In this document: positions 1 through 64,000 of the stretch, one piece after another
Layout: every line of letters starts with the position of its first letter
How positions within the stretch are numbered: the stretch's first letter is position 1
Origin: Candidatus Methanorudis spinitermitis
Lineage (GTDB): Archaea > Methanobacteriota > Methanobacteria > Methanobacteriales > Methanobacteriaceae
NCBI GenBank assembly: GCA_031286225.1
Contig: JAITUQ010000025.1
Coordinates: 1 to 64,000 of the forward strand
DNA length: 64,000 nt
Reading direction: 5' to 3'
Program-made: the position numbers and the translations under genes
Notes under the pieces: generated by a model
The model's input: the letters and a program-made list of their open reading frames with translations, nothing else
Database searches by the model: none
Told to the model about the DNA's origin: nothing

Positions 1-573
1 AAAACTTCTAAAGTCACTGTTGATGATGCTGCTACTAATTTTGGTTCTGTTCCAGGTACTGGAGGAAACCCCATCACAAGACCCAAAACAGACATACCAA
101 CAACCATACCACCAAAACCACCAAACAAACCAACAACAACAAACAACAAACCAATAACAATAAAAAACTCAACGGTAAACTTAAGTAATATTGTCAAAAA
201 CACGATTTTCAAAAAAGGAGTGATAATTGAAACTAAAAAGAAAGTTGCAAAATATAAAACTGTTACACCTCCTAAATATTGTAAAGGTAAGTTTACTAAT
301 GGTTATATGTATTGTTCCTGTGGAAAAAAAGGATATGGATATGGTAGATGGAAAGTTACTTTTGTTGACAAATGTGCACATGCAAGTGATAAATCACATA
401 AATCCAAATCAACAAAACTTTTATGGAGTACAAAAAAGACTGCAATATGGAAAGAAGGTGAATGGATTTGTAAAGGATGTAGAGCTGATTATTGTGCTGT
501 TTGTGGCAAAGAAAAATTTGCTACACGAAACAAATATTTAACTCGTGTAAAAATGGTTAAATTGCCTAAATAA
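1..573 (+). CDS. C-terminal part of a cell-surface protein with P/T/N linker and Cys-rich tail (5' truncated)
   Basis: Frame 1 is open from the first base of the window to the TAA at 571-573, so this is the last 190 codons of a longer gene; the GTG at 220 is only an internal codon. Visible parts are a short N-terminal segment, then a Pro/Thr/Asn-rich linker (bases about 80-165, coding strand unusually C-rich for this genome), then a basic Cys-rich domain. The domain shows YCSCG, a lone Cys in DKCAH, then CKGC and YCAVCGKEK near the end, which looks like two zinc-ribbon-like knuckles. Linker plus compact C-terminal domain is typical of secreted surface proteins of Methanobrevibacter, and the next gene is also exported. 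The main domain lies outside the window, so the function is unknown. A different reading is an intracellular zinc-ribbon protein, but the linker argues against this. Confidence 0.7.
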   Translation, partial: KTSKVTVDDAATNFGSVPGTGGNPITRPKTDIPTTIPPKPPNKPTTTNNKPITIKNSTVNLSNIVKNTIFKKGVIIETKKKVAKYKTVTPPKYCKGKFTNGYMYCSCGKKGYGYGRWKVTFVDKCAHASDKSHKSKSTKLLWSTKKTAIWKEGEWICKGCRADYCAVCGKEKFATRNKYLTRVKMVKLPK

Positions 574-621
574 TTGAAAAAATAAATTTTATAGAAATGA
601 GTCTTTTAAAAGGTGAAAAAA

Positions 622-1419
622 ATGTTAAAATTGAATAATTGGTTTTTAATGCTTTTATTTATTTGTGCATTACTATTTATTTCTTCTTCTTCGGCAGTTG
701 ATACTAAATTATCTGTTAAAGATGTGAAATGTTATTATTCTGATGAATTCACTGTGTCTGTTCAATTAACTGATGAAAATAACTTTCCTTTATCTGATAA
801 GGAAGTGAACATTAATGTTAATGGATGGACATTTAATAAATTATATACGGATTCAAATGGTCGAATTGATTTAACAATAGCTTATGATTATGAGGAAATA
901 TGGTATGATGCAGGAACATATAATATTTCTGCTAATTTTTTAGGATTTAATGGGTATAATCCAAGTTCAGCTAATGGCAAAGTAACAATTTTACAAATGC
1001 CTACTAAAATGATAATGAAATATAATGTAAATAAAAAAGAAATGTTATTTTCTTTAGTTGATAAAAATAATAATCCTGTGGGTTCTGGAAGAATAAATCT
1101 TTATATTAACAACAAATTCTATTTATACACACTTACAGATGAATATGGAGGAGGTTCTTTTAATCTTTCACATTTAAATCTTGATGAATATTTAATCACT
1201 GCAGATAATAATGATATGATTGATAATTATCTTACAGATAATACTAGTATGAAAATCACAATTGAAAAAGCTAATAGTAATCAGTATAATTCAAACAACC
1301 TAAAGAATTCAGACTTACAATCAGTAACTAATATGAAAAACACTGGTTTACCAATAACTACTATCATTTTAAGTTTTTTAGCATTGTTTTCGACTTTATT
1401 TTACTATAAAAAGAAATAA
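622..1419 (+). CDS. exported Ig-like domain protein anchored by a C-terminal membrane segment
   Basis: Protein of 265 residues. The frame could begin at GTG 613, but that GTG is part of an AGGTG Shine-Dalgarno site (611-615) six bases before the ATG at 622, so ATG is preferred. A hydrophobic signal peptide (LLFICALLFISSSSA) is followed by two beta-rich segments typical of invasin/Ig-like repeats: KLSVKDVKCYYSDEFTVSV with LTDENNFPLSDKEVNI and a GRIDLT turn, then a second unit with LVDKNNNPVGSGRI. An Asn/Ser-rich stalk leads to a terminal hydrophobic helix (TTIILSFLALFSTLFYY) and a KKK stop-transfer tail. This is the architecture of short adhesin-like proteins of Methanobrevibacter. Role in surface contact is inferred; no enzymatic motif is present. 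Confidence 0.75.
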   Translation: MLKLNNWFLMLLFICALLFISSSSAVDTKLSVKDVKCYYSDEFTVSVQLTDENNFPLSDKEVNINVNGWTFNKLYTDSNGRIDLTIAYDYEEIWYDAGTYNISANFLGFNGYNPSSANGKVTILQMPTKMIMKYNVNKKEMLFSLVDKNNNPVGSGRINLYINNKFYLYTLTDEYGGGSFNLSHLNLDEYLITADNNDMIDNYLTDNTSMKITIEKANSNQYNSNNLKNSDLQSVTNMKNTGLPITTIILSFLALFSTLFYYKKK

Positions 1420-1443
1420 ACAGTTAATATGGTTTTAACTGGT

Positions 1444-1534
1444 TATAGTCAATACTTAACTTTTGGCACTAAATTTTCTGAATGTTTATTTAATAATTGA
1501 TATTTTTATTGCCAAGAATTAGGTGTTGACTATA
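1444..1534. repeat. 25-bp imperfect inverted repeats bounding a 91-bp element
   Basis: Bases 1444-1468 (starting TATAGTCAATAC) and 1510-1534 (ending GTGTTGACTATA) are inverted copies that match at 21 of 25 positions, with a 41-base centre. The ends are better matched than the middle. This fits a small MITE-like element or the fused ends of a lost insertion sequence; an extended hairpin acting as terminator of the preceding gene is the alternative. No transposase is present. Confidence 0.5.
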
Positions 1535-1670
1535 AAAAAATGAGATATAGATTTCAGATGAAAAAATAGAAATAAATTCTTAAATAGGAAATAAACTTCT
1601 TAAATGAGAAATAAAAATTACAAAATTTTTATTTTTTTATCATTTTTAGAAAATATAATAAATAAAATAG

Positions 1671-2342
1671 CTATTTTCGAGTAACTTTTAATCTCTCAGC
1701 ACCATGAACTACTTCGACATCTATTTTCAAACTCTTTAAATAGCTTTGTGTTTCTGTTTTTGATCCATGAATCATTATTTCACCGAGATCCTCAGTTGTA
1801 TTTACATCTAAAGACATGTAAAATGAATCATATATTACAGGATTAAATTTTTTATTCACTGCTTCTTTTACATGATTTTTAAAGCTAAAGTCTCCGAACT
1901 TCATAGGCATAGACAATGGTTTTATAGCTAATCCATTGGTTCCTCCACCTTTTGAAGGAACTATAATAAAATCAAGGCTTTTTGCAGAGTTAATCAGAGC
2001 ATCAACATTTGTTTTAGCTATTAAAGGAATGTCGGATGGAATTATAATAATTTTTTTGGTCTTATCCCTACACCAATCCATAGCTTGAGCTATAGCTGTG
2101 TTTAAATTTAATCCATCGTTTTCAACCAAGGTCGTGACATTAAGTCCAGCTGCATATTCTAAAACATCCCTATCAGCACTTATAATAATTACTTCATCAA
2201 CTGAATTCTTTAAGGTACTAGTAACATCTTTGAGCATAGCTTTTAGGAGATTTTCTCTTTCTTTCAAATTTAAAAACGGAGATAAACGTGTTTTTGCATT
2301 TGAAATCTTTGACACAGGTATTATTCCATATATTTCATCCAT
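1671..2342 (-). CDS. cofC: 2-phospho-L-lactate guanylyltransferase
   Basis: Joins GTP and 2-phospho-L-lactate to form lactyl-2-diphospho-5'-guanosine, the activated side-chain donor for coenzyme F420. The 223-residue protein has the family's nucleotidyltransferase opening (IIPVSKISNAKTRLSP, with the Lys/Arg that bind the GTP phosphates), a LVENDGLNLNTAIAQA segment, the metal-binding IIPSDIPL motif and the SKGGGTNGLAI loop. Length is normal for CofC. ATG at 2342 is preceded by GTGATAAG. The stop is 68 bases from the end of proS, which lies upstream on the same strand, so co-transcription is possible. F420 made by this pathway would be used by the F420H2 oxidase at 60835. Confidence 0.9.
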   Translation of the reverse strand: MDEIYGIIPVSKISNAKTRLSPFLNLKERENLLKAMLKDVTSTLKNSVDEVIIISADRDVLEYAAGLNVTTLVENDGLNLNTAIAQAMDWCRDKTKKIIIIPSDIPLIAKTNVDALINSAKSLDFIIVPSKGGGTNGLAIKPLSMPMKFGDFSFKNHVKEAVNKKFNPVIYDSFYMSLDVNTTEDLGEIMIHGSKTETQSYLKSLKIDVEVVHGAERLKVTRK

Positions 2343-2410
2343 CTTATCACTTAAATCAATAAATTTTAGCTATTAATTATTTTTTTAGATTTCATCTATT
2401 TTTCAATTAA

Positions 2411-3832
2411 TCAATAAGTTTTAGCCATTAATCCAGTATATTCAGCTTTTTTTCCACAATGAATGCATTCTTTACCATCTGCATCTTGATTAAATTCACT
2501 CTTTTCATCTTGTGTTCCTAGTATATCAATGTCTGTTATTTCCTCAATAGCTTTTCCACATTCTTCTTCTCCACACCATAAGAAAGAAACAACTTTTCCA
2601 TTAGCTATTACATCATTAACGTCTTTTAAATTATCAATAGCTATTATTTTATCTTCCATTTTCTCCCAAACATTTTTTTTCATATTATTGTAAATATTTT
2701 CAAATAATTCATTGATTTTTTCGACATACTTACTATTTAAATCGATTTCTATTTTTTCTAAGTTATCTCTTCTTACAAGAATAGCTTTATTCTTTTTTAA
2801 ATCCCTTGGTCCAAGTTCTAATCTTAATGGACTTCCATTTAGCTCCCATTGGTAAAATTTCTTTCCTGGTCTAATATCTCTATTATCCATATTAACTCTA
2901 ATTCCATTTGTCTCTAAATCTAGTTTTATCTCCTCACATTTAGCTATAACTTCTTCACTACCTTCTTTAAATATAATTGGAATTATGGTAATTTGATTTG
3001 GAGCTATTTTTGGAGGAAGACGTAAACCTTTTTTATCCCCATGAACACCGATTACAGAAGCTATTACTCTGTCTGATAATCCATAACATGTTTGATAAAC
3101 ATATTCATGGATGCTATCTTCTGTTTCATATCTAATATCAAATGTTTTAGCAAATGTTTGACCTAAATTATGAACAGTTCCAATTTGAAGTGTCTTACCA
3201 TCAGGAAGTAAGGTATCAAAGGCCATGGTGTAATCTGCACCAGGAAATTTATCCCAAACTGGTCTTTTACTTAGTATATAAGGAATTCCAAGCAAATCAA
3301 AAAATTCTTTATATATTTCAATAGCTATTTTTACTTGTTCAGCTGCTTCATAAGATGTCCCATGAACAGTATGAGCTTCTTTGAATGTTGTAATTTCCCT
3401 TACTCTGATAAGTGGTCTTGTATGTTTTGTTTCATATCTAAATGTATTAACAATTTGGTAAAACTTCATTGGTAGGTCTGTGTGGGATCTGACCCATAAT
3501 GAAAACATAGGATACATTGCTGTTTCACTAGTTGGGCGAATAGCTAATTTTTTATTAAGTTCTTTTCGCCCTCCATGAGTTACCCAGTAAACTTCTTCTT
3601 CAAATCCTTTTACATGTATTCCTTCTTTAGCTAATTCATCTTCAGGAACTAGTAAGGGAAATAATACTTCTTCATGATCTTTATCTAATAATTTTTTCAA
3701 CAATTCTAAAATATGCTTTCTTATTTTAAATCCATTAGGTAACCATACACTCATACCTTTGATTGGATATCGTGAATCGATTATTTCTGCTTCTTCTAAA
3801 ATATTATGGAACCATTCACTAAAATTTTCCAT
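2411..3832 (-). CDS. proS: prolyl-tRNA synthetase, archaeal/eukaryotic type
   Basis: Charges tRNA-Pro with proline in the cytoplasm. The 473-residue protein has class II motif 2 ([20 protein letters not shown]), the [15 protein letters not shown] loop that binds ATP and proline, motif 3 ([10 protein letters not shown] lies in the anticodon-binding part), and an extra C-terminal zinc-type domain with CGEEECG and [18 protein letters not shown], the terminal Tyr being characteristic of the short archaeal form. ATG at 3832 is preceded by GGTGATCAA (GGTG five bases upstream), the standard site in this window. It may be co-transcribed with cofC. Confidence 0.95.
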
Positions 3833-4318
3833 TTGATCACCAAATAAATATTAATATTATTCTAAATTTAGTAAAATACTTTTATATTTTTATTAAATAG
3901 CTATTAAAATTTTCTTTTTTAAGAAAACAACAGTAATTAAAAAACTTCAAGTTTTTAACATTCTCACTATTAATAATTGTTTATAATTATTTTATATATA
4001 AAATAATCTTATTTATTTAATTTTATATAATTAATTCATGAAAAACCTTATTTAACTCTTTATCAATTATTAGTTATATTATTTATTATTTTATAGTTTT
4101 TTTACAAATATTCCCAGATGTTTTTAGCTATTTTTTCTTTATTCTTAATTTTCTATGATTTTTCAATTATTTTAGGAAATACTCATAGCTATTTAATTTT
4201 TCCTTATTACAATAATCTTTATTTTTATCTACTTATTGTCACATCTTTATTTTTATAAATTAATAATGGTTTTATACTACTTAAGAAATATATATCTTTA
4301 TTAAAATTAGGAGATACT
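3833..4318. other. AT-rich divergent intergenic region between proS and egsA
   Basis: This 486-base stretch separates two divergent genes and must hold both promoters. On the plus strand a TATA-like run (TTTATACTA at 4270-4278, or AATATATATC at 4287-4296) lies 20-50 bases before egsA. No ORF with a Shine-Dalgarno site, RNA gene or clear repeat was seen. Confidence 0.5.
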
Positions 4319-5362
4319 ATGGATTCTAAAAAAATTCAAATGCCTAGAGAAGTTCATATAGGGCCGGGAATTATAGATAACACTGGTAGAATCTGTAAGG
4401 ATTTAAGATTTTCTGGAAATACTTTAGTGGTAACTGGTCCAAATACACTAAAAATAGGAGGAAATAAAGTAATTGAAAGTCTTGAGAATGAAGACTTTTT
4501 AGTGGATATGGTTAAAGTTAAAACAGCTTCCAATAAATCTGTTGAGGAAGTAGAAAAGAAATTAGAAGATGTTTCTCTAGTTTTAGGCGTTGGTGGGGGG
4601 AAAGTTATTGATGTTGCTAAAATGGCATCTACTAATGCTGGGCTTTTGTTCATGTCAATTCCAACAGCTGCTTCTCACGATGGCATAGCTTCTCCATTAG
4701 CTTCTATTAAAAATTTTAATGGTTCTGTTTCTTTAACTGCGCAGTCTCCTATAGGAGTTATTGCTGATACAGATATAATCAGAAATGCTCCTTTTGAGCT
4801 TTTAACTTCTGGATGTGCAGATATTGTATCTAATTATACAGCTATTAAAGATTGGAAATTAGCTCAAAGATTACAAAATGAATATTTTAGTGAATCAGCT
4901 GCTGCATTATCATTAATGACAGCTAAACTTATAATAAAATCTGCAGATGCAATAAAAAAAGGATTAGAAGGAAGTGCTCGCTTAGTTGTTAAGTCATTAT
5001 TTAGTAGTGGTATGGCAATTAGTATTGCAGGGTCAAGTAGACCTGCAAGTGGTTCTGAACATAAATTTAGTCATGCTTTGGACAAAATAGCTCCAAAAGC
5101 ATGTTTACATGGTGAACAATGTGGTGTTGGTGCTATAATGATGATGAGCTTACATGATGGCAATTGGAAGTGCATTCAAGACACATTAAAACGAATGAAA
5201 GCACCTTCTAATGCTTATGAGTTAGGAATTGATCCTGAATCTATCATTGAAGCTCTTACATTAGCCCATACAATTCGACCAGATCGTTATACTATTTTAG
5301 GTGAGCGAGGACTTTCAAAAGCCGCTGCAAAAAATTTAGCTATAAAAACAGAGGTTATTTAA
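4319..5362 (+). CDS. egsA: sn-glycerol-1-phosphate dehydrogenase
   Basis: Reduces dihydroxyacetone phosphate to sn-glycerol-1-phosphate with NAD(P)H, setting the archaeal stereochemistry of membrane lipids. The 347-residue protein has the iron-type alcohol dehydrogenase fold: N-terminal GPGIIDNTG, the dinucleotide-binding [16 protein letters not shown], the [19 protein letters not shown] segment, and metal ligands in [11 protein letters not shown] and [11 protein letters not shown]. Length is typical. ATG 4319 follows AGGAGATACT. It is a single-gene unit: 486 bases of promoter region precede it and the next gene starts 264 bases downstream. Confidence 0.95.
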
Positions 5363-5626
5363 TATATTATTCAATGCTTTTAAGATTTAACATATAAATT
5401 AATTTATATATTTATTGATTACAGTAAGATGATTATTAAGATAATAGGATGTAAAATAGTGATTTTATTTGATAATTTATTATATTTTTTATAAATAAGA
5501 TGAGGTATTTTTTTAAAACATTATTATTAATTAATAAAGATATGAATTATTTTTTAATGGTTAAAGATGAGTTGAGTGATTATAAAAAAGGCAATGACTT
5601 TTTTTATTAGTATGGGGAGAATTTTA

Positions 5627-6058
5627 ATGATAACTTTAATTGGTAAAGATTTAGCTGAAGAAGGGCTTACTTTCATTTTTTATGGTTCTGCTGAAGAATG
5701 TGAAAGTTGTAGATTTAAATCCTCTTGTATCGAAAGCTTGGAAAAAGGTAGAAAATATAAAATAATAAATGTTAGAGATACTGAGCAAAAATGCCCACTA
5801 CATGATGGGGACATTGTTAAAGTTGTCGAAGTTGAAAAAGCAGATATAGATGCTTTGGTCGATTCAAAAAAAGTTCATTTGGGAGCTTCTTTATCATATA
5901 CTCCTCCAGACTGTAGTTTAGACTGTATATTCCATAATCTTTGTTTTCCTGAAGGATTATTCTCTGGAGACAAATGTACCTTTGTGAAAGATTTAGGAAA
6001 ACATGAAGGGGATTGTGCAAAAGGTTTTATACTTAATAAAGTAACCATTAGCTATTGA
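5627..6058 (+). CDS. UPF0179 family Cys-rich protein
   Basis: Conserved archaeal protein of unknown function. The frame is open from GTG 5576, but family members begin MIT(L)IGKDLA, and the ATG at 5627 (codon 18 of the long frame) has GGGGAGA just upstream, so 5627 is chosen and gives 143 residues. The sequence contains CESCRFKSSC early, EQKCPLHDGD in the middle, and PPDCSLDCIFHNLCFP, DKCTF and GDCAKG near the C terminus. Ten cysteines in CxxC-like spacing suggest metal or Fe-S binding, which is inference. Single gene between egsA and rpiA, all on the plus strand. Confidence 0.85.
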   Translation: MITLIGKDLAEEGLTFIFYGSAEECESCRFKSSCIESLEKGRKYKIINVRDTEQKCPLHDGDIVKVVEVEKADIDALVDSKKVHLGASLSYTPPDCSLDCIFHNLCFPEGLFSGDKCTFVKDLGKHEGDCAKGFILNKVTISY

Positions 6059-6216
6059 TAAATTATATTTTAACCAATAGCTATAAATCATCTAATAACT
6101 TTTAAATTAATTTATACATGATAGATTTATGTTTCTTTAGCTAATAGCTATTATTTATTATTATATGCTAAAGATATTATATTATTATAATTTAAATAAG
6201 CTTTCAGGAATGTTGT

Positions 6217-6885
6217 ATGAATCTTAAAAGGATAGCGGCCTATGAAGCTGCAAAAGAAATTAAAGATGGTCAAATAATAGGTCTTGGAACTGGTTCAACA
6301 ACTCACTATTTCATTGAAAAAGTTGGTATGAGAGTACAAGAAGAAGAAATCAGTATTATGGGTGTTCCTACATCTTATCAATCATTCATGATTGCGAAGG
6401 AATGGAAAATCCCAGTAACTACTTTAGAAGAACATAATATTGACATAGCTGTTGATGGAGCTGATGAAATTGACCCTGATTTTAATCTTATAAAAGGAGG
6501 AGGCGGAGCTCATACACTTGAAAAAATTGTTGATTATTCAGCAGAAGAACTTATTATAATAGCTGATGATTCAAAAATGATTGATAAACTTGGAAATTTT
6601 CCAGTTCCATTAGAAATAATTCCACAGTCAAATAAATTAGTATTTGAATCTTTAAAAGATATGGGGGCAGATTCAAAAATAAGAATGGCTATAGCAAAAG
6701 ATGGACCTGTAATTTCTGAAAATGGAAATTTTATAATTGATGCTAAGTTCCATGAGATTGACAATCCTATTCAATTAGAAAAAGATTTAAATTCAATTCC
6801 AGGGATTGTAGAAAATGGAATATTTTCTCAAATGGTTGATAAAGTGATTTTAGGAACTTCAAATGGTGTTGAAGTTTTAAAATAG
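6217..6885 (+). CDS. rpiA: ribose-5-phosphate isomerase A
   Basis: Interconverts ribose 5-phosphate and ribulose 5-phosphate, supplying pentoses for nucleotides and aromatic compounds. The 222-residue protein has the substrate-binding [13 protein letters not shown] loop, the catalytic [20 protein letters not shown] region (Asp, Glu and Lys of the active site), and [11 protein letters not shown]. Length is usual. ATG 6217 has a modest AGGA site eight bases upstream. The TAG stop lies within a copy of the recurrent palindrome AATAGCTATT (6881-6890). Confidence 0.95.
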
Positions 6886-7334
6886 CTATTTTTTTATTTA
6901 CATTTTATATTTTTTTTATAAAAATATTATCATACTAATTATGTAAATATTGCTTCTAAGAACCATTATTTTAAACATTAATATAAATTTTATATTTTTT
7001 AATTTAATTAATAATAATCACTATCTTTAATAACAAACATTTTTTAACTTAATTAATTTAAATCTTTTTTTTTTTGATGATTGTTTATTATTTAATTAAT
7101 TAAATTCATTTTTTTTAATTAATTTAAATCTATATCTCTAATAATGAATATTTTATAATTAAGATTTATTAAATAAAATAAATATTTATCTGAATTATTT
7201 AAAAATAAATGAATTTTTTATATAAAACAGTAATACAACAATTGTCTAAGAAAAGCCTGAGGTTTTTCCGTTTTTTATAAAATTATTTTTAAAGATTTCA
7301 TGTTAGTTAATAAATACTTATTTTTATGTAGTTT
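6886..7334. other. AT-rich convergent intergenic region
   Basis: Spacer between rpiA (plus) and cbiF (minus), both ending here. It contains two copies of the string TTAATTAATTTAAATCT (near 7049 and 7117) and homopolymeric T runs that could stop transcription from either side. No ORF or RNA gene was recognised. Confidence 0.4.
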
Positions 7335-8087
7335 TTAACGATATTCATGTTTAAATTCAGGATCATATAATTTAGATGCTTTAAAATCTCCAGGGTTTAA
7401 TACATCACCAACCACAATCATTGCAGTTTTACTTATATTAGCTTTTTTAACTTTTTCTCCAATTGTAGCTAGTGTTCCTCGAATAATTAATTCATCTTCC
7501 CAAGAAGCTTTTTTAACAACAGCTACTGCTGTGTTTTCATCATATTCTTTTGTCAAATCCTCAACAACTTCATCTACCATTCCAACTCCTAAAAAAATAC
7601 ACATAGTAGCTTGATGAGTAGCTAAACTAGATAAACTTTCTTTTTTAGGTTTTGGGGTTCTTCCTTCAGGTCTTGTTATTATAACAGTTTGTGAAATTTC
7701 TGGAAGTGTAAGTTCTGCTTCTAAAGTAGCTGAAGTAGCAAAAACAGAGCTAACTCCAGGAATTATTTCATATTTAATCTTTCTTTTCTTTAATTCTCTG
7801 ATTTGTTCTCCAATAGCTCCATAAATTGAAGGGTCTCCAGTATGAACTCTAGCTATTGTTTTATTTTTAGCTATTTCTTCTTCTATAATTCTTACTATTT
7901 CATTTAAATTCATAGAAGCACTGTTGTAAACTTCAGCATCTTTTTTTCTATGATTCAACACTTTTTCATTCACAAGTGAACCTGCATAAATGATAATATC
8001 TGCATTTTCTATTGCTTTATATCCCCTTATTGTTAGTAGCTCAGGATCACCAGGTCCTGCTCCAATAAAAATTACGCGACCTTTCAT
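7335..8087 (-). CDS. cbiF: cobalt-precorrin-4 C11-methyltransferase
   Basis: Methylates C11 of cobalt-precorrin-4 with S-adenosylmethionine in anaerobic cobamide synthesis; cobamides serve methyl transfer in methanogenesis. The 250-residue protein shows the tetrapyrrole methylase signature: GAGPGDPELLTIRG at the N terminus, YAGSLVNEKVL, the HTGDPSIYGAIGEQ loop, IPGVSSVFATSATLEAELT (typical of CbiF/CobM), and a C-terminal TAMIVVGDVL strand. ATG 8087 follows TAGTGATATA. The DUF166-ferredoxin gene lies about 200 bases upstream on the same strand. The other corrin gene here, cbiC, is 35 kb away. Confidence 0.93.
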   Translation of the reverse strand: MKGRVIFIGAGPGDPELLTIRGYKAIENADIIIYAGSLVNEKVLNHRKKDAEVYNSASMNLNEIVRIIEEEIAKNKTIARVHTGDPSIYGAIGEQIRELKKRKIKYEIIPGVSSVFATSATLEAELTLPEISQTVIITRPEGRTPKPKKESLSSLATHQATMCIFLGVGMVDEVVEDLTKEYDENTAVAVVKKASWEDELIIRGTLATIGEKVKKANISKTAMIVVGDVLNPGDFKASKLYDPEFKHEYR

Positions 8088-8288
8088 TATATCACTAAAT
8101 TGAAATTTTATTTTAATTTAAAAATAGCTATTTTTAAGTAAACCTATAGTTTATATTTTTAGAATTATTATCATTGACATTATTTTTAAGTTAACCAATA
8201 TTTTATCATTTTTAGGATTATTAATAGTGTTTTTTTTTTTAAGAATTATGTATAATGCTTATTATTTTTAGGATTATTAACAGTTGAT

Positions 8289-9206
8289 TTATTTTGAATC
8301 TTTTTCAACTGAAATTTTTTCTTCATATACTTCAATAACTCCATATGGGCATTCTTTAATACAGATTTCACAAACACCACATGATCCAGGATCAATATAT
8401 GCTTTTCCATCAGTTTTTAAGGATATGGTATTAGTACCTGATAATACATTTGGACATGAGTTTAAACAGAAGTGTTCACATCCTCCTGATCCTTCACAAA
8501 TTTCCTCATCTACCACAGCTGCTCTGTTTGTAAAACCTAATGTTCTTTTTATAGCTTCTTTCATCCTATAACTAGCTAAATGAAGTATGGTATCTCCTGT
8601 TGCATTATCAATATTCATTGATGAAGAGCATGGAAAATTATGAAGTTTATTATTAGCTTCAAATTCTGCATCATCAACTGGAGTTCCAATTATATTTTCA
8701 GCTATATACCAACTTGAACCACAAGGAGCACCTCTTAGTACTTTCACAGATTTTACAACCTTATCAGTTTGGATTTCAAACTTAGGTTTTCCAAAAACAG
8801 TTGTAAATTCATCAATAAATTTATCACCAATTGGTAAAAGTGAACAAAATGGTTTTGGAAATACAATAGCTATTTCCTCATCCAAAGATTTTTTGATTTC
8901 ATTTTGAAGCCCAATTGGTACTTGTTGCGGATGATAAATAGGAACTATAACAGATTTAGCATTAGATTTTTCAACTACTTCTGGAATAACCATATTAACA
9001 TCTCCATGGATTCCAACAGCTATTATTAAATCTGCTTTAGGAATGTTTTCAGGTATATATTCACTTATATCCTCGATAAATTCAGGTAATTCTTCACTAG
9101 GTGGAAATTCATGCATACCTATAATTTTTCCTGCAAAACCATTATTAGCTATTCCATTTACTATTTTAGACCCATATTCACCAGAACTGAGTATGAAAAT
9201 TTTCAT
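8289..9206 (-). CDS. DUF166 family protein with C-terminal ferredoxin-like Fe-S domain
   Basis: Belongs to the archaeal DUF166 family, sometimes labelled as thymidylate synthase-like; its reaction is not known to me. ATG 9206 is preferred over ATG 9218, because GAGAGATAAT (overlapping the first ATG) is a good ribosome-binding site for it; this gives 305 residues. The N-terminal part is Rossmann-like (ILSSGEYGSKIVNGI, ADLIIAVGIHGDVNM) and the middle has RGAPCGSSWYIAE with a conserved Cys. The last 70 residues hold eight cysteines in two sets: ICEGSGGCEHFCLNSCP and CGVCEICIKECPYGVIEV. The second is a classic [4Fe-4S] ferredoxin motif; the first has a widened C-x5-C gap. It probably carries two clusters and transfers electrons. 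Confidence 0.8.
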   Translation of the reverse strand: MKIFILSSGEYGSKIVNGIANNGFAGKIIGMHEFPPSEELPEFIEDISEYIPENIPKADLIIAVGIHGDVNMVIPEVVEKSNAKSVIVPIYHPQQVPIGLQNEIKKSLDEEIAIVFPKPFCSLLPIGDKFIDEFTTVFGKPKFEIQTDKVVKSVKVLRGAPCGSSWYIAENIIGTPVDDAEFEANNKLHNFPCSSSMNIDNATGDTILHLASYRMKEAIKRTLGFTNRAAVVDEEICEGSGGCEHFCLNSCPNVLSGTNTISLKTDGKAYIDPGSCGVCEICIKECPYGVIEVYEEKISVEKDSK

Positions 9207-9382
9207 ATTATCTCTCATTAAAATGTTTTTAATATTCTAAAATTTGATTAAAATTTTTAAATTTCTTTTTTTATTTTCTATAAGTTTTATTAAGTATCTT
9301 TAAATTTATTTTTCTATCTTTTATTAATTTTATTAAGTATTTTTAAATTTCATTTTATTAATTAAAAAAGAAATAACTATTT

Positions 9383-9559
9383 TTATTTTAGTTTATACTC
9401 ATAATTTTCTTCTTTTTCAATTTTTCTTATAATTTTCATTTTTTCCATTATTTCTAGAAGTTCAAGAATTTTTTCTATAAATTCTTCATAATTATAGATA
9501 TTTTCAAATTTATATTCCGCTTCTAATTTGATAAAGTCATGGTGATTTTCAATGAATTT
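9383..9559 (-). pseudogene. remnant of a small charged protein gene
   Basis: On the minus strand a frame of 58 codons ends at TAA (9383-9385) and is open back to 9559, where an in-frame stop precedes it. It encodes a plausible amphipathic protein (DFIKLEAEYKFENIYNYEEF, then IEKILELLEIMEKMKIIRKI) but has no start codon or Shine-Dalgarno site at its beginning. Just upstream another frame reads EEELIKIH before a stop, suggesting a frameshifted N-terminal part. The family is not recognised. Chance coding in AT-rich DNA is the alternative. Confidence 0.3.
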
Positions 9560-9630
9560 TTATTAATTCTTCTTCCTGTGTTAAATATATATTATTTTAG
9601 TCAAGTATTTTTCGAATAATTTTGTTTGCT

Positions 9631-9701
9631 TTTGGTTTTTATTTAGTAGCTATTTTTGTTGTTTAAATATATGGTTTGGTTTTTATTTAGTAGCTATTTT
9701 T
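9631..9701. repeat. direct repeat, two copies 44 bp apart
   Basis: A segment beginning TTTGGTTTTTATTTAGTAGC and continuing TATTTTT occurs at 9631-9657 and again at 9675-9701, followed in both by a variant of GTTTAAATAT / GTCTAAATAT. It looks like a 44-bp tandem duplication in the spacer upstream of the pilin-like genes. Confidence 0.6.
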
Positions 9702-9802
9702 TTGTCTAAATATTTTCTATTAGACAAAATTTTTCAAAAAATAATTATTATTCATATCTAATAATAGTAATACTTTTTAATATGATATGATAAAATATTT
9801 TT

Positions 9803-10246
9803 ATGGATTCTAAAGGAATAGCTACAGTTGATTTTTTGTTCACATTAATTTTAACTTTGATAATTGCAATATCTACATTAAATTTAATTGGAACTAATTT
9901 AAACACTGAAAAATCTATTGAAGAAGATATAAATGGACGAATAATTCTTGAAAAATTAGCTAATTCAATTAATCAAGTAAATTCGAATTTTCCAGGAAAC
10001 ATTCAAGAAATTCATCTTTCCAACAATATTTCAAACAATAGTTATATTATTACTGTAAAATCTGGCTATATTACTTTGGAATTCAACAATAAAGAAGGAA
10101 AATCAGCTATATTTCCAATTAATTTAGTTGATTTTAATATGGAGCATGTAACTGAAATTAAACTATATTCTGGAGAAAATTACAAAATTAAAAAATCTTT
10201 AGATAAAAATAATATTAGCGTGATTCAGATTTATAGGGTTGGGTAA
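9803..10246 (+). CDS. archaeal type IV pilin-like protein, atypical class III signal peptide
   Basis: Protein of 147 residues beginning MDSKGIATVDFLFTLILTLI. The short basic leader ending in KG, then IATVDF and a long hydrophobic helix, matches the class III signal peptide layout cut by an EppA/FlaK-type prepilin peptidase after the Gly; the usual QxSxEF is replaced by IxTxDF. The remainder is a beta-rich surface domain without cysteines. The next gene (10342) is a second pilin-like protein with a canonical motif, so the two probably form one unit and may assemble together. No clear Shine-Dalgarno site precedes the ATG, so a leaderless or weakly translated message is possible. It could also be a non-pilus substrate of the same peptidase. 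Confidence 0.7.
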   Translation: MDSKGIATVDFLFTLILTLIIAISTLNLIGTNLNTEKSIEEDINGRIILEKLANSINQVNSNFPGNIQEIHLSNNISNNSYIITVKSGYITLEFNNKEGKSAIFPINLVDFNMEHVTEIKLYSGENYKIKKSLDKNNISVIQIYRVG

Positions 10247-10330
10247 AGGTAAATAGTGATTTAGATTTACAAGGTTGAGTAGAAATAAATAATATTTTAG
10301 ATTTAAAGAGTTGGAGAATTAATAATTAAT
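10222..10330. repeat. degenerate tandem repeat, three units of about 37 bp
   Basis: Units begin GATTCAGATTTATAGGGTTG (10222), GATTTAGATTTACAAGGTTG (10258) and TTTAGATTTAAAGAGTTG (about 10296). The first unit spans the last codons and stop of the upstream pilin gene; the others fill the spacer to the next pilin. It looks like tandem duplication of the 3' end of the first gene followed by decay. Confidence 0.6.
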
Positions 10331-10341
10331 GATTGATTATA

Positions 10342-10848
10342 ATGAGATTAAATACTGAAAAAAAAGGACAAATATCAATTGAATTCATACTTTTAATTGG
10401 TTTTAGCTTCCTCTTAGTTTTATCATTAGCTACACTTTTAAACAATGAAAATGAGTTGAACATAGCTATGGCATCTGCAAAAAATGGAGCTATTGAAGGT
10501 GCTAACATTGATGGAGTAGCTATTTATCCTAAAAACTCATTTGATGATTATATGTTAAATAATCAAATATTAACTTATCCTAATTCGGTAAAAATAATAA
10601 AAATAGAAAAAACAAATAATGGATATCACAATGTTTATAATAAAACATGGATTCAATTAAGGGTTTTTGCATCATCACCAGATTTAAAAAGAACTAGTGA
10701 TAGAAATTCAGCTGGAGATAGAATAAATTATTATCTTAGAAAAAGCATAGCTAATTCTTTTAAAACAGAACATTTAAACAATAATTTATATAATCCCTGT
10801 TTTTCAAAAAACTACGTTTTCACTACAGCTAATGTACAATGGGTTTAA
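10342..10848 (+). CDS. archaeal type IV pilin-like protein with canonical class III signal peptide
   Basis: Starts at ATG 10342; the frame also opens at a TTG at 10333 but neither has a strong ribosome-binding site. The 168-residue product begins MRLNTEKKGQISIEFILLIG: KKG followed by Q-x-S-x-E-F and a hydrophobic helix is the textbook archaeal prepilin (class III, DUF361-type) leader, cleaved after Gly. The helix would form the pilus core and the following domain the surface. Two cysteine-poor pilin genes in tandem, separated by 95 bases, suggest a small pilus or adhesion locus; no prepilin peptidase, PilB-type ATPase or membrane platform gene is in the window. Confidence 0.8.
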   Translation: MRLNTEKKGQISIEFILLIGFSFLLVLSLATLLNNENELNIAMASAKNGAIEGANIDGVAIYPKNSFDDYMLNNQILTYPNSVKIIKIEKTNNGYHNVYNKTWIQLRVFASSPDLKRTSDRNSAGDRINYYLRKSIANSFKTEHLNNNLYNPCFSKNYVFTTANVQWV

Positions 10849-11100
10849 AGATTTTAGGGAAGAAAGTAAGAGATTTTTTATTTTTCAAATAATTTTTTTT
10901 AATAAATGAGTTTACGTTTTTCTAATTTAAAATCGAAGACTTTTAAATTAAAAATAGTAAATTTTATAATTTTAAATAATGCTTAATAATAATTTTTTAT
11001 ATTTAAAATAAATAATATTTAATATATAAATTTAAAAATCTAGCTATTTTAATACAAATAACAAAGTTTTTCCTGATTTTTAGAAAATATGTATGTATTA

Positions 11101-11120
11101 ATATATGTTTTTACATATAT
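11101..11120. promoter_or_regulatory. perfect inverted repeat upstream of the antitoxin, candidate operator
   Basis: ATATATGT and ACATATAT form perfect 8-bp arms separated by TTTT, ending 19 bases before the antitoxin ATG. Ribbon-helix-helix antitoxins usually repress their own operon by binding such palindromes, so this is the likely autoregulatory site. AT-rich context means a chance palindrome is possible. Confidence 0.5.
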
Positions 11121-11139
11121 ATTACAAGGAGTTATTTTA

Positions 11140-11397
11140 ATGAAAACAGAAAAAGTAAGGACCACCTTATTATTAGATAAAAATTTAATTAAAGCAATAA
11201 AACAATTAGCACTTGATAGGGAAACTACACAAACTGAAGTAATAACTAGTTTTATAAAAGAAGGATTAGAAAAGCTAATAGAAACTGAAGAAAAAGAAAT
11301 ACTGGGCGATATAGAACAATCTAGAAAAGAAGTAGCTGAAGGAAAATACATATCCATTAAGAGTGGTTCACTTGAAGAACGATTTGTTGGAATATGA
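11140..11397 (+). CDS. ribbon-helix-helix antitoxin of a type II toxin-antitoxin pair
   Basis: The frame extends upstream to 11089, but AAGGAG sits nine bases before ATG 11140, which gives an 85-residue protein beginning MKTEKVRTTLLLDKNLIKAI. The short strand (VRTTLLL), two helices (NLIKAIKQLALDR, TTQTEVITSFIKEGLEKLI) and acidic C-terminal tail are the layout of an RHH (MetJ/Arc-type) antitoxin: DNA-binding N terminus, toxin-neutralising C terminus. It overlaps the toxin gene by 35 bases if the toxin uses GTG 11363, a coupling typical of such pairs. A palindrome just upstream suggests autoregulation. Confidence 0.85.
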   Translation: MKTEKVRTTLLLDKNLIKAIKQLALDRETTQTEVITSFIKEGLEKLIETEEKEILGDIEQSRKEVAEGKYISIKSGSLEERFVGI

Positions 11398-11677
11398 GCT
11401 TGTAGTACCTAAAACAATAGAAAAATATTTATTTAAACTATATAAAAAAGATAAAAAAACTTTTAATATTCTTAATAGGGAATTAATAGAAATAGCTAAC
11501 AGACCACATGATTATCCTATGTTACGAGGTAACTTCACAGGTTGTCATAAAGCAAGAAAGAGCAATCACAGGATAATATTTGAAATAAATGAAAAGGAAA
11601 AAAAAATTATCATATTAAGGGTTGGAAAAAGGAGTAGTGCTTATAAATTTTTAGCACTATTTGAAATTAGTGAATAA
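11363..11677 (+). CDS. RelE/ParE-family toxin
   Basis: Product of up to 104 residues. It has the RelE/ParE fold order: an N-terminal strand and helices (YELVVPKTIEKYLFKLYKK), then RGNFTGCHKARKSNHRIIFE and a terminal strand IIILRVGKRSSAYK. The basic KARKSNHR patch and the late Arg of GKRSSAY correspond to the catalytic/substrate region of RelE-type mRNA interferases; ParE members instead act on gyrase, and the sequence alone does not settle which. Start is uncertain: GTG 11363 inside the antitoxin gene, or TTG 11384/11387 (LLEYELVV), which would match usual toxin N termini and reduce the overlap to about 10-14 bases. Confidence 0.85.
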   Translation: MVHLKNDLLEYELVVPKTIEKYLFKLYKKDKKTFNILNRELIEIANRPHDYPMLRGNFTGCHKARKSNHRIIFEINEKEKKIIILRVGKRSSAYKFLALFEISE

Positions 11678-11953
11678 AATAAAATTAATGGTTAAAAATC
11701 TTTATTGATCAGTATTCTAAATTAACTATGACTTTAATCATTATTTTTAGTTAAATAATATAATAAAAAAATTAAAATAGTCTAAAACAATTTATAAAAA
11801 AATTATAACTTTTTTTATAAAGAAGATTAGTATAAAAAAGATAATAAAGAGTTTTTTTAAAAAATTAATTTTAATAAAATGAGAAAAAATGAATATTAAA
11901 AAGATAAAAAAAGAATATTATAAAAATAAAAATAATATTATTAAATTTTTTCT

Positions 11954-13204
11954 CTAATATCCTGTTGCAGTTTTTAAATTAGCTGTACTAGGGGTTTTAC
12001 CAATTTTCACATTATAAGTTATAGCTACACCTGAAAAAGTATACCTTTTTTTCATATATGATGTAAGTGAACTTATAGCTACTTTTTGACTTTTTTTGTT
12101 ATCATAAACAGTAACTTTTTTACTGGAAACCTTTGAAACAGTTATATAACGCCATTTACTATCTTTAAGATTTTTAATTCGTAATATAGCTTTGCCTTTG
12201 GTCAATGCTGAATTTAATGTATTAACTTTGACATTTTTCCTAGCTATATATTTTGTAGAAACATCTTTGTTTAGAACAGTTTTAATAGCATTAGTACTTA
12301 AAATAATGTTGTTTCCTCGGAATTTACTTGCACCTAAATTGTTTGCTGCAATTTCTGCAGCTATAAGTTTAGAAGCGATTGTTCCTTTATTAACTTTTGT
12401 ATAAACCTTTGATAAAGCGTTTACTGCAGAACTTGTAACTTTATTTGATGCAATATTATTTACAAATTTAATAATCTTAGATGTACTTGTAGTACCTATT
12501 TGACTTGATTTAATTTGACCTTTAGCTATACCTTGCTTAACTTGGCTAGTATAAGAAGGACTTTTTACAAGTTTTCCTGAACTTAATACATAAGCATCTT
12601 TTCCATCCCAAATTCCCACTGGATTTTTACCTTTATAGATTACACCTTTTTCTAAAGATAATGTATTGGAATTTCCAGCACCATTTCCAGGATTGCTTCC
12701 CCCCGGATTGCTCCCCCCTGGGTTATTTCCTCCAGGATTATTTCCCCCGGGGTTGCTTCCTCCAGGATTATTTCCCCCTGGGTTGCTTCCCCCTGGGTTA
12801 TTTCCTCCAGGAGAATAGGTATCTATGTATGTTATTGTATGAGTAGCAGAAATACCTCCCGCTACTGCCTTATAAGTATTAGTACATGGTCCTAGAACTA
12901 GAGGATTAATATAAACTATACCTGTATTTTTAGTATTTTGTACACCCAAAGAACCACCATTCATGAAAATTTCAACATCTACATTCTGTGCAGGGCTACC
13001 TGAATCATATACATTTATTATAATTTGAGTTGTATAAGTAGTTGAAGATGCACTACTATCAATATACACCTGAGAGGGGGTGTTTGGATTAAATTGCACT
13101 GTAATAGCTGCAGAGACACTTGAAATTGTCATAGCTAAAATAGCTATTGTAATAAGTGCTAATAAGATTTTTTTATTTTTCAAATTAAACTTTAAAATTG
13201 TCAT
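11954..13204 (-). CDS. secreted protein with PGGN linker and degenerate C39-peptidase-like domain
   Basis: The 416-residue protein has a signal peptide (KKILLALITIAILAMTISSVSA), a beta-rich domain (about 34-130), a flexible linker of PGGNN/PGGSN repeats (about 133-175, encoded by 15-bp DNA repeats), and a C-terminal domain (about 190-410). The last part resembles the papain-like C39 domain of Methanobacteriales surface proteins: a helix where the catalytic Cys is expected (NNIILSTNAIKTVLNKD), then LTKGKAILRI, WRYITVSKVSSKKVTVYDN and a final SLTSYMKKRYTFSGVAI. The usual CGP(A/T) motif and the HYV histidine are absent (no Cys at all in this domain, WRYITV in place of the His), so it is probably a non-catalytic, binding version. 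ATG 13204 follows GGATAAC. It stands alone, with large spacers on both sides. Confidence 0.65.
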   Translation of the reverse strand: MTILKFNLKNKKILLALITIAILAMTISSVSAAITVQFNPNTPSQVYIDSSASSTTYTTQIIINVYDSGSPAQNVDVEIFMNGGSLGVQNTKNTGIVYINPLVLGPCTNTYKAVAGGISATHTITYIDTYSPGGNNPGGSNPGGNNPGGSNPGGNNPGGNNPGGSNPGGSNPGNGAGNSNTLSLEKGVIYKGKNPVGIWDGKDAYVLSSGKLVKSPSYTSQVKQGIAKGQIKSSQIGTTSTSKIIKFVNNIASNKVTSSAVNALSKVYTKVNKGTIASKLIAAEIAANNLGASKFRGNNIILSTNAIKTVLNKDVSTKYIARKNVKVNTLNSALTKGKAILRIKNLKDSKWRYITVSKVSSKKVTVYDNKKSQKVAISSLTSYMKKRYTFSGVAITYNVKIGKTPSTANLKTATGY

Positions 13205-13602
13205 GTTATCCTTTATTGTTTTTTAAGAAAAAAGAACAATCAAATAAAGAACATTTAATAGCTTTAATAGCTTCATTAAAAAAATTGAACTTTATTTCTC
13301 ATTTTATGAGGTATTAATTACTAAAAATTAATGAAAAAGAATATTTTTTCACTTTATAAAAAAACTTGTTTTTTCAAGTTAGAAAATCTTTGTTTTTCTA
13401 CATTTTAAAAATTAGTATTAATAAAAACCCCATTTTTTAAAATGATAAATTAATAATTGAAAATTTTCTTGAATTTAAGAAAATTTCTTTAACTTTATTA
13501 AAACCCACTATACAAAGTATTACTGATTTAGGTTCAATAAATTTTTATCATTAGGGTTTAGACTTTACATTTTTTTATATAAATAGTTTACTATAACAAA
13601 AA

Positions 13603-13734
13603 TTATCCATAATATCTTTCAATATCTTCGATATAATCAAGAAAAAAACTAGGAATTTGAGGCATTTCAGTAACTAAAATACTATTTATATATGGATATT
13701 TTTCATTAGCTATTATATTATTACTAGAGGATAT
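13603..13734 (-). pseudogene. C-terminal remnant of an unidentified gene
   Basis: A 44-codon minus-strand frame ends at TAA (13603-13605) and encodes NEKYPYINSILVTEMPQIPS followed by FFLDYIEDIERYYG. Composition is protein-like rather than the Lys/Asn/Ile noise expected from the spacer, yet there is no start codon or ribosome-binding site and an in-frame stop lies just upstream. It may be the tail of a deleted gene; chance cannot be excluded. Confidence 0.25.
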
Positions 13735-14074
13735 TCATTTTGCTATATATTATATAATCAATAGGTGATATCTATTTTACTAAGTATTATATTTTTATTG
13801 GATGATATTCATTTTTCTAGATATTATGAAATTAATAGATGATATCTATTTTATTATGTAATATATAACTCCTTGATGATAACAAATTATTTGATAAAAA
13901 ATATTTAAATTATATTATTATTAAATGAGATTTATTATTTTCTTAAGAATTTAGCTATTTATAAATAAGTTTTCATATTAATAATTTTAATAGACAATAT
14001 TAATAAAATAATGATTTTTAAGATTATAAAATTTTTTTTATTGATTTTTAAAGATTTTTTCATGATTTAAAAAA

Positions 14075-14150
14075 TTATAATTAATCATTAATTATAAGAA
14101 TTTTATTCATATGCATGGTTTTGAAGATTATAATTAATCATTAATTATAA
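14075..14150. repeat. two identical 23-bp palindromes
   Basis: Each copy consists of TTATAATTAAT, a central C, and ATTAATTATAA, a perfect 11+1+11 palindrome. Copies lie at 14075-14097 and 14128-14150, start-to-start distance 53 bp (about five helical turns). Such spacing on one DNA face suits a dimeric or tetrameric binding protein. No function is known to me. Confidence 0.75.
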
Positions 14151-14354
14151 AATTTATAAAGGATTATTTAACATGAACCTTAGATTTTTTTATCTTAAAA
14201 TAAAAGGAATTGTAAGACAATAGCTAATTCATTAGTTTTTAATCTTTTAGATGTATTATTATTAGTTGATTATTTTGATATAATATTTTTTTTTTAGGTT
14301 TTGATTTTTTTTATATACAATTTTTCTGATTTTGATTTTAAAATTTAGTATTCT

Positions 14355-15380
14355 TCAGATGTAATATAAAAGATCTTTATATTGGATGAATTGTGCAAGG
14401 GTGTGGTTACCTAAGATATTTGGCATCACAACAGCTATTATAATTCCAATAATTCCAAAACAAATTCCAATTCCCCAAATAATTCTAACAGCTTCTTTTT
14501 CACTTATTGGTTTTTTTAAAACTAGTCTAATCAGTGATTTGAACCCTTTATCGGGGATTATAAGTTTTTCTTCATCATTAATTTGTGTTGGTGTGTGCTC
14601 GTGCCTTTCCATAACTCCTGCACTGTAGAATTTCATAGCTGCATCAATGATATTAGGAATTAAGATGATAAGTGCAATAAGTTTCACCCTTCCAATAAAA
14701 GCTACTGCAGCTATTGTAGCACCAATAATCAATGTTCCAGTGTCTCCTGGAAATACAGAAGAAGGATACTTGTTATATAATAAAAATGCGACTAAAGCTC
14801 CTAACATACTCATACTAATAATAGCTACATCATATTTTCCAAGAATTATACAGGAAATTGTAAGTGATGTCATAGCTATAACACCAAGACCAGATTCAAT
14901 TCCATTTAATCCTGCTAACATATTAGTTAAATTAGCTGTAATTGATAAAGCTATTGGAATTGCAATAAGGTAAAATAATCCTACACCTGGTGGAGCAACC
15001 CATATTAATGGGATTCCAGCTAAAAACAATAATATGAATTTTTCTTTTGAGGATAAAGTTAATAAATCATCAACTATTCCTATAATCCCAACTAATAATA
15101 TTACAAGAAGAACGATAGTTAATTGAAAGGTTAATGTTGGGTGTAGATATATTCCTGTAAATATTCCAATTATGAATCCAAATAATATTCCAATTCCACC
15201 CATTTCAGCTACTAGTGGTTTGGAAGTTTTATGAATATCTTTTCCAACAATATTTGCTTTTTTTAGTTTTTGTATCAATTTTGGCATAGTTAATATTGTT
15301 ATACCAAATGCCAAAATTCCACAAATAGCTGAAATCAAGAATATAGTTAAATCAGGGCTTATTGAGAATAATGAGTTCAA
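14355..15380 (-). CDS. GT4-family polyprenyl-phosphate phosphosugar transferase (MraY/AglH/WecA-like)
   Basis: Integral membrane enzyme of 341 residues with about ten hydrophobic helices, which transfers a sugar-1-phosphate (probably N-acetyl sugar) from a UDP donor to a polyprenyl phosphate. Family motifs: KPLVAEMGGIGIL (first loop), GIVDDLLTLSSKEKF (DDxxx catalytic Asp pair), NLTNMLAGLNGIESGLG (nucleotide/sugar region) and the FPGDTG loop with catalytic Asp. This is the first membrane step of pseudomurein or N-glycan assembly; which of the two is not decidable from sequence. TTG at 15380 is used as start: it stands five bases after AAGGTG. The polyprenyl carrier would come from the uppS product at 38699. 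Confidence 0.88.
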   Translation of the reverse strand: MNSLFSISPDLTIFLISAICGILAFGITILTMPKLIQKLKKANIVGKDIHKTSKPLVAEMGGIGILFGFIIGIFTGIYLHPTLTFQLTIVLLVILLVGIIGIVDDLLTLSSKEKFILLFLAGIPLIWVAPPGVGLFYLIAIPIALSITANLTNMLAGLNGIESGLGVIAMTSLTISCIILGKYDVAIISMSMLGALVAFLLYNKYPSSVFPGDTGTLIIGATIAAVAFIGRVKLIALIILIPNIIDAAMKFYSAGVMERHEHTPTQINDEEKLIIPDKGFKSLIRLVLKKPISEKEAVRIIWGIGICFGIIGIIIAVVMPNILGNHTLAQFIQYKDLLYYI

Positions 15381-15661
15381 TGTTTCACCTTTAAATAAAA
15401 TAGCTGTTATTTAATAATAGATTTTTGATTATATTTTTTTTACAATATTGAATATTTTTTTTTTAATTTTATTTTTTTGTAATGATTATTTATGATATTT
15501 TTTTTATTAATTATGGATTTTTTTTTAATTTTAATTTTATTTTTTTTTAAAAATTTTTATTGTTTTATATTATTTTTTTGGTAATAACTTTTTTTTTAAT
15601 TTTAATTTTTAAAATAGTTGATAATTATATGTTAATAAAAAAATTATTATTTATCAAATGC
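15381..15661. other. T-rich spacer with short-unit repeats
   Basis: Nearly pure A/T, with repeated strings of the form TTTTTTAATTTTAATTTT around 15520-15610. It holds the promoter of the TTG-started GT4 gene and the 3' side of the next gene. No coding signal. Confidence 0.4.
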
Positions 15662-16219
15662 TTATTGTTCATTTATTATATCATAAACAGTTCTAAGAGG
15701 AATATTTTTATTTTTAGATATTTTTTGCACTGGTACACCGTCATTAGCTAATTTTTTCACTTCGTTTCTAATTTTATAGCCATATTTTCTTCGTTTTCCT
15801 CTTTTCAACTTGATTTGATCATCTTTATTTTTATTTTTTAGATAGTATACACTTTGAACAGATATATCTAATTTTTTAGCTATGTCTTGGGGAAAAATCC
15901 CTTCTTTTATTAAATTAACAACATTTATTCTATCTTTTTCTGAATATTTATTAGGCTTTCCCCAATTATATTTAATTTTAACATTTATTCCAAGTTTTTC
16001 TAAAACTTCTAAATATTTTTTTGAAATTCTATTATAGATACTTTTAGGACAAGTAACAATTTTTAAATTTGGATATTCATCAATCAATTCCATAATTTTT
16101 TTTGAACTTAATCCTGTAGATATATGAATTTCTTCAGTAGAATTTTCTTTTTTATCTTCTAATTCATATTCAAAATCTTCATTGGGGCTGGAACCATTAT
16201 CGATGTTGTTGAAATTCAT
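15662..16219 (-). CDS. double helix-turn-helix protein, probable regulator
   Basis: Protein of 185 residues in three parts. Residues about 30-80 form an alpha/beta segment (IHISTGLSSKKIMELIDEYP, LKIVTCPKSIYNRISKKYLE) that may sense or dimerise. A first helix-turn-helix follows (KYSEKDRINVVNLIKEGIFP then QDIAKKLDISVQSVYYLKNK), then a basic linker KLKRGKRRKYG, and a second helix-turn-helix (VKKLANDGVPVQKISKNKNI, PLRTVYDIINE). Resolvase/transposase-type helix-turn-helix pairs look like this, but no catalytic domain is present, so a transcription regulator is more likely. It could also be a domesticated transposase DNA-binding part. Start ATG 16219 has only a weak ribosome-binding site. Confidence 0.65.
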   Translation of the reverse strand: MNFNNIDNGSSPNEDFEYELEDKKENSTEEIHISTGLSSKKIMELIDEYPNLKIVTCPKSIYNRISKKYLEVLEKLGINVKIKYNWGKPNKYSEKDRINVVNLIKEGIFPQDIAKKLDISVQSVYYLKNKNKDDQIKLKRGKRRKYGYKIRNEVKKLANDGVPVQKISKNKNIPLRTVYDIINEQ

Positions 16220-16509
16220 TTTATCATTTTTAACTTGTTTAATCTTCGAATCATTAAATAGCTACTAATTATTAAATTATTATTTATTAATTCTACTTAA
16301 TGAAAATAAATTATATTCTATTATAATTAAAATTTAAAATTATATTAAATAATATATGTTCTATTATAATTGATGTTTAAAATTATATTAAATTAATTAT
16401 AATTCAAATAATTAGAAATTATAATATTCAAGTCATTAAAAAACAATGATATTCCAATCATTAAAATAATAATTATATTCAAATAATGTAATGCATTTAT
16501 TATTTTTAA

Positions 16510-18078
16510 TCATTTTTTAATCATTTCAAGAAATTTTTCTGATTTTTTACTTTTTGGTTTTTTAATATTTTTAATATTTTTGATTTCATTATGAATAGCA
16601 ATTTTACTAATATTAAAAGCATTAGCTACTTCTTCAATAGATATATCTGAATGTGAATATATTAAAGCAGCTCCTAATGCAACATAATCAATTTTTATAT
16701 TTGATCCTTTGATTTTTCTTTCTAAATTGAATTTTTCACTTAAAATCAAATCCATATTTTTTAAAGATAACATTTGCTCATTTTCATGTTTTTTCAATAT
16801 ATTAACAATTTTTTTATCAAGATATTGGAAGCTTTTTCGCTGTTTCATATCAATATCTGATCTTAGATAAGGGAAAGGACTACCATATCTCTTTCTTCTA
16901 TCATTTGAAGTGGTTAAATAGAATTTAAAAATATCCCATAAAATTAATGTTGGAGCTATTAGTGAAAATATCTTTCTTTCAATGATTTCTATAGCTATTT
17001 TGTCCTTTTTTAAATCTTTATCTAAATTCCCATATTTATCCATTAATTTAAGTTCTTTAAGACTTTTTTCACATTCATTATTTCTCCATTTTTCTAAAAA
17101 ATCTTCATCCTCAATGAATTTTGGGGTTTGCAGCTTTATTTCATCTAATATCTTTTGATATTGATTCCATTTATCTAGATTTTTGAGATTTTCTTTCAAT
17201 AAGTTATTTTTACTTTTTTCAATAATATTTTCGGAGTATTTCACATACCCAATAGCTAATGCAGTACGAGCATGTTTGTCATTGATTATGGTAGGTTTAA
17301 TCCTGTGGAACTGTAAAAGCTCAATTCTAACATTTTTTCCATAATGTTTTCTTATTTCTTCTTCATAGCTATTAGTATACTCGGAATCTAGGGAAACTCT
17401 TTTTCTAACCCATCTGGTTTTTTCTTTGACTTTTATAACCACTGAAACAGTTTTAACAGACCCAATTTTTTCCTGCTTTAATATATTTGAGACTTTTTTA
17501 AAAGAATTTCTTCCTCCTTTACTAAGCTGGGATATTAAAACCATGTAATTTCCAGAAAGAGGTAAATGTGGAATTATTTCTAATCTCCATACTCCTCTTT
17601 TGTTTAGTTTTAAATCAAATTTAGATGACCCACATGAACATTTTTCTCCTATTTCTTTAAAAACCGATGCTTTATATGTTTTTAAACAAGATTTACATTT
17701 AATAAGTCCATATTCTTCTAAATTTCCAATAGCTATTTTATGAGCATCAATAGCTGATTTCACCCTATCTAAAATGTTTTTTTTAGCTGTTGCATTGGTT
17801 CTAAAGTATTGGCTATGTCTTCTCACCTCAGATATTTCTTCAAATGCAATGGTCCCTGTTACATTTGAACCATACTTACTTAAAGAACGATATGGAGCAG
17901 TGTAACCTTTAATGTCCATACTTTCTTTTATTTCATGTAATTTGTCTAAATGTTCTGCAAACCTAAAGTAAGCTGATTTGAAACCTTCAAGCTCAGACAT
18001 CTCTTTGATATCGATGGTTTCATTCTGTATTTTATTCAAATATTTTTCAGTTTTACTTATAAGCATGGATTCATCCAT
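16510..18078 (-). CDS. DUF530 family protein with zinc ribbon and TFIIB-like C-terminal helix-turn-helix
   Basis: Large (522 residues) methanogen protein that I assign to DUF530. A helical N-terminal part (1-120) is followed by a zinc-ribbon-like set, CKSC at 128-131 and CSC at 147-149, then a conserved core (PHLPLSGNYMVLISQLSKGG, GSVKTVSVVIKVKEKTRW, HYGKNVRIELLQFHRIKPTI, NDKHARTALAIGYVKYSEN). The last 60 residues (ALGAALIYSHSDISIEEVAN, AFNISKIAIHNEIKNIK) resemble the second half of a TFIIB cyclin repeat with its helix-turn-helix. This suggests nucleic-acid binding, which is inference. ATG 18078 follows GGTGAGTTA. Promoter is likely in the 290-base spacer upstream, shared with no divergent gene. 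Confidence 0.65.
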   Translation of the reverse strand: MDESMLISKTEKYLNKIQNETIDIKEMSELEGFKSAYFRFAEHLDKLHEIKESMDIKGYTAPYRSLSKYGSNVTGTIAFEEISEVRRHSQYFRTNATAKKNILDRVKSAIDAHKIAIGNLEEYGLIKCKSCLKTYKASVFKEIGEKCSCGSSKFDLKLNKRGVWRLEIIPHLPLSGNYMVLISQLSKGGRNSFKKVSNILKQEKIGSVKTVSVVIKVKEKTRWVRKRVSLDSEYTNSYEEEIRKHYGKNVRIELLQFHRIKPTIINDKHARTALAIGYVKYSENIIEKSKNNLLKENLKNLDKWNQYQKILDEIKLQTPKFIEDEDFLEKWRNNECEKSLKELKLMDKYGNLDKDLKKDKIAIEIIERKIFSLIAPTLILWDIFKFYLTTSNDRRKRYGSPFPYLRSDIDMKQRKSFQYLDKKIVNILKKHENEQMLSLKNMDLILSEKFNLERKIKGSNIKIDYVALGAALIYSHSDISIEEVANAFNISKIAIHNEIKNIKNIKKPKSKKSEKFLEMIKK

Positions 18079-18370
18079 TAACTCACCGTGAGGACTTTTA
18101 CATCTTTAAAGACAACGCCAATCTTTATGATGTTATTAGTAAGCTATTTAGCTATATTAATTTTTTATAGCTATTATTTCGTGAATTTAAGCTTTTTAAA
18201 TATTTTTAAAGTTTTTATTGTATTTTGTTTTTTAAATAATTTTTTTATAAATATTTTAATCATTTTTAAAATTTTAATTTTTTTTTTAAATAATTTTTTA
18301 TTTTTTTATTTTTTTTTTAAACCACTTTAAAATTTTTAATTATATTCCAATGATTTTTTAATTTGAATGC

Positions 18371-20371
18371 CTATTTAATCTTTTCTCCAATTTCACATTC
18401 ATCAGGACTTAAAAGAGCAACACTATCTGATGTAGCAAGAATCATTCCTTCAGATTTTACTCCAAATAATTTAGCTGGTTTTAAGTTAACCAAAACAGCT
18501 ACTTTTTTATTTATCAATTCTCCAAGAGAATATTTTTCAGCTATTCCCGCCACAACTTGGATTTCTTTTTTTTTAACATCAACCTGTAACTTTAATAACT
18601 TTTTTGATCCTTCAATAGCTTCTGCTTTAATGATATTCCCTATTCTAATGTCCATTTTTCCAAAATCATCAATTGTTATAATGTCACTCATAGAATCTTC
18701 TCCAGATATTCTTTTTTCTTCACTTTCTAAGTTTTTATAAAGCTTTTCTTTTTCTTCTTCAATAGTTTCATCTTCAATCTTTTTAAACAACGGTTTAGCT
18801 TTGTTTATTTCTTGACCTATTTCAAGTGGAACTTTACTATCTTTCCAATCAGACCCACCAGCTATGTTCATAGTATTTAAGATTTTTTGCGCTGTTTTTG
18901 GAATATAAGGTTTTAAAAGAATAGCTACTGTCTTTGAAAGCTCATTACATAAATATAAACAATTAGCTGCTCTTTCGTGATCTTCTTTAATAGCTTTCCA
19001 AGGTTCTTGATCATTAAAATATTTGTTTCCTTCTTTAGATATTTTAATTATTTCAACTAAACCTTCTCTAAATTTAAATTCAGATATTAATTCACCAACT
19101 TTATCTGGAATATTTTGAATTTTTTCCTTAAATTCTATATCATTATTATTTAAATTTTTATATTCTGGAACCTCACTATTGAAGAATTTTTTTGTAAAAG
19201 TAAATGTTCTATGTAAGAAATTTCCTAAAACATCCGCTAATTCATCATTAACTCTTCTTCCAAAATCATCCCATGAAAAATCAGTATCTTTATTTAATGG
19301 TGCATTAACTGTAAGATAGTATCTAAGTAAATCTGAATCATAGTTTTTCACGAAATCTTCAACCCAAATAACCCAACCTTTACTCGTTGACATTTTCATA
19401 CCTTCTAATGATAGGTATTCTCCAGCTATTATATTGGTAGGGAGCCTGCAACCATAAGCTTCAAGTAGTGATGGCCAAAATATTGCATGATGGTATATTA
19501 TGTCTTTACCAATAAAGTGAATGGTTTTATCATTCCAATAGTCTTCCCATTTCTTTCCACTTTTTTTAGACCATTGTGATGCAGAAGATATGTATCCAAG
19601 GAATGCTTCACCCCAAACATATATTATTTTTCCATTAGCCTCATCAAGAGGTATTGGAATTCCCCAATCCATATCTCTACTTAGAATCCAATCTTTTAAT
19701 CCCTCTTTTAACCAATTTTTAGCATAATTTCTAACATTAGCTGGCATATCTTCACTTGAATTTATGTATTCTTCAATAGCTTCTTGGAATTTACTTAATC
19801 TAAAGAAGTAGTGATTAGAGTTTTTAATAACAGGTCTATTCCTACAACTTAAACATTCAGGTTTAATTAAATCAACAGCATCTAAATGTCGCCCACAACT
19901 TTCGCAATGATCTCCTCTAGCTCCTTCACTTTTACAATAATGACAAATTCCTTCAACATATCGGTCTGGTAAAAATTTCCCACATTTTTCACAATATAGC
20001 TGTTGAATTTCTTTTTCATATATTAAATCCTTATTATATAAATCTAAGAAGAAATTTTGAGCTATTTTATAGTGTACCTCATCAGTAGTACGACTAAAAT
20101 TGTCAAAAGATATATCACAAGATTTAAGGTCATTAGCTATAATATCATGATATCTTGTAGCTATTTCCATTGGAGTTTTTCCTTCCTTGTCTGCTTTAAC
20201 AGCTATTGGAGTACCATGTTCATCACTAGCTGATACTAATAATACATCATTTCCAATCATTCTATTGTACCTTGCATAAATATCAGCAGGAATATAAGTT
20301 GATCTTAAATGCCCTAAATGACAAGGACCATTTGCATAAGGTAGTGCACAGGAAATAAATATTTTTTTCAT
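18371..20371 (-). CDS. metG: methionyl-tRNA synthetase
   Basis: Charges tRNA-Met with methionine. Class I synthetase of 666 residues: [19 protein letters not shown] carries the HIGH-type motif, a four-Cys zinc knuckle set follows ([39 protein letters not shown]), and [13 protein letters not shown] carries KMSKS. The last 110 residues are the EMAP/Trbp111-like tRNA-binding domain ([39 protein letters not shown]), so the fused dimerising form. ATG 20371 follows GGGAGTATAG. Single gene. Confidence 0.96.
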
Positions 20372-20868
20372 TCTATACTCCCATTATTTTGTTAATTATT
20401 AGCTAAATTATTTTTAATTAGATTATTACATATTAATCTGAATCTATCTATAAATTTTTAATTAAATTTTTAATTAGTTTTGGATGACTTTTTTTATGTT
20501 ATTGATGATTTTTTTTATTTTTAATTAGTTTTGGATGATTTAATTAATTTTGATTACAATTATAGATTTTATCAAAAATATTTAATAAACTAAATATGCT
20601 ATATTTTACATTATTTTCTTATATAAACATGTTGATTTAATTTTAAAACTTTTAAATCGCTTTTGATAAATATTTTATAGCTAAAAACCTTTTAATTTTT
20701 ATAAATAAATTAATTTTTCTTCAACATACTTTTAAATTTTTTATTTTCTAATAACTAGCTAAAAAAGATGATAATACTCAATTTTTTCAAAAAAATAGAA
20801 ACTATTTCTAAGATTTAAATGAAATTTATGTATCAATATTTTTATTATTTAAAAATAAATAAATTATC
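20372..20868. other. divergent intergenic region between metG and priL
   Basis: 497 bases containing the promoters of metG (minus) and priL (plus). The string TTTTTAATTAGTTTTGGATGA appears twice (near 20467 and 20517), a local duplication of about 50 bp. No ORF or RNA gene was recognised. Confidence 0.4.
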
Positions 20869-22278
20869 ATGGTATTATTATCATTTATTAATCCATTATC
20901 ATTAGAAGGTCAAGAAATACTTGGTGAGAGGATAGACCTTAACTCGGTTTTTGATGAAAATGAGGAACTTATAAGAATTAGTGAATATTTTAGTGAAGGA
21001 ATTATTAGTGATGAGGGGAAAATTCCTAAAAATTATGGAGAATTAGCTTTAAAAAGGATTGAATGGTTTTTTAGAGAAAAAAATGACAAAGATTTTAAAA
21101 TTAATGAGTACTCTTACTTTTTCAATGAAGCTATAGAAGAATTTGATGTAGTAGCTTTCCATTTATTAGCTCAAGCTATAGCTAATAAATATAATACAAA
21201 TTCTCGAGAATCAAAGCTATTTACAGAATCTCAAAATAGAATTATCGAAGAAAGATTAAATAGAATTTCAACTGACATTAGACATGAATTAGTGGATAAA
21301 ATCTTAAATGAGTTACTTAATAATATTAACGCCCTTAAATGGACTGATTTAACCGATTTAATCTCATCAAAAAAGATATTTTTAGCTGATTTACTCCTAA
21401 AAAATGGAGAAATAATCTTAAATGAAGAAGAATTTAGACAGGCATATCATGAAGATATTAAAGATTGGCCTGAGCGAAGAATTTCTATGGTTTACAATAA
21501 ATTAGTAGGATACAGAATAAGAGAATTAATCTTAACTAAAATCATTGTTCAAAATACTGAAGATTATTTAAAAAGTATTAAAGAAAAATTAGCTACAATC
21601 GAGATTCACCCAGCAATTAAAGTTTTAGGAGAAGAATTAGAAGATCATTTAAATAAACTTAATGAAAAGTATAGTAGATTCTATTCAGGAGGAGGATTTG
21701 GTGAAGGAAGCTATGAACTAGCTAAATTATCTAAAGAAGCTTTTCCTCCCTGTGTTCTTAAAACTATAGAAGGTGTAAAATCAGGAAATAGAAATGATGC
21801 AATTGTCTTATTTTTGACCTCTTTTATTTCTTATGCAAGATTAAATCCCCAAGTTTTTAGACTTGATCAAACTATAAATGTAACAGACGTTGATCCAGAT
21901 TTAAAGATAACTTATAATGAAATATTACCAATAATTAATGAAGCAGCAGCTAATGCTGTTCCTCCATTATTTGAAGATCAACCACAAGAAAAAATTAATA
22001 TTGTATCAAAATTAGGTTTTGGAATGTATAGTGAACCTAAATTGGAAAATGAAGGAGAAACTAAGTGGTATACTCCAATGAGTTGTGAAAAAATTAAACT
22101 TCACCTTGGAAATCTTTGTAGAGCAGATAAAACTTGTAAAAAAATTGGAAATCCTCTGTCTTATTACTCTTTAAAAAAATGGCAGATTAAAAAGGAAAAT
22201 GAAGGAAAATCAAAACAAATAAAAAACAATACTAAAGGAAAAGTAAATAAGAATGAAATAAGTAATGAAAAAACATAA
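20869..22278 (+). CDS. priL: DNA primase large subunit
   Basis: Regulatory subunit of archaeal replicative primase; binds PriS and sets primer initiation and length. The 469-residue protein has a helical N-terminal domain that docks PriS and a C-terminal domain with four cysteines that bind a [4Fe-4S] cluster in the family: FPPCVLKTI, PMSCEKIKLHL, GNLCRAD and KTCKKIGNPLSYYSLK. A basic tail follows. ATG 20869 has no Shine-Dalgarno site, so the message may be leaderless. priS follows 238 bases downstream on the same strand; the pair is probably expressed together. Confidence 0.93.
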   Translation: MVLLSFINPLSLEGQEILGERIDLNSVFDENEELIRISEYFSEGIISDEGKIPKNYGELALKRIEWFFREKNDKDFKINEYSYFFNEAIEEFDVVAFHLLAQAIANKYNTNSRESKLFTESQNRIIEERLNRISTDIRHELVDKILNELLNNINALKWTDLTDLISSKKIFLADLLLKNGEIILNEEEFRQAYHEDIKDWPERRISMVYNKLVGYRIRELILTKIIVQNTEDYLKSIKEKLATIEIHPAIKVLGEELEDHLNKLNEKYSRFYSGGGFGEGSYELAKLSKEAFPPCVLKTIEGVKSGNRNDAIVLFLTSFISYARLNPQVFRLDQTINVTDVDPDLKITYNEILPIINEAAANAVPPLFEDQPQEKINIVSKLGFGMYSEPKLENEGETKWYTPMSCEKIKLHLGNLCRADKTCKKIGNPLSYYSLKKWQIKKENEGKSKQIKNNTKGKVNKNEISNEKT

Positions 22279-22516
22279 AATAGCTATTAATCATTATTTT
22301 TTATAATTATAATAGCTTTAAATTATTCTTATTTAATTATATATCTATAAATTACTTTTATTTAGAATTATAATTACTATTACTAATTACTTTTTTAATT
22401 AAATATTTATAAATAATTTTTATTTACATTATTACTATTATTTATTCCATGAATATATTCATTTAAATCAAATTTAAATTAACTATTATGATTAACAAGC
22501 ATTTAATGGTGTTTTT

Positions 22517-23437
22517 ATTTTCACTGAAGCTACATTAAAAGAAAGAAGGCAGTATTATCGTGAAGAATGGTCAGAAAAAGACCTTCCTAGTTTTATTGTT
22601 GAGGAACTACATAAGAGAGAATTTGGTTTTGATCATTTTGGAAAAGGGCCTAATGATAGATATAAAGTCTTCAAATCAAGAGACTATCTTAAAAGATTTT
22701 TGAAATATAAATCTCCCTTTGCAGCTTATATTTCAGTAGCTTTTTACAATAACCCAAGAAGAAGGGAGGATTGGCTTAAATCAGAATTTGTTTTTGATGT
22801 GGATGCTAAAGATATGCCAATTCGATCATGTAATTGTGAAAATGTTTGCAAAACATGTTTAAATGAAGCTTTAGAATTTGTTCAAGAGTTAGTTGATTCT
22901 TTAAATGATGATTTAGGTCTTTCCAATATTCATATAGTCTACTCTGGAAGAGGTTACCATATTAGAATTTTAGATAAAGATATTATGGAAACTAGTAGTG
23001 AACTTAGAGGAGAACTTGTAAAATATGTTACAGGTGCAAATATTCCAAAAAACTCAATTTCATTAGGTTATACAAACCTCTTCAATAAAAGAGTTAAAAG
23101 AAATATTTTACATTTAACAGGTCATGAAAAAATTGAAGGAATTAATCCAAAACTAATGAAGGATACAATTAAAAATAGCTATTTTTTAAATGATAATCAA
23201 TGGGGATCATTTCAAGGACGTATTGGCCCAATAAGATATAAAAATTTATTAAATGCAATGGCAAGAGTGAATTTAACTGCAGTTGATGCTAAAGTTTCAA
23301 TAGATCTTAAAAGGATACTTAGACTTCCAAGTTCTCTTCATTCTAAAGTTAGTATGAAGTGTGTCGAGGTAAAAAATCCAGAAACTTTTGATCCATTTAA
23401 AGAAGCTGTTCCTAAATTTATTAATGAGCGAAAGTAG
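22517..23437 (+). CDS. priS: DNA primase catalytic small subunit, apparent ATT start
   Basis: Synthesises RNA/DNA primers. The open frame starts after a stop at about 22496 and contains no ATG, GTG or TTG before codon 62 (TTG 22700), which would delete essential sequence. Homologous sequence begins much earlier: FTEATLKERRQYYREEWSEK and REFGFDHFGKGPNDRYKVF are standard PriS N-terminal motifs. ATT 22517 lies five bases after GGTG (22508-22511), exactly the spacing used by ATG genes here, and gives 306 residues, the normal size. Catalytic residues are intact: FVFDVDAKD (metal-binding Asp pair) and YSGRGYHIRI, and a zinc knuckle CNCENVCKTC. The alternative is a one-base deletion in the T run at 22512-22516, since ATG 22507 (ATGGTG) is in another frame. 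Operon with priL. Confidence 0.9.
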   Translation: MFTEATLKERRQYYREEWSEKDLPSFIVEELHKREFGFDHFGKGPNDRYKVFKSRDYLKRFLKYKSPFAAYISVAFYNNPRRREDWLKSEFVFDVDAKDMPIRSCNCENVCKTCLNEALEFVQELVDSLNDDLGLSNIHIVYSGRGYHIRILDKDIMETSSELRGELVKYVTGANIPKNSISLGYTNLFNKRVKRNILHLTGHEKIEGINPKLMKDTIKNSYFLNDNQWGSFQGRIGPIRYKNLLNAMARVNLTAVDAKVSIDLKRILRLPSSLHSKVSMKCVEVKNPETFDPFKEAVPKFINERK

Positions 23438-23685
23438 ATTATGCTTTTTTTAAAAAAATATTAAATTTTTATTAGCTATCATTATACTATTTATTAAAAT
23501 AATAATTATAAATATTTTAATAATGATGATGTTGAAAATTAGAAGTTTAATATTAAAAATAATCTATATGATTAAATTTTATATGAAAATAATAATTATG
23601 AAAATAATTATTAATTTAAAAAGTTTTACTATAACTATAATGTAAAGTTTTTCTATAGCTTGTTATGATTGATTAAATGACTTAG

Positions 23686-25095
23686 CTACCTTTTAAGTAA
23701 CTGTCCTGGATTTAAAAAATCATCTAAAAATTTTAAAAAATCATTAAAATAGCTAATATTAGCTTCATCGTTTAAATAGTTATCATTATTTAATAGTTCT
23801 TTTATATCATTTAATTCATAGCTATTTATTATAGTTTCTTTTAAATTTTTTCCTACTTTTATGATATGAATATGTTCGCAAGTGAAAACAAATTTTATGA
23901 ATTCTTTTGCTGTTTCAAATTCTCTTTTTTTGTTTAAAACAAGAGTATCTCCTAAAATATAAGAAGTATCTTTGTGACTAGCTAAAAAGTTGCTACTTGC
24001 TTCTTCACCCCAAATTTTCGGACCTTCATGAATCCTATATTTGCTTTGCTTGTAAACATTTAACTCAAAAATAAAAATAGCTATTTCATCTTCATCTGTC
24101 CAATAATCACTTTTAAAAACAGAAAAATCATTGTTTTCTAACTTTTCTTCAAGGGATACTTGGGTTTTTCTAAGTTGGGGATGTAAGGAATCAACTGGAA
24201 CATTAGGAATATTAAATTTAATTGTTATTATTTTTGTTTTCCTATCTCTAAATTGAGAAATAAGATAATTTAAATCGATTTTTTTCTTAAATTCATGGAA
24301 ATATTCATTTCTTTTCTTATTATCCGAGTTTAAAAAATTTCTAGAAGCTATAACAAATTCAGCCATTTTTTCTCTTTTCAGTGAAGCAGCTACATTCCTA
24401 TTTTTATCAATAGGATCAATAGCTATTAATGGATCTTTAAAGAACTTGGAAGTTCCATAACTTTCTAAATCGATTTTTGTATTATTTTTCCATTTAGATA
24501 CTTTTTGCATTGTGTTTTCAAAATTATCATATTTTAAAATTAGAATTTCACAAAGATAACCTGCAAAGCCACCTACTTTAAATTCTGATCCATAAGTTCC
24601 AATTTCGCTCATGAATTTTTTAAGAAGTAAAACTTCATCTTTTTGATTTTCAGTTAAGTGTTTTTCCATGTATTGGGTATGAAGAAGTGTTCGATCTACT
24701 GCTGATTTTAATTGATTTGCATTATCTATTTTGTAACATGGAACAAAATCTACATCATAATTGTTTATATGGCTTATAATATATGGATGTGAAGCATATT
24801 TTTTTTCAGCTGTTCCATTTAGATGTTTACTACATTCATATCCTAAATATAACCCTTTTTCTTTTAAATAATCTTCAGATTTTTCAAGTGGGAAGTTAAT
24901 GAAAATATCAATATCTGCTTTTCCAGAAAGCCAAGTGTCTTTAGCTACAGAACCAACTAGAATAGCTTCAACATCTATATTTTCTTTTTCTGATTTTTTG
25001 TTTATATAATCAATTGCCTCTTTAGCTATTTTATGAACTGTTTCTCTTTCAGACTTTGATGGTTTTATTTCTTTTAAAATTTCTCTGTAGTTCAT
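23686..25095 (-). CDS. cca: CCA-adding tRNA nucleotidyltransferase, archaeal class I
   Basis: Adds or repairs the 3' CCA of tRNAs without a nucleic acid template. The 469-residue protein carries the polymerase-beta-type motif VGSVAKDTWLSGKADIDIFI (two catalytic Asp), the third carboxylate in NNYDVDFVPCYKI, and VGGFAGYLCEILILKY and a C-terminal tail domain typical of the archaeal enzyme. ATG 25095 follows GTGATTTT. Lies in a minus-strand row with thpR and the aromatic pathway genes but is separated from them by about 300 bases. Confidence 0.95.
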   Translation of the reverse strand: MNYREILKEIKPSKSERETVHKIAKEAIDYINKKSEKENIDVEAILVGSVAKDTWLSGKADIDIFINFPLEKSEDYLKEKGLYLGYECSKHLNGTAEKKYASHPYIISHINNYDVDFVPCYKIDNANQLKSAVDRTLLHTQYMEKHLTENQKDEVLLLKKFMSEIGTYGSEFKVGGFAGYLCEILILKYDNFENTMQKVSKWKNNTKIDLESYGTSKFFKDPLIAIDPIDKNRNVAASLKREKMAEFVIASRNFLNSDNKKRNEYFHEFKKKIDLNYLISQFRDRKTKIITIKFNIPNVPVDSLHPQLRKTQVSLEEKLENNDFSVFKSDYWTDEDEIAIFIFELNVYKQSKYRIHEGPKIWGEEASSNFLASHKDTSYILGDTLVLNKKREFETAKEFIKFVFTCEHIHIIKVGKNLKETIINSYELNDIKELLNNDNYLNDEANISYFNDFLKFLDDFLNPGQLLKR

Positions 25096-25403
25096 AAAAT
25101 CACATTTAATTAATTTTAAGATAATTTTGCAATGTTTTATTAATATACATAATAAATCTTATTCTTTATTATTAGTATGTTAATATAATTAGTATGTTAA
25201 TATAAATTAAAAAAATCCATATTAATTATAATTTTCATTAATATAAATTATTTATAATATTAGGATAAATATGAATTATAAAATATTTATTAATTATAAT
25301 CAGTATTTAAATATAAATTATTAATATTGGAATAAAATTTAAATTAAAAATTAGAATTGAATAAAGAATTGTAACCATTAATTAAAAAAGTTTTAACTAT
25401 TAA
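25096..25403. other. AT-rich spacer between thpR and cca
   Basis: 308 bases of A/T-rich DNA with several variants of the string AATATAAATTA. It holds the cca promoter on the minus strand and the 3' end of thpR. No gene or distinct repeat is supported. Confidence 0.35.
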
Positions 25404-25967
25404 TTATATACTGAAAGTTTTTAAATCAGAATAAATAGGTCCTTTGGGTGTTAATTCGCTCTTTTTTAATGATATTTTATCAATGCTCATTTTTCCTATT
25501 TTAATATCTTTGAAAGTAGCTATTTTCTCTTTAACTTCCTTTTTATTTTTTGGACTTCTCATTCTACCAATTGTTAGGTGAGGGGAATAATTTTTTTCTT
25601 TTTTAAAGCCTATTTTTTTAAATTCTTCATCTAATTTTTTAGCTAAATCCATTACTACTTGATTTTCCGTGATCCCAAGCCAAATTACTTTTATAAAATC
25701 TTCACTTGGAAAAGACCCAGTTCCTTCAATAGTTATATCTATAGGTTCATATTTTTTTAAAACATTTTCAGTAGATATTGATATTTTATCAACCATTTCT
25801 TCATTGATATTTCCAAAAAATTTTAGTGTAAAATGAATATTTTCTATTTCAACATATTTTATATTTGCATTTGTCTTTTCAAACTCTTTTTGAAGATCTT
25901 CAATTTTTTGAATCAATTTTTTATCAATATCAATAGCTAAAAAAGTCCTAAGTTTGGAATTATTCAT
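25404..25967 (-). CDS. thpR: RNA 2',3'-cyclic phosphodiesterase (2H family)
   Basis: Opens 2',3'-cyclic phosphate ends of RNA; formerly called 2'-5' RNA ligase LigT. The 187-residue protein has the two HxT signatures, IHFTLKFFGN (about residue 45) and PHLTIGRMRSPKNK (about 130), plus RTFLAIDID at the N terminus and GSFPSEDFIKVIWLGI between them. ATG 25967 follows AGTGATTAA. It sits downstream of dehydroquinate synthase II and upstream of cca on the same strand, in keeping with a role in tRNA or RNA end repair. Confidence 0.92.
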   Translation of the reverse strand: MNNSKLRTFLAIDIDKKLIQKIEDLQKEFEKTNANIKYVEIENIHFTLKFFGNINEEMVDKISISTENVLKKYEPIDITIEGTGSFPSEDFIKVIWLGITENQVVMDLAKKLDEEFKKIGFKKEKNYSPHLTIGRMRSPKNKKEVKEKIATFKDIKIGKMSIDKISLKKSELTPKGPIYSDLKTFSI

Positions 25968-26107
25968 TTAATCACTAAAATCCCTTTTCAACTTATTTTA
26001 ATATTTTGAGATTAGCTAGTTTTTATAGTTAAGATTAATTTTGATATAATTTGAGATTAGCTAATTTTTATAGTTAAGATTTACAAATTTTATTTTAAAA
26101 AGCTTAG

Positions 26108-27238
26108 CTATTTCTCGATAATTGTTTCTTCAATTGACATTCCAAAGTGCCTAGCACCTTTGTCTATAAAAACTTTAACTTTATCTCCAAGTTGAATATC
26201 AGAAACAGAAATAGCTTCTCCTTTATCATTTACAAGTCGGATTGTTTCAGCATTTTGAAGGAGTATTTTTATTTTTAAATCTTCATATTCTGCTTCAATA
26301 AGTATTAATGGTCTTTTTTCAATTTTTACTCGCCCAACAATGGTGGCTTTAGTTTTTCCATCTTTATCAACTACTAAAACTTCATCTCCAGTTTCAATTT
26401 CTGATAAATACTTTGTTTTATTTCCAGGAACCATGATATAAGCTTGAACAGGACCTGCATTTACTCTAAATGGTCTTGATGCTACATATTCACTTTCTAA
26501 GGATTCACTATGAACCAAAAACATAGTTTTTGAATAAGAACCAATTAGCATTCCTTCCCCAACATTCATCATAGCTGCTGCATCAATACAAACTCTATCT
26601 CCTATTCCAACAGGCTTTATTCCTGTTACAATTGCTTCTTTTAGATTGTATTCATTAGAGCTTGCATTTTGAATTAGATTAGCTATTTCTTTTATTTGAT
26701 TAAATTCTTTTGGTTGGAATATCACGCCATCAGTTCCAGTTTCTAATGTTTCAATAGCTAATTTAGCTTCACCGTAATTTGAAACAGCAGCTATAATTTT
26801 AACATCAACACTTTGAAGATCAGCTATTATATTTTCAAGTGGAATAACCTTCCAATTTTTACCAACAAGGATTAAATAATCTACTATTTTTCCAAGTTTT
26901 CTTGCTAATTCTTCGTATTTTTTATTTTGAATTTCAATATAAGCTGCTACTGGACTTCCTTTATTTTTAAAATTTTTAGCTATTTTTAAATCATTTGATT
27001 CATCTAAATTATCTTTTAAAAGAAGAGTTCCATCTCCTTCTCCTTTGATTCCAACTAAAAGTATGTCTGATTGTTCATCTTCACTAATAACTTTTATATT
27101 TCCCAATTTTTGGATATTATCAATGTCTGTTAAATCTAAAACATGATCTATTCCTGATTCAAGAGATGTTGTAATTAACTCTTTTTTTTCCTCCCAACTT
27201 TTATCAGGAGACATTATCCAAGCAAATTTTTTTCTCAT
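26108..27238 (-). CDS. 3-dehydroquinate synthase II
   Basis: Converts 2-amino-3,7-dideoxy-D-threo-hept-6-ulosonate to 3-dehydroquinate by oxidative deamination and cyclisation, the archaeal entry to aromatic amino acids. ATG 27238 ([20 protein letters not shown]) is chosen over ATG 27250, because GGGAT lies five bases before it and relatives start with this motif; length 376. Family features: a TIM-like N-terminal half, [26 protein letters not shown]-type C-terminal beta domain with [20 protein letters not shown] and [20 protein letters not shown]. The gene for the preceding enzyme lies immediately upstream (about 150 bases), so the two form a pathway pair. Confidence 0.93.
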
Positions 27239-27396
27239 TCTAAATCCCATATACTGATTATTAAATTAAAATTATTATTCTAAACTTTTAATTGTTTTAA
27301 TTTTTTTTTAGAAATTAAATTATTATAATTTTTAATTTTTAAATTTAATTTATTTTTTAATGAAAAATCTTTAAATAATTATTAAATTATCATTAT

Positions 27397-28191
27397 CTAT
27401 TCATCTAAAATTTTTAAAGCTTCTTCAATACCCATATCTTTGTGAACAACTTCAGCAATAGCTTTTGTAATTTTTCCAGGGTTTTTTGCTTGGAAAAGGT
27501 TTCTTCCAAATGCTACACCAGCTCCACCAACTTCTAAAGAATCTTTAACCATTTCTAATAATTCTTTATCAGTGTCCACTTTAGGACCTCCAGCTATTAT
27601 AACCGGAACTAAAGCTCCTTCAACAACTTCTTTAAATGTATCAGGATCTCCAGTATAATTAGTTTTTATAATATCTACCCCAAGTTCTGAACCTACTCTT
27701 GCTGCATGTTTTACTAAGTTAACATCATGTTCATTTTTAATTTTTTCTCCACGAGGGTACATCATGGCAAGAATTGGAATTCCCCATTGGCTACATGTTT
27801 CAGCTATAAATCCTAATTCAGTTAACATATCTGATTCTTTTTCAGATCCAATATTAACATGAACAGAAACAGCATCGGCTCCAAGTTGTATAGCTTTTTC
27901 AACAGAAGTTACTAATACTTTATTGTTAGGATCAGGACTAAGTGATGTACTTGCTGATAAATGTATAATAAGACCAATATCTTTTCCATAACCTCTATGT
28001 CCATGTTCTATTATTCCTTTATGCATTAAAACAGCATCAGCTCCTCCTTTGGAGATATTTTCAATAGTTTCACTCATATTGACTATGCCTTTTACAGGAC
28101 CAACAGAAACTCCATGATCCATAGGAGCAATAACTGTTCTATTAGTCTTTCTGTTAATGATTCTTTCCATTCGAATTTTTTTTCCTATCAT
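27397..28191 (-). CDS. 2-amino-3,7-dideoxy-D-threo-hept-6-ulosonate synthase
   Basis: Class I aldolase-like enzyme joining 6-deoxy-5-ketofructose 1-phosphate and aspartate semialdehyde, the first step of the archaeal dehydroquinate route. The 264-residue protein starts [20 protein letters not shown] and has [38 protein letters not shown], the Schiff-base region [13 protein letters not shown] (Lys), and [15 protein letters not shown] with the [14 protein letters not shown] phosphate-binding end. ATG 28191 follows GGGGATTAGCT. Upstream of, and probably co-transcribed with, dehydroquinate synthase II. Fructose-bisphosphate aldolase of the same family is the alternative, but the neighbour favours this call. 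Confidence 0.93.
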
Positions 28192-28496
28192 AGCTAATCC
28201 CCTGCAAATTAATCAATGAATATATTTTTTAATAATTTTAAAAACTATCTAATCAATATAGCTACTTTTAATATTATTTTCATTATTAATTTATTAATTT
28301 TTTATAATATTTATTATTATATATATTTAATATAATAAAAATTTATTTAAATATACAATTTAATATTAATTGATAAATCACATCTATTGAAAAATTTAAA
28401 CTACTTTTTTAAAAAATTTAGATAAAAAAGTTTTATAAAATATATAAAGTGAAAATCTTTTTTATTTAATATTTTAATTATATTTTCATTCTTTAA
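28192..28496. other. AT-rich spacer
   Basis: 305 bases, TATA-like runs (ATTATATATATTTAATAT near 28316) and nothing else; holds the promoter of the aromatic pathway pair on the minus strand. Confidence 0.35.
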
Positions 28497-29027
28497 TCAT
28501 TTAATAATTGATGTCCATAGCTTGAATTCATCTATTTGTGGAGGTATACCTTCACATCCACAAGATTCAAGCCAACCTTCTTTTGATTGAATATTTTCAC
28601 AAGTTACACTTGTATTAATGAAATCAACTAATCCTTTATTTCTTATAATAGTATGTTTTGGTTTTAATGTAGATGCCCATATATAATAAACCTTAAAAAC
28701 AGTATCTGGATGATAACCTCCACCTAAATCAATAGCTAAAGTATCACATTTATTTATTATTTTTGTAACTTGTTTTAATACTTCATGAAGACGTACATCT
28801 CCATTAATAAATTTTAAATTAGGATAAACAAGTTTTAAATTGTTCATTTTTGTTGTTGCTTCAGGACTGTTGTCTAAACATATTAATTTTCCATTTTCAA
28901 CTTTTTCAGCTATTAATTTGCTAGTTTTTCCAATATGGGATCCTAATTCAACAACTACATCATTTTCATTAAGGACATTACCTAATATCTTTCTATAAAT
29001 TTTTATATCATAGCTAATTTTTATCAT
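28497..29027 (-). CDS. SAM-dependent methyltransferase-like protein
   Basis: Protein of 176 residues with the class I Rossmann methyltransferase core: VVVELGSHIGKTSKLIAEKV (motif I, with ELGSHIGK in place of ExGxGxG), LICLDNSPEATTKMN (acidic residue after strand 2), FINGDVRLHEVL (motif II) and DTLAIDLGGGYHPDTVFKVY (motif IV). A C-terminal Cys cluster, SVTCENIQSKEGWLESCGCE, is unusual. Substrate cannot be named. ATG 29027 follows AAGGAATGAATA. Related proteins in methanogens are annotated only as methyltransferases. Confidence 0.7.
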   Translation of the reverse strand: MIKISYDIKIYRKILGNVLNENDVVVELGSHIGKTSKLIAEKVENGKLICLDNSPEATTKMNNLKLVYPNLKFINGDVRLHEVLKQVTKIINKCDTLAIDLGGGYHPDTVFKVYYIWASTLKPKHTIIRNKGLVDFINTSVTCENIQSKEGWLESCGCEGIPPQIDEFKLWTSIIK

Positions 29028-29162
29028 TATTCATTCCTTTTTCATAATTTATAAAATTTCTTTTTAATCTATTCCTGGTTATTTTGATTATAATTATAAC
29101 TATAATAATGGTAATATAATGTTTATATAATGATAAATCATTATAAAACAATAATTGGTCCT

Positions 29163-30038
29163 TTATAAAATTTTAATTCCAACATTATCTATTTTTGATA
29201 TAATGCTTCCTTCTATATCTGAGTAAGGATTTTTTGATAATGCAAATGCAGTATTTCCAAGCATAGCCATTGAAGCACCTAATGTATTTTTATTCATTTC
29301 ATTAACTATTTCTAAAACATTTTCATTGATTAAGTTTGTTTTTTTTGCAAATTCAAGTGAACATTTAAGGAAGTGCTCTATCTTAGGTTTAACAAGGAAT
29401 TTTTTTAAAACTTCTAATCCAACTTCATTTATTTTCTTTTGATGATGTGGATTTTCAATTATACTTCCTGTATCTATTTCTCCAAGTGTTTTTGTTATTA
29501 CATAAATATTAGATAATTCATTTTGCAATCCAATTGATTCTACTTTTCCAATTCCCAGAGAACCTGGTTTTTTTCTCACAACAATTCCTTTTGATGTTTG
29601 GGCTATAACATCACCTAATCCACTTCCTAATTCTATCTCAGCTCTATGAGCATATTGACTTGCAGATTTAAGTGAAATATTTTCATCGAATAATTTAAAA
29701 AAAGCAATAGCTACTCCTAATGCAGAGGAAGCAGAAGACCCGAAACCAGATCCTAAAGGAACTTCTATTTTTTGATTAATTTTTAACCCCTGTTTAATTT
29801 TAAAATCTTTTTTTATCAATTCTAAGGTTTTAACAACAATAAATTCATGGGCATGATCTTTTTTTCCATTGACTTTAATTTCAACTTTGTTTTCTTTGTT
29901 TGATGATTTAACTGTTGTTAAAACGCCTTTATCTAATAATATTCCTCCTCCACATGATCCTTTTTTCAATGGATCATTATCATTAGCTATTGTAAAAAAA
30001 CTAGTAATATGAGCGGGAACAAAAACAGAAACTTTCAT
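29163..30038 (-). CDS. pantoate kinase (GHMP family)
   Basis: Phosphorylates pantoate to 4-phosphopantoate in the archaeal coenzyme A pathway. The 291-residue GHMP kinase begins MKVSVFVPAHITSFFTIAND with KKGSCGGGILL, typical of archaeal pantoate kinase, and carries the ATP loop VPLGSGFGSSASSALGVA and a HRAEIELGSGLGDVIAQ segment with the catalytic region. The C-terminal GHMP motif is represented by LGASMAMLGNTAFAL. ATG 30038 has ATGATATA upstream, a weak ribosome-binding site. The partner phosphopantothenate synthetase is not in the window. Confidence 0.88.
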   Translation of the reverse strand: MKVSVFVPAHITSFFTIANDNDPLKKGSCGGGILLDKGVLTTVKSSNKENKVEIKVNGKKDHAHEFIVVKTLELIKKDFKIKQGLKINQKIEVPLGSGFGSSASSALGVAIAFFKLFDENISLKSASQYAHRAEIELGSGLGDVIAQTSKGIVVRKKPGSLGIGKVESIGLQNELSNIYVITKTLGEIDTGSIIENPHHQKKINEVGLEVLKKFLVKPKIEHFLKCSLEFAKKTNLINENVLEIVNEMNKNTLGASMAMLGNTAFALSKNPYSDIEGSIISKIDNVGIKIL

Positions 30039-30480
30039 TATATCATTAATCAGTAGCTATTTCATTTTTTTTTATTCAATAACTTTATTAAGCCTAATTA
30101 TTTTATTATTTTTTAATTTAAATTTATTAAGACAACTTTTTTGAAATATATATAATATCTATATTTATTTAAATAAAATATTATATATTATTAATTATCT
30201 TATTATTAATAAGAATATTATAATTAATTTTTATTTAATATTAGAATTTTATTAATATGAAATTTGTAATTAATTTTTATTTAATATTAGAATTTTATTT
30301 GCATGAAAGTTAATCAATTTCTATTAAAATATTTGAATCTTAATTACTAAAAAGATAAAATTTATTTATAATTTTTTTTTTAAATAATCAATTAGTTAAT
30401 TATTAAAATTTGGAAAATGATTTTATAATCATTTATAAATACTATTAATTTATTTATTAATTTAATTAGGAGAAATTCTT
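30039..30480. other. divergent spacer with a 46-bp tandem duplication
   Basis: 442 bases between pantoate kinase (minus) and the PHP gene (plus). A unit starting TAATTAATTTTTATTTAATA and running through TTAGAATTTTATT occurs at 30221-30266 and again at 30267-30312 (ending GCATGAAA instead of TATGAAA). Promoters of both genes must lie here. Confidence 0.55.
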
Positions 30481-31146
30481 TTGAAAAGAATAGATTTACA
30501 TATGCACAGCCTATTTAGTGATGGTGAATTACTTCCATCAGAAATAGCTAGAAGGGCCCAAGTATTAGATCATGAGACAATAGCCATAACAGATCATGTT
30601 GATTCTTCTAATCTTGAAGCTATTTCGAAAATTATTGAAGCAATAGATGACATAAACAATAACTGGGATATTAATGTAGTTCCTGGAGCTGAAATTACTC
30701 ATGCTCCTGCAGAAGTCATTGATAAACTTGCAAAAAAATCAAGAAAATTAGGAGCTGAAATTATCCTTGTCCATGGTGAAACATTAGCTGAGCCTGTTGT
30801 TGAAGGAACAAATTTAGCTGCTGTTAAATCTTCTAATGTTGACATATTGGCACATCCTGGTCTTATCACATTAGAAGAGGTAGAAATAGCTAAAAATAAT
30901 AATGTTTCTTTAGAAATAAGTGCTCGGAAAGGGCATTGTTTAGCTAATGGGCATGTTGCTAGTATAGCTACTGATATTGGAGTTGATTTAATAATAAATA
31001 CTGATACTCATTCTCCAAATGATTTAATCACGTTTAAACAAGCTCAAAAAATAGGTTTAGGCGCAGGTTTAACAAAAGATAAAGCCATGGAAGCTTTAGT
31101 TGAAAATCCTAAAAAAATATTAGAAAAATGTGGTTTTACTTATTAA
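30481..31146 (+). CDS. PHP-domain metal-dependent phosphoesterase
   Basis: The 221-residue protein has the complete PHP metal-binding set: [19 protein letters not shown] (HxH and a following Asp), [31 protein letters not shown], and the late [10 protein letters not shown]. Members of this histidinol-phosphatase-like group hydrolyse phosphoesters with two or three metal ions; in methanogens the substrate is unproven, and the presence of hisD 18 kb away does not settle it. TTG 30481 is the start, eight bases after AGGAG. A stem-loop with T tail at 31409 follows the gene. Confidence 0.85.
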
Positions 31147-31468
31147 TTAATGAAAAAATTAGTTTATTGATTAATTTTTAATAAGTGTTCCTTAAATGAT
31201 TTTAAATTAAAAATAGCTATTTATTTTAATGATTTTGTTTTGAATTGTGTTTTGTTTAAATTAATATTAGTTTATTTTTTCTTATTTTTTTTAAATTAAT
31301 ACTAATTTATTTTTTCTTATTTTTTTTTTAAAAAAAAATAATGTTAAAATTAGCTTTTTTCATGAAGTATTGATAATTTCCTTTAATTTTTCATTAAAAA
31401 AAATAAATAAGAGGGAATAATCCTCTTTTTTCATTAAATAGATCTTTTACTAAGATTCTTAAGCAAAT
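31147..31468. other. convergent spacer with duplicated T-rich segment
   Basis: The string TTTAAATTAATATTAGTTTA plus TTTTTTCTTATTTTTT near 31255 recurs near 31292 with ATACTAAT in place of ATATTAG. The stem-loop terminator at 31409-31431 lies at the right end, between two convergent genes. No coding signal. Confidence 0.45.
31409..31431. terminator. stem-loop with T tail, possibly bidirectional
   Basis: AAGAGG, loop GAATAAT, CCTCTT, then further T residues. It lies between two convergent genes (PHP protein ending 31146, transglutaminase-fold protein ending 31469), with A-rich sequence on its left, so it could serve both strands. Confidence 0.6.
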
Positions 31469-33397
31469 TTAAAAAGATATTGATGCATATTTTCCATGTA
31501 TTTTAGCTGTATTAGTATACCAGTTTTGGATCATACCTAAACTATTACTTTTGCTTGTTGTATCTGCGACTACCCATGTATTTCCTACTTTTATTTGTGC
31601 CCATACATGTCCATAACTGTTTCCACTTATAAATTTAGCTTCACCATTGACATATCTTGCAGCTATTCCACTTGCTCTACATAATGCAATTAATAAGTGA
31701 CTTTGGTCAACACAATTCCCAACTCCACCTTTTAATGTATTTTTCGCACCATATTTTGTATTCCAATAGAAGCTATAAGCAATTTTGTCTCTAACATAAT
31801 TGAATATAGATTCTGCTTTCTGCCATTCACTTGTAGATCCTTTTGTTAATTCAATAGCTAATGTTTTAATTGCTTCGTCATTAACTTGGCAATTGGTACT
31901 AGCTACTAAATAACTTGTTAAAGATTCTCCATTATATGTATCATTGAGAGAGGGACCTTGATTAGATAATGTGTTATCTTTAATAGATCCACTTTTAGTT
32001 AAAGTTACATAATTTGGCAATACATTGTTATTGTTTGTAAATTGAAGGATTTTTGAAAATCCAATAACCAATAATTTGAATTCTACTTTGCCTAATGTAG
32101 ATTCTCCATAATTAGGGGCTTGACCATTTTTAGCTATAAATCCAGAAATTCTAGAAGCTAAATCAATATAATTGTTTTTATTGATTTCACCAGCTTTTGA
32201 ATTTCCATTTTGATTAGATGGATTCTTAACAGCTATACTAACAATATTATTTTGAATGCCATTATTTATGTTAACGATGGCTGTGGATGCTAAATACAAG
32301 AATTCAGCCATAGAGTACTGTTTTCCAGAGATTGTAACATAATTAGGTAATACTTTATTAGTATTATAAAATGCTTCAACTCTGCTTCCAGCATCTGTTA
32401 TTTCAGCTAAATTTACAGATATAGATCCTGTAAAGTTTTTACTTTCGTATTTAGGAATTATTTTATTTAAATTCGCTGGACTTTTCGTGTTTAATGTGAC
32501 ATAATTTGGTAAAACACCATTATTTTTTGTAAAGTCAAGTATTCTTGAAAATGCATAAATCATTGTTTGGAATTGAACTTTTCCAAGAGATGTAGATCCA
32601 TAGTTTGGTGCTTGACCATTTTGTTCTATGTAATTTAGAACATTTCCAGCTAAAATAAGATAACCATTTTTATTAAGATTTCCAGTTATAGTATTTCCGC
32701 TTGGTTTACTTGGGTCTTTCACATCTTTCCAAAATATGTCTGAATCATTTTTTTTATCTGTATTCACAATAGATTTTGTGAGTAAATATAAAAAATCACT
32801 CATTGACACTTGTTGATTAGCTATTGTAACGTAATTTGGTAGTTTACCATTTTGTTCAACATATTTTTTCACATTAGTAGCTGCATTTAAGATAGAACTT
32901 TTACTAAATAAAGAGCTACCATCACCTGCAGCTAATATTCCACTACTTAAATTTTTTAAATTTTGATTATTTGTAGTTATTAAATTAACTACATTTTCTG
33001 TAGATAGTCCTATATCTACATTTTTGTTTTCAGTTATAGTGTTATTCACTACAACATTTGTATTTGCTTGTTTACCAATAATTTCATTTTGTGTTTCTTC
33101 ACTTAGGCTGTTATCTCTCTTATTATTAGCCGAATTTTCATCAGTATTTTTTATCACTGGTTTATTAGAATCATTATAATCATCTGTAACTTCTGCATTA
33201 TTAATTGAATTATTTACTTGATTGATAAAATCAATCGAATTATCATTGGTTTGAAATGAACTTACAGTTGAATCATAGATATCTTTAGTAAAAAGATTTT
33301 CAGCTGTTCCATTCATGCTATTTGCAAATATTGTTCCACTACTACTAATTATAATGATAATTATAAATGCAAATAACATTTCTAATTTATTTAAAAT
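31469..33397 (-). CDS. secreted pseudomurein-binding transglutaminase-fold protein, probable pseudomurein endoisopeptidase; apparent ATT start
   Basis: Probably cuts or remodels the cell's own pseudomurein. Numbering from ATG 33379: signal peptide 1-20, Asn/Ser-rich region to 160, four pseudomurein-binding repeat segments (about 163-206, 243-296, 330-372, 405-461; each with N(G/N)xxPNYxT and a SMxxFLYLL-type helix), then a transglutaminase core 515-620 with the triad C555 (GNCVDQSH), H591 (GHVWA) and D606 (VVADTT). This is the layout of the C71 peptidases PeiW/PeiP of methanogen viruses. GGAGGT (33403-33408) is 23 bases from ATG 33379 but five bases before an in-frame ATT at 33397, which would give the leader MLNKLEMLFAF with its basic residue, so ATT is preferred (642 residues). 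Paralogue of the next gene. Confidence 0.85.
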   Translation of the reverse strand: MLNKLEMLFAFIIIIIISSSGTIFANSMNGTAENLFTKDIYDSTVSSFQTNDNSIDFINQVNNSINNAEVTDDYNDSNKPVIKNTDENSANNKRDNSLSEETQNEIIGKQANTNVVVNNTITENKNVDIGLSTENVVNLITTNNQNLKNLSSGILAAGDGSSLFSKSSILNAATNVKKYVEQNGKLPNYVTIANQQVSMSDFLYLLTKSIVNTDKKNDSDIFWKDVKDPSKPSGNTITGNLNKNGYLILAGNVLNYIEQNGQAPNYGSTSLGKVQFQTMIYAFSRILDFTKNNGVLPNYVTLNTKSPANLNKIIPKYESKNFTGSISVNLAEITDAGSRVEAFYNTNKVLPNYVTISGKQYSMAEFLYLASTAIVNINNGIQNNIVSIAVKNPSNQNGNSKAGEINKNNYIDLASRISGFIAKNGQAPNYGESTLGKVEFKLLVIGFSKILQFTNNNNVLPNYVTLTKSGSIKDNTLSNQGPSLNDTYNGESLTSYLVASTNCQVNDEAIKTLAIELTKGSTSEWQKAESIFNYVRDKIAYSFYWNTKYGAKNTLKGGVGNCVDQSHLLIALCRASGIAARYVNGEAKFISGNSYGHVWAQIKVGNTWVVADTTSKSNSLGMIQNWYTNTAKIHGKYASISF

Positions 33398-33832
33398 TTT
33401 TTACCTCCAAATATTTCACCTAAAGAATTTTAACAAAAATGTTTGATGTTAAAATTCCTAAGTGGAGTATATGTTTATTGTGCTTAAATAATATAAACTT
33501 TGTGGTTTTTCATATAATTCATGGTTTTTTGCATGAATTTTCAATTAAGTATAATCTTTAGGTAAAAAACTTGAATTTGTCATGATTTATTGACTAGTAA
33601 TTATTTATTGTAATATTGAAATTTAATTAAATTTACTATGATTTATAAAAAAAGTTTTATTAAATTTTTTTTGTTAAGTATATAAATTAAAAAATAGCTT
33701 AAGTAAATAAAAAAATAGTTTAGATAAAAAAAATTAAAATTTTTCTTATCACAAATTTTAAGATTATATAAAAAAAACTTTAGATTAAAATCTTACTTTC
33801 AAAAATTTAAAATTAATAAAAATAAATTAAGA
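33398..33832. other. spacer between two transglutaminase-fold paralogues
   Basis: 435 bases. Contains the GGAGGT site and promoter of the left gene and, near 33745-33842, two versions of AGATTAAAATCTTA close to the stop of the right gene, which could form short hairpins. No ORF is supported. Confidence 0.4.
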
Positions 33833-35044
33833 TTAAAATCTTATTTCATTATAAATTCCTTTTAATGCATAACTGTTTGTATCCCAATTATTGATTAGTC
33901 CGAATTTATTATATTCTGAGTGAGAAGGATCTGCTGCTATCCAATTATTTTCTACAAGTATTTGTGTCCATACATGACCATAGTTATTTCCACTAATGAA
34001 ATTACAGGTTCCGTGAACATATCTAGAAGGTATATTAATTGCACGGCATAGAGCTATCATTAAATGTGATTTATCAACACAATTTCCTCCCTTTTTAGAA
34101 ATTGTATTTTTAGCACCATACTTAGTGTTATAGTAGAAAACATAACTTACTTCCTTATTCACATAGTTAAAAATAGCTTCTGCTTTCTGATAATTAGTAG
34201 TGTATTTACTTGTTAAATTTATAGCTAATGATTTTATAACTTTATCATTCACTTGGCAATTTTTTGTATCTTGTAAATATTGTTCTAAGGATTCTCCATT
34301 ATATTTTTCATTAATAGGTTTACTTGGTTTAGTAACTGTTCTTGTGTATTTTGGCAAGAATTTATTCATGTTACTAGATTTTTTTACATTGATTAATAAA
34401 GAAATAGGCAAATTCTTTTTTTTAAGTATTTCTATGAAACTATATATTGTTGTTTGATATTGCATATTCCCTAATGATGTTGATACATAGTTAGGAGCTA
34501 TGTTTTTTGTACTTATGAAATTAGCTACTCTTTTTGCATAATCATAGTAATCATTTTGGGAAACTTTTCCTTTAATATCTACTCCTGTTGGCTTTGTTGG
34601 ATTTTTTACATTGTATTTAACAGAAATTTGATCATTATTTTTTTCATATTTGTATTCTATTGTTTTTGCTAATAAGTACATGAATTCTGGTAGTGAATAT
34701 TTATAATCAGAAACTGTGACATAATTAGGTAATTTTCCATTTTTTGAAATAAACTCATCAACATTTTGGGATGCAACTATTATGTCATTTTGAGAAAGAT
34801 CATCTGACCGATCATTATCACCAGCAGCTAAAATTTTTGCATTAGAACTGTTTTTATTTACACTGTTATCTTTAGGAGATATTTCTATGGTTTTTAGAGA
34901 ATTATCCATATTATATATTTTTTCAGAGTCTTTATAGATTGTGCCTATTTTGTTATCATTTACATTACTAGCATAACTTGCACTAACAGTTATCAGAAAA
35001 ATGCATATTAATGTTAAAAGTAATGCTTTACTTTTCACCGTAAT
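33833..35044 (-). CDS. secreted pseudomurein-binding transglutaminase-fold protein, second paralogue; apparent ATT start
   Basis: Shorter relative of the upstream-numbered neighbour. Numbering from GTG 35038: signal peptide 1-23, spacer, two pseudomurein-binding repeat segments (about 90-130 and 165-225; NGKLPNYVTV, NIAPNYVSTSLGNMQYQT), and a transglutaminase core 280-385 with C320 (GGNCVDKSH), H355 (GHVWT) and D370 (IAADPS). The two cores share long stretches (FNYV, NTKYGAKNT, HLxIALCRA), so this is a tandem duplication with loss of two repeats. GAGGTG lies 11 bases from GTG 35038, but GGTG (35050-35053) is exactly five bases before an in-frame ATT at 35044, giving MTVKSKALLL; ATT is favoured. 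Each gene has its own spacer and ribosome-binding site. Confidence 0.85.
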   Translation of the reverse strand: MTVKSKALLLTLICIFLITVSASYASNVNDNKIGTIYKDSEKIYNMDNSLKTIEISPKDNSVNKNSSNAKILAAGDNDRSDDLSQNDIIVASQNVDEFISKNGKLPNYVTVSDYKYSLPEFMYLLAKTIEYKYEKNNDQISVKYNVKNPTKPTGVDIKGKVSQNDYYDYAKRVANFISTKNIAPNYVSTSLGNMQYQTTIYSFIEILKKKNLPISLLINVKKSSNMNKFLPKYTRTVTKPSKPINEKYNGESLEQYLQDTKNCQVNDKVIKSLAINLTSKYTTNYQKAEAIFNYVNKEVSYVFYYNTKYGAKNTISKKGGNCVDKSHLMIALCRAINIPSRYVHGTCNFISGNNYGHVWTQILVENNWIAADPSHSEYNKFGLINNWDTNSYALKGIYNEIRF

Positions 35045-35108
35045 TATTCCACCTCAGTTTTCCACCATACATTGCTTATGATTTTTATTAATATTGTCCA
35101 ATTATTAT

Positions 35109-35146
35109 CAAATACTTTCACAAGTTTCAAATACTTTCACAAGTTG
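35109..35146. repeat. 19-bp tandem repeat with overlapping palindrome upstream of a wall-enzyme gene
   Basis: CAAATACTTTCACAAGTTT occurs at 35109-35127 and again (last base different) at 35128-35146; the right end continues as CACAAGTTGTG, a short perfect palindrome about 95-105 bases upstream of the gene at 33833-35044. It could be a regulator site of that gene. Confidence 0.6.
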
Positions 35147-35592
35147 TGAAAAATTTTGCACGACAGATTGTTCATATTATATTTTAATAGGTTATAAATT
35201 TTTCTAAAATAAATTCCACAATTAAATAAAGCTCTATTTGTAAAAATGTATATTATTAAAAAGAATTCTATTAAAATATCTTTAAATAAATTAAATTTAT
35301 TTAAAAAAAAATATATTTACTTAAATTTAGATATATTTGAAAAAACCTTGAATTTTTTATTAAAATTAATCATTAAAGAATTAAAACCCTTAAACAAATG
35401 AATAATAGAATTTTTTAAATAAATAAGAAAAATTAATATTTTATTAAAAATAATTATTTTAAATCTTGGTTTAATAGTTGATATTTTTTTTTTTTATTAA
35501 TGGATATTTTTTTGTTCATTAATTAATCATTTTTTTATTCAATTGCTATGATTGTGTAATAATACACTATAAGGATTAGTTTTTTTAAATTC
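35147..35592. other. AT-rich spacer
   Basis: About 450 bases with long A and T runs (for example T-rich 35480-35500) and no supported gene. It holds the distal promoter region of the transglutaminase-fold gene and the 3' side of the riboflavin pathway gene, both minus strand. Confidence 0.35.
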
Positions 35593-36267
35593 TCATTTAT
35601 TAGAATTAACTTTATACTCAAGTATTAGATTTTTACCTAAACAGTAGCTACTTTCAAAATCTATTTTTATAGCTTCACCCATATAGTCAAAACCATCACC
35701 ATCAAATAAAGTTTTAGCTGATTTTCCTCCAACAATCATTGGGGCAATAGCTATTTTAATTTCATCAATTAATCCTTCTTTAATCATAGAAAAATTTAAT
35801 GTTGATCCACCTTCTAACATTAGTGTTTCAATTCCATTTTCATATAGATAATTCATCAAATCTTTTAAGTCTACTTGTTCATCACCTGAATAAAATAAAT
35901 TAGCTACTTTTTCCAGATGTTTACAATTTTCCACTGATTTATCTTCATTTTTCGCGCTATTGGAAATAGCTATTATTGTTTTAGCATCATCATCATTTAG
36001 TATTCTTGAATTTAGAGGAATTCTTGCCTTACTATCAACTACAACACGAATAGGATTATCTTCTTTTTTTGAAGGTATTTTATGAACAGTTAATCTTGGA
36101 TTATCCGCTATTACTGTGTTTATTCCAACCATTATCCCATCAACTTCTTTTCTAAGTTTATGAACTCTTTCAAGATCTTCTTCACCCGATATTTCTGAAC
36201 TTCCTGTTTTTGTAGCTATTTTTCCATCCAAGGTCATAGCTGCATTTAATATAACATAAGGCTTCAT
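35593..36267 (-). CDS. 2,5-diamino-6-ribosylamino-4(3H)-pyrimidinone 5'-phosphate reductase
   Basis: RibD-C-type (dihydrofolate reductase-like) enzyme that reduces the ribosyl side chain in archaeal riboflavin and F420-deazaflavin precursor synthesis. The 224-residue protein has PYVILNAAMTLDGKIATKTG, the VDGIMVGINTVIADNPRLTV NADPH-binding region, IRVVVDSKARIPLNSRIL, and TLMLEGGSTLNFSMIKEGLI. The frame begins at TTG 36279, but GGTG lies six bases before ATG 36267, so the latter is used. Single gene; diverges from the CMD gene at 36520. Confidence 0.92.
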   Translation of the reverse strand: MKPYVILNAAMTLDGKIATKTGSSEISGEEDLERVHKLRKEVDGIMVGINTVIADNPRLTVHKIPSKKEDNPIRVVVDSKARIPLNSRILNDDDAKTIIAISNSAKNEDKSVENCKHLEKVANLFYSGDEQVDLKDLMNYLYENGIETLMLEGGSTLNFSMIKEGLIDEIKIAIAPMIVGGKSAKTLFDGDGFDYMGEAIKIDFESSYCLGKNLILEYKVNSNK

Positions 36268-36519
36268 AAAAAACACCAAAATTTAAACTTAAATTAAATA
36301 ATAGATAACAAATAATAAATAGTTGTAATTAAATATTTTGTTAAAGTAATAAATTGTTTTTAAAATATAATTATTACTTATTTACTTACTTCAATAAAAA
36401 ATATTTTTTGAATAAGTATAATTTTAGTTAAACAAATGAGTAATAATAATTTTTTATAATTTTTTTCATGTTTTTGTGTTTATATTTAATAGCTATTATG
36501 ATTAGATATTGGTGATTAT

Positions 36520-36906
36520 ATGGTTAATCGATATGAAAAAGGAATGGAAATACTTAAAATAACTAATAAAAATAGAATACAAGAAGTTTTTAAAGAATTA
36601 GATGATATTGTTCCTGATTTGGGAAGATTTATAGTTGAATTTCCTTATTGCGAAATATACTCAAGAGATGGATTAGATTTAAAAACAAGGGAATTAATCA
36701 CTGTTGCTGCTTTAACTGTTCTAGGTAATGCAGATTCTCAGCTAAAAGATCATATTAATGCTGCATTAAATGTTGAAAACACTCCTAAAGAGATTGTTGA
36801 GGCTATAGTACAAATGTCTGTTTATGCAGGATTTCCAGCAGCCATAAACGGGATAAAAGTAGCTAAAGAAGTATTTAAAAAAAGAGATTTGCTTCCATTA
36901 GAATAA
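36520..36906 (+). CDS. carboxymuconolactone decarboxylase family protein
   Basis: All-helical 128-residue protein of the CMD/AhpD-like family. It contains the family core [41 protein letters not shown] and [19 protein letters not shown]. The CxxC redox pair of AhpD is absent, so it is not an AhpD peroxidase partner; the His of DHINAAL matches the decarboxylase type. Substrate in methanogens is unknown. ATG 36520 follows GGTGATTAT (GGTG five bases upstream). Confidence 0.85.
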
Positions 36907-36997
36907 TGGTGATTGTTTAAAAATTTTACTTTATTATAAAGATTTTCAAGAGATTATTTCCATTTAAATAAAAATCATGCATGACTTTCAAAGCTTA

Positions 36998-37756
36998 TTA
37001 AATATTAAAAACTTTTTTAGCATTTTTTTCTGTAGTTTTATCAATTACATCTACTTTTTCTTCATTTATTTCAGCTATTTTTTCCACAACTTTAGCTACA
37101 TTTATTGGTTCATTTCTTTCTCCTCTTTTTGGAGCAAGATAAGGACTGTCAGTTTCTGTTAATATATTTTCTAAAGGAATATCTTTAACTAATTCTTGAT
37201 GATGCTTTGAATAGCAAATCATAGTTGAAAATGACATATAATAACCTTCATCTACAAGTTTATTAGCTGTTTTCAAACTTCCACTATAACAATGGAATAT
37301 TACTTCTGGGATTGAATTAAACTTTTTTATAATGTTGTAAGCTTTCTTTTCACAGTCTCTTCCATGAATTAGTAAAGGAATTTCATGCTCATTAGCTAAG
37401 TCTGCAAAAAATTCAAATATCTTTCCTTGTTTTTCTCTTTCTTTTTTCTCTTTCACATGAAAATAATCCATTCCAACTTCACCAATAGCTACAATATCAT
37501 CTAAATGTTTAACCATATGATCCATAGCTATTTCAACATCTTTTTTACTACTTTGTCCTGAACTTACTGGATGAAAACCAAAACTTGGATATAAAAAATT
37601 AGAATTTTCTTTAGCTAATTTTAAAACTCCTTGGTTTCCTTTGTAACTTGTTCCAGAGTTTATTATACAAGTCAATTTTTCTTTGGTCCGTTTTAATACT
37701 TCTTTTCTATCTTTATTAAATGGTTTAAAATCTAAATGGCAATGTGTATCGATCAT
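36998..37756 (-). CDS. TatD family metal-dependent hydrolase (probable DNase)
   Basis: TIM-barrel amidohydrolase-type enzyme; TatD members act as 3'-5' DNases or RNases. The sequence has MIDTHCHLDFKPFNKDRKEV (HxH), FGFHPVSS, VAIGEVGMDYFHVKE (metal Glu), LLIHGRDCEKKAY, VIFHCYSG and LTETDSPYLAPKRGERNEP. The frame is open from ATG 37804 (268 residues), but family members begin at MIDTHCH, and an AGGAT sequence precedes the ATG at 37756, so the 252-residue form is preferred. A short ORF of uncertain status lies just upstream. Confidence 0.88.
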   Translation of the reverse strand: MIDTHCHLDFKPFNKDRKEVLKRTKEKLTCIINSGTSYKGNQGVLKLAKENSNFLYPSFGFHPVSSGQSSKKDVEIAMDHMVKHLDDIVAIGEVGMDYFHVKEKKEREKQGKIFEFFADLANEHEIPLLIHGRDCEKKAYNIIKKFNSIPEVIFHCYSGSLKTANKLVDEGYYMSFSTMICYSKHHQELVKDIPLENILTETDSPYLAPKRGERNEPINVAKVVEKIAEINEEKVDVIDKTTEKNAKKVFNI

Positions 37757-37859
37757 TCTATCTAATATCCTATATTTTCTCTCATTTTTAACATAACATT
37801 TCATGAAATAGCATAAAAAAAAGTTCAGGTATTATTTTTTCTTGAAAAACTATTTATTT

Positions 37860-38006
37860 TTATACATATAAAAAATTATAAGATTGAACATTATTCAAAG
37901 ATAAAAAGATAAAAAGATGATAATTACTTATTGGGTTTAGGTGTTTCTTTAGTATGTTATAACCAATGGAAGCTGTGAATTTGATGTTCATTTTAATATT
38001 TGGCAT
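37860..38006 (-). CDS. possible small protein of 48 residues
   Basis: ATG 38006 lies seven bases after a strong GAGGAGGTG site and opens a 48-codon frame (MPNIKMNIKFTASIGYNILK, then KHLNPISN and a hydrophobic end). The site also precedes a nearer ATG (38010, overlapping) that reads only seven codons, so the Shine-Dalgarno site could belong to a leader peptide instead. Nothing about the sequence is recognised. Strong ribosome-binding site is the only reason for listing. Confidence 0.35.
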   Translation of the reverse strand: MPNIKMNIKFTASIGYNILKKHLNPISNYHLFIFLSLNNVQSYNFLYV

Positions 38007-38123
38007 AACATTTCACCTCCTCTTTTGTTAGTGAGTATGAGGCTTGCTAAAATTAATATATAAAATAATTAAAAAATTATGGAGCTGCTTATTAATGAGT
38101 GAAAAAAAGTGTGTAAAGGATAT

Positions 38124-38330
38124 TCAATCCTTATAATACTCATTTCTAAGCTTTAACAACTCAACAAGATTAGCCATAGCTGCTTCAGTAGCTTCAGACA
38201 AATGACCATCTGATTTAACTATTATGTTTTTCTCAATTTTTTCAAGTTGAACACCAATAACATAATCTAATAATGGAATATTATTAAAAGTGTTTTCCAT
38301 ACTTTTTAAAATATCAATAGTTTCATTAAT
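38124..38330 (-). CDS. small conserved-looking protein (68 residues) with apparent ATT start
   Basis: A perfect AGGAGGTG site (38336-38343) stands five bases before ATT 38330, and the frame has no ATG, GTG or TTG between the upstream stop and codon 11. Starting at ATT gives 68 residues: NETIDILKSMENTFNNIPLL, DYVIGVQLEKIEKNIIVKSD and GHLSEATEAAMANLVELLKL, ending RNEYYKD. It has protein-like composition with acidic/hydrophobic helix periodicity and no signal peptide. I do not recognise a family. The ATG at codon 11 (38300) lacks a ribosome-binding site. It neighbours another small ORF at 37860. Confidence 0.65.
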   Translation of the reverse strand: MNETIDILKSMENTFNNIPLLDYVIGVQLEKIEKNIIVKSDGHLSEATEAAMANLVELLKLRNEYYKD

Positions 38331-38698
38331 ATTTTCACCTCCTACCTATTAATAGGGCAAGTGGATATATTTGACTTAACTTGTATAAGAAAATTTTATT
38401 AAAAAAATAGTTTCAAAGTAGATTAATAAAATAATTTATTTCAAATTAAAAAAATTAAAGGGCTAAAAATTTTCATCTTTGTTTTTTTTGAGCTTGATGT
38501 AAAAAAAATTCGAACAAAAATGTTCTTACTCCAAAAATAATATTAATAAGTTGATAAAAGCACTTATCCTTATTTTAAAAAGAGCATGTATTACAATATA
38601 CAACCTTACACTAATATAATGGATACAATAGTTGAACTTTCTCAAAACAGTCTTTTTTTATTGAGCTTACTTAAAACTGTTTTTTTTATTAGCTGATT
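38331..38698. other. spacer with two hairpins downstream of uppS
   Basis: AAAACAGT (38644-38651) and ACTGTTTT (38676-38683) could pair with a 24-base loop just beyond the uppS stop; GAACA-AAAA-TGTTC at 38512-38525 is a second small inverted repeat, 180 bases upstream of the small gene at 38124-38330. No further ORF is supported. Confidence 0.45.
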
Positions 38699-39466
38699 TT
38701 AAATTCCAAAACGTCTTTCTCTTTCTTGATATGATCGAATAGCTCTTAAAAAATCGGTTTTCCGAAGTTCTGGCCATAAACTATCACAAAAATATAGTTC
38801 TGAATATGAAGATTGCCATAAAAGGAATCCACTAAGTCTTTCTTCTCCACTTGTTCTTATTATGAGATTGGGATCTTCTAAACCAGCGGTGTATAAATTT
38901 TTATTTACTAAATCTTCGTCAATGTCATTTTCACTTATCTTTCCTGATTTCGTTGCTTCAACTATTTTTTTAATCGCATCAATTATTTCTAATCGTCCGT
39001 CATATCCAATAGCTAAGTTAAATAACTTTTTAGTATAATGTTTGGTTGATTCTTCAGCTTCATGAATAGCTTCTCTAACATTTTCAGGTAAAAGTTCTAA
39101 TTTACCTACCACTTTAACTTTTACTTCATTTTTATGAATTTTTTCATGTTCAACAATTCTTTTAAAGTTTTTAACAAATAAATTCATTAAACCTTCAACT
39201 TCTTGGGGAGTACGATTAAAATTTTCTGTTGAAAATGCGTATGCAGTTACAATTTCAATTCCAAGGTCAATGCTCCAATCTAATACTTTCTCTAAAGTAT
39301 CTACTCCAATTTCATGACCTTTGATAACATTGATGTTTCCTTGAATTTTTGAATATCTACGATTTCCATCCATGATTATAGCTATATGTTTAGGCATTCT
39401 CTCTGGGGTTAATTTTTGCAAAATATGCCATTCATAAAGTTGATATAGTGGTTTCATCAGATCCAT
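38699..39466 (-). CDS. uppS: cis-polyprenyl diphosphate synthase
   Basis: Elongates allylic diphosphates with isopentenyl diphosphate to the long-chain polyprenyl carrier used for pseudomurein and glycan assembly. The 255-residue protein has [17 protein letters not shown] (catalytic Asp and diphosphate loop), [20 protein letters not shown], and the C-terminal [20 protein letters not shown] with [20 protein letters not shown], all family signatures. ATG 39466 follows AAGGGATAAAC. mtxX lies upstream on the same strand, separated by 375 bases. Confidence 0.95.
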
Positions 39467-39841
39467 GTTTATCCCTTGTAACTTTTTTACAGCTATAATT
39501 ACAATAAATTGAATATTATGCTAGTTATTCCATTTAAAATACTAATTCTCATTAGAAAATACTAATTTCAATTAAAATTTTTTCATAATTATCTAATAAT
39601 ATTTCAATTAGATAATAATTCTTGTAAAATACATAATATTTAAAAATTGTAAAATTATATTATTTTAAAAAATAATTAATTTATTAATATTTATAAATAT
39701 ATTGATTTTAATCATTTTAAATTTATATTTATTTTAATTAAACTTTATTAATTATTAATATATTCTATTTTGTCTTATTCTTTTCTTTGTTAAATATTAT
39801 GTATTCTATTTTATTTTTTACTTATTTTAATTAATAATTCA
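39467..39841. other. AT-rich spacer between mtxX and uppS
   Basis: 375 bases with the uppS promoter region on the minus strand. Only simple A/T runs and short repeats of ATACTAATT type were seen. Confidence 0.35.
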
Positions 39842-40666
39842 CTAGTTATTAGTTAGTTTATATGCTAATTTCAAAGCTCTCAAATATCCATCTTTACTTT
39901 GGTCCCGACTCGTATCAATAAAGATTTTATTAAATCCCAAGGCAATGGCTCCATAGCTATTGTAAGAATTTAATAAAACCAGAGTTCTAAATACTAAATT
40001 TCCTGAAATTCCATCAGGAGCTATTATTATATTATTACCATCATTAATTGCTTTTTCTATGAGTATATAATAGTTTTTAATGGAATATTCGTTGTTAAAA
40101 TCTTTATTTTCTTCTGAATTATTATTTGAATGGTTTTCAACTAATATTTTTTCAATTTCTCTCTTTAATATAAATGTTAATTTTTCACTATCTTTCAATG
40201 TTTTATCAATTTTTCGATTTCTTCCAAAGTCTTCTTTTCTTCCACCAGCTAAAATAGCTATTTTTGGAACTTTTCCACATTTTTTAATAAATTTAAAGCT
40301 TTGAATAGCTATTTCCAGCTTTTCCGCAATGGTTTCACCTTCATCAATACCAACAGGGGTAAGTAAAAATTCTTTTTTGTCTTTTTTTATATAACTTGCT
40401 CGATTAATAGATTTAAAATAATCAGAGGAGGAATAAAGACTTATTTTCTCATGTGAGTCAAGATTGTTATACTTTTTTAAATCTTTAATGATTGAAGATT
40501 TTAATGAGCCTCGAATAACAGCATGAATGTTCCTATCTTTCACAGCTTCTAATAATTTTTCATCATTTTCAGCTATTTTTATATTTAAATTTTCGTTTTG
40601 TGAAGCTTCTTCAACAGCTAATAAAACTTTTTTATTTTTTCCAAGACCAATAACAATGTTTATCAT
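39842..40666 (-). CDS. mtxX: methanogenesis marker protein 4 (MtxX)
   Basis: Member of a family confined to methanogens, related to phosphate acetyl/butyryltransferases and once named as a methyltransferase-related protein; its reaction is unproven. The 274-residue protein starts MINIVIGLGKNKKVLLAVEE, has LLTPVGIDEGETIAEKLEIA, VPKIAILAGGRKEDFGRN, and a C-terminal NNIIIAPDGISGNLVFRTLV with GFNKIFIDTSRDQ. An Asn/Glu-rich insertion (VENHSNNNSEENKDFNNEYS) interrupts the conserved region, as in the flavoprotein at 44479. No strong Shine-Dalgarno site before ATG 40666. Confidence 0.85.
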   Translation of the reverse strand: MINIVIGLGKNKKVLLAVEEASQNENLNIKIAENDEKLLEAVKDRNIHAVIRGSLKSSIIKDLKKYNNLDSHEKISLYSSSDYFKSINRASYIKKDKKEFLLTPVGIDEGETIAEKLEIAIQSFKFIKKCGKVPKIAILAGGRKEDFGRNRKIDKTLKDSEKLTFILKREIEKILVENHSNNNSEENKDFNNEYSIKNYYILIEKAINDGNNIIIAPDGISGNLVFRTLVLLNSYNSYGAIALGFNKIFIDTSRDQSKDGYLRALKLAYKLTNN

Positions 40667-41240
40667 TGGATATATTATATTTTTTCAATGATTTATAATT
40701 TTAATATTTCTTTTATTTTTATGGATTTAATATATTTTAAATCTTTTTTAATAAATGTAGTTTTCTTTTTTAGTAGTAAATGAAATGATAAATGCTTTTT
40801 TTTCATTGTTTCATTTAAAACATCCTTTTTATAAAAAATAGCTAATCAAATTATTAATGGAAAAGGTTATATAGATGATAACATATAGTATATTGGAATA
40901 AATTATTTGTTTAAAATTTTGGTAAACTTATTTTTTGAAATATCTGTTTTTTAAGATAGTTTATCATAAAAAATATTGATTATAATTAATTAAGAATTTT
41001 GCATGACTTTTTTATCAAATTCAAGGTTTTAAATATTAATATGATTATTTAGTAAGGTAAAAATCTATAAGATTTTTTTATAAGAATATGGTTATTGTTA
41101 CTCAATTTTAATTTTAATAAATATTTTCATGTTAAATTTATAAGTATTATAGTTATTATTATTCAATTTTAATTTTAATAAATATCTTCATACTAAACAC
41201 ATTTTACTAAGGTTTTCATATCATTTGATGGAGGGTAATA
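40667..41240. other. divergent spacer with a 61-bp tandem duplication
   Basis: 574 bases between mtxX (minus) and the DUF4012 gene (plus). A unit of 61 bp is duplicated: GTTATTGTTACTCAATTTTA at 41091 and GTTATTATTATTCAATTTTA at 41152, each followed by ATTTTAATAAATAT(T/C)TTCAT. The second unit ends about 30 bases before the start codon, so it probably includes promoter elements of the DUF4012 gene. Confidence 0.55.
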
Positions 41241-41939
41241 ATGAATAGAAAGAATAAACTCCTGATAGGAATAGCTATTGTAGGTCTAATTGGAGTAGGG
41301 GCTTTAATTTATGGCACGTTTCTAAGTGGTCCTGATTTATCTCAAGGTAATAAGAAAATTTTAGTTTTAGCTGTTGATAAAGGTGAGCAGTCAGGTCTCG
41401 GTGGTGTAGACATGGCATTTATGGTTGATATTGAAAATGGAAGTATAAAAAAGTATACTCCAATATATCCTGGAGGAATGAAACATCCTACACAACCAGC
41501 ACCAGGTCATCTTTCTGGACAAATGTTGCTTCATGATTCATTGTGGGATGGTTCAGAACAGGGTATGGAATATGCAAAAGAAATTGTAGAAGCTAATACA
41601 GGAATGAAGGCTGATGCAGTAGTAGCTGTCACAGATGAAGGGATGGACGCGATTATAGACTCTATTAGACCATTTGAAGTTAATGGAGTAGTATCTGATC
41701 TTGATGCAACAAACATTGTAAGAGAAAATGATCAATTATATGGAAATGGAATGAGTAGAGGAGAAGCTGTAATGGTACTAGTTAAAGCTATTTCAAAAGC
41801 TGCCACCAACCCAGACAAAAGAAATACAATGGTTCAAGTTGCTTTAGATCAATATTCAAAAGGAAATATAGTTATGAATCCTAGTAGTTCATTCATGAGT
41901 TTATTAGCTACTAAAGGATTTGATTCTCTAGTTGGATAG
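41241..41939 (+). CDS. DUF4012 family membrane-anchored extracellular protein
   Basis: The 232-residue protein has an N-terminal membrane anchor (KLLIGIAIVGLIGVGALIYG) and a DUF4012 domain facing outward: KKILVLAVDKGEQSGLGGVD, AFMVDIENGSIKKYTPIYPG, GHLSGQMLLHDSLWDGSEQG, and VEANTGMKADAVVAVTDEG. DUF4012 is related to LytR-CpsA-Psr-type proteins that attach polymers to Gram-positive walls; a part in pseudomurein-linked polymer attachment is inference. ATG 41241 follows GGAGGGTAATA, one of the best ribosome-binding sites in the window. Confidence 0.75.
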   Translation: MNRKNKLLIGIAIVGLIGVGALIYGTFLSGPDLSQGNKKILVLAVDKGEQSGLGGVDMAFMVDIENGSIKKYTPIYPGGMKHPTQPAPGHLSGQMLLHDSLWDGSEQGMEYAKEIVEANTGMKADAVVAVTDEGMDAIIDSIRPFEVNGVVSDLDATNIVRENDQLYGNGMSRGEAVMVLVKAISKAATNPDKRNTMVQVALDQYSKGNIVMNPSSSFMSLLATKGFDSLVG

Positions 41940-42089
41940 AAAATTAGAATCTTTATAACTAATTATAGTGATTATTTCACCTTTTTTATTTTTTAATAAT
42001 TTTTAATATTAAAATATTTGAATCTATAATCTTTTTTTATTATTGAAATTTTAAAATTTTTTAAAAAAATAATATTATTTTTTGTTTTA

Positions 42090-43355
42090 TTATTTATTCC
42101 AAGCTATTTTTAATGATGATTCAATAGCTATAGCTATTTCTGCTAAATCTTCTTTATTATGCGCACATGATATAAAATTGCACTCAAATTGACTTGGAGG
42201 AATAAAAATACCATTTTTCATTAATTCTTTAAAGTAAACTAAAAATTTTGCTGTGTCAGATTGCTTAGCTATTTCATAATTTAAAACTTTTTTTGAATTA
42301 AAATATATTTGAAACATTGAAGAGAGTCCAACAAGGTTTACATTTAAATCAAGATCTTCTATTATTTCAGCTATTTTTTCTCTTAAAAAGTTTCCTTTTT
42401 TGTTTAAATCTTTATAAAATGTTTGGTCCAATTGTTTTAAAGTTGAAATTCCTGCAGTAACTGATATTGGATTTCCATTAAATGTTCCAGCTTGATATAC
42501 GTTTCCAGATGGGGCAATCATTTCCATAATTTCTTTTTTTCCTGCAAAAGCACCCATAGGAAACCCTCCCCCTATTATTTTTCCCATTGTAACAATGTCT
42601 GGGACGATATGGTAGTAAGTTTGAGCTCCTCCTTTTGAAAGTCTAAAACCAGTAATTACCTCATCAAATATCAATAAAATATTGTTTTCTCTTGTAATTT
42701 CTCTTAAAAATTCTAAAAATCCTTTTTTTGGCTCAACACAACCAATATTTCCCATTACAGGCTCAACAATAACTGCAGCTATTTCATCTTTTTGTTTTTT
42801 TATTAAATTAGCTAAAGCTTCTTCGTCATTAAATGGAACAGATAAAGTATTTTTGGTTGTGTCTTTTGGAATTCCAAGAGAATCTGGTAATGTAGCTGCA
42901 CCTGAACCAGATTTCACAAGAACATAATCATGTGCTCCATGATAGCTACCTTCGAATTTTATTATCTTATCTTTTTTGGTGAAGCCACGAGCTAATCTTA
43001 TTGCACTCATTGTAGCTTCAGTTCCTGAATTTACAAAACGAACCATTTGTGCAGAAGGAACTCTATCAACAACCATTTTTGCAAGTGTTATCTCATTTTC
43101 AGTTGGAGCTCCATAGCTAGTTCCATTACTTAACTGTTTAGCTATTGCTTCGGTTATTTTTATATTTCCATGGCCTAAAATCATTGGTCCATATCCAAGG
43201 CAACAATCAATGTAGATGTTTCCATCTACATCCCATATTTTAGATCCACGGGCTTTTTCTACAAAAAAAGGATGAGGTTTAAATGCTCGAACAGGAGAAT
43301 CAACTCCTCCAGATAAATATTTTTTTGATTCTTTAAATAATTCTTTAGAATTCAT
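42090..43355 (-). CDS. hemL: glutamate-1-semialdehyde 2,1-aminomutase
   Basis: PLP enzyme making 5-aminolevulinate, precursor of cobamides, F430 and siroheme. The 421-residue protein shows the family's [20 protein letters not shown] start, [58 protein letters not shown] (PLP Asp), and [19 protein letters not shown] (Schiff-base Lys). ATG 43355 has GGTG five bases upstream. cbiC lies 140 bases upstream on the same strand; both serve tetrapyrrole synthesis, so a shared transcript is plausible. Confidence 0.96.
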
Positions 43356-43380
43356 CTGATCACCATTTAATTATTTGAAT

Positions 43381-43462
43381 TTTTTAAAGTAATTTTAATG
43401 GTTGGAATATTTTTTTAAAGTAATTTTATTAGGTTTTTGACTGATTTTTTAAAGTAATTTTA
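43381..43462. repeat. three direct repeats of about 18 bp between cbiC and hemL
   Basis: TTTTTTAAAGTAATTTTA occurs at 43411-43428 and 43445-43462, and with one T fewer at 43381-43397. Spacing is 31 and 34 bp. On the minus strand these lie in the hemL promoter/leader region. Confidence 0.65.
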
Positions 43463-43497
43463 ATGTAATGTTTTTTTTTTTTTAAAAAGCATGATGA

Positions 43498-44121
43498 TTA
43501 TTTTTTAGAACTTTGAATAAGTGAGTTAACAGTAGCTACTGCTACAGGAGTTCCACCTTTAGGACCATATGTGGTAATATTAGGGATTTTTGTATTTTGG
43601 AGGGCTTCTTTTGAGTCAGCTGCTCCAACAAAACCAACAGGAACTCCAACAATGGATGAAATGTCTATTCCACCCGCATCATACAATTCGATAGCTTTGT
43701 ATAATGCTGTAGGGGCATTTCCAATAACTATTATTCCTTTAAAATCATTTTTTGCAGCATATTTAATAGCTGCTGCGGCTCTTGTTATTTTTTCTTCTTT
43801 AGCTATTTTTATAACTTCTTCATTTTTGATGAAACAATCAACTTTTCCATCATATTGAGTTATTCCAGCTTTTACCATATTTATATCAGTTAATATATCT
43901 TCATTATTTTGCAGTGATTTTAAACTATTTGATACAAAGTTGGGGCTGATATTGACTAGCTTTGCATATTCAGGATCAGCTGTTGAGTGAACAATTCTTT
44001 CTACAATGTCTTGCTCTTCTAAACTCAAATTTTTTATATCCTCTTTAATTAATGATCTAACTATTTCCCTACTTTTATTTGCTATATCATACCCTTGTTT
44101 GGTAGATGCTCCCATGAACAT
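43498..44121 (-). CDS. cbiC: cobalt-precorrin-8 methylmutase
   Basis: Moves the C11 methyl to C12 to give cobyrinate in cobamide synthesis. The 207-residue protein has IVERIVHSTADPEYAKLVNI with the catalytic His, DINMVKAGITQY, IVIGNAPTALYKAIELYDAG and VGVPVGFVGAADSKEAL, all standard for CbiC/CobH. ATG 44121 follows AAGTGATAAA. hemL follows downstream on the same strand. Confidence 0.95.
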   Translation of the reverse strand: MFMGASTKQGYDIANKSREIVRSLIKEDIKNLSLEEQDIVERIVHSTADPEYAKLVNISPNFVSNSLKSLQNNEDILTDINMVKAGITQYDGKVDCFIKNEEVIKIAKEEKITRAAAAIKYAAKNDFKGIIVIGNAPTALYKAIELYDAGGIDISSIVGVPVGFVGAADSKEALQNTKIPNITTYGPKGGTPVAVATVNSLIQSSKK

Positions 44122-44478
44122 TTTATCACTTTTAAGGACTTATTTTACGTTTAATGATATTATTAATTTATAAAATAATTATTATTTGTTGATTAAATTA
44201 AAAATCATCAATATTATATTAAATAAATAATTATTGAAAATTGTTTTTTTTAATTAATAAATTAAGTTTAGGTTTAATAATAAATTTATTGAAAATTATT
44301 TTTTTAAATAATAAGCTTATAATATGATTTTTATTATAATAAATAAATTTTTTAATATTATTTATATAAATCTAGTTTATATTATCTAATATTTTAATTT
44401 TTTTTTAAAATTTTTTTTTAAATATTTTAGAATTTATAATTGCTTTTAAATTTCATCATTATATCTTATTGTTTTGAA
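44122..44478. other. AT-rich spacer
   Basis: 357 bases with the cbiC promoter on the minus strand; TTATTGAAAATT followed by a T run occurs twice (near 44232 and 44287). No gene supported. Confidence 0.35.
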
Positions 44479-45927
44479 TTAATACTTTAATGTTTCAGCA
44501 CATGATTTTCCAGCTAAATAACCAGTTGAAAAAGCTATTTGTAAATTATACCCTCCAGTTGGACCAAATGACTCAATTAATTCTCCTGCAAAATATAAAT
44601 CATTAGCTAATTTTGACTCCATTGTTTTTGGATTTATTTCATTAACACTAACTCCTCCACAAGTTATCATAGCTAGTTTTTTAGGCATTAAACCAGCTAT
44701 TTCCATTTTAAAATGTTTTAAATTAGTTATTATCTCATTTTTATCTTTTTTTGTCATATTACTAAGTGTTTTATCTCCATCAACATTAGCTATGCTTAAA
44801 AAGAATTTTATGAATCTATTTTTTAAATAAAATTTCATATAATTTTTAATTTTGGTTTTCCCATGTTTTTCAGAATCATTAGCTATTTTCTTTTTTAATT
44901 TTTCATGTGAAACTTTAGGAATTAAATCTAATAAAATAGCTAAATTATTAAAATCATTTTTTTCATTATAAAAATTTTCATAATAATTATTTTTATAATT
45001 ATTAGAATTATAATTATTAAGATTATTATTTTTATAAAAATTATCAAAATTATAATTATTAGTATTATTATCCTTTTGAATATTATCTTCGACAATAAAA
45101 TTGCTTAAATCTAAAATTCCAGGACCTGAAAGACCAAAATGAGTTATTAAAACATTGCCTTGGATTTTAATTGTTTTATTTTTATTAACAAAATTATTTT
45201 TTGAACTATCAATAAAATCATTTTTGTTTTTTAAGTTATTATTTTTAAAAACATTTTTTTGTTTATATGAAATTTCAATATTTTCTAAGGTGATTCCAGT
45301 TAATTTCTTAAATTCTTCATTTTTAACTTTAAGTGGGATAAGTCCAGGTTTTAAAGTAGTTATTGAGTGGCCAAAAGCATTAGCTATTTTATATCCATCA
45401 CCACTTGATCCAGTATGAGGATAACTAACTCCACCAGTAGCTAATATAACTTTATCACAATAAATTATTGATTTATTAGTTTTTATTTCAAATAAGTCTT
45501 TATTCGTGTTAGTTATAGAATTTACAGGATTATTTAATAGAATATCTATATTTAATTCTTTTAAATAATCTTTTAAAATATTTAAAATAGACTTAGAGTC
45601 ATTAGTAATTGGAAAATATCTTCCATTTTCTTTTTTAAATTCAAGTCCTTTTTCTTTAAAAATTTCTAATAATTGTTCATTAGTTAATGTATAAAAAGAG
45701 TGTTTTAAAAAGTTTTTATCTTTAAATTTATCAAGTTGATTTTTTATTGGAGAAGCATTAGCTATGTTACATCGCCCTCCCCCAGTTAAAAGTAGTTTTT
45801 TCCCTAAACTATCTGTTTTTTCAATTAAAATAATCTTAAATTTTTTATTTAGATTTTTTCCAGTAACTATTGCAGCTATCATTCCTGCTGGACCCCCTCC
45901 AACAATAGCTACTTTGTAATTTTTCAT
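44479..45927 (-). CDS. HI0933/BaiN-family NAD(P)/FAD-dependent oxidoreductase with Asn-rich insertions
   Basis: Flavoprotein of 482 residues. FAD binding: VAIVGGGPAGMIAAIVTGKN at the N terminus, the family's LLLTGGGRCNIANASP, ILATGGVSYPHTGSSGDGYK, and the C-terminal GELIESFGPTGGYNLQIAFS. The substrate is unknown for archaeal members. Two segments are expanded by Asn/Lys-rich low-complexity sequence: after YKQKNVFKNNNLKNKN, and a longer one starting NIQKDNNTNNYNFDN and containing NNLNNYNSNNYKNNYY. These are coded by short AT repeats (about 44960-45085 and 45170-45260) and probably form loops. Both ends of the enzyme are intact, so the gene looks functional. Confidence 0.85.
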   Translation of the reverse strand: MKNYKVAIVGGGPAGMIAAIVTGKNLNKKFKIILIEKTDSLGKKLLLTGGGRCNIANASPIKNQLDKFKDKNFLKHSFYTLTNEQLLEIFKEKGLEFKKENGRYFPITNDSKSILNILKDYLKELNIDILLNNPVNSITNTNKDLFEIKTNKSIIYCDKVILATGGVSYPHTGSSGDGYKIANAFGHSITTLKPGLIPLKVKNEEFKKLTGITLENIEISYKQKNVFKNNNLKNKNDFIDSSKNNFVNKNKTIKIQGNVLITHFGLSGPGILDLSNFIVEDNIQKDNNTNNYNFDNFYKNNNLNNYNSNNYKNNYYENFYNEKNDFNNLAILLDLIPKVSHEKLKKKIANDSEKHGKTKIKNYMKFYLKNRFIKFFLSIANVDGDKTLSNMTKKDKNEIITNLKHFKMEIAGLMPKKLAMITCGGVSVNEINPKTMESKLANDLYFAGELIESFGPTGGYNLQIAFSTGYLAGKSCAETLKY

Positions 45928-46546
45928 GATATTAGTATTATCATTTGATTAAAAATAATTATAGTGTATTTTTTTTAGATTGAAAATATTTTGGATTTTT
46001 TAACTTTTTTATTTTTATGCATATTATATTTATTTTATTTATAATATTATTATATTAATTATTTTTTATAAAAATTTTATTATTTTATGTAGTTTTATTA
46101 AATAATATTAATGATATCCTTTTTTCACGAATTAAAATTATTTTAATCATTTTATTAGATATAAAAACTCCAAAAATTTATTAAAAAAAATGCACTATTT
46201 TATAAGAATAAATATAATAATCATTACAATCCTTTTATTAGACATTTTAAAGTGAATATTTTATAGCTATATTTTATTAATTTTCATGAAAAAAGAGAAA
46301 TAATTCTTTATATTTTTTTTTTTTTATTATTTATTAAAATTTATAAAAGGAATTAAGACTTTTTAAACAATATTAAACAGTATTTTTGTATTCTATATAA
46401 TTGGCACACATAATATTTCACACATATTATTTTCAACCATTTCTATTGAATACCTTTCAATAATTGGTTTATTAGGGAATTTTAACCCTTTTTCCAATAA
46501 AATTACTTATACTTTTTTATAGAGTCTAAAAAAATAGAAAATATAA
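45928..46546. other. 619-base spacer with a gene remnant
   Basis: Between aspS (ending 46547) and the BaiN-type gene, both minus strand. Apart from the 38-codon fragment at 46393-46506, only AT-rich sequence and T runs were seen. Confidence 0.4.
46393..46506 (-). pseudogene. C-terminal remnant of a GyrI-like/effector-binding domain gene
   Basis: A minus-strand frame of 37 codons ends at TAG (46393-46395) and reads LEKGLKFPNKPIIERYSIEM then VENNMCEILCVPII. The pattern P-x-x-E-x-Y ... CEI-x-x-PI is how GyrI-like small-molecule-binding domains end. No start codon, ribosome-binding site or N-terminal part remains upstream, where aspS ends 40 bases away. Most likely a deletion remnant. Confidence 0.4.
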
Positions 46547-47866
46547 TTATGGAGTTAATCTCCGCCTGTCTCTTGGGAATAAAACTGTTTCTCTAATATT
46601 ATTTAATCCAGTTAAACTCATGTTGAATCTGTCTGCTCCAAGTCCCCAACCTGAATGAGGAGGCATTCCATATTCAAATGATTTTAGATAGCTACCGAAT
46701 GAATCAGGATTTAATCCTTTTTCAGCTATTCTTTCTTTAAGTAAATCATACTGGTGAACTCTCATTGCACCTGATGATATTTCAATATCTTTATACATTA
46801 AATCAAATGCATGACTTATTTCAGGGTTTTTTTCATTTGGCATAACATAAAATGGTTTAATTTCTGTTGGCCATTCTGTTAAGAAATAATATCCTTCCAT
46901 CATTTCGCCAAGAGCTTTTTCGGCTGCTCTTGATAAATCTTCACCCCATTCCATTGGAACATCTTTTGAATTTATAATATCTACTGCGTCACTGTATTTA
47001 AGAATTTCAAATTGTTCTTCAGGAACTTCTAAATCTACTTCAAGAGTAGCTAATTCACTTTTACAACCATCTTTTACATTGATGATTACTTGGGAAACTA
47101 AATCGTTTAAAAGTTTCATAACATCTTTATCATCCATAAATGAAGCTTCCATATCAATAGAAATTGCTTCATTTAAGTGTCTAAGTGTGTCATGCTCTTC
47201 TGCTCTAAATATCTGAGCTATTTCATAAACTTTGTCAAATCCAGCAGACATCATCATTTGTTTGTATAGTTGTGGACTTTGACTTAAAAATGCTTCTCTT
47301 TCAAAGTAAGTAATTGGAAATAGTTCTGTTCCACCTTCAGTAGCTGAAGCAACAAGTTTTGGGGTGTTTGTTTCTATAAAACCATTTTCCTCAAAAAAAA
47401 CTCTAACTGTGTGTAACATCTTACTTTTAATTTTAAATATTGAACTCACACTTGATTTTCTAAGGTCTAAAAATCTTGAATCAAGACGTGTGTCAATTTC
47501 TGCTTTTACTTTTTCTGTAGGATCCATTGGTAATGGTTGATTAGCTAAATTCAATATTTTAATCTCAGTTGGAATTATTTCAACACCATTCGGTGCTTTT
47601 CCACTTTCTTGAACTTTTCCTTTAATTCCTACAACAGATTCTTTTCTAAACTTCTTTATTTCTTCAACTACCTCAGGAGATATATGTTTTTTTGGAGCTG
47701 TTACTTGGATAACTCCTTCTCTGTCACGAATGAGTATGAATGCTATTCCACCAAGGTCTCTTATTTCATGAACCCATCCCATAATAACAACTTCTTCATC
47801 ATTTTGACTGTCATTCACATTTTTCGTATAATGAGTTCTTCTCCAATCATTTAATAAACTTGTCAA
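46547..47866 (-). CDS. aspS: aspartyl-tRNA(Asp/Asn) synthetase, archaeal type
   Basis: Class II synthetase of 439 residues: N-terminal OB-fold anticodon domain ([20 protein letters not shown]), motif 2 region [20 protein letters not shown], and motif 3 [20 protein letters not shown] ending [14 protein letters not shown]. Archaeal AspS in species lacking AsnS is non-discriminating and also makes Asp-tRNA(Asn) for amidation; whether that applies here depends on genes outside the window. The start is TTG 47866, five bases after AAGGTG. GNAT and hisD genes follow upstream on the same strand as separate units. Confidence 0.95.
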
Positions 47867-48090
47867 TATTTCACCTTTTAATGATTATAGTTATTTTAGT
47901 AATAATCCTTTAATATAATTTAAGGTTTAATTTTAGTAATTATACTAAAAAATAATGTATTTTATAAAATAATATTAAACAAAATAATATTTAAATGTTT
48001 TTTAGAGCTATTGAATTACTTTAAAATTACTAGCTTTTGTCTATTTTTTATTATTTTTTCTGTCGGTATTTTATTTCTCATTTTTTTTTT

Positions 48091-48537
48091 TTAAAAATCC
48101 ATTTTTAAGTAAATCATGTCTATTAACTGTTCACCATCTTCAAAAATAGGCTCACTATAATTGTCAATAAAAAAATTATCTATCTTGTGAGATTTTTTAA
48201 ATCCACATTTCTCATAAAAACTAATTGTTTTTTCAAAGTCTCCTGTTCCAACATAGATTCTTTTGAATTTGCTCTTATTTTTACAGTAATCGATTATAAA
48301 TTCAATTAATTCCTGCCCATATCCTTGTCTTTGGTATTTTGGATATGTTGCTATGTTTTTTATTTCATAGCTATCCTTTAAAGAGGTTACCACACAAACA
48401 CTTTTTAAATCATCATCATATAAAGCAAAAAGTTCTCCGATTTCCAGGTATTTGTCTATCATCTTTTCTTCTTCATCACCTAATAATAACAAATCTAGAA
48501 ATTCTTTTTTGTTTTCCTTTATTTTTAATATTTCCAT
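48091..48537 (-). CDS. GNAT family N-acetyltransferase
   Basis: Protein of 148 residues with the acetyl-CoA-binding core: NIATYPKYQRQGYGQELIEF (Q/RxxGxG/A loop) and IYVGTGDFEKTISFYEKCGF near the C terminus. Substrate unknown. ATG 48537 follows AAGGATAAAT. It lies 70 bases downstream of hisD on the same strand and may be co-transcribed with it, though no functional link is evident. Confidence 0.85.
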   Translation of the reverse strand: MEILKIKENKKEFLDLLLLGDEEEKMIDKYLEIGELFALYDDDLKSVCVVTSLKDSYEIKNIATYPKYQRQGYGQELIEFIIDYCKNKSKFKRIYVGTGDFEKTISFYEKCGFKKSHKIDNFFIDNYSEPIFEDGEQLIDMIYLKMDF

Positions 48538-48606
48538 ATTTATCCTTTGTATTTAGCTTTTTTTACTTTTTTAATATTTTTATTAGGAGGGATTAGGAAG
48601 GAGTTT

Positions 48607-49881
48607 TTATTTTTTTAATCTAACTTTTACAGAATCTCCATGAGCATAAAAACCTTCATATTCTGCAATTGGCAAAATAATCTCTTGGAGATATTTTAAC
48701 CCTTCTTTTGTAATTGTTTGTACTGTAGGTTTTTTAATAAATGATTCTGTTGATAGACCAGAATACATCTTAGCTCCTCCTGCAGTTGGAAGAACATGAT
48801 TTGTTCCAGAACCATAATCTCCAGCAGCTACTGGAGAATATTTTCCTAAAAAAATCGAACCTGCATTGGTAATAGCTTTTAAAACCTTTTCATCATTATT
48901 AGTTGATATAATCAAATGTTCTGGAGCATAAGCATTAGTTACTTCAATTGCTTCTTCAATTGTATGGGTGAGGATAATTTTTCCATATTTATTTAAAGAT
49001 TCTCCTATAATTTCTTTTCTTTTGGCATTTTTAGTTTTCTTTTCAATTTCTTCTTTTGTTTTAGTAGCTAATGAGTTATCATCTGTAACTAAATAACATG
49101 AAGAGTTAGGGTCATGTTCTGCTTGTGATAAGATATCATATGCAATATATTCTGCGTTAGCTGTTTTATCAGCTATTATTAAAACTTCAGATGGTCCTGC
49201 TTCAAATTCAATATCCACTTCTCCAAAAACAAGTTTTTTTGCCCCAGTAACAAAAATATTCCCTGGACCTACTATTTTATCCACTTTCGGAATTGTTTTT
49301 GTTCCATAAGCCATTGCTCCAATAGCTTGAGCTCCTCCAACTTTATAGATTTCACCTGCTCCAGCAATATCAGCAGCTACTAAAATTGCATCCATTATTT
49401 TACCATCTTTTTGTGGTGGACTGCAACAAACAATTCTTTTAACACCAGCTATTTTTGCAGGAATCACAGTCATTAAAATTGTAGAAGGATATGCTGCTCT
49501 TCCACCAGGAATATAGCATCCAACACTATTTATAGGTCGAATTATTTGTCCTGCTTCTATTCCTTTTTCTATATTGATTGTCCATTCTTTTGGAATCTGA
49601 TTTTTGTGAAATTTTTCTATATTTTTTCCTGCTTTTTTAAGAGCAGTGATTAATCTTTTATCTAGATTGGAATAGCTATTTTTTATTTCTTCATAAGATA
49701 CTTTTTGACTATTGATTTTAACATTATCAAACTTTTCAGTATATTTTAAAACAGATTCATCTCCATTTTCTTCAATATCCTTTAAAATATCTGAAACAGT
49801 ATCTAAAACATTACTAATATCCTCTTTTGATCTTTTCACAAGTTTTAATAGATTTTTTTCATCATAATTTAGAATTTCCAT
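48607..49881 (-). CDS. hisD: histidinol dehydrogenase
   Basis: Carries out the last two oxidations of histidine synthesis with NAD+. The 424-residue protein has [40 protein letters not shown] with [50 protein letters not shown] (zinc ligands Gln/His), APEHLIIST and [23 protein letters not shown] 49881 follows TTGATACA, a modest site. No other his genes are near, as usual for dispersed histidine genes of methanogens. Confidence 0.96.
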
Positions 49882-50504
49882 TGTATCAACTGTATTATAA
49901 GTTAAAGATTTAAAATAAATTTTTGTAAAAATTTCATTTTTTTTGAAAATATTCTATTATTTTTAATATTTTATTATAAGAATTAATATTATCTTTGATT
50001 ATGTGAATATGAATTTATATTAAATTTATTTATTTATCAATATTTTTTAAATCTATGTAGATAGTTTTAGATTACTAAATATTATTGTAAATAGTTTTGG
50101 ATTACTAAATATTATTGTAAATAGTTTTAGATAACAGTATATTGGTTTTTGTACTTATTGGAACAGAGATTCAACAACAATTTTAAATATTACTAAGTTA
50201 AAAGATGTATTATACATAAATTCATAAAACTGAATTATTAGTGGTTAAGAAAAATTTTATACAAATATTTGCTAAACTGTTATAGTTGTTATAAATTAAA
50301 AAATTTCCCAATAATTGACTTTTATGATTGGAGAAATTTTCAGACTTATTCTAACAATTTAATATAACTCTTTGTATTATTATAATATTCCTAGATTGTT
50401 GATATCATGATATGTATGTTGTAACATAAGTTTAGCTATTGAAGTTTATTTCATCAAATGTTATAATGGCAGTTTAACAGAGGATTAGAAGGTATGGTTT
50501 TTTT
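49882..50504. other. divergent spacer with a 30-bp tandem repeat
   Basis: 623 bases between hisD (minus) and UPF0058 (plus). ATAGTTTTAGATTACTAAAT plus ATTATTGTAA forms a 30-bp unit at 50061-50090, repeated with one change at 50091-50120 and as a partial third unit at 50121-50140. An AAGG site precedes the UPF0058 ATG. No ORF supported. Confidence 0.6.
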
Positions 50505-50798
50505 ATGTATAAAGATGAAATGATTCAAATGCATCAGTTTTTAGTATATGTCTTGAAATACTTAGAAACAAATAATGAGATTCATAGTTCTTGTGGTGAA
50601 TATATAGCTTTAAATATAAGTCCTCATCATATTCACAGAACAAAAGCAGAACATAAACACGCGATATTTGTACTATCCAGCACAATTTCTGAAGTTATTT
50701 TACATGAAAACATGGATTCGGTTCCATCTAATGTTTCTAATGCATTGTCCGAACTTGTTAAAAGATCTAAAAAAGAACTAAAAATTGAATCAAAATAA
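50505..50798 (+). CDS. UPF0058 family protein
   Basis: Conserved archaeal protein of 97 residues, function unknown. It begins MYKDEMIQMHQFLVYVLKYL and continues with ISPHHIHRTKAEHKHAIFVL, which match the family closely. The HHIHR and EHKH histidines could bind metal. ATG 50505 is about ten bases after AAGGT. Monocistronic, with more than 800 bases to the next gene. Confidence 0.88.
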   Translation: MYKDEMIQMHQFLVYVLKYLETNNEIHSSCGEYIALNISPHHIHRTKAEHKHAIFVLSSTISEVILHENMDSVPSNVSNALSELVKRSKKELKIESK

Positions 50799-51656
50799 TT
50801 AGTCAAAATAAATAATCAATAATGTTTATGTTTTACATAGTTATTGTATTGTATGAATTTTTAGATAATTATATAGAAATTAAATTATAATATTTTTAGA
50901 TAACTATATAAAAATTTTATTATAATAGTATCCTCAAATAATATTTATATTCTAATTATTTCTCCTAAACTTTATTTCAATATAAATAAACATGTCTAAT
51001 AAGTCCTCACAGATATGTTTTTCTAATATATTAATTATTACAACTTTAAATATTTCAGCTAATTAAATAAACTATTTTTTTTAACTTTAATTCGAAAATT
51101 TATAATTGATTTACTATTATTTATTATTTTTATTTTAAATATAATGGGGTTATTATTTTTTGTTAATTTTAAAGTTTTTCATAATTCTAATTTTTAAAAA
51201 CTTTAAAAAGAATAACTTCCATATTATTTATTTAAATTTAATATAATTCTTTTGTTTTATAATTAAATTAATGAGAATTAATATATTTAGTAATAAATAT
51301 TTAAAATTAGAATTTATTAAATTAATCAAGTTATATATTGAATTTTCTAAGATTATAAAATCATAAATTTTTAAAATTTATAAATAATATTTGTTAAAGC
51401 TATAAAAAGAGTTTTAATGAAATATAAATTTTTAAATTCAAAATTAAGAAAAATTTCACTTTTTTAATTTAAAAATATCTTTTTCAAAATAATTATTTAA
51501 ATTTAAGAAAAATAATCATAAACCCAGTTTTTTACAAGAATGTATAACAAAAAAAATTAACCAGCAATTATAATATAATTTTATAGTATAATTTAATATA
51601 AATTAAATAAATTTGCTCTTGATGATAATGCATAATTTTTAATTAAGGTGATTTTA
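50799..51656. other. long AT-rich spacer upstream of the cDPG synthetase gene
   Basis: About 850 bases. ATTTTTAGATAA(T/C)TATATA(G/A)AAATT occurs twice (near 50857 and 50891). A GTG in the frame of the next gene at 51648 belongs to its ribosome-binding site. I see no gene, RNA or strong palindrome; the length suggests a lost gene or an unusually long promoter/leader region. Confidence 0.4.
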
Positions 51657-53039
51657 ATGAATAGTACTGAAAAAATTCTTTGTTTAGTGGATGGAGAACA
51701 TTATCTTCCTGTTACAAAATCTGCAATTGACACTTTAAATGATTTAGAACATATTGATGTGGTAGCTATTATATTTATTGGAGGAACTGAAAAATTAAGA
51801 ACTGATGATGAAGATAGCTACACTAAAATGATGGGAATGCCTGTACACTTTGGTTCTAATGAAAATGAAATTCCATATGATTTAATTGTTAAAATGGTTA
51901 AAGACTATGACGTGGATGTTGTTATGGATTTAAGTGATGAACCAGTTCTTGATTATTCAAAAAGATTTAAAATAGCTTCAAATGTTCTAGCTTGTGGAAT
52001 TAAATATCGAGGGCCTGATTTTACATTTGAACCATTAACTCAATATGACATAGCTGGAAAACCATCTCTGACAATACTTGGAACTGGTAAAAGAATAGGT
52101 AAAACTGCAGTATCTGCTTTTGCTTCAAGATTAATTAATGAAAATGGATATGATCCATGTGTAGTAGCTATGGGTCGTGGTGGACCAGAAGAACCTGAAC
52201 TAGTTAGAGGAGACAAATTAAAAATAACTCCTGAATTTTTAATGGAACAATCAGACAAAGGAGTTCATGCTGCTTCTGATCACTGGGAAGGTGCATTAAT
52301 GAGTAGAATTCTAACTATTGGTTGTAGAAGATGTGGAGGAGGAATGTCTGGGGATGTTTTCATGACCAACATGAAAAAAGGTGCAGAAATAGCTAATAAA
52401 GTTAAATCAAAGTTTATTATATTTGAAGGAAGTGGTGCAGCTATTCCACCAGTTAAAACAAATAAAAATATTGTTTTGATTGGAGCTAATCAACCTTTAT
52501 TAAATATTACTAACTTTTTTGGCCCATTTCGAATTGGATTAGCTGACCTTATTATTCTTACAATGTGTGAAGAACCTATGTCTTCTCCAGATAAAATAAA
52601 AGCTATTGAAGAATTTATATCAGAAATAAATCCAAATGCTAAAATTATCTCAACAGTATTTAGACCAAAACCACTTGGTGATATTTCTGGTAAAAATGTC
52701 CTCTTTGCAACCACAGCTCCAGATGAAATAAAGGATGTTTTAGTTAATCACTTAGAAGAGGAATATGACTGTAAGGTAGTTGGAACAACCTCACACCTTT
52801 CTAATAGACCACTTCTTCAAAAAGACATTGAAAAATACATTGATAAAGCTGATGTTATGCTGACAGAACTTAAAGCAGCAGCTGTTGATGTAGCTACAAA
52901 AGATTCTCTTGAAGCAGGACTTGAAGTAATTTATTGTGACAATATTCCAATAGCTATTGATGGAAACTATCCTAATTTATCTGATTCTATAATTGAAGTG
53001 GTTGATAAAGCTATTGAAGATTTTGATAAAAGTAACTAA
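51657..53039 (+). CDS. cpgS: cyclic 2,3-diphosphoglycerate synthetase
   Basis: ATP-dependent closure of 2,3-diphosphoglycerate to cyclic 2,3-diphosphoglycerate, the main potassium-balanced solute and phosphate store of Methanobacteriales. The 460-residue protein has a P-loop ([20 protein letters not shown]), [35 protein letters not shown] and a Cys pair [16 protein letters not shown]. The frame opens at GTG 51648, but that GTG is part of AAGGTG six bases before ATG 51657, which is the start. Not linked to other genes; the 2-phosphoglycerate kinase that supplies its substrate is not in the window. Confidence 0.92.
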
Positions 53040-53497
53040 ATAAAATAGATAATAAATATTCAATAACTATTTTTTTTTATTTATTCATTTATTATAATTA
53101 ATTTGATAAAGTTCTTAAAAATACATAGTTTGAAAATTATTATAATCTTAAATTAATAACTTTAATAGGTTTATTTTATTTAATAAAAAACTAATAATGA
53201 TAAGTTTTAAATATAATCTTTTTTAAAATATTATTATTAAAAAATAACACGATATTAATTAATTTAACATATTATCAAAATTAAAGAACTTTTAACTGAA
53301 ATTATAAATTTTTTCAGGTAAATAGCTATTTTAATAATCTTAGCCATAGCTATTTATTTTTAACCTTAATATGTTTGAATAGCTATTTTCACATAAGTGT
53401 TTTTTAGTTCTTCTTTTTTTCCACATGATAAAAAAAAAATTAATAGCTATATTCTCACTTTTTGAATTTGCTCTTTCATTTTAATGAAGTGATTTTC
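53040..53497. other. spacer dense in the TAGCTA palindrome
   Basis: Holds exact AATAGCTATT at 53321-53330 and 53378-53387 and near matches around 53346-53355 and 53442-53452, four TAGCTA cores within 130 bases. The frame of the next gene is open from TTG 53462 but its ribosome-binding site is at 53487-53493. No other gene. Confidence 0.5.
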
Positions 53498-54097
53498 ATG
53501 CTTACTCATTGTGGAACAAAAAGAATTGACACCGAAAGATTAGTTATTAGAAAATTTGATTATTCAGATACAGAAGATATGTTGGAATTTTGGATTAATG
53601 ATCCTGAAATTCAATTTTTATATTTTGAACCAATATATAGAACAAAAAAAGAGGTTAAAGAATTATTAGCTGAATATATTTCTTTTTATGAAAAACTAGA
53701 TTATTACAGGTGGGCTATCATTGAAAAAAGATCTGGATATTGTATAGGACAAATTGCATATTTTTTAATCGACACAAAAAACCATTTTGGTGAAATAGAA
53801 TTCTGTATTGGCAAAAGATTTCAAAAGAAAGGATATGGAGCAGAAGCTATTCGAGCAATTTTAGATTATGGTTTCAATAAGATAAACCTTCATAAAGTTC
53901 AAGTATGTCATGAAGAAAGTAATTTAGCTTCCAAAACACTTATAAAGAAATTTAAATTCGTTTATGAAGGAACTTTGAGAGACTACTTCTTCATGGATGG
54001 AGATTATGGCAATAGGTTATATTATTCAATGCTAAAAAGAGAATATGAATCAATGAAAAAGAGTGATAAAGATAATATTAAAGTACATTCTCAATAG
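53498..54097 (+). CDS. RimJ/RimL-type GNAT N-acetyltransferase
   Basis: The ATG at 53498 follows AAGTGATTTTC and is preferred over the TTG at 53462; length 199. It has the typical opening RIDTERLVIRKFDYSDTEDM, IGQIAYFLIDTKNHFGEIEF, the acetyl-CoA loop GKRFQKKGYGAEAIRAILDY, and the C-terminal HEESNLASKTLIKKFKFVYE-GTLRDYFFMDG. Such enzymes acetylate ribosomal protein N termini or small amines; the target is not predictable. A second GNAT gene follows 54 bases downstream, so the two may be one operon. Confidence 0.88.
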   Translation: MLTHCGTKRIDTERLVIRKFDYSDTEDMLEFWINDPEIQFLYFEPIYRTKKEVKELLAEYISFYEKLDYYRWAIIEKRSGYCIGQIAYFLIDTKNHFGEIEFCIGKRFQKKGYGAEAIRAILDYGFNKINLHKVQVCHEESNLASKTLIKKFKFVYEGTLRDYFFMDGDYGNRLYYSMLKREYESMKKSDKDNIKVHSQ

Positions 54098-54151
54098 AAT
54101 TAATAAAATACATTTAAATTAATAATATATTCATTCAAAAGCTGATTCTCC

Positions 54152-54952
54152 ATGAAAATTGGATATATAAAAAATAATGAAATTAATTCAATTAAAAAAT
54201 TTCAACAAGATGGATGGGAAGATATTGAACAACATTATCGATTTTATGTTAATTCATTATTTTGTCATCCTTTAAAATTAATTAAAAATGGTGAAATTGT
54301 TGCAATTGGGTCTGTAATTATTCATGAAGATGTAGCTTGGCTTGCTCATATAATTACTCTTTTTGATCACAGAGAAAAAGGATTTGGTGCTTTAATAACG
54401 AAAAAACTAATTGAGATATCCAAGGAAAATAATTGTTCAACAATTTATTTAATAGCTACTGATTTAGGAAAAAAGTTGTATGAAAAACTAGGATTTATGG
54501 AAGAAACTAAATATATATTTTTCAAGAAAAAAGACTTTAAAGGCCAATTTAAAATCTCTAAAAGTATTATACATTATGAACAACAATTTAAAAATCAAAT
54601 ATTTGATTTGGACCATGAAATTTCATCTGAAAACCGTGAAAAATATCTTGAAATGTTTTTAGAAGATTGTTTTGTTTTTTTTGAAAAAAATCTAATTGAA
54701 GGATTTTATACTCCTTCCTTTGGAGAAGGGCTTATTTTAGCTAATACTCCATCAATAGGAAATGAACTATTAAAAATACATTTAAATAATAATGATAAAG
54801 TAGTTTTACCAGAAAATAACATTTTTTCAATTAAATTTTTGAAAAATAATGGTTTTTATCAAAATTTAACTGCAACAAGAATGAGATTAGGTTTAAAAAG
54901 ACCAGTACAATATGAAAAAATTTTCAATAGAATTGGAGGAAATTTAGGATAA
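54152..54952 (+). CDS. tandem GNAT-fold N-acetyltransferase
   Basis: Protein of 266 residues with two GNAT-like halves. The first (1-130) is complete: IVAIGSVIIHEDVAWLAHII, FDHREKGFGALITKKLIEIS (acetyl-CoA loop) and DLGKKLYEKLGFMEETKYIF. The second (135-260) is reduced: FFEKNLIEGFYTPSFGEGLI, a shortened cofactor region and NIFSIKFLKNNGFYQNLTAT, without a recognisable QxxGxG loop. The second half probably serves dimerisation or substrate binding. No clear Shine-Dalgarno site before ATG 54152; translational coupling with the upstream GNAT gene is possible. Confidence 0.8.
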   Translation: MKIGYIKNNEINSIKKFQQDGWEDIEQHYRFYVNSLFCHPLKLIKNGEIVAIGSVIIHEDVAWLAHIITLFDHREKGFGALITKKLIEISKENNCSTIYLIATDLGKKLYEKLGFMEETKYIFFKKKDFKGQFKISKSIIHYEQQFKNQIFDLDHEISSENREKYLEMFLEDCFVFFEKNLIEGFYTPSFGEGLILANTPSIGNELLKIHLNNNDKVVLPENNIFSIKFLKNNGFYQNLTATRMRLGLKRPVQYEKIFNRIGGNLG

Positions 54953-55187
54953 TAATTCTAAAAAATGTGAAGAGGAAGTATCTCATAAATAGCTTTATAA
55001 AAATAATATTTCACATAATTCGAATTTAAAGTTATATTTTTCTTTAAAATTTAAATTATAATTAATTAAATTTATAAAATAATAATTATTAGTTAATATT
55101 CAAAATGATTAATAAAAAAACTATTTTCGTCTATAATCATCTAAAATATATACTATAATCATAAATAATTAAAAATAAGGTGTTTAA

Positions 55188-55712
55188 CTGAATAAAGAAG
55201 CTATAAAAAAGATTTTAAAATTTTCTATTAAAGAAAAGGAAATAATAAAAGCTCTTGATTTACCAGAGGAAGTATTCTTACCATTAATATTTTCTGTTAG
55301 GTTTGGTGGAGATTGGAGTGTAAATAAAAATTCTAAAAAGCTAATGTCAGTTAAAGAAAAGATAACTAAGTATGATAAGGAAAAAAAGATTGGTTATACT
55401 TTAGAAACAATTTATCTATTTATCAATCCTATTTTACTAAAAAAAGAAGGTAAAATATATAGAATGGAAAAATGTGGGAATAAAAATCAAAGAGAATTGG
55501 TTGAAAGACCCCATTCTGTTGTAGTAAATGGAGATTACATTTTAAAAGCTGTTTTAAATCCTAAAGATATGAAAATAGCTATTAAACATTTAAAAGGACC
55601 ATTAACATTTTTTGGATCAGCTGCTTATGGATCTTCTCATGAAATAGAACATTTAGCTAATGAAAATATTAAAGGTATTCCTTTTTGGGACTTTGAATAT
55701 GTTTTAGAATGA
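55188..55712 (+). CDS. hypothetical protein of 174 residues with apparent CTG start
   Basis: ATG 55344 gives only 122 residues and has no ribosome-binding site, while the same frame continues upstream without stop to CTG 55188, which directly follows a TAA and lies five bases after AAGGTG (GGTG 55179-55182). No ATG, GTG or TTG lies near that site. The added residues are protein-like: LNKEAIKKILKFSIKEKEII, KALDLPEEVFLPLIFSVRFG, GDWSVNKNSKK. The rest contains ETIYLFINPILLKKEGKIYR and GPLTFFGSAAYGSSHEIEHL. I do not recognise the family; it has no signal peptide or membrane helix. It stands alone between a GNAT gene and an oppositely oriented membrane protein. Confidence 0.7.
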   Translation: MNKEAIKKILKFSIKEKEIIKALDLPEEVFLPLIFSVRFGGDWSVNKNSKKLMSVKEKITKYDKEKKIGYTLETIYLFINPILLKKEGKIYRMEKCGNKNQRELVERPHSVVVNGDYILKAVLNPKDMKIAIKHLKGPLTFFGSAAYGSSHEIEHLANENIKGIPFWDFEYVLE

Positions 55713-55848
55713 ATACTGTCTTATTTATAGAACTTATACAAAATATACAGCATTTTTAACATTCAACAAGTTTTGGTCAATCTGAAAGAGAAAAGTATGA
55801 AAATATTTTTTGAATTTCTTTCCATTTTTGAAATATAGCTATTTGCTT

Positions 55849-56187
55849 TTATTTTTTTAACTTTTCAGTATATAGAGTTCCATTTGTAACATCTACATAA
55901 ATATCATTAGAAAATGTAAGTAGTAACCCTCCACTCTCTACATCATATTCAACTATTACTTTATATACTTTATGTCCTTCAAAGATAGTTTCAGTAGCTG
56001 TAGCATTTATTTCAGTGCCATTGGAATCAAAATTCATATCCTCTTTGACTTTAGCTTTAGCTAATTCAATAGCTTTCTCTTCACTTATCTTATTTTCAAT
56101 CTCATTTTTCCCATTAAATCCAATAAAAACAACTGTAGCTATAACAATTACAGCTATTATTATTCCAATCACATATTCTTTTTTCAT
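55849..56187 (-). CDS. membrane-anchored PepSY-like protein
   Basis: 112 residues: N-terminal transmembrane anchor (YVIGIIIAVIVIATVVFIGF), a linker, then one PepSY-type unit: ISEEKAIELAKAKVKEDMNF, GHKVYKVIVEYDVESGG, DIYVDVTNGTLYTEKLKK. PepSY domains inhibit proteases or act as small extracellular adaptors; the role here is unknown. ATG 56187 follows AAGGAGTTTAA. Monocistronic. Confidence 0.75.
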   Translation of the reverse strand: MKKEYVIGIIIAVIVIATVVFIGFNGKNEIENKISEEKAIELAKAKVKEDMNFDSNGTEINATATETIFEGHKVYKVIVEYDVESGGLLLTFSNDIYVDVTNGTLYTEKLKK

Positions 56188-56257
56188 TTAAACTCCTTGT
56201 TTTCATGAAAACTTATTTATCTTAGCTTTTTACTTATTATTACTATTACTGTTATTA

Positions 56258-56290
<33 letters not shown>

Positions 56291-56376
56291 TTATAAAGGA
56301 AATGATCATTTTTTTTAAGACTATTAATAAAATATCTTAGATTATTATAAAATAAAACTAATATGAAAATAAGTAG

Positions 56377-58203
56377 CTATTTAGGAATAAAATCTCCTTC
56401 TTCGTTTTCAATATAAACCTCATCAGGATAAATTGAGTCTATAATATTATCTGACTCTTCTAATTCTTTTATAACTTCTTTTTGCAGTTCGAGATATGAT
56501 ACTTTGCCAACTTGAGTAAGTGGTAGTTCCGTTCTAAATATAAATTCTTGGGGAGTACTCCATATACTTAGATACTCACGACACATTTCTAATAATTTTG
56601 ATTCTAATTCATTAGATTCGCTATATTTTTCATCTAAGACAATATAAGCCCGAATTTTTTCTATTTTATAAGAATCAGGAACTCCTATTACACAACAATT
56701 AGCTACTGCTTCATGATTCATTAACACATTCTCAATTTGTGAAGGAAAAACAGAATATCCTGAACTTTTGATTATTCTTTTGATTCTTTGTTTAAAGTAT
56801 ACAAAACCATCTTTATCCATACTTCCCAAGTCACCAGTATGAACCCATAAATGTCCATCTTCATGTTTTTGAAGAGCTGAATCAGTTTCTTCTTTTTCTT
56901 TGTAATATCCTAACATGACTGTAGGACCTGAAATACAAATTTCTCCATCTTCATCAACAGTACAGGTTTCCTGAGAACCTATCTTACAAATTTTATACAA
57001 AGTATCTGGAAATGGAATTCCTATACTTCCAAAACGATATTCTGTCGGTGGAGTTAAACAACTTGCGGTAACAGTTTCGGTTAAGCCATAACCTTCTCTT
57101 ATACTAACTGTAGCTCCACGTTCAGATATGAAATTCTCAAATTTAACTTTAATATCATTAGCTAAAGTATCTGCACCAGAAAATACTCCTTTAAGATTGG
57201 AAAAATCAGAATTATGCATTGCTTTACTGTTTGTCAGTGCAGTAAATAGAGTTGGAACTCCTGCAATGAATTCTGGCTTGTGTTTTTTAAATGATTTAGC
57301 AAAATCTTCGGTAGAAAATTTAGGGACAAGGATTAATGTACCACCAAAGCATAATGCTGTATGCATGGACACTCCTAAACCAAAACCATGGAAAAAAGGC
57401 ATAATACACATCATTTTATCCTGTAGGTAAACATTAGCTTGAGAACCAGTTTGTAAGGCAAGAGCATTGAAATTTAAATTGGATAATACTACTCCTTTTT
57501 GTTTGCCAGTAGTTCCACCAGTGTATAATATAACTGCAGGATCTTCTTTTTTTAATATTGGAAAGTCATTAAATCTTCCATCTTCACCTATTTTAAGTAG
57601 CTGCTTCCAACTGATTATGTTATCTCTTTCAGGAATTTTTGGAATTTTACGCCCAGCTAATAACCAATATCCAAATTTATTCAATGATTTAAGATAATCT
57701 GATACATTACATATTATTATTTTTTCTAAACTCACATTATCTTTAATTTTTTCAAAATTTGAAAATGCAAAGTCTGTAGTAAGTGCAAATTTACTATCTG
57801 TTAAATTTAAAAAGTATTCTATCTCTTTAGGAGCAGATAAAGGATGTATCATATTTGAAACTGCTCCAATTTTGTTGATTGCATAAAAAACTATTGTTGC
57901 TTGAGGTATATTAGGTAAACAAACAGTTACTTTATCTTCTTTTTTTACTCCTAATTTGATTAAAGATTGTGCGCATTGATCAATTAAATCCATTAACTCT
58001 TTATAGCTTAATTTAAAACCCATAAATTCTAATGCATCAAAATCACCAATTTTTTCTTCTATGAATTTAATCATTTGATACATATTTTTATCAGGGTATT
58101 TAATATTTGGAAAAATAGTTTCAGGGTAATATTTTAGCCAAGGTCTATCATAATTTAGCTTATCTTCAGATGGTTTTAATATAAATTCATTTAAATTTTT
58201 CAT
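56377..58203 (-). CDS. AMP-dependent acyl-CoA synthetase/ligase
   Basis: ANL-superfamily enzyme of 608 residues that activates a carboxylic acid with ATP and usually transfers it to CoA. Motifs: ILYTGGTTGKQKGVVLSNLN (P-loop, A3), IREGYGLTETVTASCLTPPT (A5), LWVHTGDLGSMDKDGFVYF (A7), RIKRIIKSSGYSVFPSQIEN (A8) and the catalytic Lys region LPLTQVGKVSYLELQKEVIK (A10). Middle- to long-chain acyl substrates are suggested by the long N-terminal part; archaeal members of this kind are not assigned to a pathway. ATG 58203 follows AGGACACAAT. Confidence 0.88.
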   Translation of the reverse strand: MKNLNEFILKPSEDKLNYDRPWLKYYPETIFPNIKYPDKNMYQMIKFIEEKIGDFDALEFMGFKLSYKELMDLIDQCAQSLIKLGVKKEDKVTVCLPNIPQATIVFYAINKIGAVSNMIHPLSAPKEIEYFLNLTDSKFALTTDFAFSNFEKIKDNVSLEKIIICNVSDYLKSLNKFGYWLLAGRKIPKIPERDNIISWKQLLKIGEDGRFNDFPILKKEDPAVILYTGGTTGKQKGVVLSNLNFNALALQTGSQANVYLQDKMMCIMPFFHGFGLGVSMHTALCFGGTLILVPKFSTEDFAKSFKKHKPEFIAGVPTLFTALTNSKAMHNSDFSNLKGVFSGADTLANDIKVKFENFISERGATVSIREGYGLTETVTASCLTPPTEYRFGSIGIPFPDTLYKICKIGSQETCTVDEDGEICISGPTVMLGYYKEKEETDSALQKHEDGHLWVHTGDLGSMDKDGFVYFKQRIKRIIKSSGYSVFPSQIENVLMNHEAVANCCVIGVPDSYKIEKIRAYIVLDEKYSESNELESKLLEMCREYLSIWSTPQEFIFRTELPLTQVGKVSYLELQKEVIKELEESDNIIDSIYPDEVYIENEEGDFIPK

Positions 58204-58531
58204 ATAATTGTGTCCTGTGTTTTTACTTGAGATAATAAATCTATAATATTATTAGTTTTTAGCTATAATTTATTAATAAAGAATATTAGATGATTTAAAT
58301 TATATTATTACTATTAGTAATAACAGTTTTTAATAAATAATATTTATATTTTTATATTTTTCTTTTTTAAATAAAAATTTAAATTATTAATAATTTTAAT
58401 ATTTTTTTTTTTATAAAGATTAATAATTGTTTTTTTTTTAAATAATTTTTTTCAACTTATTAGCTATTAATTTTAAGAACAATCATTTATATATTATTTT
58501 ATTAGAAATATCCACTATTAATTAATCAGCT
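58204..58531. other. AT-rich spacer
   Basis: 328 bases with homopolymeric T and A runs and the promoter of the acyl-CoA ligase gene on the minus strand. No gene or notable repeat. Confidence 0.35.
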
Positions 58532-59359
58532 TTAAATAATTTTATCAAATAATTCATTAGCTATTCTTTCAATTTCAGGATCTAAATAATCTAAACCTTT
58601 TTGAGTTATTCCTTTTTTTGTAGCTACTTTTTCAATAGTTTCATCTGCATTGGTATCTATTTTATCTTCATCGAGATTTGATAACAATAATGAAGTTCCA
58701 AAAAGTGTTTTCACTACCATATCCTCAGTTTCTCCCACATCAAATTTACTTTTTAAAGAAGCAATCTTAGATAATTTTTTAACTAAAAGTGCAATAAAAG
58801 CAGGTCCACAACTTGTAAGTGCAGTAGCTAGTTCTAAATTATCAACATTTCCTTTTTCGATTATTTCAATATAGCTAAATTCATTAAATAACTCTTCCAC
58901 AAATTCTTTTTCATGATTATTCACTTTTTTATTATGTACAATTAATGAAACTCCTTTTTTTCTAAAATTAGAATCAATTAGTTTTTCATTGGTGGTGGAA
59001 GCTATTGATGGAATTACTTGACTAACTGGTCCATCATAAATTGTAGCTATATCTTCAAAGCTTAAACCAGCACAAACATGAATTATATGAAAATTTTTAG
59101 ATAGATACGGATTGACTTCTTCCATCACTTCTTTAAATTGGGGTGTTTTAACAAATATAAATATTTTATCAGAGTTTCGAGTTAAGTATTTATTATCAGA
59201 TGTAGTAGTTATTTTTGGATATTTTTCTTTTAATAAATCAAGTTTAGTTATAGTTCTGTTTGAAACTATAATTTCTTCTTCATTTAAGATATTTAATGAT
59301 AATATGTTCTTTATTATCATTTCTCCTATATTCCCATATCCAATAAAACCTGTTTTCAT
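58532..59359 (-). CDS. proC: pyrroline-5-carboxylate reductase family protein
   Basis: Reduces pyrroline-5-carboxylate to proline. The 275-residue protein has the Rossmann opening MKTGFIGYGNIGEMIIKNIL, FIFVKTPQFKEVMEEVNPYL, the VSQVIPSIASTTNEK loop and the dimerisation domain with LATALTSCGPAFIALLVKKL. In P5CR the corresponding motif is usually TALSGSGPAY; here TALTSCGPAF, a small change at the substrate loop. ComER-type or other ProC paralogues with unknown substrates are an alternative. ATG 59359 follows AAGGATAAAA. Confidence 0.82.
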   Translation of the reverse strand: MKTGFIGYGNIGEMIIKNILSLNILNEEEIIVSNRTITKLDLLKEKYPKITTTSDNKYLTRNSDKIFIFVKTPQFKEVMEEVNPYLSKNFHIIHVCAGLSFEDIATIYDGPVSQVIPSIASTTNEKLIDSNFRKKGVSLIVHNKKVNNHEKEFVEELFNEFSYIEIIEKGNVDNLELATALTSCGPAFIALLVKKLSKIASLKSKFDVGETEDMVVKTLFGTSLLLSNLDEDKIDTNADETIEKVATKKGITQKGLDYLDPEIERIANELFDKII

Positions 59360-59486
59360 TTTTTTATCCTTAGTTTTTTTTAATCATTTTAAGGTTAAAA
59401 TATAGCTAAATTATTATTTTTTAACTTTTTTTTTTTTTTTTTAAAAAAGTTGGGGTTATGAAAAATTATTATAATTAATAAATAAA

Positions 59487-60404
59487 TTAATGAATTAATT
59501 TTTCTAAATAGGGTTTTTCATTTAAATTCAGCTTCTTATTAGATATAAACTCATCAATAACTTCATTAAACCATTCACAGTCATGAATATTCCATAAATG
59601 AATTGATCTGTAAACACTAAAAATTTGAGTATTATTAAAATGGTCTTCTATTATTTTCGCTGATTTTTTTACCTTTGGATATTCTTTTGTTCCATATAAA
59701 ACTAAAAGATTGATATTTTCCTTTTTACAATGGTTAATATCAATTTCAGGTAGTTTAAACTTAAATGACTCTTCAGTTATTGAAATTAAGTTTTTTTCAT
59801 CAATTGAATAAATGGATTCTTTTAAACTTTTTAAATATTCTTTTCCAAGACCATATTCTGCTAAATAGCCTTTGATAATAAAATCAGGTTTTTTTTTATC
59901 TAAAATCTCTATTTTCAGCTCTTTTATCACAGCTAATGATTGATCTATTTTTTCATTTCTTATATCCGATAATAAATTAGCTAAATTTTCATCTTTATTA
60001 GCTGTACTCCTCACTGAAGTCTGCAAATTAACTCCTGTTATAGTAGCTGTTTCTATTAATTCATGATATTTAGCTAATAATTGCAAAATTATTTGTCCAC
60101 CAATAGCTATTCCAACTAAATGAACTTGTTTGCCTTTTAATCTTTTTTCAATAAAAGATTTTATTATTTCAGCTGATTTATCTATGGAAAAATTATTTCC
60201 TGTTTGACTTTTTCCATGTTCTGGAAGATCTATAAATATACAATGATGATTATTGAAGCTATTTTTTTGATATTTCCAAATCCAATTACTTAATAAGTTG
60301 CTATGAAGAAAAATAATGGCTTCGTTCTTATTATTATTGTATTCTTCAAAATAAAGATTATTTATATCCATATTCATCTTTAAATCTTTTTTAATAATTT
60401 TCAT
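59487..60404 (-). CDS. alpha/beta-hydrolase-fold protein lacking the nucleophilic serine
   Basis: The 305-residue protein follows the alpha/beta-hydrolase order: IIFLHSNLLSNWIWKYQKNS (oxyanion region), CIFIDLPEHGKSQTGNNFSI, nucleophile elbow VHLVGIAIGGQIILQLL, a cap domain, then LLVLYGTKEYPKVKKSAKII and IHLWNIHDCEWFNEVIDEFI (His region). The elbow G-x-S-x-G is G-I-A-I-G, with Ala100 (codon 60105-60107) in place of Ser, and the acid position in YGTKEYP is not a clear Asp. Fold is intact, so the protein is probably a non-hydrolytic relative, or uses other residues. ATG 60404 lacks a good ribosome-binding site; an ATG at codon 12 is possible. Confidence 0.75.
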   Translation of the reverse strand: MKIIKKDLKMNMDINNLYFEEYNNNKNEAIIFLHSNLLSNWIWKYQKNSFNNHHCIFIDLPEHGKSQTGNNFSIDKSAEIIKSFIEKRLKGKQVHLVGIAIGGQIILQLLAKYHELIETATITGVNLQTSVRSTANKDENLANLLSDIRNEKIDQSLAVIKELKIEILDKKKPDFIIKGYLAEYGLGKEYLKSLKESIYSIDEKNLISITEESFKFKLPEIDINHCKKENINLLVLYGTKEYPKVKKSAKIIEDHFNNTQIFSVYRSIHLWNIHDCEWFNEVIDEFISNKKLNLNEKPYLEKLIH

Positions 60405-60530
60405 GGTAAATAATATAATTATATTAAATAATATTAAATAAGCATGTTTAAATTTATTAATTTATTTTTATAATTAAATGACTATTTTTAAATATTCTAA
60501 ATATTTATATAATTATTCAGAAATACTTAT

Positions 60531-60695
60531 ACTATTAAATTATCCAAGTTTATTATAAAATAATTTTATATTCTTTTATACAATAAACTATTAAATTATC
60601 CAGGTTTATTTAAATAATTTTATAATTCTTTTATACAATAAACTATTAAATTATTCAAGTTTATTTAAATAATTTTATATTCTTTTATACAATAA
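60531..60695. repeat. tandem repeat, three units of about 55 bp upstream of fprA
   Basis: Units start ACTATTAAATTATCCAAGTT (60531), ACTATTAAATTATCCAGGTT (60587) and ACTATTAAATTATTCAAGTT (60642), each running on through TTTATATTCTTTTATACAAT. The array ends 140 bases before the fprA start. Repeats of this length in a promoter region could carry repeated regulator sites or simply reflect slippage. Confidence 0.75.
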
Positions 60696-60775
60696 GAGTT
60701 AATAATTAAAATTAATAGTTGAATGATAAAAATTAATAAATTTAATTTATTAAAATTATTAAATAAGTTTGGTGC

Positions 60776-60784
60776 TTTATATCA
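60776..60784 (+). promoter_or_regulatory. candidate TATA box for fprA
   Basis: CTTTATATC, preceded by the repeat array and about 50 bases upstream of the ATG. It has the form of a methanogen TATA element (TTTATATA-like). Position is plausible for a leader of 25 bases with the GGTG site included. Confidence 0.4.
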
Positions 60785-60834
60785 TTTTATAGAGTTTTAT
60801 AAGAATTTAAAGAAAGTATTTAATGGTGTTATAA

Positions 60835-62058
60835 ATGAAAGCTAATGGAATGAAGATTTGCGATGGTGTTTATTGGGTTGGAGTTCTTGATTGGGACATA
60901 CGAGATTATCATGGATACTCACTTGAAGGAACAACTTACAATTGTTATTTGGTATTTGGTGAAGAAAAAGTAGCTTTAATCGATAATACTTATCCAGGAT
61001 CATCTGCTCAGCTATGGGGAAGAATCATTGATGCATTTGAGCAAGAAGCTAAAGATTTGAAAATTGATCTTGTGATTCAAAACCATATAGAAAATGATCA
61101 TAGTGGTTGTTTACATGAGGTAGTGAATAAGTTTCCTGATTTAGAGTTATATTGTTCTTCAAAAGCAGTAGCTGGACTTAAAAGTCACCAACCAATGCTT
61201 GAAGACTTTGAAATGAATATAGTTAAAACTGGAGATACTATTGATTTAGGAGGTAAAACTCTTAGATTCTTAGAAGCTCCAATGTTACATTGGCCAGATA
61301 GCATGTTTACATTCCTTGAAGAAGATGGAATTCTCTTTTCAAATGATGCTTTTGGTCAACATATTTGTTTAAGTGAAAGATATGATCATGAAATATCTGA
61401 AGATATTTTAATGGCTTATGCTCAAAAATTCTATGCAAACTTAATCACTCCTTTTTCACCACTAGTTTTAAGAAAACTTGATGAAATTGTAAAAATTGGT
61501 TTATTTGATAAAATAAAGATGATTGCTCCTTCTCATGGTCAAATATGGACAGAACCTATGAAAATAATAGAAAAGTATAAAGAATGGGCATCTGGTAAAT
61601 GCAAAGATAAAGTTACATTTATATATGATACTATGCACTTTTCAACTCAAAAAATGGCTCACGCTTTAATTGAGGGAGTCATGTCTGAAGGTGTTGATGT
61701 AAGAAGCTATTTTTTACATACAGATGGTAGAAGTGATATTGTAACTGATGTACTTGATAGTAAGGCTGTCTTTGTTGGTAGTTCTACAATGATGAACAAT
61801 CCTTTTCCAAGTTTAGGAGATTTAATGTATTACTTCTCATCTTTAAGCTTTTCAAAAACAGGCTACAAAAAGAAAGCTGTTGTTTTTGGGTCTAAAGGTT
61901 GGGGTGGAGGAGCTAGTAAAAAACTCACCACTGATCTTGAAGGAGCAGGATTTGAGGTTATAAAACACCAGGATTTAACATTTATCCCTACTGAAGAGGA
62001 ATTGAATAAGTGTTATGATCTTGGCAAAGAAGTAGCTAAACAGTTGAAAATTGAATAG
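60835..62058 (+). CDS. fprA: F420H2 oxidase, flavodiiron protein
   Basis: Reduces O2 to water with coenzyme F420H2, an oxygen-defence enzyme of methanogens. The 407-residue protein has a metallo-beta-lactamase-like diiron domain (VIQNHIENDHSGCLHEVVNK with HxExDH, MLHWPDSMFTF, SNDAFGQH, LIAPSHGQIW-type His ligand as MIAPSHGQIW) and a C-terminal flavodoxin domain (FIYDTMHFSTQKMAHALIEG, AVFVGSSTMMNNPFPS, VFGSKGWGGGASKKL). ATG 60835 has GGTG six bases upstream. Three 55-bp repeats lie in its promoter region. Finding it fits a host-associated methanogen exposed to oxygen, such as one in an insect gut; this is inference. Confidence 0.95.
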   Translation: MKANGMKICDGVYWVGVLDWDIRDYHGYSLEGTTYNCYLVFGEEKVALIDNTYPGSSAQLWGRIIDAFEQEAKDLKIDLVIQNHIENDHSGCLHEVVNKFPDLELYCSSKAVAGLKSHQPMLEDFEMNIVKTGDTIDLGGKTLRFLEAPMLHWPDSMFTFLEEDGILFSNDAFGQHICLSERYDHEISEDILMAYAQKFYANLITPFSPLVLRKLDEIVKIGLFDKIKMIAPSHGQIWTEPMKIIEKYKEWASGKCKDKVTFIYDTMHFSTQKMAHALIEGVMSEGVDVRSYFLHTDGRSDIVTDVLDSKAVFVGSSTMMNNPFPSLGDLMYYFSSLSFSKTGYKKKAVVFGSKGWGGGASKKLTTDLEGAGFEVIKHQDLTFIPTEEELNKCYDLGKEVAKQLKIE

Positions 62059-62198
62059 TTGTTAATTCTAATGTGCAATTCTACGATTTGAAAAATATTC
62101 ATGACATAGATTTATTACAAAATTAATTATTTTTAAGTAAATTAATAAAAATTATTAATATAAGTTAAAAAAATTAAACTTTTTGGAGGGATTCATTC

Positions 62199-63413
62199 AT
62201 GGGATTTATTAAAGCATTCTCAGGAGCACTTGGTGGAACATTTGCAGATCAATGGGAAGATTTTCTTTTACCAAGACAAGATGTTACTGGAACATCAGCA
62301 ATTTTTGAAGCAGTACCACAAGGAACTAATGCAGGGCGTGGCTCTAATACAAAAGGATCAAAAAACATTATAAGCAACGGAAGTAAAATTGTAGTACCAG
62401 AAGGTACTGCCTTGATTACATTACAGGATGGGGAAATAACCGGGCTTGTTGCTGAGCCAGGTGGATTTATATACTCATCTGATGATCCTAATGCTAAATC
62501 AGTATTTGCAGGAGATGGAATTTTAGCATCTACAATATTGCAATCATGGGAGCGTTTTAAATTTGGTGGACAACCAGGCCTACAACAGCTTGCATTTTAT
62601 GTTAATTTAAAAGAAATACCAAATAACCGCTTTGGAACACAATCAGAAATCTACTGGGATGATGCATATTTAGGTGCACAAGTTGGAGCAGTTACAAGAG
62701 GAACATATACTTTAAAAATAATTGATCCAATATTATTTGTAAAGAATTTTGTACCTGTTATGTATTTATTACCAGATGCACCATTATTCGATTTCGCAGA
62801 TATGGATAATGATGCAGGTTCACAACTATTTAATGAAGTTGTAAGTAGTTTAGCACAAGCATTTTCAAATTATACTAATGACCCTAGTAAAGGAAATCGA
62901 ATTGCCAATATTCAAGGGGACCAAATTGGATTTGCTCATTCAATGTCACAAGCTGTAGAAGATGGATACCAATGGAAAACAGATAGAGGTCTTGAAATAG
63001 TAAAAGTTGCTTTACAAGCAATTGAATATGATGAAGATACAAAAACATTGCTAAGTGATGTTAAAAAAGCAGATGCTTTATCTGGAGCACGTGGAAACTC
63101 ATTTATGCAACAATCAGTAGCACGCGGTATGGAATCAGCGGGAGAAAGTGGTGGTGGAGCAGCAATGGCGTTTATGGGAATGGGAATGAACGCAGCTGGT
63201 GGTGTGATGAATGCTTCTCAACAAAATGGAGAAACCTCTCAATCACAAAATATTCAACAACAGCCACAGCAGCAACAAGGAACCGAACCACAAGTACCAG
63301 AATTTAAAGAAGAAGATCCATATGATAAATTATTAAAACTTAAAAAATTACTTGATGAGGGAATTATATCTCAAGAAGAATTTGATAGGGAAAAATCTAA
63401 GATTCTGGGATGA
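62199..63413 (+). CDS. SPFH-domain protein with C-terminal SHOCT motif (YdjI-like)
   Basis: 404 residues. The N-terminal SPFH/virion-core-protein-like domain (FADQWEDFLLPRQDVTGTSA, VVPEGTALITLQDGEITGLV, KSVFAGDGILASTILQSWER, GTYTLKIIDPILFVKNFVPV) runs to about 290, followed by a Gly/Ala-rich hinge, a Gln-rich stretch (QSQNIQQQPQQQQGTEPQVP) and a terminal SHOCT motif (YDKLLKLKKLLDEGIISQEE). In Bacillus such a protein (YdjI) works with the zinc-ribbon protein YdjG near the membrane with PspA. The next gene is just such a zinc-ribbon protein, seven bases away. Ala is mostly GCA here, against GCT elsewhere in the window, and TAGCTA is absent, pointing to transfer or distinct expression. ATG follows GGAGGG. 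Confidence 0.85.
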   Translation: MGFIKAFSGALGGTFADQWEDFLLPRQDVTGTSAIFEAVPQGTNAGRGSNTKGSKNIISNGSKIVVPEGTALITLQDGEITGLVAEPGGFIYSSDDPNAKSVFAGDGILASTILQSWERFKFGGQPGLQQLAFYVNLKEIPNNRFGTQSEIYWDDAYLGAQVGAVTRGTYTLKIIDPILFVKNFVPVMYLLPDAPLFDFADMDNDAGSQLFNEVVSSLAQAFSNYTNDPSKGNRIANIQGDQIGFAHSMSQAVEDGYQWKTDRGLEIVKVALQAIEYDEDTKTLLSDVKKADALSGARGNSFMQQSVARGMESAGESGGGAAMAFMGMGMNAAGGVMNASQQNGETSQSQNIQQQPQQQQGTEPQVPEFKEEDPYDKLLKLKKLLDEGIISQEEFDREKSKILG

Positions 63414-63420
63414 TAGTCTA

Positions 63421-64000
63421 TGCAAGAAGATGTGAATAATTTTGAAAATCCAAGTGATAATAATGTAGATAATTCTACTAATGAAGCTAAGATTGTTCAA
63501 ACAGATAAAGATGCTAAAGATGGACAAACTAAATGCCCTAAATGTGGGTCAACAGATATTTCACTTAATTCTGGCACTGGAAAATTAAGATGTAACTTTT
63601 GTAGACATGAATTTGAGCCAGAAAAAGTTAGTGGAATAGAAACAGATTTACATAAATTGGAAGGTGAATTAATAGCTTCAGGAGCTCAAGATATCATTGC
63701 AGATGTAGAAGATGTATTGACTTTAAAATGTAGTAGTTGTGGAGCTGAGGTAATAGTTGACACAAGTGAAACCACTCAAGCAAGATGCCATTGGTGTAGA
63801 AATACATTATCTGTTAATCAACAAATCCCAAATGGAAGTGTACCAGATATGGTATTGCCATTTAAATTGAAAAAGGAAGATGCCAAAGCAGAAATTGAAA
63901 AATTTGTAGGAAATAGGCAATTTTTTGCACATCCAAAATTCAAACGAGAATTCACAACGCAAAATGTTATGGGTGTTTACTTACCTTATATGGTTATTGA
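63421..64000 (+). CDS. TFIIB-type zinc-ribbon protein, partner of the SPFH gene (3' truncated)
   Basis: ATG 63421 lies seven bases after the SPFH stop; GGGATGATAG across the junction can serve as ribosome-binding site, so the two genes are one operon. The visible 193 residues have an acidic Asn-rich start, a first zinc ribbon (KCPKCGSTDISLNSGTGKLR ending CNFCRHEFEP), then a second (LKCSSCGAEVIVDTSETTQA ending RCHWCRNTL), and the start of a larger domain (VLPFKLKKEDAKAEIEKFVG, FFAHPKFKREFTTQNVMGVY). The order matches YdjG-type proteins, whose later part has membrane helices; that part is outside the window. A transcription-factor role is less likely despite the ribbon. Confidence 0.85.

Follow-up and report, generated by a model that had tools for sequence, protein, structure and literature searches.

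Five genes in a 64,000-nucleotide stretch (the window) of the genome of Candidatus Methanorudis spinitermitis carry ATT or CTG where a start codon is expected, raising the question of whether translation begins at these codons. The genome belongs to a Methanobacteriaceae archaeon, a methanogen of the termite gut, and comprises 1.91 Mb in 55 contigs, with a completeness of 93.9%. Judged from the sequence, the ATT and CTG codons are very probably genuine translation starts that are directed by a Shine-Dalgarno (SD) sequence, use the ordinary Met-tRNAi on near-cognate codons and constitute a regular minor class.

Direct reading of the window places all five codons where the first-pass annotation had located them. 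The gene priS, encoding the small subunit of the essential DNA primase (Pfam PF01896; 22517..23437, plus strand), begins with ATT at 22517–22519, preceded by GGTG at 22508–22511. Two genes on the minus strand encode proteins composed of pseudomurein-binding repeats (PMBR) and a transglutaminase core. The first, a secreted protein (31469..33397; PF09373, PF01841), starts with ATT at 33397–33395 behind GGAGGT at 33408–33403, and the second (33833..35044; assigned by Pfam) starts with ATT at 35044–35042 behind GGTG at 35053–35050. A 68-residue protein of unknown family (38124..38330, minus strand) has a probable ATT start at 38330–38328 behind GGAGGTG at 38342–38336. The fifth gene encodes a PF05618-like (zinc protease-like) protein (55188..55712, plus strand) and starts with CTG at 55188–55190, preceded by GGTG at 55179–55182. 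The genes are designated below by the first base of the start codon.

The SD and the codon are separated by five bases at all five sites. GGTG had also been reported at all five, and is present at four; the motif at 33397 is GGAGGT. Five bases is the commonest gap between GGTG and ATG as well (152 of 244 GGTG-bearing ATG starts), so the geometry of the window sites is the normal one of the organism. The presence of an SD at every site separates them from leaderless starts, which lack an SD and lie at the mRNA 5′ end. The median SD score is 4.2 for ATT, ATC and ATA starts and 2.6 for ATG starts, a difference that is partly due to the selection of calls.

The nearest upstream in-frame stop lies 8, 2, 4, 6, and 1 codons away from 22517, 33397, 35044, 38330, and 55188, respectively; it is TAA at 33397 and at 55188, directly in front of the CTG in the latter. 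No ATG, GTG, or TTG is found between the codon and this stop at any of the five sites. The first canonical codons downstream are TTG at +61 (22517), ATG at +6 (33397), GTG at +2 (35044), ATG at +10 (38330), and ATG at +52 (55188). Two genes, priS and 55188, are therefore without a nearby standard start, rather than the three originally counted. In the other three, the canonical codon is 2–10 codons downstream, beyond the usual SD spacing.

The start of priS was compared across species. The nearest named match of the genome is the Methanobrevibacter metagenome-assembled genome Th196P3bin91, in which priS is 91% identical. Of the 17 species with an AUH start, 13 have ATT, three ATC, and one ATA. 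They include three cultured isolates: M. filiformis DSM 11501 (ATT), M. curvatus DSM 11111 (ATC), and M. cuticularis DSM 11139 (ATT). Seventeen further species have ATG or GTG at the aligned codon. Eleven of these 17 have an upstream in-frame stop that is reached before any ATG, GTG, or TTG, and their next canonical codon is 19–121 codons downstream. Counted from the ATT, residue 3 of PriS aligns with residues 4–5 of solved PriS chains. Two sets of sequences were left out of the count: L074, which has several canonical codons upstream, and Methanothermobacter, where ATC or ATA occupies the aligned codon but an in-frame ATG lies upstream in three of four sequences and all of them show a longer SD spacing. 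A programmed frameshift from an out-of-frame ATG that overlaps the priS SD was also considered and rejected, as this ATG is not conserved, being missing in M. cuticularis, M. filiformis, M. curvatus, and others.

These data bear on the idea that the true starts lie farther upstream and that ATT encodes an internal isoleucine. A conserved isoleucine codon would indeed give an interchange of ATT, ATC, and ATA, and in some relatives a GTG at −3 falls within the SD, or canonical codons lie further upstream. However, a stop precedes any canonical codon in all five window genes and in the 11 priS species, relatives show ATG or GTG instead of an isoleucine codon at the aligned position, and the N termini of solved homologs fall within a few residues of the ATT. 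While the interchange alone is compatible with isoleucine, the upstream stops and the replacements by ATG, GTG, or TTG exclude it, leaving an upstream start very improbable.

The gene at 55188 provides a second case of replacement. CTG is found in this genome and one sister (G002), and the aligned codon is TTG in 18 relatives, in which the GGTG in front is conserved. Alignment with relatives, proposed in the first-pass annotation as a check, thus favors true starts at both genes, with the priS codon either kept as AUH or changed to ATG or GTG, and CTG changed to TTG. A homolog of 55188 in another genome (G064 C5:77895-78405) is interrupted by numerous stops, which points to a pseudogene or to an assembly of poor quality.

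The two transglutaminase-core genes also have informative homologs. The homolog of 33397 in the finished relative G027 carries GGAGGTAAAAAA-ATT at the matching place, and an ATG follows six codons on in both genes. Initiation at the ATT of 33397 supplies the basic N-region expected for a signal peptide, and initiation at the ATG would lose this Lys-containing region before the hydrophobic stretch. The homologs of 35044, four in the same genome (G000) and two in G027, have GGTG, five bases, and then ATT or ATC at the matching place. An ACG start one codon later, which was preferred by the start model described below, is excluded for this family because the next codon varies (ACG, TCG, or AAA) while ATT or ATC stays. 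The genes between 31469 and 35044, together with homologs on contigs C34, C21, C22, and C23 of the same genome, represent an expanded family of secreted PMBR and transglutaminase-core proteins, possibly cell-wall enzymes. ATT or ATC starts occur in several members. The protein encoded at 38330 has weak homologs in eight other genomes, the best of which is 50% identical over residues 6–65, and its start is the least certain of the five.

An initiation at downstream canonical codons, yielding shorter proteins, draws on the ATG at +6 of 33397, the GTG at +2 of 35044, and the ATG at +10 of 38330. However, these codons have no SD at normal spacing, the 35044 homologs lack the GTG and yet retain ATT or ATC, and 33397 would be deprived of its Lys-containing N-region. 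By the same reading, PriS would lose 61 residues, including conserved primase sequence, and the 55188 protein 52. Downstream starts are thus very improbable as a general explanation, but an N-terminally trimmed product beginning at codon 2, 6, or 10 downstream, with no SD at the usual distance, is conceivable at three window sites.

An error of sequencing or assembly, or a mutation, could in principle change ATG to ATT and TTG to CTG in a metagenome-assembled genome, and the window does come from a 55-contig, 94% complete assembly. Such an error, raised earlier as an alternative and now rejected, is extremely unlikely: priS has an AUH start in the three cultured isolates and in other independent, metagenome-derived assemblies, and the near-cognate excess described below is repeated in the single-contig genome G027.

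The use of start codons was then modeled across the genome. The model covered 1346 genes, gave all 61 sense codons equal initial weight, and learned the SD motif and spacing from the genome itself. It assigned 1114 starts to ATG, 131 to TTG, 32 to ATT, 25 to GTG, 6.2 to CTG, 5.8 to ACG, 5.4 to ATA, and 5.3 to ATC, with at most 3.4 for any other codon. The top eight codons are therefore ATG and seven of its one-base neighbors. Because such winner-take-all fitting favors winners, the counts were rechecked with a fixed codon prior, in which non-canonical codons are weighted by background frequency alone and own-codon bias is removed. In this retest, near-cognate codons, one base from ATG, account for 14 of 21 confident non-canonical calls, compared with 14% expected (p=7e-8). 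When SD contexts were shuffled within genes, near-cognate codons fell to the chance level of 14% (22/160). G027, of which 400 kb were modeled, gives 9 of 12 (p=5e-6). Modeling of 350 kb of E. coli K-12, which is not matched in GC content, detected no near-cognate excess. The model misses the known AUU of E. coli infC and is thus conservative for rare cases. Where a gene lacks a confident canonical start, GGTG at a gap of 4–8 bases precedes ATT 16 times in frame, and 2 and 6 times in the other frames. The genome-wide count suggested in the first-pass annotation is positive in this genome and in G027, and E. coli gives a null result. Together with the relatives, it supports the earlier proposal that the organism uses non-canonical starts more than usual.

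AUU, AUC, and AUA, and rarely CUG, constitute a regular minor class of start codons in this Methanobrevibacter-like archaeon and its family, amounting to about 2–3% of genes. The AUH class is conserved across genera in priS, pheA (prephenate dehydratase), and tiaS. For pheA, most non-rumen relatives have ATT, ATC, or ATA behind a strong conserved SD, and G011, G022, and G026 have ATG; in G017 and G027 the codon is an ATA slightly upstream. Among 139 genomes of the family searched for the first-residue pattern of tiaS, 34 have ATT or ATA (24 and 10, respectively) and four have ATG. The tiaS gene of this genome (G000 C49:59488) has a stop six codons upstream with no canonical codon between, and its start agrees to within about one residue with the N terminus of solved TiaS. 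TiaS, the tRNA-Ile2 agmatinylcytidine synthase, enables tRNA-Ile2 to read AUA; notably, ten genomes from five genera, the present one included, use AUA as the start codon of tiaS itself. Additional non-canonical starts in this genome are found in hisS (CTG), rrp41 (ATC), queC (ATT), and a ferredoxin gene (ATT), the last two being named from sequence motifs. Orthologous pairs between G000 and G027 also exchange ATA and ATG at a single aligned position.

The initiator tRNA appears ordinary. An initiator-type tRNA on contig C47 (37860–37934) has the CAU anticodon, and no second or altered-anticodon initiator was found among the 30 tRNA genes detected in the 94% complete assembly. Three CAU tRNAs are expected (initiator, elongator Met, and Ile2), of which two were found (G000 C34:50404 and C47:37860); the third may contain an intron or fall into an assembly gap. 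The 16S 3′ end was not found in the assembly. Given a CAU initiator and no altered one, the simplest account is SD-anchored initiation by normal Met-tRNAi. A strong SD at the usual distance would position the 30S subunit, and the initiator Met-tRNA could then start on a codon one base off AUG, in the way that it initiates at GUG and UUG. The first residue would be methionine, and the near-cognate codons presumably lower the initiation rate.

Why the weak starts persist is a separate matter. Neutral drift, in which strong SDs and AT-biased mutation render ATT starts tolerable without any function, has an even chance of being correct. The GC content is only 25.7%, and variable surface proteins account for many ATT starts; enrichment of secreted proteins among the ATT, ATC, and ATA starts of G000 is not significant. 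Against drift, priS, pheA, and tiaS retain AUH over long evolutionary distances though a single base change would bring ATG back. The AUH label requires 3 changes on the priS tree, versus 16.8 with shuffled labels, although several forks are weakly supported and near relatives inflate the clustering. Within the Methanobrevibacter group, species with ATG are nested among AUH lineages, which would fit an old AUH start swapped for ATG in some vertebrate-gut lineages. Low output may suit the genes with conserved weak starts, which would account for their retention.

A more specific proposal treats the weak starts as a common means of regulation, as in E. coli infC and pcnB, through which the genes respond jointly to initiation stringency set by the level of aIF1 or Met-tRNAi. 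It agrees with the gene-specific conservation of AUH in priS, pheA, and tiaS. In Sulfolobus, aIF1 discriminates against non-canonical starts, according to work cited in PMC6237735. A comparison of aIF1 (SUI1) loci (L250, L252-L254, L257, L259, L261-L263, L266-L270, L274) revealed a basic C-terminal tail of ~12 residues in Methanobrevibacter-like genera (RDTDKKFNRRKRR in this genome) that is absent from Methanosphaera (G004), Methanothermobacter-like genera, and other families. However, the tail is a lead only, because ATG-using rumen relatives have it too. In addition, aIF1 starts with ATG in all family copies whose start was read, so the self-control of infC, exerted through an unusual start of its own, is not seen in them. 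The shared device is rather unlikely on this evidence. A broader formulation, in which the whole archaeal family uses AUU, AUA, and AUC regularly and selection holds priS, pheA, and tiaS at AUH as a control of translation strength or a response to aIF1, can be put forward tentatively.

The start class affects annotation. When only ATG, GTG, and TTG are allowed, a few percent of genes in these archaea, essential ones included, are truncated, shifted, or lost, and start-codon surveys are blind to the near-cognate class because they are built on such annotation. Prodigal considers only these three codons (PMC2848648), which may explain why the class went unnoticed. A limited search of open-access papers retrieved no account of AUU starts being common in archaea. 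Because AUU ranks above GUG in this lineage, it offers a natural system for studying archaeal initiation stringency (aIF1, aIF1A, and aIF2), and the function of the weak conserved starts of priS, pheA, and tiaS is directly testable in cultured species.

Several known systems resemble the window sites in part. The E. coli genes infC (IF3) and pcnB (poly(A) polymerase) have AUU start codons, one base from AUG and behind an SD. The window sites share this arrangement, with a near-cognate codon at SD distance and no canonical start available upstream. However, very few E. coli genes are of this type, whereas the class described here covers about 2–3% of genes, is archaeal, and is conserved across genera. 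The GTG and TTG minor starts of prokaryotes share the SD geometry and, as expected, the initiator tRNA, but the mismatches here are at the third base (AUH) or a C at the first (CUG). In Halobacterium salinarum, GUC was reportedly used as a start by Srinivasan and colleagues in 2006, likewise a case of archaeal non-NUG initiation, but on an engineered leaderless mRNA rather than in SD-led natural genes. Conserved non-AUG starts in chloroplast genes, the natural case studied being the GUG of psbC, have been proposed to tune output (PMC9845219). Conservation across species is common to the two systems, one chloroplast and the other archaeal. The start class described here is real and apparently ordinary in mechanism; its frequency, domain, and conservation are what is unusual.

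Follow-up and report, generated by a model that had tools for sequence, protein, structure and literature searches.

AUU start codons are known in bacteria, for example in pcnB of Escherichia coli, whose product is an enzyme that the cell requires in small quantity and that is translated from a weak AUU start. The gene infC, which encodes the fidelity factor IF3, starts at ATT in E. coli and at ATC in Streptomyces and is controlled by IF3, and sigR of Streptomyces starts at GTC and is repressed by IF3 (PMC5472188). A survey of start-codon evolution counted a single change to AUU among 61,358 ancestral AUG starts (PMC5622118), and the gene sets of one genome survey took in annotated AUA, AUU and AUC starts (PMC5397173). 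Our search of the open-access literature, which takes in few subscription journals, returned no relevant report of AUU (ATT) or AUU/AUC/AUA starts in archaea or methanogens, nor of a clade-wide archaeal set of AUH starts such as the one described here. The central member of this set is priS, the gene for the catalytic small subunit of DNA primase, found in the 64,000-nucleotide stretch of DNA that was analyzed (the window). Like enterobacterial infC, priS is an essential gene with a clade-conserved AUU/AUC start that start predictors mis-annotate; unlike PriS, an archaeal replication enzyme, the product of infC is a bacterial fidelity factor that autoregulates. The resemblance to sigR lies in a conserved non-canonical start on one gene, although sigR is bacterial, uses another codon (GTC) and has a lowered expression that was shown experimentally. 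The protein itself is of the same family as Pyrococcus PriS, since a search of PDB profiles matched it over almost its full length to the Pyrococcus-type structures 1v33 and 9f26.

In the window, the stop-to-stop frame of priS covers positions 22496-23437 of the forward strand (313 codons), reads QAFNGVF-IFTEATLKERRQYYREEW... from its opening and is closed upstream by an in-frame TAA at 22493-22495. Seven codons further on stands the proposed start codon, ATT at 22517-22519, from which a protein of 306 amino acids would be read (22517-23437, forward strand). The frame matches TIGR00335 at full length (residues 16-312 of the open frame, 261.3 bits against a cut-off of 143.5, E-value 1.4e-77). 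The large-subunit gene priL (20869-22278, forward strand), which has an ordinary ATG, ends 238 nt ahead of the proposed ATT and matches NF003051 at 7e-120 with 401 bits, under the cut-off of 431 for that family. As the sequence-only reading had reported, the priS frame holds no standard start before codon 62 (counting ATT 22517 as codon 1): the earliest in-frame ATG, GTG or TTG after the TAA is TTG 22700. Such a delay is uncommon, a first canonical start at least 60 codons in being found in only 9 of 353 dominant ORFs over 435 kb of this genome. The same reading held that conserved N-terminal motifs are encoded ahead of codon 62, and an alignment with 16 relatives bears this out, with E9, R10, Y14, E16, E17, W18, P24 and the run R34-E35-F36-G37-F38-D39-H40 all invariant. 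Residues conserved in this way must be translated and would be lost by initiation at 22700; this downstream canonical start was therefore rejected for this genome. Comparison of this genome (G000) with G002 reveals a sharp onset of conservation at TTTAATGGTG, upstream of which the DNA has diverged with many indels, and over codons 2-61 the differences between the two are most frequent at third positions. From such comparisons we estimate a probability of about 0.9 that priS of this gut-type methanogen starts at ATT 22517 and not at an ATG.

The evidence from relatives carries most of this interpretation. We found priS in 132 of 139 family genomes, as well as in outgroup families and in 80 named loci, and read 112 distinct start regions at the codon aligned with ATT 22517. 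This column contains ATG in 69 regions, ATT in 19, ATC in seven and ATA in seven (the latter three collectively ATH), and another codon in ten, mainly in Methanosphaera, whose ATG sits three codons upstream. Apart from Methanosphaera and a few others, the column is thus ATH or ATG across Methanobacteriales; an ATG at -1 relative to it occurs in G018 and in G050, a related genome outside that order. The 33 ATH regions, all from Methanobacteriales, include a single-contig genome (G027), the named strains M. filiformis DSM 11501, M. curvatus DSM 11111 and M. cuticularis DSM 11139, as well as Ca. Methanovirga, Ca. Methanoflexus, Ca. Methanobinarius, Methanobacterium-like genera and family f2 (Methanothermobacter-like), the last two descriptions being group labels from our own reading rather than the output of a tool. 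This distribution strongly supports the earlier proposal of an ATT start served by a GGTG site at a five-base gap.

The sequence-only reading had also considered that one T was dropped from the run at 22512-22516, whose position it gave correctly, so that the true start would be an in-frame ATGGTG; that motif begins at 22506 (22506-22511, forward strand) and not at 22507 as then stated. One extra T would indeed bring ATG 22506 into the priS frame, and the source genome is a draft in 55 contigs. The nearest relative, a separate assembly with 91% protein identity, nevertheless reads TTTAATGGTGATTTTATTTTCAC with identical spacing and no indel, its spacer being ATTTT in place of TTTTT. The 33 ATH regions, with a single-contig genome among them, point in the same direction, and many of these regions lack any upstream ATG (AAGGTG, TAGGTG or TCGGTG). 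Since ATH starts recur throughout many related archaea and at several of their other genes, a sequencing or assembly error is effectively excluded, and we give a missing base hardly any credence.

Another conceivable reading is that programmed frameshifting, or slippage of the transcript over the T run, links an ATG or GTG further upstream to the frame of priS. Consistent with such a link, the GTG within the GGTG box is 8 nt ahead of the ATH codon in many genomes. The out-of-frame ATGGTG is however conserved in only 9 of the 33 ATH regions, and the spacer, read as TTTTT, ATTTT, ATATT, ATCTT or ATAGG, varies from T-rich in some lineages to ATAGG in others, so that relatives share no slippery sequence. 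A frameshift two codons past the start would moreover serve no evident purpose, and we judge programmed frameshifting very improbable.

It has also to be considered whether a canonical codon further upstream in frame initiates translation, the ATH codon then being an internal Ile. About ten ATH genomes carry an in-frame GTG at -9 that overlaps the Shine-Dalgarno (SD) sequence; such a GTG is present in family f3 and in some Methanobacterium-like genomes. In these lineages the GTG could be the real start of priS. An upstream canonical start is nonetheless impossible in this genome and in 14 others: 15 of the 33 ATH regions (L009, L012, L014-L018, L028, L030, L043, L076, L079, L090, L121 and L145) lack any in-frame ATG, GTG or TTG in the stretch that separates the ATH codon from the stop upstream of it. 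A GTG at -9 would also require a separate SD, and the ATH column swaps with ATG, as start codons do. We give upstream initiation very little weight, and for this genome the sequence itself excludes it.

The sequence preceding the ATT is compatible with direct initiation. The predicted SD core, GGTG at 22508-22511 (forward strand), for which the consensus of relatives is GGTGAT, is separated from the ATT by the T run with no base missing. An SD match of at least 4 nt at a spacing of 1-4 was found in 32 of 32 ATH regions tested versus 22 of 69 ATG regions (Fisher p 4e-12, with no correction for relatedness), and 30 of the 32 have a match of at least 5 nt. In this genome, internal ATH codons provide a background of 6% for 4-nt matches and 1% for 5-nt matches, and its own priS SD is just 4 nt (GGTG), a match of the 6% kind. 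The most frequent SD spacing of ATH priS is 2, equal to that of the ATG genes of this genome. A strong SD and a weak start codon thus seem, from these comparisons, to trade off in priS. In the M. smithii-type clade (e.g. L045-L075), priS starts at ATG mostly without an SD, the opposite of its ATH-started relatives. We looked in the genome assemblies for 16S rRNA from which to read the 3′ tail and found none; a short-pattern match in G045 was rejected as a 16S 3′ tail given its location within a protein gene. No RNA-structure signal was detected near the priS start (fold z-score of +0.85), and a scan for sigma-70-type promoters and terminators, with models ill-suited to archaea, gave nothing above shuffled sequences.

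On a tree of 102 priS sequences, unrooted and built without the first eight residues, the ATH/ATG trait requires three changes compared to about 22 when labels are shuffled. ATH is probably the older state, a single one over much of Methanobacteriales, and in the most economical history suggested by the tree the M. smithii/ruminantium-type clade and some Methanothermobacter would have returned to ATG later. The direction of change is an inference, because the root of the tree was not inferred.

In addition to priS, we compared 459 gene pairs between this genome (about 790 kb) and the complete genome G022 (1.6 Mb compared). Several genes have no canonical start near the start of homology here: mfnE, tiaS, hisI, a methyltransferase gene, hisS and a conserved hypothetical gene. 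Their assignments differ in strength, hisI matching NF000768 above its cut-off, mfnE matching NF040622 under cut-off and tiaS matching NF040849 under cut-off with a partial query. In three of these genes, a non-canonical codon here stands against ATG in G022: ATT in hisI (L175:7149-7595) and CTG in hisS (L175:2041-3330), each with the ATG in the same column, and ATT in the methyltransferase gene. The mfnE-like amino-acid kinase gene (L176:8833-9507, G000:C12:28833-29507) has an ATT behind GGTGAT and no in-frame canonical start. ATT, ATC or ATA is found at mfnE in 17 of 17 Methanobrevibacter-type genomes, including M. smithii-type and M. ruminantium-type ones, and in three of the 17 a canonical codon is additionally present a short way upstream, at a distance of a few codons; most outgroups have a canonical codon in the same column, and the SD spacing favors the ATT one codon ahead of the aligned ATG column. 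For tiaS (in this genome at L308 around 1498-1500, G000:C49:59485), the Methanobrevibacter-type genomes read have ATA in 12 cases and ATT in three, and the codon aligned with it is ATG in the Methanobacterium-like and Methanothermobacter-like outgroups. The conserved hypothetical gene near tiaS (L173:17241-18047), which has no Pfam or NCBIfam match, starts at ATT here and mostly at ATT or ATA in Methanobrevibacter-type genomes versus ATG in outgroups; some Methanobrevibacter-type copies also have a GTG or ATG just upstream. An SD-anchored search found no genome-wide excess of ATH codons behind SDs in G000 (ATT 0.84-fold, ATA 1.0-fold), from which we conclude that only a few genes are concerned and that the code is not changed.

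In the mechanism that we propose, pairing of GGTG(AT) with the 3′ tail of 16S rRNA would position the 30S subunit, and the initiator Met-tRNA (anticodon CAU) would pair with the A and U of the codon while tolerating a third-position mismatch. PriS would then begin Met-Phe-Thr-Glu, with Met as the presumed first residue. The AUU start may yield a low but sufficient expression of PriS, a protein needed in few copies, and we put this idea at about even odds. For a cofactor enzyme and for one that modifies tRNA, a low yield would be just as suitable.

In addition to serving as the start, the AUU codon could be regulatory, with a fidelity factor such as aIF1, or another signal, tuning the translation of PriS. 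The control of infC and sigR by IF3 in bacteria offers a parallel (PMC5472188), and the deep conservation of the trait suggests selection for a weak codon. Against this, the ATH trait was lost in large clades, and aIF1 starts with ATG in 7 of 7 genomes checked; there is therefore no infC-like loop on the fidelity factor, and aIF1 as an analogue of infC, with autoregulation of the IF3 type, was rejected. We consider an additional regulatory role of the priS start doubtful. The product of tiaS enables tRNA-Ile2 to read AUA. A wider scheme, in which Methanobacteriales would hold a fixed group of housekeeping genes (priS, mfnE, tiaS, the conserved hypothetical gene and perhaps more) under AUU, AUC and AUA starts as an archaeal translational control through start-codon fidelity, and in which the AUA start of tiaS may let this gene respond to the activity of its own product, is more speculative still, and we advance it very tentatively.

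A very rare type of start is thus held by a replication gene and by several metabolic and tRNA-modification genes across an entire archaeal radiation, that of methanogens from guts and the environment. Gene-finding programs that accept only ATG, GTG and TTG would truncate such proteins, PriS by 61 residues in the present case, or overlook them. The AUH gene set also offers a ready-made natural test of how faithfully start codons are selected in archaea, in which aIF1 fills the role of bacterial IF3.

Three further genes drew our attention during this work. In the window, the sole SD-backed start of a Zn-protease-like ORF (PF05618, 55188-55712) is a CTG at 55188 behind AAGGTGTTTAA, and its first canonical codon comes 52 codons in. 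Elsewhere in the data, SD-like sequences precede a possible ATA start of a signal-peptidase-like gene (L163:11217-11894) and a possible ATC start of a transglutaminase/pseudomurein-binding gene (L169:10944-12215, reverse strand).
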